Source: Williamsia soli (GTDB taxonomy: Bacteria > Actinomycetota > Actinomycetes > Mycobacteriales > Mycobacteriaceae). Taken from it: a stretch of 45,200 bases of DNA. The stretch lies in contig NZ_JAFRDR010000018.1 of NCBI RefSeq assembly GCF_017377795.1, positions 1 through 45,200 on the forward strand, read 5' to 3'. Made by a program: the position numbers and the translations under genes. Numbering within the stretch: position 1 is the first letter of the stretch; every line of letters starts with the position of its first letter. Positions 1-45,200 of the stretch are shown here, one piece after another. The notes under the pieces are model-generated. The model saw only the letters and a program-made list of their open reading frames with translations. It searched no databases and had not been told where the DNA came from.

Positions 1-113
1 CCCTCGCCCGGCCGGTCATGAAAATAATGCTCATTCGGATAAACAAACTCGTCCATGAAACCCAGCAACCGCGAACGATAGTCCTCAGTAGTCGAGTCGA
101 AAGTGAAATCCAT
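1..113 (-). CDS. Acyl-CoA dehydrogenase, N-terminal fragment (runs off the left edge)
   Basis: Only the first 37 codons are present, starting at the ATG at 111-113 on the minus strand and running off base 1. The peptide begins MDFTFDSTTEDYRSRLLGF and continues with MDEFVYPNEHYFHDR. This resembles the N-terminal helical segment of actinobacterial FadE-type acyl-CoA dehydrogenases, where a 'FMDEHVYPAE'-like stretch is common. Such enzymes make the 2,3-double bond in acyl-CoA using FAD. It follows the acyl-CoA synthetase at 254-1906 on the same strand after 140 bases, so the two could act in sequence (activation, then dehydrogenation). The call rests on a short stretch, with no active-site residue visible. 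Confidence 0.6.
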   Translation of the reverse strand, partial: MDFTFDSTTEDYRSRLLGFMDEFVYPNEHYFHDRPGE

Positions 114-253
114 TGCCTAATCCGTTCCTTCAAATCCCTTACGCAGGATGGCCTGCATCCGGCAACGATGCTGGCCGGCCGGCAATATCACTGAGAGCAA
201 TATCGGTAGCGGTCGCCCGCTTTTGCCCGGGCCTGCGGTGGATAGTACTGATC

Positions 254-1906
254 TCAACTCCGCGAACGTAATTCGCGGCGCAGTATCTTGCCGCTCGCGG
301 TCTTGGGTATGGACGGCAGGATTTCGATGGAGCGCGGGCATTTGTAGGTTGCCAGGCGGTCTTTTGTGAAGGCGATGAGCTCCTCCGACCTGACCGAGGC
401 GTCGGGATGCAGGCTCACAAAGGCTTTCACGGTCTCTCCGCGATAGGCATCGGGTACGCCGACAACAGCTGCTTCGCGGATGGCGTGGTGTTCGTAGAGT
501 ACGTCTTCGACTTCGCGGGGCCATACTTTGTAACCGCTGGCGTTGATCTGGTCCTTTTTGCGATCGATGATGTAGAAGTATCCGTGCTCGTCCATGTAAC
601 CGACATCGCCAGTATGCAGAGCGCCACCGGGCATCGATGTTGCTGTGGCCTCGGGCTTGTTCCAGTAGCCAGCGGCCACCTGGGGTCCTGATATGACAAG
701 TTCTCCAACTTCACCTTGGGGTAGGTCGGCTCCCTTGTCGTCGACGATTCGGACCACCGTGTCGTAGACCGGTACGCCGATCGACGTTGCACCGCTGTAG
801 GTGTCTACAGGCGCCCGGGTTCCGAAGGGTACGCAGTGCGAGGGTGAGGTGGTCTCGGTCAGACCGTAGATGTTGTAAATGTAGTGCCCGAACTGTTCCT
901 CGAACGCGGCGAGGGTGCTCGCAGGGATCGGTGCTCCGCCGGAGCAGATCTTCGTCAGGCTCTGCAGGTTCTCCCTGGTCGCATTGTGGGCATTCATCAA
1001 AGCAACGAACACAGTGATAGAACCGACCGTGAAAGTTGCTTGCTGTGCCGCGATGGTGTCGACGGTCTCTGCTGGGTCCATGCGGCACATCAGCACCAGT
1101 GGTGCGCCGGTCAGCAGGGACAACCCAATGTGACCGACCAAGCCGGTGACGTGGAACAGGGGCGCAACACCGAGAATCACATCGTCGTGATCGATTCCCA
1201 GCCAGTCGCGATAAGTTTGGGCGTTGAACGTTACGTTGCGATGTGTTGTCATCGCACCCTTTGCAGGTCCGGTAGTGCCAGAGGTGTAGGTCAACAGCGC
1301 AACTGTGTCAGGCCGGATGTCGATCGCGGGGATGGGTTGTCCGCGCAGCCGTGCGAGCATCTCTTCCATGTTGATGGTGCCGGGGCATTCGATACGCTGC
1401 ACGTCCTGCAGCGGGCCGCGGTTGGCACCTTGGTACTCGAGTTCGGAGGTGGTGATGACGATAGGCACGTCGATGGACCGCGTGACCCTGTGAGCAACAT
1501 CCCTGTACAAAGACTGCAGGGCCACGAGGACCTTGGCACCGGAGTCGCGAACAATTTCTTCGAGCTCACGTTCGCGGTACATCGGGTTGGCGGACACGGC
1601 GATTCCGCCGGCCTTCCACGTGCCGAGCTGAGCGATCACGACCTGCGGAATGTTCTGGGCATAGATCACCAGGCGATCTCCAGGCCGAAACCCGGCGTCG
1701 GTGATCCCAGCAGCGAATGCGTCGCTCAATTCATCGAGCTCACGCGCGGTGATGTGCCCGTCGAAGTACCGGATGATGTCGCGTTCGGGACTGCGCCGCG
1801 CAGTGGCCTTGAACATCGCCAGCGCGTCCGTGAAATCGACAGTGCGCGTGCTCTTGTGGTCGGGACTGTACCTGGACAGCCACACCTTGTCGTCGTAGGC
1901 GCTCAC
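254..1906 (-). CDS. AMP-forming acyl-CoA synthetase (fatty-acid-CoA ligase family)
   Basis: A 550-residue ANL-superfamily enzyme predicted to activate a carboxylic acid to its CoA thioester through an acyl-adenylate. The ATP-binding motif YTSGTTGPAKGAMTTHRN starts at residue 207. YNIYGLTETT is the A5 motif, and the C-terminal domain ends with PKTASGKILRREL, which carries the adenylation lysine. All key motifs are intact. The start is GTG at 1904-1906, with AAGGA about 8 bases upstream. It lies 113 bases after the Baeyer-Villiger monooxygenase gene on the same strand and before an acyl-CoA dehydrogenase. The likely substrate is therefore the acid released after monooxygenation and ester cleavage. 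Chain specificity cannot be read from sequence. Confidence 0.9.
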   Translation of the reverse strand: MSAYDDKVWLSRYSPDHKSTRTVDFTDALAMFKATARRSPERDIIRYFDGHITARELDELSDAFAAGITDAGFRPGDRLVIYAQNIPQVVIAQLGTWKAGGIAVSANPMYRERELEEIVRDSGAKVLVALQSLYRDVAHRVTRSIDVPIVITTSELEYQGANRGPLQDVQRIECPGTINMEEMLARLRGQPIPAIDIRPDTVALLTYTSGTTGPAKGAMTTHRNVTFNAQTYRDWLGIDHDDVILGVAPLFHVTGLVGHIGLSLLTGAPLVLMCRMDPAETVDTIAAQQATFTVGSITVFVALMNAHNATRENLQSLTKICSGGAPIPASTLAAFEEQFGHYIYNIYGLTETTSPSHCVPFGTRAPVDTYSGATSIGVPVYDTVVRIVDDKGADLPQGEVGELVISGPQVAAGYWNKPEATATSMPGGALHTGDVGYMDEHGYFYIIDRKKDQINASGYKVWPREVEDVLYEHHAIREAAVVGVPDAYRGETVKAFVSLHPDASVRSEELIAFTKDRLATYKCPRSIEILPSIPKTASGKILRRELRSRS

Positions 1907-2019
1907 AAAGTGGTCCTTTATAGAAGTGATGTCTGTGTGGTGCTCGTAGCGATGGAAGGCGCCTCACGCTGCTTGGCTGCGCACCCAGTCGTGCGCAGTT
2001 GGACGGCGACGGCGGCTTC

Positions 2020-3927
2020 TCAACTCCCGTACCTGAGGTCGGCTGGTTCGGGGGCCCGAAGCTTCGTCCAAAAGTCCACCATGGTCAGCGGGCTCGCGAG
2101 GACTACTTCCCCTTTGGCGTTGCGGTAGTAGGTTGTGGCGCGCGTCTCGCGGGCCCAGACGCTGTCTGCCATCAACTCGTCGACTTCGTTTTTCCAGCGA
2201 ACGATCGCTTCCTCGGTGGGTTCCACGGAGCGGGCGCCCCTGGCCGCGAGGTCGCGGAGCGATTCGATGACGTAGTGGACGACAGCTTCGACTGCGAAGT
2301 TGTGGCCGCCGCCGTGCGAAGGGCTGGCGTGCGGGCCGGAAGTGATGAACAGGTTAGGGAAGCCCGGCACCTGGCACGCGTTGTAGGCCACCGGAGATTC
2401 GCCCCATCGGTCACCAAGCCTGTGGCCGTCTCGGCCGATCACCTCCACGTTGGCGAGATAGTCGAGCTCGAATCCTGTGGCATAGACGATCACGTCCACC
2501 TCATGCATTTGGCCATCGGCATCAATGATGCCCTCCGGCACAACCTCGCTCAGACCCGAGGCAACAGCGGATGTCTCGCGTTTCAGGGCGCCGTAGTAGT
2601 TGCCGGGGTCTCTGATCGGACGCTTGCCGAACGGTGCGAAGTTCGGCGTGAGTACCTTCATCAAGTCGGGCCGGTCGGCGAAGGAAGTCTGCAGATAGCC
2701 CAGGGCCACCTGGAGTACCTGGTCATTGGCCTGACTGATCGACAGATCATGGGTACGTGCCCACTCGTCGTCGTAGCGCACGACAGGGTAGTTGAAATCG
2801 CTGATCGGTATGAAGGTCAGCAAACGAGACCATTGAGCATAACCCGGGACGTGGGCGTTGAGCCACCGCTCGGTGACCGAAAATGTCTCGTCCACCGTGG
2901 GCGGCATCACCCAGTGTGGTTGGCGCTGAACCAAAGTCAGGCTTGCGACCTGATCAGCCAGCGCATCGACCACTTGCACGCTGGTACAGCCTGTTCCCAC
3001 CACCGCCACTCGCTTGTTGGTGAAGTCGTAGTCATGGTTCCATTGTGAAGAGTGGAACCACTCACCGGCAAAGTCCTCCAACCCGCGCACCTTCGGGAAC
3101 TGCGGACGCGTCAGGTAGCCCGCGGCGGTCACCACAGCACACGCGGACGTGAGGTGCTCGCGGCCATCTTTGAGATACGTTATATTCCAACGATTTTCAG
3201 TCTCATCCCACTCCAGGCGTGATACGTGTGCTTCGAAGGTGATGTTTTTGCGAACGTCGTACCGATCCACCACACGGTTGAGGTAGTCGAGGTACTCCTG
3301 GCCGGTGGGGTAGACCCCACTCCAGTTCTGGTTCACCTCGAACGAGAACGAGTAGTAGGCGCTGGGTGTGTCAACACCGACACCCGGGTAGGTGTTTTGC
3401 TGCCATACCCCACCTGGTTGTGCGGCCTTCTCGAGGATCCGGCAGTTCATTCCGGCTTTGCCGGCGGCGACAGCGGTGGCGATGCCCGCCATGCCTGCAC
3501 CAATTGCCACGATGTCGAACGCGTTCACATCGATATCGGCCTGCTGGGATGTGGCAACGAAGTCAACGAAGCCGGCCTGCTCGCGGTAGAAGGCCGCTGT
3601 CTCAGCCGGAACTTCCCACCCGACGAGTCCGCTCGCCAAGGCCGAGAAGTCGGCGTCCGACACCGGCATTGAGGTATCGGAGATTGTGTCGTCACGACTC
3701 ACGTCGTCGTACCAGTCGATGAGCTGTTCCATCCGCGTGGCCGACAATGCGCAGACGACCCCACCTCGTTCGAACCCGTAGGTCAGCTCCGCAAGAAAAC
3801 TCCGCGCGCGGGCCGTGTCTCCTGCCCGGGCGGCTAGGGATGCGGCGAGCACGGCAGGGTTGGCGCCGCGCAGGCGAGCGCGGGTATCGGCAGCGAGATT
3901 GGGGGGACGGACCTCAGGAGTGGGCAC
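2020..3927 (-). CDS. Type I Baeyer-Villiger monooxygenase, 4-hydroxyacetophenone monooxygenase-like
   Basis: A 635-residue FAD- and NADPH-dependent monooxygenase that should insert oxygen next to a ketone carbonyl to give an ester or lactone. The FAD Rossmann motif GAGMAG is at 143-148. The Baeyer-Villiger fingerprint FxGxxxHxxxW is complete at 286-296 (F286, G288, H292, W296). The NADPH Rossmann motif GTGCTS is at 311-316. About 135 residues precede the FAD domain; this extension and the total length match 4-hydroxyacetophenone monooxygenase (about 640 residues) rather than cyclohexanone monooxygenase. The start is GTG with an AAGAGG box upstream. It lies downstream of its probable TetR repressor gene and two palindromes, and ahead of a CoA ligase. 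The ketone substrate is unknown. Confidence 0.9.
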   Translation of the reverse strand: MPTPEVRPPNLAADTRARLRGANPAVLAASLAARAGDTARARSFLAELTYGFERGGVVCALSATRMEQLIDWYDDVSRDDTISDTSMPVSDADFSALASGLVGWEVPAETAAFYREQAGFVDFVATSQQADIDVNAFDIVAIGAGMAGIATAVAAGKAGMNCRILEKAAQPGGVWQQNTYPGVGVDTPSAYYSFSFEVNQNWSGVYPTGQEYLDYLNRVVDRYDVRKNITFEAHVSRLEWDETENRWNITYLKDGREHLTSACAVVTAAGYLTRPQFPKVRGLEDFAGEWFHSSQWNHDYDFTNKRVAVVGTGCTSVQVVDALADQVASLTLVQRQPHWVMPPTVDETFSVTERWLNAHVPGYAQWSRLLTFIPISDFNYPVVRYDDEWARTHDLSISQANDQVLQVALGYLQTSFADRPDLMKVLTPNFAPFGKRPIRDPGNYYGALKRETSAVASGLSEVVPEGIIDADGQMHEVDVIVYATGFELDYLANVEVIGRDGHRLGDRWGESPVAYNACQVPGFPNLFITSGPHASPSHGGGHNFAVEAVVHYVIESLRDLAARGARSVEPTEEAIVRWKNEVDELMADSVWARETRATTYYRNAKGEVVLASPLTMVDFWTKLRAPEPADLRYGS

Positions 3928-3975
3928 GATAAGACACCTCTTCGTGTGTGCGATCTACGTCACACGAGTGTATCT

Positions 3976-4009
3976 ATACTCAGAGTATTGTCAATAGACT
4001 CATAGTCTA
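3976..4009. promoter_or_regulatory. Tandem 13-bp palindromes, probable TetR operators before the monooxygenase gene
   Basis: Two palindromes, ATACTCAGAGTAT (3976-3988) and AGACTCATAGTCT (3996-4008), share 10 of 13 bases. The second extends to TAGACT-CAT-AGTCTA (3995-4009) and overlaps the TAG stop of the TetR gene. Their centres are 20 bp apart, about two helical turns, so two dimers could bind the same face of the DNA. They lie 50-80 bases upstream of the monooxygenase GTG. The natural inference is control by the adjacent TetR protein; binding is not shown by sequence alone. Confidence 0.6.
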
Positions 4010-4606
4010 AGTTCGTTGAGCACGCAGAAGGTCTCGCGCGGCAGATGTCAGGTACTGCACCATCAGATCCGCGTCGGCCTCGGGATCCTCGAAGAAGTGA
4101 TGGGTGAGGACCTCCTGAAGCAGGAGCACCAGCATTGACGCGCGCGCATCAGCTTCGCGGTCCGTGAAGTGAGCCCACAGTTGATGCTGGGAGCGGACAA
4201 TCTTGACCAGTTGTCGATAGCGGTCGGGGAGGTCTTTGGCCAACTCTGCTGATGAGGCCTCTGCTGCTACGCGGTTGCGGGCCGCGGTCATCTGCCACGC
4301 CCGGACGAAACGAGTCAGCCAGGCACCAATCGAGCTCGCCGACCAGTCTGTGAGCGCCCCGAATTGGGCGTAGATGTCCTCAACTTCGACCCACATGCGC
4401 TCGACGACAGCCGCGAGCACCGCGTCTTTGGTGTCGAAGTAGGCGTAGAACGTGGCGCGGCTGGTGCCGGCCTGGTCGGTGATGTCATCGATCGACGTCG
4501 CGTGAAAGCCCTTCACGCTGAACGAGTCGATCGCTGCTGCGACGAGCAGTTCGCGGGTTTCCAGGCGTCGTCTATCACGCAAGGACATAGGTTTTGGCTC
4601 GGCCAT
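4007..4606 (-). CDS. TetR-family transcriptional regulator
   Basis: A 199-residue TetR-type repressor. The N-terminal helix-turn-helix includes ITDQAGTSRATFYAYFDTKDAVLAAV at about residues 42-67, typical of the family. The C-terminal ligand-binding half is variable, so the effector is unknown. The start is the ATG at 4604-4606. It lies between the leftward monooxygenase operon and the divergent MFS operon, with palindromes on both sides (3976-4009 and 4659-4674). It is therefore the likely local regulator of the 0-9 kb block. It is not close to the KstR2-like regulator at 39978, and its flanking palindromes differ from the CAAGCGCTTG sites. Confidence 0.9.
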   Translation of the reverse strand: MAEPKPMSLRDRRRLETRELLVAAAIDSFSVKGFHATSIDDITDQAGTSRATFYAYFDTKDAVLAAVVERMWVEVEDIYAQFGALTDWSASSIGAWLTRFVRAWQMTAARNRVAAEASSAELAKDLPDRYRQLVKIVRSQHQLWAHFTDREADARASMLVLLLQEVLTHHFFEDPEADADLMVQYLTSAARDLLRAQRT

Positions 4607-4658
4607 CTCAACATCCTAAGCCGTACCCGAGAACTTCCAAGAAGACTTATCGTCCAGT

Positions 4659-4674
4659 TACTTGACTTCAAGTA
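4659..4674. promoter_or_regulatory. 16-bp palindrome in the TetR/MFS divergent gap
   Basis: TACTTGACTTCAAGTA is a palindrome of two 7-base arms around CT, 53 bases upstream of the TetR ATG and 105 bases upstream of the MFS ATG. Its place in a divergent gap beside a TetR gene suggests an operator. It differs from the ACTCA-type palindromes at 3976-4009, so either the repressor tolerates variation or another protein binds here. Confidence 0.5.
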
Positions 4675-4701
4675 CAACATTGGGCAAGATTTCTGCGAAC
4701 G

Positions 4702-4715
4702 GTGACCCAGGTCAC
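4702..4715. promoter_or_regulatory. 14-bp palindrome upstream of the MFS gene
   Basis: GTGACCCAGGTCAC consists of two 6-base arms (GTGACC and GGTCAC) around CA, 63 bases before the MFS start. It could be a binding site for a dimeric regulator, or a chance hairpin. No regulator can be assigned. Confidence 0.3.
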
Positions 4716-4778
4716 TTCGGTCGATTCGGGTTTTAACTCATCACTGCCCACCTAGGGCCTGCACCAGGAGTCGTATCC

Positions 4779-6242
4779 ATGACCTCCCCCTCTTTGCGAC
4801 AACCGCCCGACGGCCCGCCTCGTTCGAGGGGCAGGTGGATTACGGCCCTTGCCTGTCTGGTGTTGCTCACCGAGCAGACTGCACTTGGTTTCACGCTCAT
4901 CGCGCCGGCCCTCACCGGGCTGGCGATGGAGTATGAGACAACGCAAATCATCTGGACAATAACGATTTTCACGCTGATCGGCGGAGTGCTGACACCTGTG
5001 GTCGGCAAACTCGGCGACCGCTTCGGAAAGCGCAAGGTACTGGTCGGGGCGGCCCTCATCGCGCTGGCGGGGTCAATTTTGTGTGCGCTGGCGCCCAGCT
5101 TCGGTTTGTTCCTGCTCGGACGGGCGCTGATGGGGCTGAGCACCGCATTCCTCCCGGTCACGTTCGCCTTGATCCGAGATGTGTTCCCGGAGAACTACCG
5201 GTCGATGAGTATCGGCATCGCCACCAACGGTGTGGGCGTGGTCACGATCGTCGGCCCTTTCCTGGCTGGATTCCTCATTGACAACTACTCGACCTCGGCC
5301 GTGTTCTGGTTTGTCGCAGTCATTTCTGCGGTCGGCGCGGCGGGCACTCTTGCCCTGGTGCCGGAAAGTACAGTGCGAAATCGCAGCCGGATCGACGTGA
5401 TCGGTGTCCTGGGACTTGTCGCTGGTTTGTTGCTGATCCTGTACGGCATCTCGCAGTTGCAGACATGGGAATTGGTGGACGTGAAAACGCTGCTGACCGT
5501 GGGCGGAGGGTTAGCGATCCTGATCGCGTGGTGGATGTACCAAGCCAGGACAAACGATCCGTTCATAGACACGGCGGTCCTCTCGACCCGCCCCATGGCC
5601 ACAACCATTCTCACGTACTCGTTTGCCGGCGGTGCCATCACGGTGATGGCGAGCTATCTGCCGAGCATGCTGCAGACCCCTCGCCTACTCGGCATGGACT
5701 ACGGTTTCGGCCTCAGCGCCACCGGGGTCGCCCGCTACCTGATCCTCGCCGGCGTCCTGACTGTCGTCGCCGGAATCATCGTCGGCGCCCTGGCGCCCCG
5801 GATGGGTTACCGCCCGTTCTTGATCATCGGCCCGGTAATCATCGGAGCCGGGGCGACCGGGTTGTCCGCGTTCACCACTGAGACGTGGATGCCGGTGTTG
5901 TTCTACGGCCTGGTGGGCCTGGGGTCGATCGTCTATGCCGCCGGGCCCGGAATGCTGATGGTCGTGGCACCTGCAGAAAGTCGCGGTGCGGCCGCCGGCA
6001 TGATGGGCGCGATCAGCGCCGCGCTCGGCAGCGGTTTCACGCAGCTGGCCGGGCTGGCATTGTCGAAGAACGTGGGGCAACTCGTCGAGGGGTATCCCAT
6101 CTACACAGCCCGCGGATTCAGTCAGGTCTTCCTGATCGCCGCGGGGATGTGCGTAGTGGCCTTCCTGGTCGCACTTTTCATACCCAAGGTCAACAGCGGC
6201 GAAATCCAGGACCGCAAATCACAAGCCAAGGAGACGGTATGA
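4779..6242 (+). CDS. MFS transporter, EmrB/QacA-like
   Basis: A 487-residue polytopic membrane protein. It has a cytoplasmic N-terminus, then many hydrophobic segments consistent with the 14-helix drug:H+ antiporter-2 group. The MFS motif A, GKLGDRFGKRK, lies between helices 2 and 3 (about residues 73-83). It probably moves a small organic substrate or product of the adjoining pathway across the cell membrane; direction is uncertain. The ATG is preceded by CAGGAG at 8-base spacing. It leads a four-gene operon: its stop overlaps the next SDR start (ATGA at 6239-6242). It is a paralogue of the transporter at 13676-15193; both share the segment RDVFPENY/RDIFPKKL followed by a GF/GW-LIDNY stretch. 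Confidence 0.9.
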   Translation: MTSPSLRQPPDGPPRSRGRWITALACLVLLTEQTALGFTLIAPALTGLAMEYETTQIIWTITIFTLIGGVLTPVVGKLGDRFGKRKVLVGAALIALAGSILCALAPSFGLFLLGRALMGLSTAFLPVTFALIRDVFPENYRSMSIGIATNGVGVVTIVGPFLAGFLIDNYSTSAVFWFVAVISAVGAAGTLALVPESTVRNRSRIDVIGVLGLVAGLLLILYGISQLQTWELVDVKTLLTVGGGLAILIAWWMYQARTNDPFIDTAVLSTRPMATTILTYSFAGGAITVMASYLPSMLQTPRLLGMDYGFGLSATGVARYLILAGVLTVVAGIIVGALAPRMGYRPFLIIGPVIIGAGATGLSAFTTETWMPVLFYGLVGLGSIVYAAGPGMLMVVAPAESRGAAAGMMGAISAALGSGFTQLAGLALSKNVGQLVEGYPIYTARGFSQVFLIAAGMCVVAFLVALFIPKVNSGEIQDRKSQAKETV

Positions 6243-7165
6243 GCCTCGATTTCGATCAACGCGTCATGATTATCACCGGTGCAGGCGGTGGTTTGGGCCG
6301 AGCGTATGCCACTTTCCTGGCCGCCCGGGGGGCACGAATAGTCGTCAACGACTACGGCGGGACAGTGCACGGGGTGCCAGGCGGGCCAGGAATGGCACAA
6401 GCAGTGGTGGATGAAATCACCGCAGCCGGCGGGCAGGCTGTCGCCTCTGGCGCAGATGTCGGCGTCGACGGGTCGGGCGACGAACTCGTCCAGCTTGCCC
6501 TTGACACGTGGGGCCGACTCGATGCTGTCATCAACAACGCGGGCGCCACGCGAGGCGGCGTTGGGATCGCCGACAACTCGATCGAGGACCTGCTGTTCTC
6601 GTTCAACATTCACGTCGCCGGTGCCGCACGATTGGCCCGGGCCGCATGGCCACACCTTCTGTCTTCTGACTCCGGTCGAATCGTCAACACCTCGTCGGAC
6701 TCGATCTGGGGAACGCCGACCAGCAATTACGTCACCTGCAAGGCAGCGGTTTTCGGCCTCACCAGGGCACTGGCTGCAGAGGCCGCTGCGCACGGCTCGC
6801 TCAAGGTCAACACCGTGATGCCCTCGGCCTGGACCCGCATGACCGGTGGAATTCCCCCGGGTGACTTCCGCGACACGGTGGAAAACAACTTCCCACCTGA
6901 GGCAGCCGCGCCCTTCGTTGCCTACCTCGTGCACCCCGAATGCCCCTGGAACGGTGAGGCCTTCCAAGTTGGTGCGAATCGCGCCGCTCGTGAGTACCTG
7001 GCTGTGACAAGCGGTTTCATCGCCGACCAGGAGAAGCCACTCCAAAGCTTCGCCGAACACCCCGAACAGGTCACCGACACAAGCACCTGGGTGATCCCCG
7101 GTGACATGCTGGAATCTGTCGAACTGGTTGTCGCCGACCTCGAAGGGCGACCCCGATGGCCCTGA
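6239..7165 (+). CDS. Short-chain dehydrogenase/reductase, hydroxyacyl-CoA dehydrogenase (17beta-HSD4)-like
   Basis: A 308-residue SDR. The cofactor motif TGAGGGLG is at 13-20 and NNAG at 99-102. The catalytic Ser is in NTSSDS (about 152-153), with Tyr164 and Lys168 in YVTCK. The long loop after beta-2 (VNDYGGTVHGVPGG) and the overall length resemble the dehydrogenase domain of peroxisomal multifunctional enzyme type 2 and bacterial homologues. A CoA-linked or bulky 3-hydroxy substrate is therefore plausible. The ATG overlaps the MFS stop (ATGA), so translation is probably coupled. Upstream in-frame sequence extends into the MFS gene but has no better start. The 3' end overlaps the esterase gene by 10 bases. 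Confidence 0.88.
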   Translation: MSLDFDQRVMIITGAGGGLGRAYATFLAARGARIVVNDYGGTVHGVPGGPGMAQAVVDEITAAGGQAVASGADVGVDGSGDELVQLALDTWGRLDAVINNAGATRGGVGIADNSIEDLLFSFNIHVAGAARLARAAWPHLLSSDSGRIVNTSSDSIWGTPTSNYVTCKAAVFGLTRALAAEAAAHGSLKVNTVMPSAWTRMTGGIPPGDFRDTVENNFPPEAAAPFVAYLVHPECPWNGEAFQVGANRAAREYLAVTSGFIADQEKPLQSFAEHPEQVTDTSTWVIPGDMLESVELVVADLEGRPRWP

Positions 7166-8073
7166 ACCCGATCGTGGAGACGATCGCCGACGGCATGCAG
7201 CAAGCATTCGGCGAATCGATGACCGCGCGCTCAGTGGACGAGCTCCGTACGATGACCGCAGGCATGATCCCTGTATCGGCAATCGAGGTCGGCTCGGTCT
7301 TTGACTCCACCGTCTCGACGCCCGCCCGGCAAGTCCCGATTCGGGTCTACCGCCCCACCGCAACCGCCAAGTCCACCGGGGTCCTGATGTGGATCCACGG
7401 CGGAGGCTTTGTACTGGGCGGACTGGCCATGGGCGATGACCTGAGCCGGCGTCTCTGTGAGGCTCTCGGCGTCGCGGTGGTCAACCTCGACTACGCGCTG
7501 GCACCCGAGCATCCGTTTCCAGCCGGTGTGGACGACTGTTTGGCTGTCTACGAGTGGATTCGATCAGGTCCAGCCGAGCTCCAGGGCTTCGATAGGTCCC
7601 GCATTGCGGTCGCCGGTGACAGCGCCGGCGGAAACCTCGCCATGGTCTTGAGTATGCGGTGCCGAGACGAAGCTCGCACACCGCCAGTCTGCCAGGTCAG
7701 CGTGTACGGAACCGCCGAGTGTGTGGTGACCAACCCAGAGCTGGGGGATCTGATCTTTCTGACCGCCGCCGATGCCGAATGGTTTTGGGAAGCTTACACA
7801 TCCGACCACGAGAACCCGTACGTATCGCCGGCTCGGGCCCCGTCGGTCGCCGGGCTACCGCCCTTGTTCGTCGTCACCGCTGAACACGATCCCACCAGGG
7901 ATGGCAGCGAGCGCTACGGAAACCGAGTTACCGAATCCGGAGGCGTGGCCCGAGTCAGACGGTACCCCGGTGTCCACCACGGATTCTTCGGTCTCGTCGA
8001 CGTACTCGACGAGGCACGCGACGCCTTCGGGGACGTCGTTGCGTTCATCACCGAACAGATGAGGACCTCATGA
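7156..8073 (+). CDS. Alpha/beta hydrolase, hormone-sensitive-lipase family esterase
   Basis: A 305-residue carboxylesterase of the HSL group. The oxyanion-hole motif HGGGF is at 81-85 and the nucleophile elbow GDSAGG is at 154-159 (Ser156). A catalytic Asp is likely in EHDPTRD, and the His in the C-terminal VHHGFFG segment. All parts of the triad are present. It sits between two SDRs in the MFS operon, opposite a Baeyer-Villiger monooxygenase. The simplest role is hydrolysis of the ester that the monooxygenase makes. The ATG at 7156 lies inside the end of the preceding SDR (10-base overlap), and the stop overlaps the next start (ATGA). Confidence 0.9.
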   Translation: MALNPIVETIADGMQQAFGESMTARSVDELRTMTAGMIPVSAIEVGSVFDSTVSTPARQVPIRVYRPTATAKSTGVLMWIHGGGFVLGGLAMGDDLSRRLCEALGVAVVNLDYALAPEHPFPAGVDDCLAVYEWIRSGPAELQGFDRSRIAVAGDSAGGNLAMVLSMRCRDEARTPPVCQVSVYGTAECVVTNPELGDLIFLTAADAEWFWEAYTSDHENPYVSPARAPSVAGLPPLFVVTAEHDPTRDGSERYGNRVTESGGVARVRRYPGVHHGFFGLVDVLDEARDAFGDVVAFITEQMRTS

Positions 8074-8891
8074 ACACCACGAGAAGCGACCTCCAAGGGC
8101 AGACAGCGGTCATCTCCGGCGCCGCTTCTGGCATCGGCGAGCATCTCGCCCGATACGCCGCGGCCGAGCTCGAGATGACCGTGGTCGTCGCCGACGTCGA
8201 CCTCGACCGCGCCACCACAGTGGCGCGCGACATCACCTACAACGGAGGTACGGCTCGGGCGCAGCACGTAGACGTCGCCGACTGGTCCTCGGTACAACAA
8301 CTGGCCGAAGCCACCCGGAACGAATACGGCACGCCTGCTCTTTTGGTGTGTAATGCCGGTGTCGAGATGACCGGCTTCGTCTGGGATACCGACCCGCGTC
8401 AATGGGAAAGAGTTCAGGCGATCAACGTCAATGGCGCCTTCCACCTCATGCGCGCGTTCCTACCGACGATGATCGATCGCACTAGCCGGGGTCACGTCCT
8501 GTGCACCTCTTCAGTCGGGGGCATCGCGATCGGCGCCTCGCAATCGGCATACACCGTCAGCAAACACAGCATCCGGGTACTGGCCCAATCGCTGGAAGCA
8601 GACCTCGAGTCCGCACGGGCCAACATCGGCGTCTCCATCCTCGTGCCCGCAGCCGTGCGCACCCGGATCTTCGATGACGCGGCCACCACCGGCGACTCAT
8701 CAGCCGAGAACTACCGAACGCAACTCGCCGCGCACCTGGCCAACGACGGACTCAGCCCAGAGTCCGTCGCAGCGTTGACATTCGAGCAACTCACAACCGG
8801 TGCGCGGTGGATTCACACTCACCCCGAGATGTCATCAACATATATCGAGCAGCACTACGCTGACCTCACCAGCGGACTGGAAGTCCTTTGA
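8070..8891 (+). CDS. Short-chain dehydrogenase/reductase
   Basis: A 273-residue classical SDR with SGAASGIG at 16-23, CNAG at about 94-97, CTSS (Ser147/148) and Tyr161/Lys165 in YTVSK. It should oxidise an alcohol or reduce a ketone with NAD(P). The start ATG overlaps the esterase stop (ATGA at 8070-8073) with GAGGA just upstream. It is the last gene of the rightward operon and is convergent with the P450 gene. The 188 bases between the two contain no recognisable gene and only a weak possible hairpin (GCAAGGT/ACCTTGC). A role in making the ketone for the monooxygenase is an inference from context. Confidence 0.87.
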   Translation: MNTTRSDLQGQTAVISGAASGIGEHLARYAAAELEMTVVVADVDLDRATTVARDITYNGGTARAQHVDVADWSSVQQLAEATRNEYGTPALLVCNAGVEMTGFVWDTDPRQWERVQAINVNGAFHLMRAFLPTMIDRTSRGHVLCTSSVGGIAIGASQSAYTVSKHSIRVLAQSLEADLESARANIGVSILVPAAVRTRIFDDAATTGDSSAENYRTQLAAHLANDGLSPESVAALTFEQLTTGARWIHTHPEMSSTYIEQHYADLTSGLEVL

Positions 8892-9079
8892 CCTCGGGCG
8901 GCAAGGTTCAGCATCGGCCTGCCGTCGCGGACCACCTTGCTCCAGTGGCTCGCTACCGTCGACGAGGTCGCGACACGATCATGTACGCGTCCTCGAGGTA
9001 GTGTCCGCGACCAACGGCGCCGCGCTCCGCGCCGAGGTCGGGGTTCTGCGTCACCCAGGCGAGAGTCGCGTGATCGGTC

Positions 9080-10318
9080 TCAGACCCCGCGCCCAAGGTC
9101 GAGCACCAATCGTTCCGGTCCATAGGTGGCCGCCGCCGGATCCGAGAGAACCTCGGGCATGGCGAGGCTGAGATCCGGGTAGTTCTCGGCGAGGACCTCC
9201 AGTGCCACCCGCATCTCCGAGCGGGCCAGCAGCTGGCCCAGACATAGCCGGTGCCCCCGGCCGAACGTCAGATGCTGCGCCGCGTTGGGACGTTCGATGG
9301 AGAAGCGATCCGGATCATCGAAGATCTCCGGGTCCCGGTTCGCGGCAGGAATGTTGATGGAAAGCGACTCGCCTTCGACAAATCGAACGCCCCTGACCTC
9401 GAACTCCCCGGTCACAGTGCGCAAAATCGTGTGTAAGGAGGGCGTCAACCGCATCGCCTCTTCAACCGCCTGCGGCGCGAGCTCCGGCGACTCCACCAGC
9501 AGCTCCCACTGATCTCGGTTCTGCATCAGGAGGAAGACCGCCCAACCGAGCTGCAACCGGGTTGTGTCATGGCCCGCGAAAAGAAGGTTCACCAAGGCAC
9601 CGAACATCTCGGCCTCGGTGATACCGAAGCCTTCAGCATCGATCTCAGCGGCTGCGCGAATCAGCGCCGAGACGAAGTCGTCGCCCGGTTCGACTCGGCG
9701 CGTTTCGACAAGCCGGCCGAAGTAGTCGTAGAGACTACGGAGCGCGTCATCGATCTCTTCTTGATACGGCGCCACCGGATTGTGCGAGAGCCGCGCCAGA
9801 CTGACGGTCCACGATGTGAATTCGGCGACGTCAGCGGTCGGAATACCCAGCAGTCGGCAGACATTCTCTATCGGGTAGGTGTCCAAGAAGTCGCTCACGA
9901 AATCGAGGTGTCCGGCGTCGGCGTTCGTCTGAATCAATCTGGTCGCGACAGTTCGCATGTCCTCGCGCATCCCACGAATGTCTCTTGCGTTGAACGCCTT
10001 TTGAAGCACTTTACGGATCGGGTCGTGACGAACCCACGGCATCAATGGCAGCATTCCCTCGGTCGCATACCTGATGATCTCCGCCGACGCATCCTGCTGG
10101 CTGTAGTAGTCGGCGCCGATCCCGTCCAGGTGTTCCCGATCGACGAGCAGTGCACTGGCTTCCGGCCATGACAGCACCTCGAATCCGCGGACTGAGCGCG
10201 CGAGCCAGTTTCTCCCGCGCAACTCTTGGATCGTGGCGTACGGGTCCCTCGCATACCGCTCGCTGGCGTAATCGAATTCGGGTAGCCGTGGGGCCAACTC
10301 AGCTATGGGGATACTCAA
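9080..10318 (-). CDS. Cytochrome P450
   Basis: A 412-residue soluble bacterial P450. The I-helix oxygen-activation motif AGHDTT is at 248-253, the K-helix ExxR at Glu287-Arg290, and the haem-binding loop FGRGHRLCLG at 352-361 with Cys359 as thiolate ligand. Start: TTG at 10316-10318, chosen because AGGAG lies 6 bases upstream (no ATG fits better). It follows the cyclase-family gene on the same strand after 59 bases and probably shares its promoter, which carries a KstR2-type palindrome. No ferredoxin or reductase gene is present here, so electron partners must come from elsewhere. It probably hydroxylates an alicyclic or terpenoid substrate of the cluster; specificity is unknown. Confidence 0.93.
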   Translation of the reverse strand: MSIPIAELAPRLPEFDYASERYARDPYATIQELRGRNWLARSVRGFEVLSWPEASALLVDREHLDGIGADYYSQQDASAEIIRYATEGMLPLMPWVRHDPIRKVLQKAFNARDIRGMREDMRTVATRLIQTNADAGHLDFVSDFLDTYPIENVCRLLGIPTADVAEFTSWTVSLARLSHNPVAPYQEEIDDALRSLYDYFGRLVETRRVEPGDDFVSALIRAAAEIDAEGFGITEAEMFGALVNLLFAGHDTTRLQLGWAVFLLMQNRDQWELLVESPELAPQAVEEAMRLTPSLHTILRTVTGEFEVRGVRFVEGESLSINIPAANRDPEIFDDPDRFSIERPNAAQHLTFGRGHRLCLGQLLARSEMRVALEVLAENYPDLSLAMPEVLSDPAAATYGPERLVLDLGRGV

Positions 10319-10377
10319 GATCTTCTCCTGTCAAATAGGTGTCGCGACACGTTTGGGGGATGGTCGAAGATCGCACC

Positions 10378-11322
10378 TCAGAGAACCGCCAGTGGATTCA
10401 CCGGACTGGCCGTTCCCCCGACGATGGCCAACGGCGCCAAAACAAATAGGAACTCGTGACGCGCGGTCGCGGCGAGATCTTCTAGCCACAGCATCTCGAT
10501 GAGAGGGGCGCCGTACTGCCAGAGGGCCGCCATGTGGACGTCCTCGTCGACCGACCCGTGGAAGCTTCCACCGGGATCGAGGGCGCCGACCGCGACGTTG
10601 TCACTACCGACGGCGACGACATCGCGCTCCAGAAGCCAGGTCGCTCCGGAGTGACACAGACCAGGCTGTTCGTCCGAGAACGCCACCGGGTCGTCAGCGA
10701 ACACGGTGATCCATCCGGTTCGTACCAGCACCACATCGCCGGCTCGGACTTCGATGCGCTGCGCGTCCGCCACGGCGCGCAGCAGTTCGGCGTCGATACG
10801 AACGCTCTTCTCCAGGTTGCCGACTCCTCGATACCCCGCGACATCGAGCAGCACCCCCCTGGTCACCAGTGGTCCGAGCTTCTCGATGCCACATCGGGTT
10901 GCTCCGTAACTCCGGACTCGACCGGCATCGTGCCCGTTGTAGAGCTTGTCGCCGCGCCACATATGGGAAAGCGCATCGACGTGCGTGGTCGTGCCGTGCG
11001 GCGAGACGATCAATGCGTCGTCAGCCACCGACATCTCCCCTTTGATCTGCCGAGACCCAGCCGCATAGTCTCCACCATCGACCGACATGAAGTGTTGCGG
11101 CAGAGGGCGTCCGGCCAGATGAGGGATCTTCGACCTACCGCTACCGGACGTTGCGCCCTCGATCGGTAGCGCCAGCGACAGGACCTTCCCATCCCGAACC
11201 GATCCACAGGAGTTCCGGACCAGCTCGGGGGTTATCGCGTTCGCGGCCCCTCGCTCATCCCCGGCCCCCCAGCGTCCCCAGTTGCCGAAGGGAGCGTCGA
11301 TGGGTGTGTCACCGTCAGCCAT
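10378..11322 (-). CDS. Cyclase-family (PF04199) metal-dependent hydrolase
   Basis: A 314-residue protein of the family that includes bacterial kynurenine formamidase and related C-N, C-O or C-C hydrolases. The metal-binding signature appears as HGTTTHVDALSH at roughly residues 109-120, with histidines and aspartate as likely ligands. MADGDTPIDAPFGNWGRWG at the N-terminus is typical of the 'cyclase' subgroup in actinobacteria. The ATG is at 11320-11322. It is the first gene of a leftward pair with the P450 and diverges from the ADP-forming acyl-CoA synthetase across a shared KstR2-like site. Hydrolysis of an ester, lactone or amide in the pathway is plausible; the substrate is unknown. Confidence 0.8.
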   Translation of the reverse strand: MADGDTPIDAPFGNWGRWGAGDERGAANAITPELVRNSCGSVRDGKVLSLALPIEGATSGSGRSKIPHLAGRPLPQHFMSVDGGDYAAGSRQIKGEMSVADDALIVSPHGTTTHVDALSHMWRGDKLYNGHDAGRVRSYGATRCGIEKLGPLVTRGVLLDVAGYRGVGNLEKSVRIDAELLRAVADAQRIEVRAGDVVLVRTGWITVFADDPVAFSDEQPGLCHSGATWLLERDVVAVGSDNVAVGALDPGGSFHGSVDEDVHMAALWQYGAPLIEMLWLEDLAATARHEFLFVLAPLAIVGGTASPVNPLAVL

Positions 11323-11380
11323 CGGCCCACGACCTTTCGTAAGTCACTGTTCGAGGAGAGCTCTTATCGGTAGGCTACCA

Positions 11381-11396
11381 ACCAATCGCTTGCTTA
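11381..11396. promoter_or_regulatory. KstR2-type operator, cyclase/ADP-forming synthetase divergent gap
   Basis: The core CAATCGCTTG (11383-11392) is followed by CTT. It differs by one base from the CAAGCGCTTG consensus seen elsewhere in the window. It lies in the 104-base gap between two divergent genes, so it could control both. The following bases (AAATAGTGC) match those downstream of the regulator's own site at 39945-39954. Confidence 0.6.
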
Positions 11397-11426
11397 AATA
11401 GTGCTTTCAAGAAGGGAACCACCACG

Positions 11427-13601
11427 ATGCCAACCACAACGGACCCCGGGGTCGACGTCGACCCGGTGCTGCGCCAGGGTGCCACCACCGCCGACGGCCG
11501 AGTCACAATTGCGGAACATGCGGTGAAGGAACTGCTGCGTAACAACGGCGTCGATGTGCCGCGCGGCATCACCTTCACGCATTCACCGGAAGCCGCCGCT
11601 GCCACACGGGGTCTCACTGAACCCCTTGTGCTCAAGGCATTCGGGCCCGGCCTGCTGCACAAGAGCGATGTGGGTGGGGTGAAACTGGGGCTGACCAGGC
11701 AGCAGATCCCGGCCGCGGTGGACGACATGCGCGCCCACCTGACAGCTGTCGGCATCACCCCTGACGGGTTCCTGGTCGAAGAACAGCATGCCGGCGGTAT
11801 CGAACTGATCGTCGGGGTCGTGCGCGACAGTACCTTTGGCCATGTCCTCCTACTCGGCCTCGGCGGGATTGCCACCGAACTGCTCAACCTGTCAGCGGTA
11901 CGGGTGGTACCGCTGTCACGGTCCGACGCCGAAGAGCTCGTCGACACGTTCCCGGGTGCGCCGCTACTCAAGGGGGCCCGCGGCACCGACGTGATCGACC
12001 GCGACGCCCTGGTCAACGCTCTCCTGGCGATCGCCGGCCCGGAGGGACTGGTGAACCGGATCGGTCCAGCCCTGTCGGAGTTCGAGTGCAACCCAGTTGT
12101 CGTGACCACGACCGGCGCCTCGGCCCTCGATGCCCGGCTCCTCATCGAAAAGTCTGTCGTCGACGGCAATCCGGAACGGACGGCCACCGATTTCGCGGCC
12201 CTTTTCGCGCCCTCGTCGATTGCGATCGCCGGCGCATCAGGATCGAAATCGACGTTCGGCAACAGGTTTCTCGCCGCGTACCGCCAGGTCGGCTGGACCG
12301 ACGGACTGTACGCACTGCACCCCTCCGCGCAGCAAATTGACGGGGTGCCCGCCTATCCCGACTTCACCGCGATGCCCACCGTGCCGGACTACCTGGTCGT
12401 CGCAGTCCCTGCTTCGGTCACCCCGTCGGTGGTTTCGCAAGCAGCTCGAGCCGGCGTCCGTTTCATCCATGTGATCACCGGAGGGTTCGCCGAGATGGGC
12501 GCCGCTGGCCTGCTCCTCCAAGAGCAATTGGGCTCCGCCACAGACGGTTCGGACGCCAGAATCCTCGGACCCAATTGTCTCGGCGTCTACTCCCCGCGGG
12601 GACGTCAGGTCTTCACCCTCGGTGCGCCCGAAGAGGCCGGCGCAGTGTCCGTCGTATCTCAGAGCGGCGGCCTGTCGGGCGACATGATCACCGTCGGTGC
12701 ACAACGCGGCATCCGATACTCCAAACTGGTCAGCATCGGGAACGCGATCGACGTCACGCAGGCCGACTTGGTCGACTGGCTCGTCGATGACCCGGACACC
12801 GAGGTCATCGGGATCTACCTCGAGGGAGCACGGGACGGCGTACGACTCCGCAATGCTCTTCGCCGCGCAGACGGCGTGAAGCCCGTGGTCATGTTGCGGG
12901 GCGGGGCCAGCGAGCAGGGCTCCACCGCGGTCAGTTCGCATACCGGATCCATGGCGAGCAGCTCGAAGGTGTGGGATGCGGTGAGTTCGTCGACCGGAAC
13001 CCACCAGGTGCCCTCACTCGAGACGTTCCTGTCCTGCCTGACGTATCTGCAGCAGTATCGGCATGCACAGCAGGCAGTTTCATCCAGCGGCGTGCTGGTC
13101 ATCGGACTCGGCGGTGGCGCCTCCGTGCTCGCCACGGACGCTTGCGACCGCGCAGGACTCGCCGTGACCCCCCTGCACGAAGGGCTCAAGGCGTCGCTCC
13201 GCGAGCGTGGCTTCGGAGCGGGGACCAGCGTCGCCAATCCACTCGAAGTGCCCGTCGGGCCGACATCGAGCCCGTCAATTCTGGCCGATGTGTTGCGCGT
13301 CGTTCTGGTCGACACCGAACAGAGCTATGCCGATGTCCTCATCCACCTGAACGTCGCCGCCTATTACAACTACGGAACCGCGGGTGTCGTTCCCCTGATC
13401 GAGTCGCTACGAGCCGTGATCGATGCGCGGTTTGGCGTCCGAATTGCGGTGGTACTCCGCAATTCAGATGTCGCGCCCGCTGCGGACGGTGAGATGCTCA
13501 TCGACTTCATCAGAAGCGGTCGCCTTCCGGTGTTCCGCAGCTTTGACGAAGCGACGGCCGCGATCGCATCGGCGCAGAACTTCGACGACCGTCGCTTGTA
13601 G
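11427..13601 (+). CDS. ADP-forming acyl-CoA synthetase (acetyl-CoA synthetase/feruloyl-CoA synthetase type, fused)
   Basis: A 724-residue NDP-forming acyl-CoA ligase. The N-terminal part (about 1-235) is an ATP-grasp domain with HKSDVGG at 78-84. A CoA-binding Rossmann domain follows from about residue 253 (SSIAIAGASG), then two succinyl-CoA-ligase-like domains. SQSGGLSGD is one conserved loop, and SSHTGS carries His505, the candidate phosphohistidine. The ATP-grasp-first order is a permuted form of the family. It would join an acid to CoA with ATP giving ADP, and is a CoA-activating route separate from the AMP-forming ligases here. The ATG at 11427 has AAGAAGGGA upstream. It is a single-gene unit under a KstR2-like site and ends at a strong bidirectional hairpin. 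Confidence 0.88.
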   Translation: MPTTTDPGVDVDPVLRQGATTADGRVTIAEHAVKELLRNNGVDVPRGITFTHSPEAAAATRGLTEPLVLKAFGPGLLHKSDVGGVKLGLTRQQIPAAVDDMRAHLTAVGITPDGFLVEEQHAGGIELIVGVVRDSTFGHVLLLGLGGIATELLNLSAVRVVPLSRSDAEELVDTFPGAPLLKGARGTDVIDRDALVNALLAIAGPEGLVNRIGPALSEFECNPVVVTTTGASALDARLLIEKSVVDGNPERTATDFAALFAPSSIAIAGASGSKSTFGNRFLAAYRQVGWTDGLYALHPSAQQIDGVPAYPDFTAMPTVPDYLVVAVPASVTPSVVSQAARAGVRFIHVITGGFAEMGAAGLLLQEQLGSATDGSDARILGPNCLGVYSPRGRQVFTLGAPEEAGAVSVVSQSGGLSGDMITVGAQRGIRYSKLVSIGNAIDVTQADLVDWLVDDPDTEVIGIYLEGARDGVRLRNALRRADGVKPVVMLRGGASEQGSTAVSSHTGSMASSSKVWDAVSSSTGTHQVPSLETFLSCLTYLQQYRHAQQAVSSSGVLVIGLGGGASVLATDACDRAGLAVTPLHEGLKASLRERGFGAGTSVANPLEVPVGPTSSPSILADVLRVVLVDTEQSYADVLIHLNVAAYYNYGTAGVVPLIESLRAVIDARFGVRIAVVLRNSDVAPAADGEMLIDFIRSGRLPVFRSFDEATAAIASAQNFDDRRL

Positions 13602-13609
13602 AGCGTACT

Positions 13610-13660
13610 CAGCACGAACTCGGGGCCCGTCAGAGACGGGGCCCCGAGTTCGTCGTGCTG
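13610..13660. terminator. Strong hairpin, bidirectional terminator between convergent genes
   Basis: The arms pair CAGCACGA with TCGTGCTG (8 bp) and ACTCGGGGCCC with GGGCCCGAGT-type sequence (about 11 bp). A 3-base bulge separates the two stems, and the apical loop is short around CAGAG. It lies 8 bases after the stop of the ADP-forming synthetase and 15 bases after the stop of the opposing MFS gene, so it can serve both strands. No T-tract follows, which is usual for high-GC actinobacteria. Confidence 0.75.
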
Positions 13661-13675
13661 ACGATCAGTTGAAGA

Positions 13676-15193
13676 TCAGTGCACGGCCGCTACATCGCCA
13701 CCGGTTCGCACGTTCCGAACACCCTGGACACCTCCGTGCGGAATCAGGAAGGTCACAAGGAAGCTCACCACAGCACATATGCCAGCTATGGCGTACGCGA
13801 TCGTGTAGCCGTCACTGGTGTAGAAGGCACCGACGGAGGAGACGATCAGATGACCGGCGAGCACGCCGAACACGATCTGAATCAACATGGACGTACCGAG
13901 GTTCTGCGCAACGTTGGCAATTGCCGCGCTGATCCCCTGCTTCTCCGGCGGGACCGCCTGGATCACCAGGTTGGGAAGACCACCGTAGGTTGCGCCCATA
14001 CCGGCTCCGAACAGGACCAGCGCCACGGCGACATGCCAGGACTCCGAATGCCACAGCGCAAGGCTTCCCGCACCCAAAGCCAGCAAGATACAACCGATCC
14101 GAACCGGCACCCGGATACCCCAACGCCTCGCCATGCTGCCGCACAGCAGGCCGGACACCACCATCGCGGTACCCAACGGAACCAGGTAGACCGCCACACC
14201 CATTGCGTCGGTACCGAATCCGTAGGTTCCGCCGATCTCGCGAGGCGTCTGCACCATGCTCGGAACGATGGACGAGACTATCCCGGCAGTGGCATAGATG
14301 GTCCCCCCGACGAGCACTGTCGTCCAGACGGGCCGACTTTTGAGCAACGGTATTTCGATCAGCGGATCGGAGAATCGGCTATCCCATTTCAACCAGGCAA
14401 CCATGCAGACGACTCCGAGGACCATGAAGGCAAAAAAGGTGATCGAGGTCCAGCCCCATTTGTTGGCTTCGCCCAGTCCGTAGATGATGAACGCGCCGCC
14501 CGCGCCGAGTAGCAGAGCACCTACCCAGTCCAGCTTGCTCTTGACGCGCAGCGGCGACTCCGGCACGAACAGCACCGCGCCGACGAGGCACACAGCGAGA
14601 TAGATCGCGACAAACCAGAAAATCGACACTGCACCGTAATTGTCGATGAGCCAGCCCGCGAGGAGCGGCGCGAAAATGAACGTGGCGCCAAAGCCGGTGA
14701 ACGTCACAGTCGCCGCGAAGGCAATCAGCTTCTTCGGGAATATGTCCCGAATCAGCGAATAGCCGAGAGCTGGTGCGATGAACATCAGACCCTGTAGGCC
14801 GCGGCCGAGTAGGAAGATTTCGTAGGTCGGGGCCATTGCGGAGACAACCGCACCGACGGCTGACAGTGCGCTGATGGTGATGAGTACCAGCCGCTTGCCC
14901 TTGAGATCGGCAAGTTTGCCGATGAAGGCCATCGCCACCGCCGACACCAAGGTCGGGATGGTGATGACCCAGCCGAGGTTGTCGGCCTCGAACTTCGCCC
15001 CGATACCGGGCAAAGCCGTGGCCACCAGGTTGTATGAGAACGCCGTGAGTTCGCCGAGCATGACGATCACGAACAGCGCGAGGAACAACTTGGGGGTCCA
15101 CCCCCTGCCGTCGTCCTCATCGGTCGACAGATCGACTCCGGGCGGTTGAGTGTCCTTGGCGTCTTGTGATCTCGGTGACGATTCTGCGGTCAT
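13676..15193 (-). CDS. MFS transporter, 14-helix EmrB/QacA-like
   Basis: A 505-residue membrane transporter with an N-terminal cytoplasmic region rich in charged residues and many hydrophobic segments. Motif A appears as GKLADLKGKR. The start is taken as the ATG at 15191-15193 because AGGAG lies 5 bases upstream; a GTG two codons earlier is possible. It is paralogous to the transporter at 4779-6242. Two KstR2-type palindromes lie 56-96 bases upstream, so it probably belongs to the large regulon and moves a substrate or an intermediate. It is downstream of, and codirectional with, the lactonase gene, but has its own promoter region and a shared terminator hairpin at its 3' end. Confidence 0.9.
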   Translation of the reverse strand: MTAESSPRSQDAKDTQPPGVDLSTDEDDGRGWTPKLFLALFVIVMLGELTAFSYNLVATALPGIGAKFEADNLGWVITIPTLVSAVAMAFIGKLADLKGKRLVLITISALSAVGAVVSAMAPTYEIFLLGRGLQGLMFIAPALGYSLIRDIFPKKLIAFAATVTFTGFGATFIFAPLLAGWLIDNYGAVSIFWFVAIYLAVCLVGAVLFVPESPLRVKSKLDWVGALLLGAGGAFIIYGLGEANKWGWTSITFFAFMVLGVVCMVAWLKWDSRFSDPLIEIPLLKSRPVWTTVLVGGTIYATAGIVSSIVPSMVQTPREIGGTYGFGTDAMGVAVYLVPLGTAMVVSGLLCGSMARRWGIRVPVRIGCILLALGAGSLALWHSESWHVAVALVLFGAGMGATYGGLPNLVIQAVPPEKQGISAAIANVAQNLGTSMLIQIVFGVLAGHLIVSSVGAFYTSDGYTIAYAIAGICAVVSFLVTFLIPHGGVQGVRNVRTGGDVAAVH

Positions 15194-15245
15194 ATGCACT
15201 CCTGGATGGAAGGTCGCCCGAGTGTGGCGTGGACCACACTGTATT

Positions 15246-15263
15246 TGAGCAAGCGCATGTTCG
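15246..15263. promoter_or_regulatory. KstR2-type operator, proximal to the MFS gene
   Basis: The core CAAGCGCATG (15250-15259) is preceded by TTGAG. One base departs from CAAGCGCTTG. It lies 57 bases upstream of the MFS ATG and 29 bases from a second, similar site. Paired sites suggest tight control of this transporter. Confidence 0.5.
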
Positions 15264-15274
15264 CAAGATCTAGT

Positions 15275-15292
15275 TGAGCAATTGCTTGTTAT
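15275..15292. promoter_or_regulatory. KstR2-type operator, distal to the MFS gene
   Basis: The core CAATTGCTTG (15279-15288) sits within TTGAGCAATTGCTTGTTA, whose outer arms GAGCAA and GCTTG keep the motif. Its centre is 29 bp from the site at 15250-15259. Both lie between the lactonase gene end (15319) and the MFS start. Confidence 0.5.
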
Positions 15293-15318
15293 TCTGGCCT
15301 GGCCGCTCTCGTCGCCTG

Positions 15319-16314
15319 TCAGTAGCCACCTTGTACCCCGAATATCCGTTGCGGGTTCTCGATGAGCATTGTGTCGATATCACCCTGCTCCACACCGCAT
15401 TTCAGTAGAGCAGGTACCACGTCCTCGGCGATGTGCGTCCATTTCCACCGGGGGTTCAAATGCCGCCGGCGGACTGGATCGGACATGTCGGAAAAGCATG
15501 AGGTGTCGTGGGAGAGCACCATCTTCGATGCGTAGCCACGGCGGCACATCTCGGCAACGATTTCGACGCGCTTGTCGAAACTGACCGTCTCGAGCCCAAA
15601 TCGGTCCATACCGAGGTACGAGCCGCGATCAGCCAACGTCTGTAGGTACTCGTAATCGTCGGTATCGCCGGAGTGTCCGATCACCACCCTGCTCAGGTCG
15701 ACGCCCTCGTCCGCGAACACCTGCTGTTGATCGAGCCCACGGCGCAGCCCGGAGTGGGTGTGGGTCGTGATCGGCACCCCGGTTTCCCGGTGCGCGAACG
15801 CGACCGAGCGTAGAACCCGTTCGACGTCTTTGGTCAGCCCGGCCTCGTCGGTCACGCATTTGAGGATCGATGCCCGCGCGGACGTCCCGGTCATGCCTTC
15901 GGTGATGTCGCGGACGAAGAACTCGGCCAGTCGGTCAGGGCCGCCGGCCGGCGTACCCGGCCCCCGATAGTGGAAGTACACGGGCAATTCGCTCAGTACG
16001 TAAGCACCGGTCGCGAGGATGATGTTGACCTCGGACTGCTCGGCGACCTTCACCACTCGTGGGATATACCGTCCGAGTCCGATCACCGTCAGGTCGACCA
16101 AAGTGTCGAAACCGGCCGCCTTCAGGTCCGACAGCTTGCGGACTGCGTCAGCAATCTGTTCGTCCTCACTCCACTGCTCCGGATAGTCCGGCCAATTCTG
16201 TTGCACTTCAGGGCTCGTCACGAAGATGTGCTCATGCATCAACGTGCGACCCAGATCAGCGATAGGCGCCGCTCCCGTCGCAGTGTCCACGGTGGCGCTG
16301 GTCGTCGTCGTCAT
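15319..16314 (-). CDS. Phosphotriesterase-family amidohydrolase, probable lactonase
   Basis: A 331-residue TIM-barrel metallohydrolase with all metal ligands of the phosphotriesterase family: His27 and His29 (MHEHI), the carboxylatable Lys152 (ILKCVTDE), His185 (TTHTH), His214 (IGHSG) and Asp270 (LSHDTSC). Most natural members without phosphotriester substrates are lactonases (PLLs), so lactone hydrolysis is the best guess. The start is the ATG at 16312-16314 with AAGGAG 6 bases upstream. An in-frame extension to 16419 would run into the upstream SDR and is not supported. It is the second gene after the SDR at 16352, under the site at 17202. It could open lactones formed by luciferase-type monooxygenases of the cluster. 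Confidence 0.87.
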   Translation of the reverse strand: MTTTTSATVDTATGAAPIADLGRTLMHEHIFVTSPEVQQNWPDYPEQWSEDEQIADAVRKLSDLKAAGFDTLVDLTVIGLGRYIPRVVKVAEQSEVNIILATGAYVLSELPVYFHYRGPGTPAGGPDRLAEFFVRDITEGMTGTSARASILKCVTDEAGLTKDVERVLRSVAFAHRETGVPITTHTHSGLRRGLDQQQVFADEGVDLSRVVIGHSGDTDDYEYLQTLADRGSYLGMDRFGLETVSFDKRVEIVAEMCRRGYASKMVLSHDTSCFSDMSDPVRRRHLNPRWKWTHIAEDVVPALLKCGVEQGDIDTMLIENPQRIFGVQGGY

Positions 16315-16351
16315 ACCCGTCTCCTTGTCCTCGACAACTGCCTGTAGCCGT

Positions 16352-17161
16352 TCACACCGGTGCCTGCGGATGAACGATGTCGTTCTGGGCGTGCCACGGT
16401 TGATGGGCGTGAAAACCACCGTCGACGGTGATCGTCTGCCCCGTGATGTATTTCGCCCCGGGACCAGCGAGAAAACAGATCACCGAGGCGAGATCCTCTG
16501 TCTCACCGAAGTCGTTCACCAGCAAATTGGCGTCGTAGGCTGCGAGCTTCTCCGACGAGAGATTCGTCTTCGCGGTGGGGCTCAGGATCAATCCACTGGC
16601 CACCGAGTTGACACGGATCCCCCGCTTACCATGTGAGGTCGCCACAGATCGGGTGAGCGAATACTTTGCTGCCATCGACGCGGCGTAGGCAACATGGACG
16701 GTGTCGCCTCGTAACCCCGACGTGGAGCCCACATTCACGATCGACCCGCCGCCACCGCGCAGCATCACCGGAATCGCATCTCGGATCGCCCAGACCGCAC
16801 CATAGAAGTTCACGGCGAAGGTTCGGTCCCATGCTCCGTCGGGTGTGCTCTCGACGTTGATGTCCGATTCTTCGACCCCTCCGTACGCGACTGCGTTGTT
16901 CACCAGCACGTCGATGCGCCCGTACGCAGCCTCGGCACTCTTGATCAGCCGGTTCACGTCACCGGCGACTCCGACGTCCGCTACAACCGCAGTCACGTCG
17001 AACCCTTCGTCGGACAGCTCTGCGCGAACGCTCTCGAGCTTTTCTTCCTGGATGTCGTTGATCACCAAGCTGTTGCCTGCTCGGCCGAGTTGCTGCGCAA
17101 CCGTTCGACCCACACCTTGCGCAGCTCCGGTGATCACCGCGACCTGGTTGTCCTTCGTCAT
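16352..17161 (-). CDS. SDR-family protein with Lys-to-Met change in YxxxK
   Basis: A 269-residue classical SDR fold. The cofactor motif TGAAQGVG is at 11-18, followed by NNA at 88-90 and VGSTSG near 144-149. The active-site tetrad reads Tyr159-Ala-Ala-Ser-Met163, so the usual catalytic Lys is Met; the next lysine is three residues later. Activity as an ordinary dehydrogenase is therefore doubtful, although NAD(P) binding looks intact. The ATG at 17159-17161 has AGAGAGGA upstream. It is the first gene of a leftward unit with the lactonase, and diverges from the SDR at 17253 across a perfect KstR2-type palindrome. It may use another base, act on an unusual reaction, or be a non-catalytic partner. 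Confidence 0.85.
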   Translation of the reverse strand: MTKDNQVAVITGAAQGVGRTVAQQLGRAGNSLVINDIQEEKLESVRAELSDEGFDVTAVVADVGVAGDVNRLIKSAEAAYGRIDVLVNNAVAYGGVEESDINVESTPDGAWDRTFAVNFYGAVWAIRDAIPVMLRGGGGSIVNVGSTSGLRGDTVHVAYAASMAAKYSLTRSVATSHGKRGIRVNSVASGLILSPTAKTNLSSEKLAAYDANLLVNDFGETEDLASVICFLAGPGAKYITGQTITVDGGFHAHQPWHAQNDIVHPQAPV

Positions 17162-17197
17162 GTGATTCCTCTCTGATTGATTCCGCTCAATCTAACT

Positions 17198-17216
17198 TAC
17201 CCAAGCGCTTGCTTGG
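17198..17216. promoter_or_regulatory. KstR2-type operator between two divergent SDR genes
   Basis: The perfect core CAAGCGCTTG (17202-17211) lies within CCAAGCGCTTGCTTGG (17201-17216). The longer sequence is itself an inverted repeat of CCAAGC and GCTTGG around GCTT, so two overlapping symmetry axes are present. It is 40 bases from the leftward SDR ATG and 36 bases from the rightward one, so it can control both. Confidence 0.75.
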
Positions 17217-17252
17217 TATGCTCTTCGAGACCATCGACGAAAGGCAATTGAC

Positions 17253-18023
17253 ATGCTCGACTTCGACACCCGCTCCGGCGCGACCCTCGTCGCGGGCGGA
17301 ACGGGCGGTATCGGTAGTGCCATCTGCCGCACCTTGGCCGCGCGCGGTAGCTCGGTGGTGTTCACCTACCGCAGCAATCAGCAAGCTGCCGAGACACTTT
17401 GCACCGATCTGCGGGCAGCCGGCGTGAAGGCGGAAGCAGTTCGCGTCGACCTCAACGACCCGGACGTGTGTGCCAGGGTGGCGCGTGACGTCGTCGATGC
17501 ACACGGCGGGATCCACACCCTGGTCTACGCAGCGGGCCCGCACGTGCCGATGATCCATATGAGCCGGGTCAGCCCGGTGCAGTTTCGCCAGCAGATCGAC
17601 ACCGATGTACTCGGCTTCTTCAACCTGGTTCATCCAGTCCTGCCGATACTTCGTGAGGCCGGAGGGAGCATCGTCGCCGTCACCACGGCCGCCACGCGGC
17701 GATTCCCGGTACGGGACGGTCTGTCGTCGGTGCCCAAAGGGGCAGTCGAATCCCTCGTCAAAGCACTTGCAGCAGAGGAAGGCCGGTTCGGAATCCGAGC
17801 GAACTGCGTTGGGCCGGGCATGCTGACCGACGGAATGGCGACCCGGTTGATCGACTCGGGCGATCTGGACGAACGGGCGTTGGATGTGGCTCGAGCGAAC
17901 ATTCCGTTGCGCCGTTTCGGTGTCGCACAGGACATCGCCGAAGCAGTCGCATTCCTGGCGTCCGATCGCGCGGGTTTCATCTCGGGCCAGACCTTGGACG
18001 TCGACGGCGGATACGGGGTATGA
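17253..18023 (+). CDS. SDR-family protein (FabG-like fold) lacking the catalytic Tyr
   Basis: A 256-residue SDR with a normal glycine-rich motif (AGGTGGIG, about 14-21) and the C-terminal SGQTLDVDGGYG segment typical of FabG-like enzymes. The YxxxK motif is replaced by Ser158-Ser-Val-Pro-Lys162, so the catalytic Tyr is Ser. The Ser strand reads VTTAAT rather than the usual NxSS, and NNAG is YAAG. The fold and dinucleotide site look preserved while standard catalysis does not. The ATG at 17253 has GAAAGG upstream. It is a single-gene rightward unit under the palindrome at 17202. It ends only 8 bases from the convergent SDR gene at 18032, with no visible terminator. Confidence 0.84.
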   Translation: MLDFDTRSGATLVAGGTGGIGSAICRTLAARGSSVVFTYRSNQQAAETLCTDLRAAGVKAEAVRVDLNDPDVCARVARDVVDAHGGIHTLVYAAGPHVPMIHMSRVSPVQFRQQIDTDVLGFFNLVHPVLPILREAGGSIVAVTTAATRRFPVRDGLSSVPKGAVESLVKALAAEEGRFGIRANCVGPGMLTDGMATRLIDSGDLDERALDVARANIPLRRFGVAQDIAEAVAFLASDRAGFISGQTLDVDGGYGV

Positions 18024-18031
18024 AGTCGGAC

Positions 18032-18919
18032 CTAGCCATCGCCGGCCTTCCGGACAGCACGAAGCGCTTCTTCGGACTCGAGAAAGACTGGGCGGTGGCC
18101 TTGCCCCGCGTAATGCGGGCCGATGCCCGACAGGCCACCGTCCGCCGCGATGTTCTGTCCGGTCACGTACGACGCGAGACCGGACAGGAGGAAGGCCACG
18201 CACGTGGCGATCTCAGAGACCGCTCCTCTCCTACCCATCGGAATCAGCTTCTCGAGTTCAGAGCTGTCCCCGTCGCCAGGATGCATGCGTGGTGAGTGGA
18301 TGAGGCCCCAGCCCACCGAGTTGCATCTGATCCCGTTGCCCGCCAGTTCGATGGCCATTGTCCGGGTCATCGATTCCAATGCTGAACGTGCAGCTGCGTA
18401 TCCCGAAAACCACGGCATCGCACGCGTCGCGTCTGCGACGGTGAGATTGACCATGGATCCACCCCCGACACCGGCGGCAATCAGTTCGCGGGCCACGATC
18501 TGGCACGTCCACAAGGCATAGTCGGTGTTGGTCTCCAGCGCCTTGCTCCACCCTTGCTTGGAGAGGTCGAGAAAGCCGCCGATCTCGGCCGGGGTCACCC
18601 CACCGATCACATTGACCAGGTGTCGCGTGACGAGTCGGCTGGTCCGCACCGTTTCCCGTAGCGTCTGCAAACCGTGTTCGGTCGCTACGTCCGCGACAAC
18701 CGGTCGAAGGTCACCGTCGGCGCCGTACGCGCGCGCCAGCTCGTTCAACCGTCCTTCGTCCCGGTCGACCACGACAACCTGAGATCCGGACTGCAGCAGG
18801 AGCTTCACGACGGCAGTTCCCACCCCGCCGCCGGCTCCGCCGACGACGAGGGATTGGCTGCCCTCGCAACCGGGGAAGGTGTAGTTCGGGACCGTTGGAA
18901 GCCGCAGACGCCCGTTCAC
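18032..18919 (-). CDS. SDR-family protein with Lys-to-Arg change in YxxxK and a C-terminal extension
   Basis: A 295-residue SDR homologue. The cofactor loop is VGGAGGGVG (about 26-34), NVIGG stands in place of NNAG, and the active-site segment is Tyr174-Ala-Ala-Ala-Arg178, so the catalytic Lys is Arg. The usual Ser region reads NLTVADAT. About 25 residues extend beyond the normal DGG end (GPHYAGQGHRPVF onward). The start is GTG overlapping the preceding stop (GTGA, 18916-18919), showing coupled translation. It is the last gene of the six-gene leftward operon starting at 23607. Together with the SDRs at 16352 and 17253 it forms a local group with altered catalytic residues. Confidence 0.83.
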   Translation of the reverse strand: MNGRLRLPTVPNYTFPGCEGSQSLVVGGAGGGVGTAVVKLLLQSGSQVVVVDRDEGRLNELARAYGADGDLRPVVADVATEHGLQTLRETVRTSRLVTRHLVNVIGGVTPAEIGGFLDLSKQGWSKALETNTDYALWTCQIVARELIAAGVGGGSMVNLTVADATRAMPWFSGYAAARSALESMTRTMAIELAGNGIRCNSVGWGLIHSPRMHPGDGDSSELEKLIPMGRRGAVSEIATCVAFLLSGLASYVTGQNIAADGGLSGIGPHYAGQGHRPVFLESEEALRAVRKAGDG

Positions 18920-19743
18920 AGTGGCATCACCGATCCGCCGTTCACCCGAAGAATCTGACCCGTGATGAACGAGGCCTCACCACTGCTCAAGAACCGAACC
19001 ACCGTTGCTATTTCTCTTGCGGTGCCGATGCGTTTCAGCGCGGTGGCGGCACACTGCTCTCGGTGGATACGCTCACGCGTCGCCGTGTCGATGGATCCGT
19101 CCACATTGCGGTAATGGTGGGCGGTCATCGCAGTGTCGATGTAGCCGGGAGAGACGGCGTTGACGCGGATGTTCCGAGCTCCCAACTCCATTGCCAGCGT
19201 TCTCGTGAGCTGCAGCACACCCGCTTTGGGAATCGTGTACGTACCGAGACCGGGCGCCAACGCATCAAGGGTTCCCGACGCGACATTGACGATGGCGCCG
19301 CCTCGCGCGGGCATGTGCGGGACGACGGCCCGGGCAGCTGTGATCATGCTCGCCAGATTCAATTGCCAGCCACGCAACATCGATTCCTGCGGCACATCCA
19401 GGATGTCGCCGCGGCCGGTGATCGCACCGGCAACGTTGGCCAGAACATCGACACACCCTGCCGTCGGCACACTTTCGTTGATCTTGCCCGTCAGTGCCGG
19501 GTCGTCGGTGACATCTGCGACCACGGCTCTCGCGCTGCCACCCCGCCGTGTGATCTCTCGGACGGAATCGTCGAGCCCGTCCGCGTCGATGTCTATGCAT
19601 ACGACCGATGCTCCGGCGACGGCGAAGTCCGAGGCGACCGCTCGGCCTATGCCGTGTGCCGCCCCGGTGACCACCGCGGTGAGACCGTGCATGGAGAACC
19701 GGCCGGAGGCGACCGCCGGTTCGGTGGCCTCCGGCCGGTTCAC
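18916..19743 (-). CDS. Short-chain dehydrogenase/reductase
   Basis: A 275-residue classical SDR with TGAAHGIG at about 26-33, NVAG at about 103-106, VASGT, and an intact Tyr169/Lys173 pair (YTIPK). Catalysis of an NAD(P)-dependent alcohol/ketone conversion is expected. The GTG start at 19741-19743 overlaps the stop of the upstream F420-type gene (GTGA). An internal ATG at 19692 (MHGLTAVV) is the alternative and would remove 17 residues that are unusual for the family. It is the fifth gene of the 23607-18032 operon. Unlike its downstream neighbour, it has a normal active site. Confidence 0.86.
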   Translation of the reverse strand: MNRPEATEPAVASGRFSMHGLTAVVTGAAHGIGRAVASDFAVAGASVVCIDIDADGLDDSVREITRRGGSARAVVADVTDDPALTGKINESVPTAGCVDVLANVAGAITGRGDILDVPQESMLRGWQLNLASMITAARAVVPHMPARGGAIVNVASGTLDALAPGLGTYTIPKAGVLQLTRTLAMELGARNIRVNAVSPGYIDTAMTAHHYRNVDGSIDTATRERIHREQCAATALKRIGTAREIATVVRFLSSGEASFITGQILRVNGGSVMPL

Positions 19744-20669
19744 TGTCCGGCCAGTTTCTCGACCACAGGTATGAACGTCTCGAGATCTTTGTCGTTGTGG
19801 AGAACGAAGTAGTTCAGTCCGTGGTGATCTCGCCAGTACTGCAGCTTTTCGACCATCTCGCTGACGTCTCCGAGGAGCACCTGCGGCGTATCGTTCTGCC
19901 GGGAGATGTTGACAGCGCTCCAGTTCTCGGTGTCCTGCGGAATGCCGACCTGCTGAATACTTGTGCCGATCTCGATGTCGGAGAACCGGTCTCCTGCGGA
20001 TTCGCGAATCGTCTCGATCTTGCCGAGAAACGACTCCAGTCCCCCGTCTGTGGCGTCGGGCGCCGTTCCGTCGGCCCGCACACGCAACGTCAGGTTGATG
20101 TAGTCGGCGTATCGCCCGGCAAGCCGAAGCATCTTCGGTCCGCCACCGGGGAAGATCATCTTGGGAAACGGCTTCTGCACAGGCTTGGGCTCCTGGATGA
20201 GTTCGTCGAGTTGGTAGTACTCGCCGTCGTACGAAAAAGCACCCTCTCCCCAGACGCCGCGCAGAACGTCCAGCGCCTCCACGAACCTATTGAACCGGAC
20301 CTTGGGTGTGTCGAACGTCAGTCCGGCGCGGTCGTAGTCTTCTCGCATCCACCCCGTCCCGAGACCGACATCGACTCGTCCGTCGGACAAGACGTCAAGG
20401 GTGGCAAGTTCTTTGCCGAGGACCACCGGATGCCGGTAGTCGTTGGAGAAAACAAGCGTTCCCACTCGCAGCGTCGTTGTTGCGGCGGCCGCTGCGGCCA
20501 GGCCGGCAATCGGCGCGAACCGTGGGCCCACGAAGTGGTCGGGCATGAGCAGATTGGTGAAACCGGCCTGTTCGACCAGTCGAGCTCGTTCGGCCCAGGC
20601 ACGTCCTGAGTCGGCCTTGCGGACGACCACACCGAATTTGAACGGCTTCACCTGGTTTGTGTCTGACAT
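19740..20669 (-). CDS. Luciferase-like F420-dependent oxidoreductase (MSMEG_2516-type)
   Basis: A 309-residue luciferase-fold (LLM) TIM-barrel protein. The N-terminal FKFGVVVRKADSG and MPDHFVGPRFAP segments, together with GLGTGWMREDYDRAG, match the actinobacterial group named after MSMEG_2516 (TIGR03621), predicted to use coenzyme F420. It would transfer hydride between F420H2 and a pathway intermediate. The start is the ATG at 20667-20669 (MSDTNQVKPF); the in-frame extension to 20777 overlaps the upstream hydrolase and is rejected. It is the fourth gene of the operon, 23 bases after the hydrolase and overlapping the next SDR by 4 bases. The substrate is unknown. Confidence 0.85.
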   Translation of the reverse strand: MSDTNQVKPFKFGVVVRKADSGRAWAERARLVEQAGFTNLLMPDHFVGPRFAPIAGLAAAAAATTTLRVGTLVFSNDYRHPVVLGKELATLDVLSDGRVDVGLGTGWMREDYDRAGLTFDTPKVRFNRFVEALDVLRGVWGEGAFSYDGEYYQLDELIQEPKPVQKPFPKMIFPGGGPKMLRLAGRYADYINLTLRVRADGTAPDATDGGLESFLGKIETIRESAGDRFSDIEIGTSIQQVGIPQDTENWSAVNISRQNDTPQVLLGDVSEMVEKLQYWRDHHGLNYFVLHNDKDLETFIPVVEKLAGQ

Positions 20670-20692
20670 TCTGGCGTCCAATCTGTTGTCCG

Positions 20693-21676
20693 TCAGTCGA
20701 CGGAATCTGTGGTGTCGGTGAATCGGCGAATAGCGTCGAGCACGCCGCCGACAGCACGCCGACTGGACCGTGTCCAAGGCGCGACCCCGGTAAATCCATG
20801 CGGTACTCCCGCGAAGCTATGAAGCTCGGTCGGCACCCCGGCGCGCCGCAGGCGGAGCGCATAGTCGACCGCCTCATCGTGAAGGCAGTCCAACCCGGCT
20901 GCGACCACCAGTGCCGCGGGCAGGTCGGTGAGATCTTGCGCTGCCGAGGGCGATCCGTAGTCCGGCGGGTTGTGGCGCCGCTCCCCTAGGTAGTGATCCC
21001 AGCAATGCCCGGCGTCGCGGGCGTTGAATATCGGTGAGTCTGCCAAGTCACGCATCGACTGCGACGATGTCGTCGAATCGATGAACGGATAGAGCAGAAT
21101 CTGACCGTTGAGCCCAGGTGTGCCCTCGTCGCGGAACCTCAGGGCAACGGCTGCGGCCAGACCCGCCCCGGCACTCGCTCCACCGATGATCACGGGCCCG
21201 TTACCGAGAGCACGCAAGCCGGGCGGTCGGTTCCCGACCACCGAAAGTGCCACACTGTGGCAATCTTCGAATCCGCGGGGAAACGCGTGTTCGGGTGCCA
21301 GTCGGTAGTCGACGGACACGACGCCGATACCGAGTCGCGCGGCGAGATGCGCGCACAGAGCATCGTCTTCATCAGCCGACCCGACCACGTATCCGCCGCC
21401 ATGCATCCAGATCAGAGTGGGAGCATCGTGCCGACGATTGTCGGACAAGTGAATCCGCAGGGGAACCCGATGTCCGTCGGCAGAAACAACGTCGTCGGCC
21501 AGCACGAGGGAAATGTCCTGCGACCGGGCCGGGGCGTCCATCGTGGCGCGAGCTGCCGCGAACGCAGCACGCTGCGCTGCCGGGTCGCTGAACTGCAAAG
21601 GCGGGAAACCTTGGACGACCGCGGTGAACTCGGGGTCCAGGACCTGGGGTGGTGAGTGTTCATCGATGCTGGTCAT
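20693..21676 (-). CDS. Alpha/beta hydrolase, HSL-family esterase/lactonase
   Basis: A 327-residue hydrolase. HGGGY (92-96) forms the oxyanion hole, and the nucleophile elbow is GGASAGAG with Ser168, a variant of the usual GDSAGG. Acid and base residues are expected in the LDCLHDE and VPHGFTG segments. It should cleave esters or lactones of small to medium acyl chains. The ATG at 21674-21676 is preceded by GAGGTGA. It lies 3 bases after the SDR at 21680-22429 and 23 bases before the F420-type gene, as the third gene in the 23607-18032 operon. It shares its family with the esterase at 7156 but differs in the elbow sequence. Confidence 0.89.
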   Translation of the reverse strand: MTSIDEHSPPQVLDPEFTAVVQGFPPLQFSDPAAQRAAFAAARATMDAPARSQDISLVLADDVVSADGHRVPLRIHLSDNRRHDAPTLIWMHGGGYVVGSADEDDALCAHLAARLGIGVVSVDYRLAPEHAFPRGFEDCHSVALSVVGNRPPGLRALGNGPVIIGGASAGAGLAAAVALRFRDEGTPGLNGQILLYPFIDSTTSSQSMRDLADSPIFNARDAGHCWDHYLGERRHNPPDYGSPSAAQDLTDLPAALVVAAGLDCLHDEAVDYALRLRRAGVPTELHSFAGVPHGFTGVAPWTRSSRRAVGGVLDAIRRFTDTTDSVD

Positions 21677-21679
21677 GCT

Positions 21680-22429
21680 TCACCTCACCCCCACCGAGCC
21701 GCCGTCGACGACCAGGTCGGTTGCAGTCATGAATGACGATTCATCCGATGCCAGGAACACCGCGGCTTCAGCGACCTCTTCCGGCTCGCCGACCCGTCCC
21801 ATCGGAATGGAGGTCCATGTGTCCGCGTCATGTTGCTGGTCCTCGGGAACGGAAAGCCCCAACATCGGACCGGCTATCGCCCCCGGGACCAGACAATTGA
21901 CCCGGATCTGGTGCTTCGCGAGCTCCGCCGCGGCAGCCCGCGTGACACCGCGCAGACCCCATTTCGTCATGCTGTACGCGCTGTGATCGATGTGGCTGAC
22001 CATGCCCGCCACCGACGACACATTGATGATCGACCCCCCACCTGCATCGATCATCGGCGTTGCCACGCTCTGGATTCCGAAATAGGCACCCTTCAGGTTG
22101 ACCGCGAAGATGGCATCCAGCGAGTCCTCCGTCTCCTCGAGCACTGGCCGGGTCCAGTATCGAGCGGCGTTGTTCACCAAGACGTCGAGTCCACTTATCA
22201 GATCGAGCGCTTTGGAGACCGCGGATGACCACGAATCCTTGTCCGTGACGTCCAGCGGAACGAAGTGCACCTGCGCACCGAGTTCGTCTGCCGTGCGGCG
22301 GCCGAGTTCCTCGTTCAGATCTGCGATGACGACCTGCGCACCTTCACGCGCGAACGCCCTGGCTTCCGCGGCCCCCTGCCCTTGCGCACCGCCCGTGATG
22401 AATGCTCGCTTTCCGGCCAGTCGCGTCAT
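21680..22429 (-). CDS. Short-chain dehydrogenase/reductase, hydroxysteroid-dehydrogenase-like
   Basis: A 249-residue classical SDR with TGGAQGQG at 12-19, NNAA at about 87-90, Ser139 in NVSS, and Tyr152/Lys156 in YSMTK. The overall pattern (LAGKRAFITGGAQGQGAAEA, then PMIDAGGGSIINVSS) resembles 3alpha/20beta-hydroxysteroid dehydrogenase-type enzymes. That similarity is general and does not fix the substrate. The start is the ATG at 22427-22429, which overlaps the stop of the upstream luciferase-like gene (ATGA). A longer reading to 22519 would lie inside that gene and is rejected. It is the second gene of the 23607-18032 operon. Confidence 0.88.
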   Translation of the reverse strand: MTRLAGKRAFITGGAQGQGAAEARAFAREGAQVVIADLNEELGRRTADELGAQVHFVPLDVTDKDSWSSAVSKALDLISGLDVLVNNAARYWTRPVLEETEDSLDAIFAVNLKGAYFGIQSVATPMIDAGGGSIINVSSVAGMVSHIDHSAYSMTKWGLRGVTRAAAAELAKHQIRVNCLVPGAIAGPMLGLSVPEDQQHDADTWTSIPMGRVGEPEEVAEAAVFLASDESSFMTATDLVVDGGSVGVR

Positions 22430-23607
22430 ACCGCCACCGTGATGGATGCACGGCTTTCGACAGGAGTCCGGAAATGTGGGATGACGTGCTCGCCCCACGC
22501 TCTGATGGTCTCCATGCACACCTCTTGAGGGACCGTTCCCATTTGGATCAGGCAGAGAACCTCGTCGACTCCGATCCGTTCGAGATTCTCGACATAGGCA
22601 ATCGCGTCCTCGACGGTGCCATACGCGTGGTCGACGTTGTAATTGGCTGCGGCCAATGAGCGTTCGGAGTACTGGGGACGATCGCCGCGATCAAAGGCCG
22701 CCTCTTCGGCCGCAGCTTTCGCCTTCATGTAGGCGATGTTGTCGTCGTCGACGGTCGCACCGGTCGGCGGTTTCGCGCCACCGAGATGCCAGTACCCGAT
22801 GGACTCACCGAAGAATCGCTGCCCCCGCGCGCCGATCTCTTTCGCGCGCTGGGCATCATCCTGGACGATGGTCGGGCACAATGCGACGAAGTGATTGTTG
22901 ACCACGTCGGAGACGAGATTGCTGCCGTCCCGTTCGGCTACCCGGTCCCAGTAGAGCTTGTGCTGCATGGCAACGCTGTCGAGCCCCCCGAAGCCGAAAA
23001 CCAGTGCGCCGACTCCGAGTTCAGCCGAGTGGACCACCGTATCGGGTTTGGTGCTGGCCAGGAACAAGGGTGGATGCGGATTCTGGATCGGGCGGGGCAG
23101 AATCCGCAGAGGTGAGTTTCCCTCTGGCGCCTTGATATCGAGAAGTTCGCCGTGGTACTCGAAGTCGTCCGACCGCCACGCCGACGCGATGATCCGAAGC
23201 GCCTCTTCGACTTCTGCAGCCGTCTTGGACGGGTCGACGTTGCACATGGCGGCCTCTTGGAGCGTCCCACCTCGGGCTGCGCCGAGATTGAGGCGACCAT
23301 TCGAGAGCACGTCGAGCATCGCGGCGCGCTCTGCCACCCGGGTCGGGTAATTGAAGTTGAACGGCATACATACGGCGCCGTGCCCCAAGCGAATACGGGT
23401 GGTCTTCGCCGCCACTGTCGCCAAGAAGAGTTCCGGCGCCGACATGTGGGAGTAGTGCTCGAGACCATGATGTTCCACGGCCCAGATCCCGTCGAAACCC
23501 ATGTCTTCGGCGAAGACCGCCTGTTCGATGGAATCGTGGTAGGTCTGCCGCTCCTTCTCTGGCGTCGGATCCGCGATCTGGGCTTCAAAGATCATGGAGA
23601 ACTTCAT
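22426..23607 (-). CDS. Luciferase-like monooxygenase (LuxA-type, FMN-dependent)
   Basis: A 393-residue luciferase-fold protein. The MKFSMIFEAQI start, AVEHHG, and LSNGRLNLGAARGG are typical of bacterial-luciferase-type monooxygenases, a group that uses FMNH2 from a reductase. Such enzymes include flavin-dependent type II Baeyer-Villiger monooxygenases, so ketone oxygenation to a lactone or ester is possible. The ATG at 23605-23607 has AAGGAG at 8-base spacing, preferred to the in-frame start eight codons earlier. It is the first gene of a six-gene operon, with a perfect KstR2-type palindrome 22 bases upstream. No flavin reductase gene is recognisable nearby. Confidence 0.85.
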   Translation of the reverse strand: MKFSMIFEAQIADPTPEKERQTYHDSIEQAVFAEDMGFDGIWAVEHHGLEHYSHMSAPELFLATVAAKTTRIRLGHGAVCMPFNFNYPTRVAERAAMLDVLSNGRLNLGAARGGTLQEAAMCNVDPSKTAAEVEEALRIIASAWRSDDFEYHGELLDIKAPEGNSPLRILPRPIQNPHPPLFLASTKPDTVVHSAELGVGALVFGFGGLDSVAMQHKLYWDRVAERDGSNLVSDVVNNHFVALCPTIVQDDAQRAKEIGARGQRFFGESIGYWHLGGAKPPTGATVDDDNIAYMKAKAAAEEAAFDRGDRPQYSERSLAAANYNVDHAYGTVEDAIAYVENLERIGVDEVLCLIQMGTVPQEVCMETIRAWGEHVIPHFRTPVESRASITVAV

Positions 23608-23624
23608 GGACACACTCCTTAGTT

Positions 23625-23642
23625 TGCTCAAGCGCTTGTTTT
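23625..23642. promoter_or_regulatory. KstR2-type operator before the six-gene operon
   Basis: The perfect core CAAGCGCTTG (23629-23638) lies within TTTGCTCAAGCGCTTGTTTT. It is 22 bases upstream of the luciferase-like ATG at 23607, so it would overlap the promoter or transcription start. An adjacent TTGCTCATAAG may be a degenerate half-site. Confidence 0.75.
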
Positions 23643-23687
23643 ATCTTGCTCATAAGTTGGTTCCGCACAGATCGGGAACCGCCCCTG

Positions 23688-24299
23688 TTACTTCTGGCGC
23701 AGTGATCGACCCGCACCCGCGAGGGTGACGACTCGACGCGCAAGCAGTCCGACTTCGGAAACCAGCGTCACGTCATCGAACGACGAACCTGAATCCGACT
23801 CGCAGACCGAGGCCTGACGTCTCCCGATGGCGATGCCGCTACCGACGACATACCCACCACGCTCGTGCACCAGCCGCCTCATGACGGCCAGGTCCGCAAG
23901 ATTTATTGCTGACGTCTCGCCGACGACCATCAAACCCACCGCAGCACTACGTATCACGTCGACCGAGGCCACGTAGTCGATGACCTGGCCCAGTTCGCCG
24001 ACGGAAGATGGCGAGGTGCCGGATTGGAATGCAACGACAACACCTCCGTCACCACGCTCGAAGCCAGACCCCACCGATCCCGTAAAGGGCGAATACACGG
24101 CGTCCACCAACGCATGCGCCGAGGACATCCGGTCACCGAGGGCGGAGAACACGTGAACTGCCAGCCCGACGTCGCCGATCGAACGTCGTCGACTGATCTG
24201 TAGCGCGGAGGGAACCAGCCGAACCTGCGAGACCTGTGAGATCTCAGTTGACTCCGGCCGAGGTGTATCCGACATCAAGAGCGCTGACGAAACGGGCAT
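23688..24299 (-). CDS. Hypothetical protein, co-transcribed with a TetR gene
   Basis: A 203-residue protein that I do not recognise. It has no clear signal peptide or membrane segment. A central stretch with alternating hydrophobic residues (GGVVVAFQSG, AVGLMVVG, GGYVVGSGIAIG) suggests an alpha/beta fold with several strands. The start is the ATG at 24297-24299, chosen because GGAGGA sits 5 bases upstream. It lies 54 bases downstream of the TetR gene at 24354 on the same strand and ends before the operator at 23629. Pairing with the TetR suggests a ligand-related or accessory role, but no function can be claimed. Codon pattern and coding density look like a real gene. Confidence 0.6.
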   Translation of the reverse strand: MPVSSALLMSDTPRPESTEISQVSQVRLVPSALQISRRRSIGDVGLAVHVFSALGDRMSSAHALVDAVYSPFTGSVGSGFERGDGGVVVAFQSGTSPSSVGELGQVIDYVASVDVIRSAAVGLMVVGETSAINLADLAVMRRLVHERGGYVVGSGIAIGRRQASVCESDSGSSFDDVTLVSEVGLLARRVVTLAGAGRSLRQK

Positions 24300-24353
24300 T
24301 GGCTTCCTCCATCACTGCGGGTACCACCATGTAACCGCGATCACAGAGTCTCG

Positions 24354-24983
24354 TCAAGAGGCAGTGTGTCTCACGAGATCGGTTGTGGCGGACAACGCGG
24401 CCCACCACATCGCAGCCATGACACCGGCGGCCTGATCGAGATCAAGGTCCGAATCCCTCCGCGCCCACACCTCGAATGTGCCCCTGAGCTGGGTGAAAAG
24501 TAGTTCCGCGAGAAGCATTGCCTGCTCGGGGGGCCGGCCGGGCCCACGGGTCAACGCGTCGGCGATGCGATTGGTCTCGAACTCGAAACTTCGTTGCCGG
24601 CGTAGTTCGATATCGCGTTCGGCAGACGCCGCCTCGCCCACGATCACCGAAACGTCTCGCGTTTTGCGCCACATAGCGAAGGCATCAGAAAGCCAGGTCC
24701 GCAAGCTCTCCTGATCTGGATCCGCCAGCAGACCACTCAACTCGGCAAACGATTCTCGATACGTCTCATCGAGCTCGTCGAGGCACGCCTCCACCAGCTC
24801 CGCTTTCGACTTGTAATGCCGATAGAACGTCGCGCGCGTCGCACCGGCAGCGGACGTGATGTCCGAAACAGACGTCGACTGATACCCGAGCTCGACGAAG
24901 CACTGCAACGCAGCCTCCTTCAGCCGCTGCCGCGTCAGCTCTTTCTGCTGATCACGCATATTTCCGCGTGCTTCGGTTGCCAT
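24354..24983 (-). CDS. TetR-family transcriptional regulator
   Basis: A 209-residue TetR protein. The helix-turn-helix segment ITSAAGATRATFYRHYKSKAELVE lies at about residues 42-65. The C-terminal half is unrelated to KstR2 by eye, so the effector and target are unknown. The annotated ATG is at 24981-24983 (MATEARG); the ATG at 24957-24959 (MRDQQKE) is nearly as good and has GGAAAT before it. It sits between the ABC importer operon and the luciferase-like operon, both of which carry KstR2-type sites. It may act as a second, local regulator. No clear palindrome was found immediately upstream apart from the hairpin at 25035-25068. Confidence 0.88.
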   Translation of the reverse strand: MATEARGNMRDQQKELTRQRLKEAALQCFVELGYQSTSVSDITSAAGATRATFYRHYKSKAELVEACLDELDETYRESFAELSGLLADPDQESLRTWLSDAFAMWRKTRDVSVIVGEAASAERDIELRRQRSFEFETNRIADALTRGPGRPPEQAMLLAELLFTQLRGTFEVWARRDSDLDLDQAAGVMAAMWWAALSATTDLVRHTAS

Positions 24984-25034
24984 TGCCTACCCATCGATCG
25001 GTTCGACCCAGCGTAGCCGACCAGGGCGAAGCCA

Positions 25035-25068
25035 CCGGCCTGCGAGCAGCTGCTCGTCGTCGGGCCGG
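25035..25068 (-). terminator. Hairpin after the ABC importer operon
   Basis: The perfect 14-bp palindrome CGAGCAGCTGCTCG (25043-25056) is flanked by CCGGCC and GGCCGG, which can extend the stem around small internal loops. It lies about 45 bases after the solute-binding-protein stop at 25114 on the minus strand. This fits a high-GC terminator without a T-tract. An operator role for the following TetR gene is the alternative. Confidence 0.45.
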
Positions 25069-25113
25069 GGTGATGCCCTCGGGCGTTGGGTCACCCAGCG
25101 CTGGGGAGCACCC

Positions 25114-26307
25114 TCATCCCTCGTCGCGCGGTGCGATCGTGAAGGTGTCTTTGATGGAGCCCTCGCCGGCAAACGATTGGGCGACCATCTGGTGGCCCAG
25201 GAATTGCGCTCCATCCGAGTGATATACGGGTGCACACGCTCCGTCCTCCCATTCGATGGACCGCATGCTCGATGCCACCTTCTCGTGGTCGGAGGCCGTG
25301 CCGGCATCCTCGATAGCTGCAGCGAGAAACCGAACGGAATCGTAGACCTGAGTCGCCGACGGGGTCGGAATCGACCCGTACTTCGCCTGGTAGTCGGCAG
25401 CGAACTGACGACCGGCCTCGCTCTCGCCCAACGCGGGAGCACAGGGCACGACGCCGTTCAACGGTTGTATCGCCGGGCCCTCGACCAAATTGTTGGCCGC
25501 GACCAGCGGCGCCGAGTTCCCGCCGATCACCGGTGTGTCGATGCCGTTCTGCCTCATCTGATTCATTTGCAGAGCAAGAACATTCGGGAACGTCCATGAC
25601 AGGATCACATCGGAATCCCGAAGATCGAGGACGGTCCCGGTGAGATCGGTGACCGTCGGCGCGACATATCGGACCGTGCCCGTCTGCAAGCCGGCCTCCT
25701 CGATCGCCTTCATGGAGTTCTCGGTGGACACCCGACCGAAGGTCTCGTCCGTCGCGATGATCCCGATTCGCTTCGCCCCAAGACTCTGCGCCAACGCGAC
25801 CGCATTGGTCGCGCGCGCATTGTCGTCAGGGTTGATCGAGAACAGCCACTCACTGCCCGCCTCGGCCCCACGTGCGAGCTTTCCGTCGCTGCTGACGTGG
25901 ATCATCGGAATTGCGGCGGAGTCCACATCGCGGGTCAGCGCCTCGAGCGAACCCCCACCCGGAAACCCGATGATCGCGCTGGGGTTCTCGTCTGCCGCCT
26001 TGAGAAAAGCGGTACGTGCAGCCTGCGGATCTGTGACCGAGGCGGGAATACGCTGGTATTCCAGGGGCTTCCCCAGGACGCCACCGTCTTCGTTGACCTT
26101 TGCAATAGCCATCTCGGCGCCATTGTTGTAGTCATTCAGCGCGTTGTTGGAGTCACCCTTCACCTCGATCAGCCCGACGATCGAGGCTCCGTCCTCATCG
26201 GAAGGCTCGGACTCAGCGGAACAGGCTGTCATGACCAGAGCCAGGCCGGTGACGGCGGCGGCCAGGACACGAACTCGTCCCCGACCACTGATTACTCGTG
26301 TAGACAT
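25114..26307 (-). CDS. ABC transporter solute-binding lipoprotein, Liv/HAAT type
   Basis: A 397-residue extracytoplasmic binding protein. The N-terminus has basic residues, a hydrophobic stretch and a lipobox VMTAC with Cys29 as the predicted lipidated residue. The mature part is a periplasmic-binding-protein type I fold of the branched-chain-amino-acid group: GLIEVKGD, an NNGAEMAIAKVNEDGGVLGKP-like opening and GFPGGGS loops. The start is the ATG at 26305-26307 with GAGGAGA upstream; the longer frame overlaps the ATPase gene. It is the last gene of the importer operon, 22 bases after the ATPase. In actinobacteria such systems also carry aromatic and other carboxylic acids. Location in this regulon favours a catabolic substrate over amino acids. 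Confidence 0.9.
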   Translation of the reverse strand: MSTRVISGRGRVRVLAAAVTGLALVMTACSAESEPSDEDGASIVGLIEVKGDSNNALNDYNNGAEMAIAKVNEDGGVLGKPLEYQRIPASVTDPQAARTAFLKAADENPSAIIGFPGGGSLEALTRDVDSAAIPMIHVSSDGKLARGAEAGSEWLFSINPDDNARATNAVALAQSLGAKRIGIIATDETFGRVSTENSMKAIEEAGLQTGTVRYVAPTVTDLTGTVLDLRDSDVILSWTFPNVLALQMNQMRQNGIDTPVIGGNSAPLVAANNLVEGPAIQPLNGVVPCAPALGESEAGRQFAADYQAKYGSIPTPSATQVYDSVRFLAAAIEDAGTASDHEKVASSMRSIEWEDGACAPVYHSDGAQFLGHQMVAQSFAGEGSIKDTFTIAPRDEG

Positions 26308-26329
26308 TGTCTCTATCTCCTCAGAATCG

Positions 26330-27043
26330 CTAGCTGTTCTCGACATCGGATTGACCCAAGTAGCTGGCCATGATGGACGACCGATCGGACAAGTCGGTGC
26401 AGTCGCCCGACATGACGATGTGTCCTTCCGCCAGGACGTAACCTCGATGCGAAAGGGACAACGCGTCGGTGGTGTTCTGCTCCACCAACAAGATCGGCGT
26501 TTCCGTGGCCACCTCGGCGAGGGCCTTATACACCGCCGAGACAACCGCCGGCGCCAGGCCAAGCGACGGTTCGTCGAGCATCAACAACCTCGGAGCCGCA
26601 ATCAGGGCCCGGCCCAGCGCGACCATCTGTTGCTCGCCGCCCGACAACGCGAAGCCCCGACGTTTACGCATCTCTGTCAGCTTCGGAAACAGGTCGTACA
26701 CGTCGTCGAGTGAGTATTTCGCGGCGCGGCCTGCGCGCGCGATCTCGCCGATTCGTAGGTTCTCATGCACCGTCAGGGTCGGAAAGACATGTCGCCCTTC
26801 GGGTACATGGATCAGACCTCGTCGTCCCAGTTCCGGGGTTCCGATGCCGGCAACGTCGTCGCCGTCATACCGGATGGTTCCGTCGCAATAGGCCAGCTGA
26901 GAGATCGAACGCAGAATCGATGTCTTTCCAGCACCGTTGGGCCCGAGTAGGCACACGACCTCGTTTTCGGAAACCTCGAAAGAGACGCCCTTCACCGCAT
27001 GCGTCGCCGTATACCGGACGTGAAGTCCGTTGACCTCAAGCAT
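26330..27043 (-). CDS. ABC transporter ATPase, LivF-like
   Basis: A 237-residue ATP-binding subunit. Walker A is GPNGAGKT at 34-41, the ABC signature is LSGGEQQMVALGRAL, and Walker B is LLMLDEPSLGL. This pattern is typical of the LivF-type subunit that pairs with LivG to drive a Liv/HAAT importer. The start is the ATG at 27041-27043 (MLEVNGLHV), which overlaps the end of the LivG-like gene by 8 bases; an in-frame start eight codons upstream has no better support. It is the fourth gene of the operon 29697-25114. Confidence 0.92.
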   Translation of the reverse strand: MLEVNGLHVRYTATHAVKGVSFEVSENEVVCLLGPNGAGKTSILRSISQLAYCDGTIRYDGDDVAGIGTPELGRRGLIHVPEGRHVFPTLTVHENLRIGEIARAGRAAKYSLDDVYDLFPKLTEMRKRRGFALSGGEQQMVALGRALIAAPRLLMLDEPSLGLAPAVVSAVYKALAEVATETPILLVEQNTTDALSLSHRGYVLAEGHIVMSGDCTDLSDRSSIMASYLGQSDVENS

Positions 27044-27827
27044 CGCGGGCCACCCCCAAGTAGGCATCTATCACGCGAGCGTCGGACCAGACCTGTGACG
27101 GGGAGCCATCGGCAATCAGCCGACCCGATTCGAGCACCAGAATGCGATCGCACAAGGCATCGATGAAATCGATCTTGTGGTCGACGACCATGAGTGTCAC
27201 ACCCTCAGAACGAAGCTCTTTCAACAGCGCAGCCAGCGATATCGTCTCGGCGTCATTGAGCCCTGCGCTGGGTTCGTCGAGCATGAGAACCCCTGGAGCA
27301 CCGACGATGGCGCGTGCAAGTTCGCACATACGCTGCTCACCGTAGGTGAGGTCGCCGGTCGGCCGGGTACTTGCTTCGTCCAAACCCACGCGCCCGAGCG
27401 CGATCTGGGCATTCTTCAATCGACGGCGCTCGCTCTTCCACATCGCAGGACGCCACAACCAGGCGCCCACAAGCCCCCGGGCCTGAGTATCGACGTCGCC
27501 AAGCATGACGTTGTCGAGACACGACAACTCACGGGACAGCTGCGGAGCTTGATAGACACGGGCGAGTCCGGCGCGACGCATTGGTCCCGGGCGACCGGTT
27601 GACATCGCCTTGCCGACGATGCTGATCTGCCCGCGGGCCGGCACGACGCCACCCAACGCGTTGAGAAGTGTTGTCTTGCCGCTTCCGTTGGGACCCACCA
27701 GGCCGACGATCGCTCCTCGCTGCAAGGCGAAGGACACGCCATTCAGTGCCCGCACCCCACCGAAGCGAACCGAGATGTCTGCAGCGGTCAGCACGGTTTC
27801 GGCGCCGCCGTCCGACTGGGCGGTCAT
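27036..27827 (-). CDS. ABC transporter ATPase, LivG-like
   Basis: A 263-residue ATP-binding subunit. Walker A is GPNGSGKT at 45-52, the signature-like segment is LTYGEQRMCELARAI (with Tyr-Gly in place of Ser-Gly), and Walker B is VLMLDEPSAGL. The C-terminal tail (GSPSQVWSDARVIDAYLG) is typical of LivG. The ATG overlaps the stop of the LivM-like permease (ATGA at 27824-27827), so translation is coupled. It should pair with the LivF-like ATPase to power the importer. Confidence 0.92.
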   Translation of the reverse strand: MTAQSDGGAETVLTAADISVRFGGVRALNGVSFALQRGAIVGLVGPNGSGKTTLLNALGGVVPARGQISIVGKAMSTGRPGPMRRAGLARVYQAPQLSRELSCLDNVMLGDVDTQARGLVGAWLWRPAMWKSERRRLKNAQIALGRVGLDEASTRPTGDLTYGEQRMCELARAIVGAPGVLMLDEPSAGLNDAETISLAALLKELRSEGVTLMVVDHKIDFIDALCDRILVLESGRLIADGSPSQVWSDARVIDAYLGVARDA

Positions 27828-28828
27828 GCGATGTCCTCGCGAGTCCTCGCGACAGGTCGATACCCGAGGGTCCGCACCTTGTCGATCACGCCGATCAGCC
27901 CACCCGGGAACACCAGAATGACGACGAGAAGAAGCGCACCGTAGATGACGGACATGTACTGCTCCAGACCCGACAGTAGTTCGGGCACGGCCACATAGAA
28001 CGCTGCGCCGATGAGCACGCCCCAGTGCGACGCCAAACCGCCGAGAAGGACAATGAGAAAAAGACCGATCCCGAGATCCAGCCCGAAGGAATCGACTCCG
28101 ATGAAGCCTTGCCAGTGTGTGATGAGTGCGCCGGCGAGACCACCGACAGCGGAACCGAGTACGAACATCTTCATTCGTAGCGAATCGACCGAGACACCGA
28201 CCGAGCGGGATACCGTAGGAATTTCCCGAACCGCGTTGAGCTGACGAGACAGCGGAGATCGACGAATCCAGATGGACAGCAGAAGGACAGCCGCAAGAAC
28301 TGTCCCCAACAGCCAGAACACCTCACCGTCGGTCCGCAGTTCCTGGCCGAACACCATCGGATAGCTGACACCGGTGATGTTCCCGTTCACCCCGGTGAAC
28401 GTAGATGTCCTACCGAACACCACCGTGCCGATCTCGGCGACGGCCAGAGTCCCCAGCGCGAAGTAGAAGTGCTCGGTTCGCCAGAGAACAGATCCGATCA
28501 CCACCGCCATAGACACGGTCAGTCCGACTCCGCCGAGAACACACAGGACGAAGGGCAACCCTCGATCGTCGAGATAGGCGGTGCCGTAACCTCCAAGGGC
28601 CATCATGAACGTCTGCGAGAATGCGAATCTCCCACCGAGCGCGAAGATCCAGTAAAAGCCGAGTGCGGCGATCGAGTAGACGACCCACAGATTCAGTAGG
28701 TTGACGGAGCTCCCTGTGCTGACCAGCTGAGATACCACCGCGACGAGCAGCAGGACTACGCCGAGAGTGATGTAGTGTCCGCGTTCGTAGAGCCGTATGC
28801 CCTCGTGAGAGCGGTTCTTGAAGATCAC
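27824..28828 (-). CDS. ABC transporter permease, LivM-like
   Basis: A 334-residue membrane permease with about nine to ten hydrophobic segments. The conserved transmembrane core includes GRFAFSQTFMMALGGYG and the SxxGxxxxxLRM(K)xFVLGSAVGGLAGAL region of LivM proteins. The start is GTG at 28826-28828, overlapping the LivH-like stop (GTGA). The longer frame to 29122 would run through the LivH-like gene and is rejected. With the LivH-like subunit it forms the membrane channel of the importer. Confidence 0.9.
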   Translation of the reverse strand: MIFKNRSHEGIRLYERGHYITLGVVLLLVAVVSQLVSTGSSVNLLNLWVVYSIAALGFYWIFALGGRFAFSQTFMMALGGYGTAYLDDRGLPFVLCVLGGVGLTVSMAVVIGSVLWRTEHFYFALGTLAVAEIGTVVFGRTSTFTGVNGNITGVSYPMVFGQELRTDGEVFWLLGTVLAAVLLLSIWIRRSPLSRQLNAVREIPTVSRSVGVSVDSLRMKMFVLGSAVGGLAGALITHWQGFIGVDSFGLDLGIGLFLIVLLGGLASHWGVLIGAAFYVAVPELLSGLEQYMSVIYGALLLVVILVFPGGLIGVIDKVRTLGYRPVARTREDIA

Positions 28829-29697
28829 AGTCGCACCTCGGATTTGCCCAACAGCCCCTGCGGCCGCAGTGCGAGGACGGCAAGCATCGCTATGTACGGA
28901 AGTATCACCGCGTAGTCCTGGAATATGTAGCCGCCCAGCAGATACTGGATGGCTCCGATCGCCATCGACCCGAGGACGACACCCCACAGATTGCCGAAAC
29001 CCCCCAGTACCGCCGCCGCAAAGGCGGCCAGCATTATCGAGAATCCGAAGTTCAGGTCGAGGCTCGACAAGGGTGCGACCAGGATTCCGGCCAGCGCGGC
29101 GAGCGCGGCCGACATTCCCCAAGCTACAACACTGATGCGGCCGGTTCGGATGGCGTAGAGCTCGGCGGTTTCACGATCACTCGCCAGCGCTCGCAATTGT
29201 CGACCAAAGCTGGTGTAACCAAACAACCAGACCACGGCTCCGACACATACCGCACTCACCGCGATGATGAGGATCCGCTGCCCCGAGATGGAAGCACCGA
29301 AGACCTCGATCACAGAACCATCTACCGGCGACGGAAGCCGCTGCGGCGTACTACCTTGCCACAGGGAGATGATGGCCCGAATGACCAGCGCTGCGGCGAG
29401 TGTCGCGATGAGCACCGTCAGATGCGGCCTCCGGCGCAGCGGCGCGTATGCCAGTCGCTCGAGCAGCACACCTATCGCGAACATGACGACGACGGCGGCC
29501 AAGTAGCCGAGCACAGTGTTCATGCCGACGTCCACCAAGAACCACAGAGCGACGTATCCGCCGAGAGTGATGAGATCACCGTGCGCGAAATTGACCACGC
29601 CGGTGGCTTTGTACAGAACGAGAAAGCCCAGGGCCGCGAGCGCGAGGACTGCACCGTAGGCAGTCGCACTGAAGGCCAAGGCGACGAAGGTATCCAC
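28825..29697 (-). CDS. ABC transporter permease, LivH-like
   Basis: A 290-residue membrane permease with about eight hydrophobic segments. GVVNFAHGDLITLGGYVAL near the N-terminus is the hallmark of LivH-type subunits. The start is GTG at 29695-29697 with AGGAAGG upstream at 7-base spacing. It is the first gene of the five-gene importer operon (LivH, LivM, LivG, LivF, binding protein). A 20-bp KstR2-type palindrome lies only 15 bases upstream, so the importer belongs to the same regulon as the catabolic genes. Confidence 0.91.
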   Translation of the reverse strand: MDTFVALAFSATAYGAVLALAALGFLVLYKATGVVNFAHGDLITLGGYVALWFLVDVGMNTVLGYLAAVVVMFAIGVLLERLAYAPLRRRPHLTVLIATLAAALVIRAIISLWQGSTPQRLPSPVDGSVIEVFGASISGQRILIIAVSAVCVGAVVWLFGYTSFGRQLRALASDRETAELYAIRTGRISVVAWGMSAALAALAGILVAPLSSLDLNFGFSIMLAAFAAAVLGGFGNLWGVVLGSMAIGAIQYLLGGYIFQDYAVILPYIAMLAVLALRPQGLLGKSEVRL

Positions 29698-29711
29698 CTA
29701 GTCCCTTCCTA

Positions 29712-29731
29712 AACCAAGCGCTTGCTTGGTT
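29712..29731. promoter_or_regulatory. KstR2-type operator before the ABC importer operon
   Basis: AACCAAGCGCTTGCTTGGTT is a perfect inverted repeat of 8-base arms around GCTT, and also contains the core CAAGCGCTTG (29715-29724). It is the longest and most symmetric copy in the window. It lies 15 bases upstream of the LivH-like GTG, where a bound repressor would block transcription initiation. Confidence 0.78.
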
Positions 29732-29816
29732 GATAAAGCCGAAGGTAGTGCGCGTCACAGAGAAAGTCAATTCATGCGCGTCCGACCGGAAGATCGCGAA
29801 TGTTTGTGAATGACAA

Positions 29817-29833
29817 AGTGATCCGAGATCACT
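29817..29833 (-). terminator. Short hairpin after the aldehyde dehydrogenase gene
   Basis: AGTGATC-CGA-GATCACT forms a 7-bp stem with a 3-base loop, 14 bases beyond the aldehyde dehydrogenase stop. On the minus strand it is followed by TTTGTCATT. It may end the seven-gene operon before the importer promoter. The stem is modest, so this is tentative. Confidence 0.4.
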
Positions 29834-29846
29834 CACCCGACGGCGT

Positions 29847-31316
29847 TCAGCCGTACTCGATCCAGACGCTCTTTCGTTCGAGCCATTCGTCCAGGGTCTG
29901 CGGTCCGTTCGACGTTCCGATACCGCTTTCCTTGTGACCTCCGAAAGGCAGTGCCCAGTGCAAGCGCCGGTAGGTGTTCACCCACACCGTGCCCGCATCG
30001 AGTCCTGTGATCATCCGCTGCGCCCGAGGAAGATTCTGAGTCCAGACACCGGCGGCCAATCCGAAGGTGCTGCCGTTGGCGATGTCCAGTGCTTCTGCCT
30101 CGTCCGAGAAGCGGAGTGCAACGGCGACTGGACCGAAGACCTCCTCACGGCAGATCTGCAGACCTGGATCGTCGGTGGTCAGAAGGGTTGGCTCAATGTA
30201 GTAACCACTGGCCAAATCCTTATTGCGCGAGAACAACTCAGGGCCTGACCGTCCCCCGAAGGCAAGCTTGGCCCCGTCCGCCTGTGCACTCTCGATGTAT
30301 CCCCTGATCTTGTCGAACTGCACTCGCGAGACCACCGGACCCATGTCGGTCCCGGCATCAGGGGGGCTCCCGAGGGTCATCTGCGAGGCACGGAGTCGAA
30401 CCTCTTCGATGAATTCCTCGAATATGCTGTCCTGTATCAAGATTCGTGATCCAGCGATACATGCTTGACCGGCACTGGCTGTGAAGATACCTGCGGTGAC
30501 ACCGGCAACGGCTGCATCGATGTCTGCGTCGGCGAAGACGATGTTGGGTGACTTCCCGCCCAACTCCAGCGACAGGGCTTTGAGGTTCCCTGTCGAGGCC
30601 TCCGTGATTCGCCGACCGGTTTGGGTTGAGCCGGTGAAGCTGATCATTCGGACGCCATCATGCCGTGCCAGCGCGTCGCCGGCGCTCGCCCCCTCCCCGG
30701 TGACGATGTTGACGACACCTGCCGGGATACCTGCTTTTGCTACGAGTTCAGCGGCGGCCAGAACCGAGACCGAGGCTATCTCAGGTGGCTTGACCACCAG
30801 CGTGTTTCCGGCCGCCAGTGCTGCTGTGGCCTTGGCCAGGAACATCGCCAGGGGTGCGTTCCACGGGATGATCAGGCCGACGACTCCGTATGGTTCACGC
30901 ACCGTGTAGGTCGACGCCGTAGGTGACACCGACACGGTGGTTCCCGTGATCGTCTCCGCGAGACCGGCGACATACTCCATCTGCATCGCGGCTCCGGCGA
31001 TGGCCGGTTCTGCCTCGCGTCTGGGACGGCCGTTGTCAGCGGCGTCCAGACGCCACAGGGTGTCGAGGTTGTCGCGGACCAATCGTGCCCAGCTCCGCAG
31101 GTGCGCGGCTCGCTGGGCCGGTGCCGTCTCGCGCCATGCGGGCAGTGCCCGTGCGGCGGCGCGGACCGCGACATCGATGTCAGAGGCACCACCAGCCGGA
31201 ATCCTGGCCCAGGTCCGACCGGTCGACGGGTCGATGCTGTCGATCCATTCGTTATCGATAGCCGGGCAACCCCGGCCGTCTATCAACTGCAGGTGGTCCG
31301 TGATGTTCGTTGCCAT
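29847..31316 (-). CDS. NAD(P)-dependent aldehyde dehydrogenase
   Basis: A 489-residue aldehyde dehydrogenase. The cofactor loop FTGSTQTGRR is at about 227-236, Glu251 in LELGGKSPN is the general base, and Cys286 in GQACIAGSR is the nucleophile. All catalytic residues are present. It oxidises an aldehyde to the acid. The start is the ATG at 31314-31316 with GAAAGG upstream; the frame continues to 31667 but that part lies within the preceding SDR gene. It is the last gene of the seven-gene leftward operon. In a pathway with a retro-aldol step and mycofactocin-type alcohol oxidation, an aldehyde intermediate is expected, but the substrate is not defined. Confidence 0.94.
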   Translation of the reverse strand: MATNITDHLQLIDGRGCPAIDNEWIDSIDPSTGRTWARIPAGGASDIDVAVRAAARALPAWRETAPAQRAAHLRSWARLVRDNLDTLWRLDAADNGRPRREAEPAIAGAAMQMEYVAGLAETITGTTVSVSPTASTYTVREPYGVVGLIIPWNAPLAMFLAKATAALAAGNTLVVKPPEIASVSVLAAAELVAKAGIPAGVVNIVTGEGASAGDALARHDGVRMISFTGSTQTGRRITEASTGNLKALSLELGGKSPNIVFADADIDAAVAGVTAGIFTASAGQACIAGSRILIQDSIFEEFIEEVRLRASQMTLGSPPDAGTDMGPVVSRVQFDKIRGYIESAQADGAKLAFGGRSGPELFSRNKDLASGYYIEPTLLTTDDPGLQICREEVFGPVAVALRFSDEAEALDIANGSTFGLAAGVWTQNLPRAQRMITGLDAGTVWVNTYRRLHWALPFGGHKESGIGTSNGPQTLDEWLERKSVWIEYG

Positions 31317-31342
31317 GAAGGGCCTTTCGGTGATGCGGAAAC

Positions 31343-32188
31343 TCACGCCGAGGATCGCGCCGAGGTCCCCGCGTTGACGTCCAGGACGCTGCCGGTGATG
31401 TGTGGAGTGTCTGGTCCGATCAGGAACATCACGGCGGCCGTGATCTCTTCCGGCTCCAGGAGCGCCACCGGTTGCACGTGGTGCTCGAGTAACAACGACT
31501 CCACGTCGGACCATTGCGGGTCGGTCAGATCCGGGCGCAGGGCGCGATACAGACCGGCGTTGTGCACCATCGGTGTCGAGGTGTTGCCGGGAGCCACGGC
31601 ATTCACCGTCACCCCGAACTGGGCGAGATCCAACGCCGCTGCTTTCACAAGACCGATGACACCCCACTTCGATGCCACGTAAGCCACCGACCCCGGCACG
31701 GGAACACGGCCCTGGTTGCTGGCTGTTACAACGATTCTGCCGTAGTTCTGGGCGATCATGTGTGGACTGACCGCGCGGAGGCAGTGAAATACACCGGACA
31801 GGTTGCTTCCGATGACCTCGTCCCAGACATCGATGTCGGCGTCCTGAATCGAGCCGCCGCCATGCACTCCTGCGTTTGCCACCAGAACGTCGACACGGCC
31901 GAACGTGGCGACCACTTCATCGACCATCGCTTCCGTCTGCGCGAAATCCGAGACATCACACACGACCGACAATGCTCGGGAACCGGTCGCCCGAACAAGG
32001 CCTTCGGTGTACGCGAGGTCGTCTTTTGTCCCGAGTGGATATCTGATGGCAGGGTTGTCGGAGCAGCGGTCCACGAGCACCACATCGGCACCCCTTTCCG
32101 CCGCGGCCTGGGCGTGCGAACGCCCTTGTCCTCGGGCCCCACCGGTCACGATCACAACCTGACCCGACAGTGATCCCATACCCGTCAC
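31343..32188 (-). CDS. Mycofactocin-type SDR
   Basis: A 281-residue SDR with TGGARGQG at about 15-22, Asn-Ala-Gly at 105-107, Ser157, and Tyr170/Lys174 (YVASK). The loop after beta-2 carries an insertion, CSDNPAIRYPLGTKDDLAYT (42-61). This 'Y-x-(M/L)-x-T-x-(E/D)-DL' insertion is characteristic of mycofactocin-coupled SDRs (TIGR03971), which keep their nicotinamide bound and pass electrons to mycofactocin. It probably oxidises an alcohol in the pathway. The start is GTG at 32186-32188, overlapping the ligase stop (GTGA); the ATG at 32177-32179 is an alternative. No mycofactocin biosynthesis gene lies in the window. A relative is at 43870-44691. Confidence 0.87.
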   Translation of the reverse strand: MTGMGSLSGQVVIVTGGARGQGRSHAQAAAERGADVVLVDRCSDNPAIRYPLGTKDDLAYTEGLVRATGSRALSVVCDVSDFAQTEAMVDEVVATFGRVDVLVANAGVHGGGSIQDADIDVWDEVIGSNLSGVFHCLRAVSPHMIAQNYGRIVVTASNQGRVPVPGSVAYVASKWGVIGLVKAAALDLAQFGVTVNAVAPGNTSTPMVHNAGLYRALRPDLTDPQWSDVESLLLEHHVQPVALLEPEEITAAVMFLIGPDTPHITGSVLDVNAGTSARSSA

Positions 32189-33765
32189 CGTCGCCCGGAC
32201 GTGGCAGCGAAGACGTTGGAATAGTCTTCGATCAGTTTTCGCCGCAACAGCTTTCCTCGACCACCCGAGCCGTCGACTGCGTGTGGCAACGAGTCCGCGA
32301 CCACAATGCGATCCGGCCGGGCAGCCCCTGGCAGAGATTCGTCAAGGCGTCGTTCCACATGGGCGATGACAGCCTCCTGGTCGCCTCGGATCGAGATGAC
32401 CAGCAGGATGTGCGTCCGACCGGTGTCATCGCCGATACCCACCGCACCGGCCTCGAGTACCCCCGGGACTCTCGATGCCACATCCTCGATCTGCGTGGGC
32501 AAGGTCATCGCGCCGTCGCGCTCGATGGCATCGGCCCGACGGCCCAGAACCGTCACCCGGCCCTTCTGGTCGATCGAACCGACGTCACCACCGATGAACC
32601 AGCCATCGACCAGTGCCTGCTCGGTCGCTTCTGGCCGGTTCGCATAACCCACCGTCACATGGGGTCCGCGGATCTGGATCTCACCGACCTGGTCGACAAC
32701 CGGCTGCCCACCGCCGTCCACCACTCGTACCGCGCCGCCGAATCGGGCACGACCGACAGCACCGCCGGCGACGTCGTCGTCACCGGCGCGCCCGATCACG
32801 CTGTAAGGCGCTTCCGTCTGTCCGTAGTATCCGTACAGGTCGAGCTGCGGCAGTCGTTCGTGGATGCGCTCCTGCAGTGCCGGTAGGAGGGGTTCGCCTC
32901 CGAGCATGGCAACCCGCAACGACGTGAGGTCGATGCCGCGGTGCCGATCGTCGGAAAGTAGCTCACCGAAGAAACTCGGCGTGACGCTGATGTGCGTGAT
33001 CTTCTCTCTGGGAACTGTTTCGAGAAACTGCTCTGGGCCGAAGTTCTCCTCGAGGACGAGTCGGAGTCCGGCAGCCAGAGCGGGCGCCGCCACCGCGATG
33101 AAGCCCACACCCCAGATGATCGGACCCGTCCCCAACGATCCGTCCTGTCCGGTGGGAACGTCGACCCATAGATCGCGGGCCACCGCGAGTCCGGAGGCAT
33201 GCGTGTAGATGACCGCCTTGGGCAGCCCGGTACTCCCCGACGTGAAAAAGAGTGCCAGCGGGTCGGATCCGGAGGCCCCTAGGTGCGGTGCATCGACCGA
33301 CGCCTTGGCCGTGAGCCCGTCCAGATCGGTAGCGGATTCGACCGCCTCTGCCGCCGCCCCGGTTCTGACCCACTGCTCGATCAACGGAAAGTGCGGTCGG
33401 AGGCGGTCGACCACGGCATCGAACTCGGAGTCGTAGACAAAGGCGGTGGCCTCGATCTCTGCCACAATCGCCTGGAGGGTCGGCTCGTCCCAGTACGGGT
33501 TGAGCGCGCACAAGACGCTTCCGATCTTGTTCTGCGCCAGATAAATCTTGGCGACCGACAGCGTCGAGCTCAGTAGCGTTGCCACTCGCGCGCCGGGTTT
33601 GATGCCGGCCGCGAGAAGGGCGTTCGCCACGCGATTGACATCGTCGTCGAGATCTTTGTACGAGATGCTTACGGTGCCATGGACCAGAGCGATACGGTCC
33701 GGACCGCGATCTCGCTGGGCGGTGAGCACCGAGTAGCCGAAGTTGGCGTACGGGTTCGTGGTCAT
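32185..33765 (-). CDS. AMP-forming acyl-CoA synthetase/ligase
   Basis: A 526-residue ANL ligase. The ATP motif FFTSGSTGLPKAVIYTHAS starts at about residue 173 and is intact, including the lysine. YGYYGQTEAP is the A5 motif, and the C-terminal domain ends with GRGKLLRRKL, whose lysine should serve adenylation. It activates an acid to a CoA ester. The ATG overlaps the stop of the upstream ligase homologue (ATGA at 33762-33765), and its own stop overlaps the next SDR, so three genes are translationally coupled. The neighbour at 33762 has lost both catalytic lysines, so this is probably the active member of the pair. The C-terminal region (GRRADAIERDGAMTLP) is somewhat divergent. Confidence 0.87.
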   Translation of the reverse strand: MTTNPYANFGYSVLTAQRDRGPDRIALVHGTVSISYKDLDDDVNRVANALLAAGIKPGARVATLLSSTLSVAKIYLAQNKIGSVLCALNPYWDEPTLQAIVAEIEATAFVYDSEFDAVVDRLRPHFPLIEQWVRTGAAAEAVESATDLDGLTAKASVDAPHLGASGSDPLALFFTSGSTGLPKAVIYTHASGLAVARDLWVDVPTGQDGSLGTGPIIWGVGFIAVAAPALAAGLRLVLEENFGPEQFLETVPREKITHISVTPSFFGELLSDDRHRGIDLTSLRVAMLGGEPLLPALQERIHERLPQLDLYGYYGQTEAPYSVIGRAGDDDVAGGAVGRARFGGAVRVVDGGGQPVVDQVGEIQIRGPHVTVGYANRPEATEQALVDGWFIGGDVGSIDQKGRVTVLGRRADAIERDGAMTLPTQIEDVASRVPGVLEAGAVGIGDDTGRTHILLVISIRGDQEAVIAHVERRLDESLPGAARPDRIVVADSLPHAVDGSGGRGKLLRRKLIEDYSNVFAATSGRR

Positions 33766-35303
33766 GCTTGCCTCCTTTGGGCTTCTGCGGTGGTCACCGC
33801 GGCGCCCGATCCCGGGTAGCCGCCACCGCCGTATTGCTCGTCGAGCAGGTCGTAGTCGGCGGCATAACCTAGCTTCGGAATTGCCTCGACGAAGATCACC
33901 GAGCGAGGTTTCTTGTACGACGCAGCATGGGATCGAACGTGATCGATGACGCCGGCCTCATCGACTACAGCGTCTTTGTCGGCCACCACCACGGCCACAA
34001 CCGACTGCCCCCATCGAGAATCAGGCACTCCGATCACCGCTGCGTCGAGAACTGCCGGATGTCCTGTCAGCACGCGCTCGACGTCGGCTGGGTAAATGTT
34101 CTCTCCCCCGGACTTGATCATCCGTGCCTTCGGACCGATGAACGTGATGGTGCCGTCCGCTTCCCGTCGGCCGAGATCGTTGGTGTGGTACCAACCATCT
34201 CGAAATCGCTCACTGTTCAACTGGGGTCGGTTGAAGTATCCGTCGAAGAGGTGCGCGCCTCGGGCGACCATCTCCCCCGTCTGTCCGGCAGGTACCTCCA
34301 CACCGTCGTCATCCAGGATGCGGATCTGACACAGCGGGCTTGATCGGCCGTGTGTTCCGATCCCACCCGATCCGAGTGCGTGGAAGGTCAGCATCCCCCC
34401 GACCTCGGTCTGACCATATCCCGCGTTGGACAGGCCCCAGGGGCTGTCATCAGGAGTGATCATCTGATCCCACTCACTACCGACGGGACTGAACCGTAGG
34501 CTGGAGAGGTCGAACCGACGGTCCTGGTTCACCGCCACCATCTGTTCGATCATGAGCCCAAAGAGCATTGCACCAGTGCACTTCTCAGTATCGATGAGTC
34601 TGCAGGCAGACTCGGCATCGAACTGGGCCATCATCACGTTGGTCCCGCCGAAGACCATCGCAGCGCAGGCAAACATCACCGTACCGATGTGGAACAAAGG
34701 TCCACTATTCAAGAAGACGAAGTTGTCGTCGACCCGCCGTTGCACCCCGAGAGACATCGCGTGCGATACCAAGGCGCGATGCGACAGCAGGGCGCCGTTC
34801 GGGCGGCCCTGGAAGGCAGCCGTATACAGCAGGAGCACTGGTTGTTCTCCGGTTACGAAATCAGGAAGCAGCCCGTTGGTCCCACTCTCGAGTAGCAACT
34901 CGTACTCGTCGTCTGCCCCGCTCCGGCTTGCTATCCACTCCGAGCCGGGCACCTTCCGGCCGTCGAACAGTGCCGGATCAAAGATCACAACGCGAGGTTC
35001 CAGATCGTCGAGCACGAACGAGATCTCATCGGGACTCTGGCGCCAGTTGATCGGGCAGAGCACCGCCCCTATCCGGCCTGCGGCGACCAACAGTTCCAGG
35101 ACCCGATGAGAGTTCGCGCCCAGCCACAGAATTCGGTCTCCGGCAGTCACGCCTCGATGGCCCAGAGCGCGGGCGAGGCGCTCGGTACGGCCCCCGAACT
35201 CGTCATACGTGAAACGGCGGTCTCCGTCGACCAGGGCGAGCGCGCCCGCCCGGCCGCGACGGTTCTCGTCGACGACATCGGGTAGTGACAATGACGTGTG
35301 CAC
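33762..35303 (-). CDS. Acyl-CoA-synthetase homologue with degenerate ATP motif and no C-terminal catalytic lysine
   Basis: A 513-residue ANL-fold protein. Where active ligases have YTSGTTGxPKG, it has YTAAFQGRPNGALLSH (about 160-175), with Asn169 in place of the lysine and the Ser/Thr-rich loop gone. The A5 region (GYGQTEVGG) and the hinge are kept. At the end, the usual PKTxxGKxxR is IPKLGYAADYDLLDEQ, so the adenylation lysine is also missing. The start is GTG at 35301-35303 with AGGAAGG 7 bases upstream, better placed than the in-frame GTG at 35324. It is coupled to the intact ligase at 32185. It may bind acyl-adenylate or CoA without making it, act as a partner subunit, or catalyse another reaction. 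Confidence 0.82.
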   Translation of the reverse strand: MHTSLSLPDVVDENRRGRAGALALVDGDRRFTYDEFGGRTERLARALGHRGVTAGDRILWLGANSHRVLELLVAAGRIGAVLCPINWRQSPDEISFVLDDLEPRVVIFDPALFDGRKVPGSEWIASRSGADDEYELLLESGTNGLLPDFVTGEQPVLLLYTAAFQGRPNGALLSHRALVSHAMSLGVQRRVDDNFVFLNSGPLFHIGTVMFACAAMVFGGTNVMMAQFDAESACRLIDTEKCTGAMLFGLMIEQMVAVNQDRRFDLSSLRFSPVGSEWDQMITPDDSPWGLSNAGYGQTEVGGMLTFHALGSGGIGTHGRSSPLCQIRILDDDGVEVPAGQTGEMVARGAHLFDGYFNRPQLNSERFRDGWYHTNDLGRREADGTITFIGPKARMIKSGGENIYPADVERVLTGHPAVLDAAVIGVPDSRWGQSVVAVVVADKDAVVDEAGVIDHVRSHAASYKKPRSVIFVEAIPKLGYAADYDLLDEQYGGGGYPGSGAAVTTAEAQRRQA

Positions 35304-35333
35304 GGGCAGTCCTTCCTCACACACTGGGGACGG

Positions 35334-36419
35334 TCACCGGAAGGCCGGCATGACTTCTTTGGCGAAGAACGTGATCGCCTTCGACATCTCGTCGAACGGA
35401 ATGTGCCGAGTGCTGCCGAAATCGCACATGAGGTGGTTGTAGCCGAACTCTTGAAGCATCGCGACCTGTCCGATGACTCGTTTGGGGTCACCGATGACCT
35501 CGAGTTGATCCCATCGGAAGTCGTTGCCGACCTCGCCGCCCTTGAGGTAACGGCCTTCCCAGAACTCGAAGCCCTTTGCCACGGCGCCGGTCTTGGAGTC
35601 AATCGGTGCACTCTTCTCGTTGAAGATGCGGGACCGATCGAAAGCCGCCTCGAAGTGGTCCTGGTCTGCCTTTGCCTGTTCGACGGTCGGCGCCAACCAG
35701 ACCGATCGGGAGACGACGAGATCAGCCTCGGCCGTGTTGTGACCGGCCTCGCCCGCGATGCGGTGCCACGTCTCGGCTGCACCCTTGATCTTCTTGAATG
35801 GGGCTGCCGGGTCGGCGAGGATCGGCAATCCGCGCTTCGCATATCTCTCCACGGTTTCCGGGCTGACCGCAGCTACGTGGAGCGGAGGGTAAGGCTTCTG
35901 GAGCGGACGGGGAGACAGGGCGGCATCGCCGGTCCTGTAGTACTTGCCCTCGTGCTGGTAGGTGTCGTTGGTGAACAGCCCGGTGATCACGTCCAGTCCT
36001 TCATCGAACCGGTCGCGCGCCTCGGACAGATCCATTGCGTATCCGTCGAATTCGATGCTCTGGTAGCCGCGTCCGATACCCAGCTCGAGTCGCCCGTTCG
36101 ACATCACATCGAGTTGTGCGGCCTGTTCGGCGACGTGGACCGGATTGTGCAGTGGCAACACCACGACGCCGGTTCCCAGCCTGAGGTTCTCGGTGCGTGC
36201 AGCGAGGTAGCCAAGCATCGTGAAAATGCTGGGTACGGTTCCGTAGTCCCGGAAGTGGTGCTCCGAGACCCACACTCCGTCGAAGCCGAGTTCTTCGAGC
36301 AGGTCCGCAACCCGGATGTTGTAGTCGTAGACCTCTTTGATCGTGTTGCTGCGATCGGGTCGATGGAACAGTAGGAAAGCCGAAAACTTCATCGGCCGTT
36401 GATCTAGAGAATCGCTCAT
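35334..36419 (-). CDS. Luciferase-like monooxygenase (LuxA-type)
   Basis: A 361-residue luciferase-fold protein. The segments FDGVWVSEHHF, VLPLHNPVHVAEQAAQLDVMSNGRLELGIGRGYQ and DGYAMD are typical of FMN-dependent bacterial-luciferase-type monooxygenases. The start is the ATG at 36417-36419 (MSDSLDQRPMKFS) with AAAGGTGAG upstream; a GTG three codons before is possible. It lies 30 bases before the degenerate ligase and 39 bases after an F420-type LLM gene on the same strand. Oxygenation of a ketone or hydroxylation are both possible; no flavin reductase gene is visible nearby. It is the third gene of the 38181-29847 operon. Confidence 0.86.
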   Translation of the reverse strand: MSDSLDQRPMKFSAFLLFHRPDRSNTIKEVYDYNIRVADLLEELGFDGVWVSEHHFRDYGTVPSIFTMLGYLAARTENLRLGTGVVVLPLHNPVHVAEQAAQLDVMSNGRLELGIGRGYQSIEFDGYAMDLSEARDRFDEGLDVITGLFTNDTYQHEGKYYRTGDAALSPRPLQKPYPPLHVAAVSPETVERYAKRGLPILADPAAPFKKIKGAAETWHRIAGEAGHNTAEADLVVSRSVWLAPTVEQAKADQDHFEAAFDRSRIFNEKSAPIDSKTGAVAKGFEFWEGRYLKGGEVGNDFRWDQLEVIGDPKRVIGQVAMLQEFGYNHLMCDFGSTRHIPFDEMSKAITFFAKEVMPAFR

Positions 36420-36458
36420 ATCTCTCACCTTTCGACAGCCGACGGCTCGTTGCGTCGC

Positions 36459-37373
36459 CTAGCCATTGATTACTCGTTTTCCGAACTCTTCGATCGACCG
36501 AATGAGGGAATCTCTGTCGTCCCCCGAGAACGGCACGGATAGCCAGTCGACCCCGACATCGGCGTAGGAATCGATCTGCGATCCCAACGTGTCGAAATCG
36601 GCCACGGTTGGGGATTCGGTCATCCGCATCCCGAACGGGACGAAACACACGTCCGGTGTCGGCTTCTGCGCATCACCCGCGATGCCGCGTAGGAACTCGA
36701 TTCGGCCCGCCAGGTCGTCCATCGATTCCAGGGCGGGAGTGCGGGTGAGTTTTGACGCAGCTGCCGGTTGCGGCATGGGCATCCAGCCTTGGCCGAACTC
36801 CACCACACGGCGCATCGCGCGTTTGCTGTTGCCACCGAACCAAATCGGCGGATGCGGTCTCTGGGCCGGTGCAGGACGCATCGTGTGACCGTGAACCTGG
36901 AGCGACGTGGTGGTCAGGTCGACCGATCCCCCACTCCACGCCTCTTTGATGAGCCGCAGCGCTTCGTCGGTCCGTTCGCCTCGGTCTTCGTACGACATTC
37001 CCAGCGCTGCGAACTCCGACCGGAGGTAACCCACCGCCGTCCCGAAGATGACTCGTCCACCCGAGAGCACATCGAGGCTCGCCACCGCCCTCGCGGTCAG
37101 GAACGGGTTTCGATACGGCAGCACGAACACGTTCGTCAGCAGCTTCACGGTTGTGGTGCGAGCCGCCGCGAAGGACAACGCCACCATCGGATCCAATGCT
37201 TGATGGCCACCGTGCGCCAGCCACTTGTCCTGCGGGAAAGGGTGGTCCGTCACCGAGACGGCATCGAACCCGTTCTCTTCAGCGGCCTGCGCGACCTCGG
37301 CGACCGCGTCGGCGGTCAGGAACTCCGCCTGCCGCTCGACCTGATCGGTGGGTAAGCCGAGTACGTAGCGCAT
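36459..37373 (-). CDS. Luciferase-like F420-dependent oxidoreductase (Rv2161c-type)
   Basis: A 304-residue luciferase-fold protein. MRYVLGLPTDQ, the VTDHPFP motif after beta-2, and ASLDVLSGGRVIFGTAVGYLRSEF fit the actinobacterial F420 group named after Rv2161c (TIGR03619). It would reduce or oxidise an intermediate with F420. The ATG is at 37371-37373, 43 bases after the NIPSNAP-like gene and 39 bases before the LuxA-type gene. It is the second gene of the seven-gene operon. The related protein at 42978-43844 shares the PDH/TDH motif pattern. Confidence 0.86.
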   Translation of the reverse strand: MRYVLGLPTDQVERQAEFLTADAVAEVAQAAEENGFDAVSVTDHPFPQDKWLAHGGHQALDPMVALSFAAARTTTVKLLTNVFVLPYRNPFLTARAVASLDVLSGGRVIFGTAVGYLRSEFAALGMSYEDRGERTDEALRLIKEAWSGGSVDLTTTSLQVHGHTMRPAPAQRPHPPIWFGGNSKRAMRRVVEFGQGWMPMPQPAAASKLTRTPALESMDDLAGRIEFLRGIAGDAQKPTPDVCFVPFGMRMTESPTVADFDTLGSQIDSYADVGVDWLSVPFSGDDRDSLIRSIEEFGKRVING

Positions 37374-37416
37374 GTCAGTCCTCCGGGTTCGGTTCGTTCA
37401 GGTTCGCCACCACCAC

Positions 37417-38181
37417 TCAGCGCGGGGCCAGTACCGATCCTGGGAAAGGAGCGAGAAGCGTTTCCCGCCAGGGTCCTTCGAGATACTGACGGGCGGTTTT
37501 GCGCCAATCGACCAGCCGCTGATCAGCCTTAGCCTCGGCGTCGAGACCGAGGGCACCGTCGAAGGCCCGCTGCGTCTCGAGATGTGAATCGAGGTCGACG
37601 CCCCAGAACGTCACCACCTCGGAGTCACTCAGGAGTACCTCGTACAGGCCGACGAGCTTGTGCCCGTGGTCGGCGAGAATGGGTGCTCGCTCCTCGCGAA
37701 CCGCAGCCAAGTAGTCCAGGGCCGCACCTGGACGCACCGTGGCGACCTCGTGCAGGAAGAAAGGCGAGGTGTATTCGTCGGCGCGTAGCTGTTGTAGATC
37801 CGGGGTGCCGTTGACCGCACCCATCGGCCGGGAGAATGCCTTGTGCCGCAGATCGTCGATCGCCGACAGGAACAGTTGCGGTTTGACACCCTCGTAGATC
37901 TCCAGTTGCTGGCGCCAGCCGCCATCCCAGCCACCATGGCAATCCCACAGGGTCACCGCCTTGAACTGTTCGTGTCCGGTGATTCCGATCGCGTAGAACG
38001 CCCCGACCAGATCTATAGCTCGAGAACGTACCGAAAGGCCCTGCGTGAGTTCCGCTTCCCCACTTCCCCGCTTCTCGTCTTCCTTCTTGTAGTTGACCAG
38101 CCATTGCAGGTATTCGCGCGGGTTGGTCGAGTTCATCGGATGGAAGTAGACCTCTTCCATGAGGTAGATGCCACGAGCCAC
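37417..38181 (-). CDS. NIPSNAP-like protein with two tandem dimeric alpha/beta-barrel repeats
   Basis: A 254-residue protein with no recognised catalytic motif. It reads as two diverged copies of one unit. Each has a strand like (I/F)-(Y/F)-L-x-E followed by P....YL..V, then LVG.(F/Y)Y and a W-containing strand (about residues 5-105 and 145-230). This is the pattern of NIPSNAP/EthD-like dimeric alpha/beta-barrel proteins. The start is GTG at 38179-38181 with AAAGGA 7 bases upstream. The frame extends to 38295 but would then overlap the promoter region near the palindrome at 38301. It is the first gene of the seven-gene operon. It may be a small-molecule-binding or isomerase-like enzyme; the function is unknown. 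Confidence 0.6.
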   Translation of the reverse strand: MARGIYLMEEVYFHPMNSTNPREYLQWLVNYKKEDEKRGSGEAELTQGLSVRSRAIDLVGAFYAIGITGHEQFKAVTLWDCHGGWDGGWRQQLEIYEGVKPQLFLSAIDDLRHKAFSRPMGAVNGTPDLQQLRADEYTSPFFLHEVATVRPGAALDYLAAVREERAPILADHGHKLVGLYEVLLSDSEVVTFWGVDLDSHLETQRAFDGALGLDAEAKADQRLVDWRKTARQYLEGPWRETLLAPFPGSVLAPR

Positions 38182-38297
38182 GTCTGAGTCCTTTCGCATG
38201 AAAATGCTGTTCGGTTCTGGCACGGCCGCCACGTTCACGAGGGCTGACCCTCGACGAAAGGCTTTGACAGTGGCGTCCGGCCGTCCTAACGTCAATG

Positions 38298-38314
38298 TAG
38301 CAAGCGATTGCTCA
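38298..38314. promoter_or_regulatory. KstR2-type operator in the divergent NIPSNAP/aldolase gap
   Basis: The core CAAGCGATTG (38301-38310) lies within AGCAAGCGATTGCT, whose arms AGCAA and TTGCT are perfect. It is 120 bases upstream of the leftward seven-gene operon and 35 bases upstream of the aldolase GTG, so it can control both. The 3' flank (CTCAAATTAGA) resembles that at 40801. Confidence 0.75.
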
Positions 38315-38344
38315 AATTAGAAGCTCTCGCGGGAAAGAGGCACA

Positions 38345-39532
38345 GTGAGCCGACCATCAACCCCGCCCGCCACGTCCCCGATGCGGGATCGAACTGCGGT
38401 TGTCGGGGTAGGAAGAACCGCGTTCAGCAAGAACTCGGGTGTGAGCACCTTGAGCCTTGCGCTGCAGGCCATTGCGGCAGCTGTCGCCGACGCCGGACTG
38501 ACTCTCCGCGATGTCGACGGACTCGTCACGCATTCCGTGGGTGATTCGGTTCCCGCTGCGGCAGTCGCACACAGTCTCGGTGTCGACGACCCACACTTTC
38601 TGCTAGACATCACCGGCGGCGGCAGCATGTCGGTCGCCACGCTGGGAGCCGCCGCGATGGCGATCGCGACGGGTCAGGCGGAGACCGTCGTCTGCTGGCG
38701 TTCACTCAATGCCAGATCGGAGTTCCGCATGGGCGGCACGGGACGATCGGCGCCGACACTGGTCGAGTTCCAATACCAGGTCCCCTACGGTCTCATCGCA
38801 CCCCCGCAGCAGTACGCGATTGTCGCAAGTGCCTACATGTCCCGCTCCGGGGCTGTCGCCGAGGACCTCGGTCGCGTCGCCATCACCCAGCGGGGGCATG
38901 CCGAACACAATCCGCGAGCGATGATGCGCGAACCGCTCGACATGGACACCTACCTGGGATCTCGTTTCATCAGTGAGCCCCTTCGGCTCTTCGACTGCTG
39001 CCTCGAGACCGACGCCGGGGTTGCGGTGGTCGTCACCTCAGCGGAACGCGCCGTCGACTTACGCCACCCACCGGTGCTCATCAGCGGGGTTACCACCGGC
39101 GGCGGACACAGCCTCTTCTCCGGCTCTCGGACCGACTACTCGACAAGCGCCGCCGCCGAGATGGCACCGCGGCTCTACAGCGCGGCCGGTGTCAGTGCCG
39201 ACGAGATCGACGTCGCCGAGTTGTATGACGCATTCACGCCTCTGGTCTTGATGCAGCTGGAGGACTACGGGCTCGCCCGTAGGGGCGAAGCAGCCGAGTT
39301 CGTCTCGTCGGGAGCCACAGCAGTCGGTGGGAGCATTCCGGTGAACACCCACGGCGGTCACCTGTCCGAGGGATACGCGCACGGCCTCAATCACGTCGCC
39401 GAAGCGGTTGACCAACTCCGTGGCCGCGCCGCCGGCCTCCAGGTCGAGGGCGCACAGACAGCGCTCTGTACCGGCCAGCCCGGCTATGTCTCCGGGGTCA
39501 CGTCAGCCGCAATCCTGAGGGCGGCGCGATGA
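38345..39532 (+). CDS. Ltp2-like thiolase-fold aldolase (lipid-transfer protein/thiolase)
   Basis: A 395-residue thiolase-superfamily protein. The position of the nucleophilic thiolase Cys holds GGGSMS (91-96), so ordinary thiolysis is unlikely. Tyr294 (YDAFT) and Tyr344 (EGYAHG) coincide with the tyrosines reported for the steroid side-chain aldolase Ltp2, as far as I recall their positions. That enzyme performs a retro-aldol cleavage of a beta-hydroxyacyl-CoA together with a DUF35 partner. The next gene encodes a DUF35 protein and overlaps it by 4 bases (ATGA), which strongly supports the pairing. The start is GTG at 38345 with AAGAGG upstream. The substrate would be a branched beta-hydroxyacyl-CoA that releases a ketone or aldehyde. 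Confidence 0.84.
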   Translation: MSRPSTPPATSPMRDRTAVVGVGRTAFSKNSGVSTLSLALQAIAAAVADAGLTLRDVDGLVTHSVGDSVPAAAVAHSLGVDDPHFLLDITGGGSMSVATLGAAAMAIATGQAETVVCWRSLNARSEFRMGGTGRSAPTLVEFQYQVPYGLIAPPQQYAIVASAYMSRSGAVAEDLGRVAITQRGHAEHNPRAMMREPLDMDTYLGSRFISEPLRLFDCCLETDAGVAVVVTSAERAVDLRHPPVLISGVTTGGGHSLFSGSRTDYSTSAAAEMAPRLYSAAGVSADEIDVAELYDAFTPLVLMQLEDYGLARRGEAAEFVSSGATAVGGSIPVNTHGGHLSEGYAHGLNHVAEAVDQLRGRAAGLQVEGAQTALCTGQPGYVSGVTSAAILRAAR

Positions 39533-39948
39533 CGACCGCGTTCGGGGACCGGGACAGCCGCGAGTGGTGGGAGGCCCTGGGTCGCGGCGAACTACTGGTG
39601 CAGCAGTGCGACAACTGCGGTGTGCCGCGCTGGGCGCCACGTGCGATGTGCAACGGATGCGGATCCTTCAGCTGGCACTGGGTGCAGACAAGCGGGCAAG
39701 GGCGCGTCATCGGCTGGACGGTGAGCCACCGCTCGTTCATTCCTGGGCTGGAAGCGCCCTATACAGTAGTACTGGTTCGGCTCGATCACGGTGAGAACCT
39801 GATGATCCCGGGCGGATGGGCAGAGGACCCCGCGGGTTCCGATCTCGCGGCTGAGCTATCCGTTGTCGCGGAGTTCATCGAGAACACCGACTCTGACGGC
39901 CCGCCGACTGTACTGACGTGGCGGAGAGCGACACCGGTAACAACCTAA
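39529..39948 (+). CDS. DUF35 OB-fold zinc-ribbon protein, aldolase partner
   Basis: A 139-residue protein of the DUF35 group. A rubredoxin-like zinc ribbon has Cys27, Cys30, Cys41 and Cys44 (CDNC...CNGC), followed by an OB-fold acyl-CoA-binding domain. In the Ltp2-ChsH2 steroid system such a domain docks the thiolase-fold aldolase and is needed for its activity. Its start overlaps the aldolase stop (ATGA at 39529-39532). No MaoC-like hydratase is fused or adjacent, unlike the ChsH1-ChsH2 arrangement. Its last codons overlap the operator of the following regulator gene. Confidence 0.85.
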   Translation: MTTAFGDRDSREWWEALGRGELLVQQCDNCGVPRWAPRAMCNGCGSFSWHWVQTSGQGRVIGWTVSHRSFIPGLEAPYTVVLVRLDHGENLMIPGGWAEDPAGSDLAAELSVVAEFIENTDSDGPPTVLTWRRATPVTT

Positions 39949-39958
39949 CGCTTGCTTC
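39943..39958. promoter_or_regulatory. KstR2-type operator over the regulator's own promoter
   Basis: The core CTAACGCTTG (39945-39954) is a weaker copy, followed by CTTCAATAGTGC. A -10-like CATAAT lies at 39966-39971 and the GTG start at 39978, so transcription would start at or very near the start codon. The site overlaps the expected -35 region and the end of the DUF35 gene. Autorepression is the simple reading. Confidence 0.55.
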
Positions 39959-39977
39959 AATAGTGCATAATCGACGT

Positions 39978-40673
39978 GTGGCATCGTCAAAGAAGACCCC
40001 TGAACCGGCGACCCCGGTATTGCCGCGCCGTGGGCGCAAGTCGGTCAACGGCGACAGCATGTCGGAGCGCCGCCAGGGGATGCTGGAGATCGCCGCCGAC
40101 CTGTTCGCAGAGCAGGGGTTTCGCTCCACGACCGTCCGGCAGATCGGTGATGCCGCCGGCGTACTGTCCGGCAGTCTCTACCACCACTTCGACTCCAAAG
40201 AAGCAATCGTCGACGTCATCTTGTCGGAGTACTTCACGAGCCTGCTCGCCGCCTACCGCAAGATCATCGCCGACGGCGCCTCGCCACGCGACACCCTTCG
40301 AGAACTGGTGCGGGCCGCATTTCATTCACTCGGCGACCATCGAGCCGCGATCACGGTGGTGCAGAACGAACGGAACTATCTGACGCAGTTCCCCCGGTTC
40401 TCCTATGTTGCCGACGCCGAGGCGGAGGTTCGGGAGATGTGGACCACCGTGATCGAGGACGGTAAGAAATCCGGCGTGTTCCGGCGGGACGTGGACACAC
40501 CCATCACTTACCGCTTCATCCGCGATTCGCTCTGGGTGGCCGTCCGATGGTTCACCCCCAGCGGCCGCCTGACCGCCGATGAACTTGCCGATCAATACCT
40601 CGAGTTGATGATGCGTGGACTCGAAGACCCCTCCGCGATTGCCAATTCGAATAGGCCGCTATTCTCCGGATAG
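39978..40673 (+). CDS. KstR2-like TetR-family regulator
   Basis: A 231-residue TetR protein. The helix-turn-helix is TTVRQIGDAAGVLSGSLYHHFDSKEAI (about 51-77). The C-terminal half keeps segments shared with mycobacterial KstR2, from memory of that sequence: PRFSYVADAE, MWTTVIEDGKKSGVFR, YRFIRDSLWVAVRWF and LTADELADQYL. KstR2 represses genes for degradation of a steroid-derived bicyclic acid and is released by its CoA thioester. A similar cyclic acyl-CoA may be the effector here. The start is GTG at 39978, six bases after a CATAAT box, so the transcript is probably leaderless; the frame extends upstream into the operator and the DUF35 gene. It is the best candidate to bind the CAAGCGCTTG sites in the window. 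Confidence 0.88.
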   Translation: MASSKKTPEPATPVLPRRGRKSVNGDSMSERRQGMLEIAADLFAEQGFRSTTVRQIGDAAGVLSGSLYHHFDSKEAIVDVILSEYFTSLLAAYRKIIADGASPRDTLRELVRAAFHSLGDHRAAITVVQNERNYLTQFPRFSYVADAEAEVREMWTTVIEDGKKSGVFRRDVDTPITYRFIRDSLWVAVRWFTPSGRLTADELADQYLELMMRGLEDPSAIANSNRPLFSG

Positions 40674-40798
40674 GCACCGCGCGCGTTTCTGCACCCTGAC
40701 GACCCGCTCACCACGGTCGACGCGGCACACCCGACCGGCTGCACGTCGTTGATTTTCTGGAAGTCTTGTTTGTCGCCTCGTTCTGACGTTATTGTTTG

Positions 40799-40814
40799 AC
40801 CAAGCGATTGCTCA
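40799..40814. promoter_or_regulatory. KstR2-type operator before the ligase-to-fgd operon
   Basis: The core CAAGCGATTG (40801-40810) lies within CCAAGCGATTGCTCAA. It is 20 bases upstream of the ligase ATG at 40830 and downstream of the regulator stop. The 3' flank (CTCAACTGAGA) parallels that of the site at 38301. It would control the rightward operon that ends beyond the window with fgd. Confidence 0.75.
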
Positions 40815-40829
40815 ACTGAGAGGCCCTAT

Positions 40830-42497
40830 ATGCCCGACACCGTCCCCTGGGTTTCGCTACCCCGCATGCTCCGCGATCAGGCCAGGCACCATTCACGCTC
40901 GATTGCGGTGTCCGACGCCGGCGTCACCATCTCCTACGCCGAACTCCACGTGCAGGCGAAGCGCTTTGCGCAGAGTCTGCAACTCCGAGGAATCGAGCCT
41001 GGAGACAGGGTCGGAGTGTGGGCACCCAACTGCTGGCAGTGGGTGGTCGCGGCTTTTGGAATATGGGACTGCGGCGCAGTGATCGTGCCTCTGAGCACCC
41101 GGGCCAAAGGAATCGAAACGGCAGACGTGTTGCGGCGCACGAACTGTAGAGCCCTGGTGATGGTAGATGACTTCTTGGGTCATTCCTACTCCCAGATGTT
41201 GGACACCGAAGCCGATCACAACTCTGCCGATCGTCCGTTCGCGGCGATCCCAGATCTGCACACGGCCATCTGCATTGCCGGCCCGATGGACCGGCCCGGC
41301 GGTCATACGTGGAACGATTTTCTCGCGTTGGCATCGCAGGTGAGCGACGAAGCATCCGAAAGTGTCGCGCTCGCAGTGACTTCGGATGACATCTTCGAGA
41401 TCTTGATGACGTCGGGAACCACCGGCGAGCCGAAAGGCGTGGTCCTGGGCGGTGGACAGATCTTGCAGGCCTATTGGCACTGGTCGGACATCTGCGGGTT
41501 GACTGCCGGTGACCGGATGCCCGTCGTCAGCCCGTTCGCCCACGGATTCGGCATCAACGCAGGGATCATCGCGTGTGTCATGCGGGGAGCCACGATTGTC
41601 CCGATCGCGGTCTTCGATCCTGATTCGACGGTCGACTTGATCGAACGAGAGAAGCTGACCATTCTGGCCGGGCCTCCCAACCTGTTCAGCCGCATACTTT
41701 CCCACCCGGAACTTGCCCACCGTGACACCTCTACCCTGCGCTGGGCGGTCATCGGCGCAGCGTCGGTCCCCGAAGAACTCGTGCTCTCCCTTCGCGACAG
41801 ACTCGGTTTCGAGCGGGTCACGAACGCCTACGGACTGATCGAGGGTTCTGTTGTCACCATGACGCGTGCCGAAGACCCGGTCCACGTCGTGGCCGGATCC
41901 GCAGGCAGACCGGTCGACGGCATGGAGATCCGCCTTCTCACGGCCGACGGCGCGGCAGTCCCTGCCGGCAATCGTGGCGAGGTTCAGATCCGCGGGTATG
42001 GAGTGATGCAGAAGTACTGGGATGCCGAACAACTGACTCGGGACGCATTCACGAAAGATGGTTGGCTCCGGACCGGAGATGTCGGAGTACTCGACGACAT
42101 GGGCAACCTTCGCCTGGTGGGGCGCACAAAAGAGATGTTCATCGTCGGCGGGTTCAACGCCTACCCGGCGGAGATCGAAAATCTGTTGATGCACAACCAC
42201 TCCTTGAGCCAAGCGGCAGTCATCGGGGTGCCTGACGAAAGTCTCGGCGAGGTACCTCTGGCTTTCGTGACTGTTGAGGACAACGCAGCCACCGAATCCG
42301 ACATCACGCGGTGGGCCCGACAAAACCTCTCCAACTACAAGGTTCCCCGACGCGTGGTGATCATCGACGCGATGCCTGTGACCGCAAACGGAAAGATCGA
42401 CAAGTCACGCCTGCGGACCATGGCGACCAACATCCAGTCTCCTGCTCGGAGCAGTGACCGGTCACCCTCACAGGACACCACCGGGGGGCTGCGGTGA
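40830..42497 (+). CDS. AMP-forming acyl-CoA synthetase/ligase
   Basis: A 555-residue ANL ligase. The ATP motif MTSGTTGEPKGVVLGGGQ starts at residue 193 and is intact. NAYGLIEGSV is the A5 region, LRLVGRTKEMFIVGGFN the hinge, and PVTANGKIDKSRL carries the C-terminal adenylation lysine. It activates an acid as its CoA thioester. The ATG has GAGAGG upstream and lies close behind a KstR2-type site. Its stop overlaps the SnoaL-like start (GTGA at 42494-42497). It is the first gene of a rightward operon with an F420-dependent enzyme, a mycofactocin SDR and fgd. It may catalyse the committing step for the effector of the regulator, but the acid is unknown. Confidence 0.92.
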   Translation: MPDTVPWVSLPRMLRDQARHHSRSIAVSDAGVTISYAELHVQAKRFAQSLQLRGIEPGDRVGVWAPNCWQWVVAAFGIWDCGAVIVPLSTRAKGIETADVLRRTNCRALVMVDDFLGHSYSQMLDTEADHNSADRPFAAIPDLHTAICIAGPMDRPGGHTWNDFLALASQVSDEASESVALAVTSDDIFEILMTSGTTGEPKGVVLGGGQILQAYWHWSDICGLTAGDRMPVVSPFAHGFGINAGIIACVMRGATIVPIAVFDPDSTVDLIEREKLTILAGPPNLFSRILSHPELAHRDTSTLRWAVIGAASVPEELVLSLRDRLGFERVTNAYGLIEGSVVTMTRAEDPVHVVAGSAGRPVDGMEIRLLTADGAAVPAGNRGEVQIRGYGVMQKYWDAEQLTRDAFTKDGWLRTGDVGVLDDMGNLRLVGRTKEMFIVGGFNAYPAEIENLLMHNHSLSQAAVIGVPDESLGEVPLAFVTVEDNAATESDITRWARQNLSNYKVPRRVVIIDAMPVTANGKIDKSRLRTMATNIQSPARSSDRSPSQDTTGGLR

Positions 42498-42973
42498 AGT
42501 TCGAGGATCACCACGCCATCGAGAGGTTGATCAACCTCTATCCCTACTATCTCGACGCCGGGGACTTCGCGAAGATGGGAGAACTGTTCGCCCATGCGAT
42601 CATTCAGATCAACGGCGAGACCATCATAGAATCAGATGCCGATGCTGTCGCAGAGACGTGGTCGGGCTTCGTGCGGATCTACGACAACGGGACCCCGCTG
42701 ACCCATCACATAGCGACCAACGTGATGATCGACATGCTCGACACCGACCGTGCGCGAGCCCATTCATACATCCTCGTCGTGCAGGACCCGTCTGGCACGG
42801 GTTTGGCACCTGTCACCGCAGGCGACTACCTGGACGAGTTCGAAAAGGTTGATGGCGCCTGGCGTTTTCGATTTCGGTCAGTCGGTAACGACCTTTTCGG
42901 AGACATGTCCCACCATCTGAAGATGCCCATGCCGACGGTCGGCCTGCGGCGACCGCAGCGTTGGGACGCCTGA
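42494..42973 (+). CDS. SnoaL-like (NTF2-fold) protein
   Basis: A 159-residue protein of the NTF2-like/SnoaL_4 fold. DHHAIERLINLYPYYLDAGDF at the N-terminus and the later HHIATNVMIDM and GDYLDEFEKVDGAWRFRFRSV segments match this family. Members are isomerases, dehydratases, cyclases or small-molecule-binding subunits. The GTG start overlaps the ligase stop, and the next gene begins 4 bases after its stop. A dehydration or isomerisation step on a ring or CoA ester is plausible but not proven. The His pair near residue 72 could be catalytic. Confidence 0.82.
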   Translation: MKFEDHHAIERLINLYPYYLDAGDFAKMGELFAHAIIQINGETIIESDADAVAETWSGFVRIYDNGTPLTHHIATNVMIDMLDTDRARAHSYILVVQDPSGTGLAPVTAGDYLDEFEKVDGAWRFRFRSVGNDLFGDMSHHLKMPMPTVGLRRPQRWDA

Positions 42974-42977
42974 CGCG

Positions 42978-43844
42978 ATGGAGGTCGGGGTGCAGATGTT
43001 TCCCTCCGCCGAGTCGATGGCTCCGGCGGAGTTCGCCTCTGTAGCCGAAACTCTCGGATTCGAGTCGGTATTCTTCCCCGACCATACGCACACCCCCGTT
43101 CCGACCAACAACGCGGAATGGTCGAGCCCCGCCTACTACCGCACCGTGATGGACCCACTCATCGCAATGGCGGCTGCCGTGACCGCCACGACATCGATCA
43201 GAGTCGGGTCAGCGGTATGCCTGGTAGTGCAGCGCGAACCCATCGCTCTGGCCAAACAGGTCGCGACGCTCGATCAGATCTCGGGCGGCAGGATCATTCT
43301 TGGCGTCGGCGCCGGATCCGACCTGGCCGAGATGGGTAACCACGGCGCCACCGAGACGAACCGCTATGCGCTTCTTCGAGAACGAATCGAAGCCATGACA
43401 CAGATCTGGACTCACGACGTTGCCGAATACCACGGCGAGCACGTCGACTTCGGGCCCATGTGGTCAGAACCGAAACCGATACAGCAGCCCCGGCCACCGA
43501 TTCTGGTGGGCGGCGGCGGGCCCGGGGTACTGAACCGGGTCGTCGCCTATGGTGACGGCTGGATCCCGTTTCGGAGCGGTACCGGAACGTTCCAAGACCG
43601 GCCGACCGGTGAGGTCGAGGAGTTCGAGGACCAACTCAACGAGCGAATACTCAGGCTCCGCACGATGTCCGGTGACGCCGGTCGTCCCCCTGCCACGGTG
43701 ACGCTCTTCAATTCGTGCCCCCATCCGCGAGCCATTGAGCGATATCGAGACATGGGAATCGACCGCATCGTCTTCTGGCTGCCGACCGCGTCTGCATCGG
43801 ACACGAGTAGAACCCTCGAACGACTGTCCACCCTGCTCAAGTGA
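42978..43844 (+). CDS. Luciferase-like F420-dependent oxidoreductase (Rv2161c-type)
   Basis: A 288-residue luciferase-fold protein. The FFPDHTHTPVP motif, the DPLIAMAAAVTATTSIRVGSAVC strand and LDQISGGRIILGVGAGS place it in the F420-dependent group named after Rv2161c (TIGR03619). Hydride exchange between F420 and a pathway intermediate is expected. The ATG at 42978 is 4 bases after the SnoaL-like stop. It is encoded 25 bases ahead of the mycofactocin-type SDR and about 0.9 kb ahead of fgd, which would regenerate F420H2. Confidence 0.88.
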   Translation: MEVGVQMFPSAESMAPAEFASVAETLGFESVFFPDHTHTPVPTNNAEWSSPAYYRTVMDPLIAMAAAVTATTSIRVGSAVCLVVQREPIALAKQVATLDQISGGRIILGVGAGSDLAEMGNHGATETNRYALLRERIEAMTQIWTHDVAEYHGEHVDFGPMWSEPKPIQQPRPPILVGGGGPGVLNRVVAYGDGWIPFRSGTGTFQDRPTGEVEEFEDQLNERILRLRTMSGDAGRPPATVTLFNSCPHPRAIERYRDMGIDRIVFWLPTASASDTSRTLERLSTLLK

Positions 43845-43869
43845 TGAAGCACCCCAACCGGAGGAAACA

Positions 43870-44691
43870 ATGAACTCACTCGAAGGCAAAGTCGCCTTCA
43901 TCACCGGTGCCGCCCGCGGCCAAGGCCGCTGTCATGCAATTGAACTCGCACGTCGTGGGGCGTCGATCTACGGCGTGGACATCTGCGCCCAGATCGAGAC
44001 CGTCCCCTACGCGATGGGAACCCCCGAGGACTTGGCGCACACGGTCAGCGAGGTCGAAGCGGTGGGAGGCAAAATTGCGACGGAGATTGTCGACGTGCGT
44101 GACCGGAAGGCCATGGACGAAGCAGCACGATCGTGCGCGAGCATGTTCGGTGTACCGGACATCGTGCTCGCCAACGCCGGCATCTCGCCTCAGCGCGCCG
44201 AAGAGCCCGACGCACAGGCCGTCTTCATCGACACGATCACAACCAACCTCACCGGCGTGTGGAACACGGTCAGCGCGATCGCCCCGGCGATGATCGATCG
44301 CGCGGAAGGTGGAGCTGTTGTGATCACCAGCTCGGCGCAGGGCCTCATCGGTCGTGGAGGTGACGGCTCGGGCGGAGCCACGGGCTACACCGCGAGCAAG
44401 CACGGCGTCGTAGGCCTCATGCACAGCTTCGCAGCCTGGTTGGCCCCGCATTCGATCCGGGTCAACACCATTCACCCCACCGGTGTCCGCACCCCCATGG
44501 TCCTACACGCGGAGATGGCCGGCTGGCTGGAGGCCAATCCGGAGATCGCGGCGACGATGGGCAATCCCATGCCGATAGATATGGTCGATCCGATCGACGT
44601 GACACGCGCGGTCCTCTACCTGGTCGAAGAATCGGGCCGATACGTCACCGGCATCACGCTGCCCGTCGACGCCGGGTTCACAACCAAATAG
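43870..44691 (+). CDS. Mycofactocin-type SDR
   Basis: A 273-residue SDR with TGAARGQG at 12-19, NAG at 102-104, Ser155 or Ser154 in ITSSAQG, and Tyr173/Lys177 (YTASK). The loop after beta-2 has the insertion [21 protein letters not shown] (38-58), characteristic of mycofactocin-coupled SDRs (TIGR03971). It should oxidise an alcohol with a tightly bound nicotinamide that is recycled by mycofactocin. The start is the ATG at 43870 with GGAGGA upstream; the longer frame to 43735 overlaps the F420-type gene. It precedes fgd by 25 bases in the same operon. Together with the SDR at 31343 it shows that the pathway uses mycofactocin as well as F420. Confidence 0.9.
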
Positions 44692-44716
44692 CTTGCCGCA
44701 GAGTCAGGAGTTCGAG

Positions 44717-45200
44717 ATGTCACGAGAAGTGTTGTTGGGTTACAAGGCTTCGGCCGAGCAGTTCAACCCGCGTGAGCTGGTCGAGATCGCGGTGGCGGCC
44801 GAGGAACACGGTATGGATTCGGTGGCGGTGTCCGATCATTTCCAGCCATGGCGGCATGAGGGTGGGCACGCCCCGTTCTCGTTGGCGTGGATGGCCGCGG
44901 TCGGTGAGCGCACCAACCGGGTGCAGATCGGCACCTCGGTGATGACCCCGACCTTCCGCTACAACCCTGCGGTGATCGCGCAGGCGTTCGCGTCGATGGC
45001 CTGCATGTACCCGGGCCGGATCATGCTCGGTGTCGGCACCGGCGAAGCCCTCAACGAGTACGCGACCGGATTCCAGGGCGAGTGGCCCGAGTTCAAAGAA
45101 CGCTTCGCGCGGTTGCGGGAGGCGGTCCGGTTGATGCGCGAGCTGTGGACCGGCGACGAGGTCAACTTCGACGGTGAGTACTACAAGACCCAGGGCGCGT
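44717..45200 (+). CDS. fgd: F420-dependent glucose-6-phosphate dehydrogenase (partial, runs off the right edge)
   Basis: The first 161 residues are present. [58 protein letters not shown] and [10 protein letters not shown] match FGD of Mycobacterium and Rhodococcus nearly residue for residue. The catalytic His region (SDHFQPW) and the F420 contacts ([17 protein letters not shown]) are intact. The enzyme reduces F420 with glucose-6-phosphate and is the main source of F420H2. The ATG at 44717 has AGGAG 6 bases upstream and follows the mycofactocin SDR after 25 bases. Its position in a catabolic operon suggests dedicated F420H2 supply for the LLM reductases. Whether another fgd copy exists elsewhere in the genome cannot be seen here. 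Confidence 0.95.

Follow-up and report, generated by a model that had tools for sequence, protein, structure and literature searches.

Nine copies of a palindrome resembling the operator of KstR2, the known dedicated switch of steroid C/D-ring breakdown, occur in a 45,200-nucleotide stretch of Williamsia soli DNA (the window, analysed over its whole length), which also encodes a related TetR regulator, here called TetRK. The locus raises the question of which regulator reads these palindromes and what the genes behind them degrade. Our analysis indicates that the nine palindromes and four more on contig C20 are probably operators of TetRK, which would repress a block of genes for a polycyclic isoprenoid and would be released by a HIP-CoA-like ligand. 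The features are listed in Table 1.

Table 1. Features of the window, with the flavin reductase of contig C20
Feature	Coordinates	Strand	Remarks
Match to C20	1..127	-	Reverse exact match to first 127 bases of C20; likely join to rest of regulon
FMO-type gene	2020..3927
P450 and cyclase-family (PF04199) hydrolase	9080..11322	-
Predicted operator 1	11381..11394		AGCAAGCGATTGGT on -; divergent gap, cyclase / ADP-forming-type acyl-CoA synthetase
ADP-forming-type acyl-CoA synthetase	11427..13601	+
MFS transporter	13676..15199	-
Predicted operator 2	15248..15261		Right half degenerate, CATG; upstream of MFS gene
Predicted operator 3	15277..15290		AACAAGCAATTGCT on -; gap shared with operator 2
SDR and phosphotriesterase-family hydrolase	15319..17161	-
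Predicted operator 4	17200..17213		Divergent gap, two SDR genes
SDR	17253..18023	+
LLM, SDR, HSL-type esterase, LLM, SDR, SDR	18032..23588	-	Second LLM passes F420-named TIGR03621
Predicted operator 5	23627..23640		Upstream of the LLM-SDR-esterase-LLM-SDR-SDR run (-)
Branched-chain-amino-acid-type ABC importer	25114..29697	-	Two permeases, two ATPases, binding protein
Predicted operator 6	29713..29726		Upstream of the Liv-type ABC importer genes
Aldehyde dehydrogenase	29847..31343	-	ORF to 31667, match starts at residue 127
Mycofactocin-type SDR	31343..32188	-	TIGR03971, 291 bits, cut-off 300
Second acyl-CoA ligase	32185..33765	-
Acyl-CoA ligase	33762..35324	-	Best solved relative PtmA2 (5upq)
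LLM35, luciferase-like monooxygenase	35334..36428	-	Bacterial-luciferase-like; conserved core gene of pathway
LLM-family oxidoreductase	36459..37373	-	Passes cut-off of F420-named TIGR03619
Protein without Pfam match at 1e-5	37417..38295	-
Predicted operator 7	38299..38312		Divergent gap, - strand run (37417 down to 29847) / thiolase-DUF35 (+)
Thiolase-like protein	38345..39532	+	Best solved relative 6ok1 'Lipid-transfer protein', E 1.6e-85
DUF35/ChsH2-type partner of thiolase	39529..39948	+	Zinc-ribbon and OB
Predicted operator 8	39943..39956		Upstream of regulator, overlaps DUF35 stop; weakest of nine
TetRK, TetR regulator, sister of KstR2	39978..40673	+	PF17932/PF00440
Predicted operator 9	40799..40812		Upstream of the ligase-SnoaL-LLM-SDR-LLM run
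Acyl-CoA ligase	40830..42497	+	Window's nearest relative of own FadD3
SnoaL-like, LLM, SDR, LLM	42494..45200	+	Run cut by contig end
Flavin reductase	C20:9048-9572		PF01613

The palindromes and their distribution

All nine palindromes of the preliminary description were recovered. The core CAAGCG(C/A)TTG was exact on at least one strand at 11383, 17202, 23629, 29715, 38301 and 40801, and carried one mismatch at 15250, 15279 and 39945. The likeness to the KstR2 motif AnCAAGnnCTTGnT was also borne out by the accessible text of PMC3068626. With at most one mismatch, CAAGCGNTTG gave 27 strand matches in the window versus 9.7 expected, a number reached in 0 of 100 shuffles. When each site was left out of the training of a 20-bp matrix, it still ranked within the top nine of the window. 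With the full matrix, the sites scored 18.2 to 28.1, and the next-best places were a shifted copy of 29715 (8.8) and one at 7.4. Scores of at least 18 occurred on average 0.02 times over 200 Markov sequences, compared to nine observed, with a matrix trained on the same nine sites. Chance palindromes were rejected on the basis of these controls.

Eight of the nine sites lie wholly in intergenic DNA, which makes up 4.5% of the window (binomial p 1e-10, counted with hand-trimmed gene starts; for example, the gene ending at 22426 begins at 23588, not 23631). The site at 39945, however, overlaps the last codons and the stop (39946-39948) of the DUF35 gene, and thus the claim that no copy lies inside a gene holds with this one partial exception. 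In a genome-wide search, CAAGCGNTTGNT without mismatch was found at 22 distinct places, six of them on the window contig, which is 0.74% of the genome (p 1e-8). Three others fall within the initial 14 kb of C20, and one is at the genome's own kstR2. A reversed-pattern control gave 24 versus 27 strand matches genome-wide, indicating that the clustering, not the genome total, is the unusual feature. Among the matches fetched elsewhere, most were within predicted genes. The match at C5:112463 is an intergenic exception with no recognisable neighbours.

The regulon had been described as spanning 30 kb of the window. C20 carries four further operators, facing LLMs, the flavin reductase and a thiolase, which gives 13 predicted operators in total. 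Together with the reversed C20 start at the window's left end, they indicate that the regulon extends past this end and is likely continued on C20.

TetRK and its relation to KstR2

TetRK has TetR_N and TetR_C_24 domains and the KstR2 fold, and its best PDB matches by sequence and fold were KstR2 structures (fold search 4w97 with E 5.6e-16, then 4w1u and 2ibd), in keeping with its earlier designation as KstR2-like. However, it belongs to a sister clade and not to the characterised KstR2 group (RHA1, 2ibd). In a tree of 111 rows, in which the long row L134 drew a program warning, TetRK fell in a separate clade of 77 rows (100/92). Without L134, the clade was retained (27 of 47 rows, 100/99), with a weak order of the other KstR2-like rows (49/78). 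The separate clade in both trees rules out a plain KstR2. This genome has a separate KstR2, which adjoins HIP genes on contig C11 and matched the window at 47%. No TetRK counterpart was found in the eight other genus members searched, all of which have KstR2.

The DNA-reading region LSGSLYHHFDSKE is nearly invariant in the TetRK and KstR2 groups. The ligand-domain motif YRFIRDxxW, which presumably contacts HIP, is kept in TetRK: among rows scoring higher against TetRK than against KstR2, R and D occur in 79/79 and W in 76/79. This motif is KstR2-5 of PMC13176608. The Prosite-style signature KstR2-3 of the same work is missing from the aligned stretch of TetRK, and also from those of the RHA1 and C11 KstR2 proteins, and hence does not discriminate.

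The KstR2 regulon of HIP catabolism in M. smegmatis and R. jostii, with HIP-CoA as stated effector (PMC5380842) and three published operators per genome (PMC3068626, both in their accessible text), shares the TetR fold and core palindrome with TetRK. Autoregulation, divergent promoters, and acyl-CoA ligase and thiolase targets are likewise predicted for the TetRK block; its own promoter holds the imperfect AnCAAGnnCTTGnT-type site at 39945. TetRK differs in its clade, in its 13 predicted operators, and in its predicted targets, which include LLMs, an importer, SDRs and hydrolases. As noted previously, HIP targets are absent: the orthologs lie on C11 with KstR2, and none was found in the window or C20:1-20000.

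Conservation in relatives

At least 9 of the 10 fixed operator bases were found within 301 bp upstream at 56 of 81 TetR loci, and at least 8 at 72, as opposed to 2% and 12% of random stretches; some of the 81 loci are KstR2-type rows, and two genomes are counted twice. LLM35 was preceded by the operator in 14 of 15 loci. Among 394 genomes sampled from the class and searched regardless of TetRK, all eight LLM35 orthologs from genomes other than this one had it as well (9 of 10 bases in seven, 8 in one); they came from five genera of one family. In the LLM35 operator of relatives, G in most cases replaces A in the left half (AGCGAGCGCTTGGT). The C20 thiolase had an operator in 14/19 loci, with L070 and L189, both lacking it, being one genome, and the window thiolase in 3/3. 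Operon-internal genes, as negative controls, had none at 9 or more bases (ligase 0/11, IpdC 0/28, gene at the ipdA position 0/27). Two genes with an operator in this genome rarely had one within 301 bp in relatives, namely the cyclase (0/10) and the C20 SDR (1/10); for the latter, L043, L186 and L189 have the operator one gene farther upstream.

Among 76 TetRK-type loci from the best 80 matches listed (up to 10 kb on each side, at least 43% identity), 12 had LLM35, 18 had EchA20 and 27 had neither gene set, indicating that the link with LLMs is not general. Relatives have part of the block in their clusters, but not the importer. In some of the distant actinobacteria that were examined, TetRK adjoins orthologs of window or C20 genes with operators upstream. 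Members of the TetRK clade also lie within HIP clusters in several genera, including g6 and Nonomuraea, where TetRK appears to replace KstR2 in some relatives, and in some actinobacteria TetRK is located between HIP genes and orthologs of window genes. A steroid or steroid-like substrate is therefore likelier than an unrelated one. The earlier proposal of a different pathway was right about the non-HIP gene set but understated this link.

In genomes with both regulators, LLM35 was located 3-48 kb from TetRK in eight of nine, the ninth having no LLM35. Ten genomes of the 14-genome set had been picked for an LLM35 already seen at the locus. Among the other four, L047, L063 and L070 have LLM35 and L034 does not; L063 and L070 had already shown a thiolase ortholog. 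The 394-genome sample was drawn independently of this selection.

Predicted pathway and alternatives

The importer, ligase and redox genes announced for the window are present. Most NCBIfam matches were below cut-off, and the curated names fix no substrate. The P450 had no PDB match at 1e-60, the matrix scan found no TetRK-type operator beside the FMO-type gene, and a plasmid collection held no near match for window positions 9000-33000 (24 of 45 kb). Bac_luciferase-family enzymes and a flavin reductase occur in one putative regulon, the combination of type II Baeyer-Villiger systems, and may work as pairs. However, two LLMs pass F420-named cut-offs, and thus flavin dependence or a Baeyer-Villiger reaction need not apply to every LLM.

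From these features we infer binding, repression, ligand class, substrate and an order of reactions as follows. TetRK would most likely repress about sixteen transcription units (a count from gene order), forming an accessory catabolic block on the 45-kb contig and the first ~14 kb of C20. It would be released on binding a HIP-CoA-like acyl-CoA intermediate, perhaps the product of the adjoining FadD3-like ligase. The block would most likely serve the breakdown of a polycyclic isoprenoid, i.e., a steroid, secosteroid or terpenoid. SDRs and the P450 would form ketones, into which LLM monooxygenases would insert oxygen in Baeyer-Villiger fashion, some of them being flavin-dependent enzymes that RibBA and the flavin reductase, both part of the regulon, would supply. 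Esterase/lactonase-type hydrolases would open the product, and the acyl-CoA ligases and the thiolase/DUF35 pair would provide CoA activation and carbon-carbon cleavage. The whole is perhaps a Baeyer-Villiger-type route de-repressed by such an acyl-CoA.

There is a precedent for parts of this scheme in the accessible passages of PMC12239570, where an LLM performs Baeyer-Villiger oxidation of progesterone. In the pdc cluster of the steroid degrader Caenibius tardaugens, Baeyer-Villiger enzymes of the LLM and FMO types are encoded near a TetR gene, and the window likewise has an FMO-type gene. However, that cluster is small, belongs to another phylum and has TetR and LuxR regulators, and those passages mention no KstR2-type operator.

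Monoterpene ketone routes also use sets of SDRs, Baeyer-Villiger-type enzymes, lactonase-type enzymes and ligases. The window's set would fit such a route, and it holds no HIP ortholog; the block might thus degrade a compound without steroid kinship, such as a monoterpene or alicyclic ketone, with a simply recruited regulator. We consider this rather unlikely in view of the TetRK clade members within HIP clusters and the retained YRFIRDxxW motif. Furthermore, the ligase adjoining TetRK is nearest to FadD3 (38%, the best HIP-protein match besides KstR2), one ligase is closest to PtmA2, which we take to have a diterpenoid role, and the thiolase is closest to 6ok1, presumably a steroid aldolase. 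As in the Ltp2-ChsH2 type of aldolase, a ChsH2-like DUF35 gene comes after the thiolase-like gene. We regard a steroid-like pathway as probable.

It is improbable that the C11 KstR2 has the sites as additional targets, with TetRK redundant or otherwise employed. The core is the published motif (accessible text of PMC3068626), the DNA-reading region is shared by both regulators, and the window matrix gives the genome's own HIP operators scores of 16-20; the genome's KstR2 shares the core operator and could bind the window sites. However, the start of TetRK has its own operator, the eight other genus members have KstR2 but no TetRK, and LLM35 stays near TetRK in genomes with both. In addition, the outermost T was found in 18/26 half-sites of the window and C20 versus 2/26 of the own-HIP and published ones (p 8e-6, with halves and repeated published sites not independent), and the outer flanks were TTGA and CCWA, respectively. 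Flanks separating the two clades everywhere were rejected: LLM35 operators of relatives and some TetRK-linked HIP operators carry CCAA-type flanks, which limits the difference to this genome versus its own HIP and published sites. That the palindromes are not operators at all, but chance or a structural repeat, is hardly credible: three of nine are imperfect and the genome total does not exceed the reversed control, but they lie in gaps, are concentrated on the window contig and C20, and are conserved upstream of orthologs and not of operon-internal genes.

Operators of TetRK remain the preferred reading, although the site at TetRK's own promoter scores lowest of the nine. More tentatively, a second KstR2-type family in actinobacteria might control an LLM-based polycyclic-isoprenoid route, undescribed so far. 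In some lineages it would govern HIP catabolism together with this route, and in others, as here, it would act beside KstR2, sensing an identical or homologous ring-C/D acyl-CoA, with the regulons separated by the flanks of an identical core. Our literature search found no work on KstR2-like, KstR2-homolog or KstR2-paralog regulators, and nothing joining KstR2 with luciferase-like monooxygenases, KstR2 and steroid degradation with Nonomuraea/Actinomadura, or PtmA2 with acyl-CoA synthetases and diterpenoids; for KstR2 and terpenes, mainly papers on biosynthesis came up. That a sister family shares the core operator, has another gene set and recurs in HIP clusters suggests that one acyl-CoA sensor was reused. 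An as yet uncharacterised catabolic route with LLMs is thereby suggested for Streptosporangiales, Amycolatopsis and the window's genus. A scan that uses the KstR2 motif alone can confuse the two regulons.

The product of 37417..38295 (predicted structure with pLDDT 39) was found only in this genome among 351 genomes of the family (E 1e-60). It has 84-85% identity to a protein of Amycolatopsis circi, in which the gap of operator 7 also holds an operator.

Operator sites in the window and the genome

All nine palindromes that the preliminary description had placed in the window were found (Table). CAAGCG(C/A)TTG was exact on at least one strand at six of the nine sites, and those at 15250, 15279 and 39945 had one mismatch. 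Each site ranked within the window's top nine in leave-one-out matrix scoring, and the pattern was in excess, with a count of 27 in the window compared to 9.7 in shuffles. The claim that no copy lies inside a gene held for eight sites, which were wholly within the intergenic 4.5% of the window (with trimmed gene starts), and failed for that at 39945, which shares bases with the DUF35 stop codon. Across the genome (6.07 Mb), CAAGCGNTTGNT occurred at 22 places, including six on the window contig, three on contig C20 within its first 14 kb, and one at kstR2, and this total was not higher than that of the reversed pattern. In N. simplex, KstR2 sites were predicted in 29 operons, according to PMC7807495; therefore, multi-operon KstR2-type sites had already been predicted. 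A literature search covering few subscription papers found no publication on KstR2-like paralogs or on KstR2 with a luciferase-like monooxygenase (LLM).

Some further sites were observed. The operators at 15250 and 15279 may belong to an array of three sites, as CAAGATCTAG, a weak third palindrome, is 14-15 bases away from them. A KstR2-type site on C23, flanked by CCTA and TTGG, is a possible extra KstR2 target; it is close to an enoyl-CoA hydratase gene accompanied by acyl-CoA dehydrogenase genes and one of IclR type. An intergenic site on C5 had a TCAA flank on one side and a score of 22.5, and the three ORFs flanking it gave no match in a Pfam scan.

Features of the regulator block and related sites
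Feature	Contig	Position (strand)
Operator cores	window	11383, 15250, 15279, 17202, 23629, 29715, 38301, 39945, 40801
Weak third palindrome	window	15264-15273
Possible neighbouring unit (FMO-type enzyme and others)	window	254-8891
Further TetR genes	window	4007-4606; 24354-24983
Cyclase-family hydrolase	window	in 9080-11322 (-)
PtmA2-like ligase	window	33762-35324 (-)
LLM35 (LLM)	window	35334-36428 (-)
Unknown gene	window	37417-38295
Thiolase	window	38345-39532 (+)
DUF35	window	39529-39948 (+)
TetRK (KstR2-like regulator)	window	39978-40673 (+)
Cut-off LLM gene	window	44738-45200
Operators	C20	2032, 2099, 11783, 13823
Repeat copies	C20	1-1213; 15452-16664
Own KstR2	C11	761951
KstR2-type site	C23	317452 (L211:10452)
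Intergenic site	C5	112463 (L209:10463)

Relationship of TetRK to KstR2

TetRK carries TetR_N and TetR_C_24 domains, and its best matches both by sequence and by fold (model mean pLDDT 83) were KstR2 structures. The DNA-reading region was nearly identical between the TetRK and KstR2 groups, and the ligand-domain motif YRFIRDxxW was retained, the Arg and Trp of which presumably contact HIP, the steroid C/D-ring intermediate, in KstR2. The TetRK clade comprised 77 of 111 tree rows with support of 100/92, in a run where the program warned of one long row, and 27 of 47 rows with support of 100/99 when that row was left out. The KstR2 of R. jostii RHA1 and the genome's own KstR2, which is 47% identical to TetRK, fell outside the clade, and G030 (family f1) had a KstR2 nearly that of RHA1; judging from this family, the host would group with Rhodococcus-like actinobacteria. 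A Rhodococcus MAG locus (L027) carried a cyanobacterial family label in the tree output, taken as a labelling error.

Around the own KstR2, FadD3, thiolase, enoyl-CoA hydratase and SDR genes scored above NCBIfam cut-offs, and a FabK-like gene scored below. The names FadA6, EchA20, IpdA and IpdC on C11 are our assignments from position. The gene table of PMC5380842 served as a guide, and this paper and PMC7807495 give HIP-CoA as the effector of KstR2. The nearest window relative of the own FadD3 was the ligase adjoining TetRK (38%). Matrix hits in the window included no TetRK-type operator near the starts of the two further TetR genes.

Extent and putative function of the block

The window makes up all of contig C9 (45,200 bases). 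Its first 127 bases are the first 127 of C20 in reverse, and C20 most likely continues the block leftward, since the shared bases sit at both contig ends. The join is likely rather than proven because the same 127 bases recur at C20:15452, within a 1.2-kb repeat carrying an acyl-CoA dehydrogenase gene, the two copies of which are 99.6% identical and 15.4 kb apart. The four C20 operators scored 20-25 with the window matrix. The genes that they face encode an SDR, hydantoinase A/B, an LLM, a hydratase of MaoC type and a thiolase; two of the operators lay inside over-long automatically called ORFs, and DNA and homology placed them upstream of later starts. Downstream of the C20 LLM, the same strand encodes a flavin reductase as well as a DHBP-synthase/GTP-cyclohydrolase protein, termed RibBA here. 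At the right end of the window, a repeat probably broke the assembly, because contig C10 (23,256 bases) terminates on its right side in a 98% copy of the cut-off LLM gene.

The leftmost window genes encode an FMO-type Baeyer-Villiger-like enzyme, a ligase, a TetR, an MFS protein, SDRs and an esterase. Cyclohexanone and steroid monooxygenases were the best PDB matches of the FMO-type enzyme. No TetRK-type operators were among the matrix hits there, and this is perhaps a neighbouring unit under its own TetR.

The best solved relative of the window thiolase was 6ok1, a protein with a steroid role, and that of one ligase was PtmA2, an enzyme with a diterpenoid role. A polycyclic isoprenoid is therefore the most likely substrate of the block, a reading held with no more than moderate confidence. 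The substrate would be imported, its alcohols oxidised to ketones, and oxygen inserted by LLMs working with the flavin reductase of C20; esterase, PTE and cyclase-family enzymes would hydrolyse the product, followed by CoA activation and cleavage by thiolase/DUF35. An LLM enzyme performs Baeyer-Villiger oxidation on progesterone, as described in PMC12239570. Two LLMs scored above F420-named cut-offs and may do something other than oxygen insertion. By eye, the product of the unknown gene bore a tentative resemblance to dimeric alpha/beta-barrel (NIPSNAP-like) repeats.

Conservation of operators and distribution of TetRK

Operators were counted within 301 bp upstream as matches to 10 fixed bases. 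LLM35 had an operator at 14 of 15 loci and its orthologs at 8/8 in an unselected class sample. The exception is likely Amycolatopsis circi, with the operator one gene further upstream. This species has an operator in the divergent gap that also carries one in the window, and it retains LLM35 (80%), the unknown gene (85%), the thiolase (74%) and DUF35 (47%). Operators also preceded the C20 thiolase (14/19), the window thiolase (3/3) and, at nine or more matches, the TetR genes (56/81). Among HIP genes in the loci, FadA6 had 18/26, SDR 5/27 and EchA20 3/27 at nine or more matches (22, 20 and 9 at eight or more), and operon-internal genes (ligase, IpdC, ipdA-position gene) had none at nine or more. 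The cyclase (0/10) and C20 SDR (1/10) of relatives mostly lacked the operator that both genes have in the present genome, and the regulon is therefore conserved only in part.

Half-site flanks in the window and C20 followed TTGAn, with T outermost in 18/26, as opposed to CCWAn at the own HIP and published sites (2/26; p 8e-6, with half-sites and repeated published sites not independent). TetRK relatives also use CCAA-type flanks. Given both points, we hypothesize that flanks insulate the two regulons within this genome only, with no clade rule.

The eight other genus members searched had one KstR2-type match apiece and none of the TetRK type. Six of 350 other family genomes gave a match with an E value of 1e-65 or lower. 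Five were of one genus (g6; L148, L150, L152, L154, L157), each with a TetRK relative and operators in the HIP cluster; the sixth (G183) was KstR2-type. Two genomes of this kind searched for a second regulator (G067, G389) had a single one. In the five g6 loci, a TetRK-clade regulator has apparently taken the place of KstR2 at the HIP cluster.

The best 80 of the loci listed in named genomes included 76 of TetRK type; within at most 10 kb on each side, 12 of these had LLM35, 18 EchA20 and 27 neither gene set. LLM35, the PtmA2-like ligase, the cyclase-family hydrolase, the C20 SDR and the C20 thiolase occurred together at five loci (Actinomadura L039, L043 and L073; Nocardiopsis L059; Actinoallomurus L098), with operators at some genes. 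Nonomuraea guangzhouensis (G387; within ~46 kb) and a Streptosporangiaceae MAG (G386; within ~36 kb) each had such a set on the contig that holds TetRK and the HIP genes, and only one regulator. In a chosen set subject to selection bias, EchA20 was present in 14/14 genomes and LLM35 in 13/14. Nineteen genomes were searched for both regulators: ten had one and nine had two, with one copy inside the TetRK clade and the other outside.
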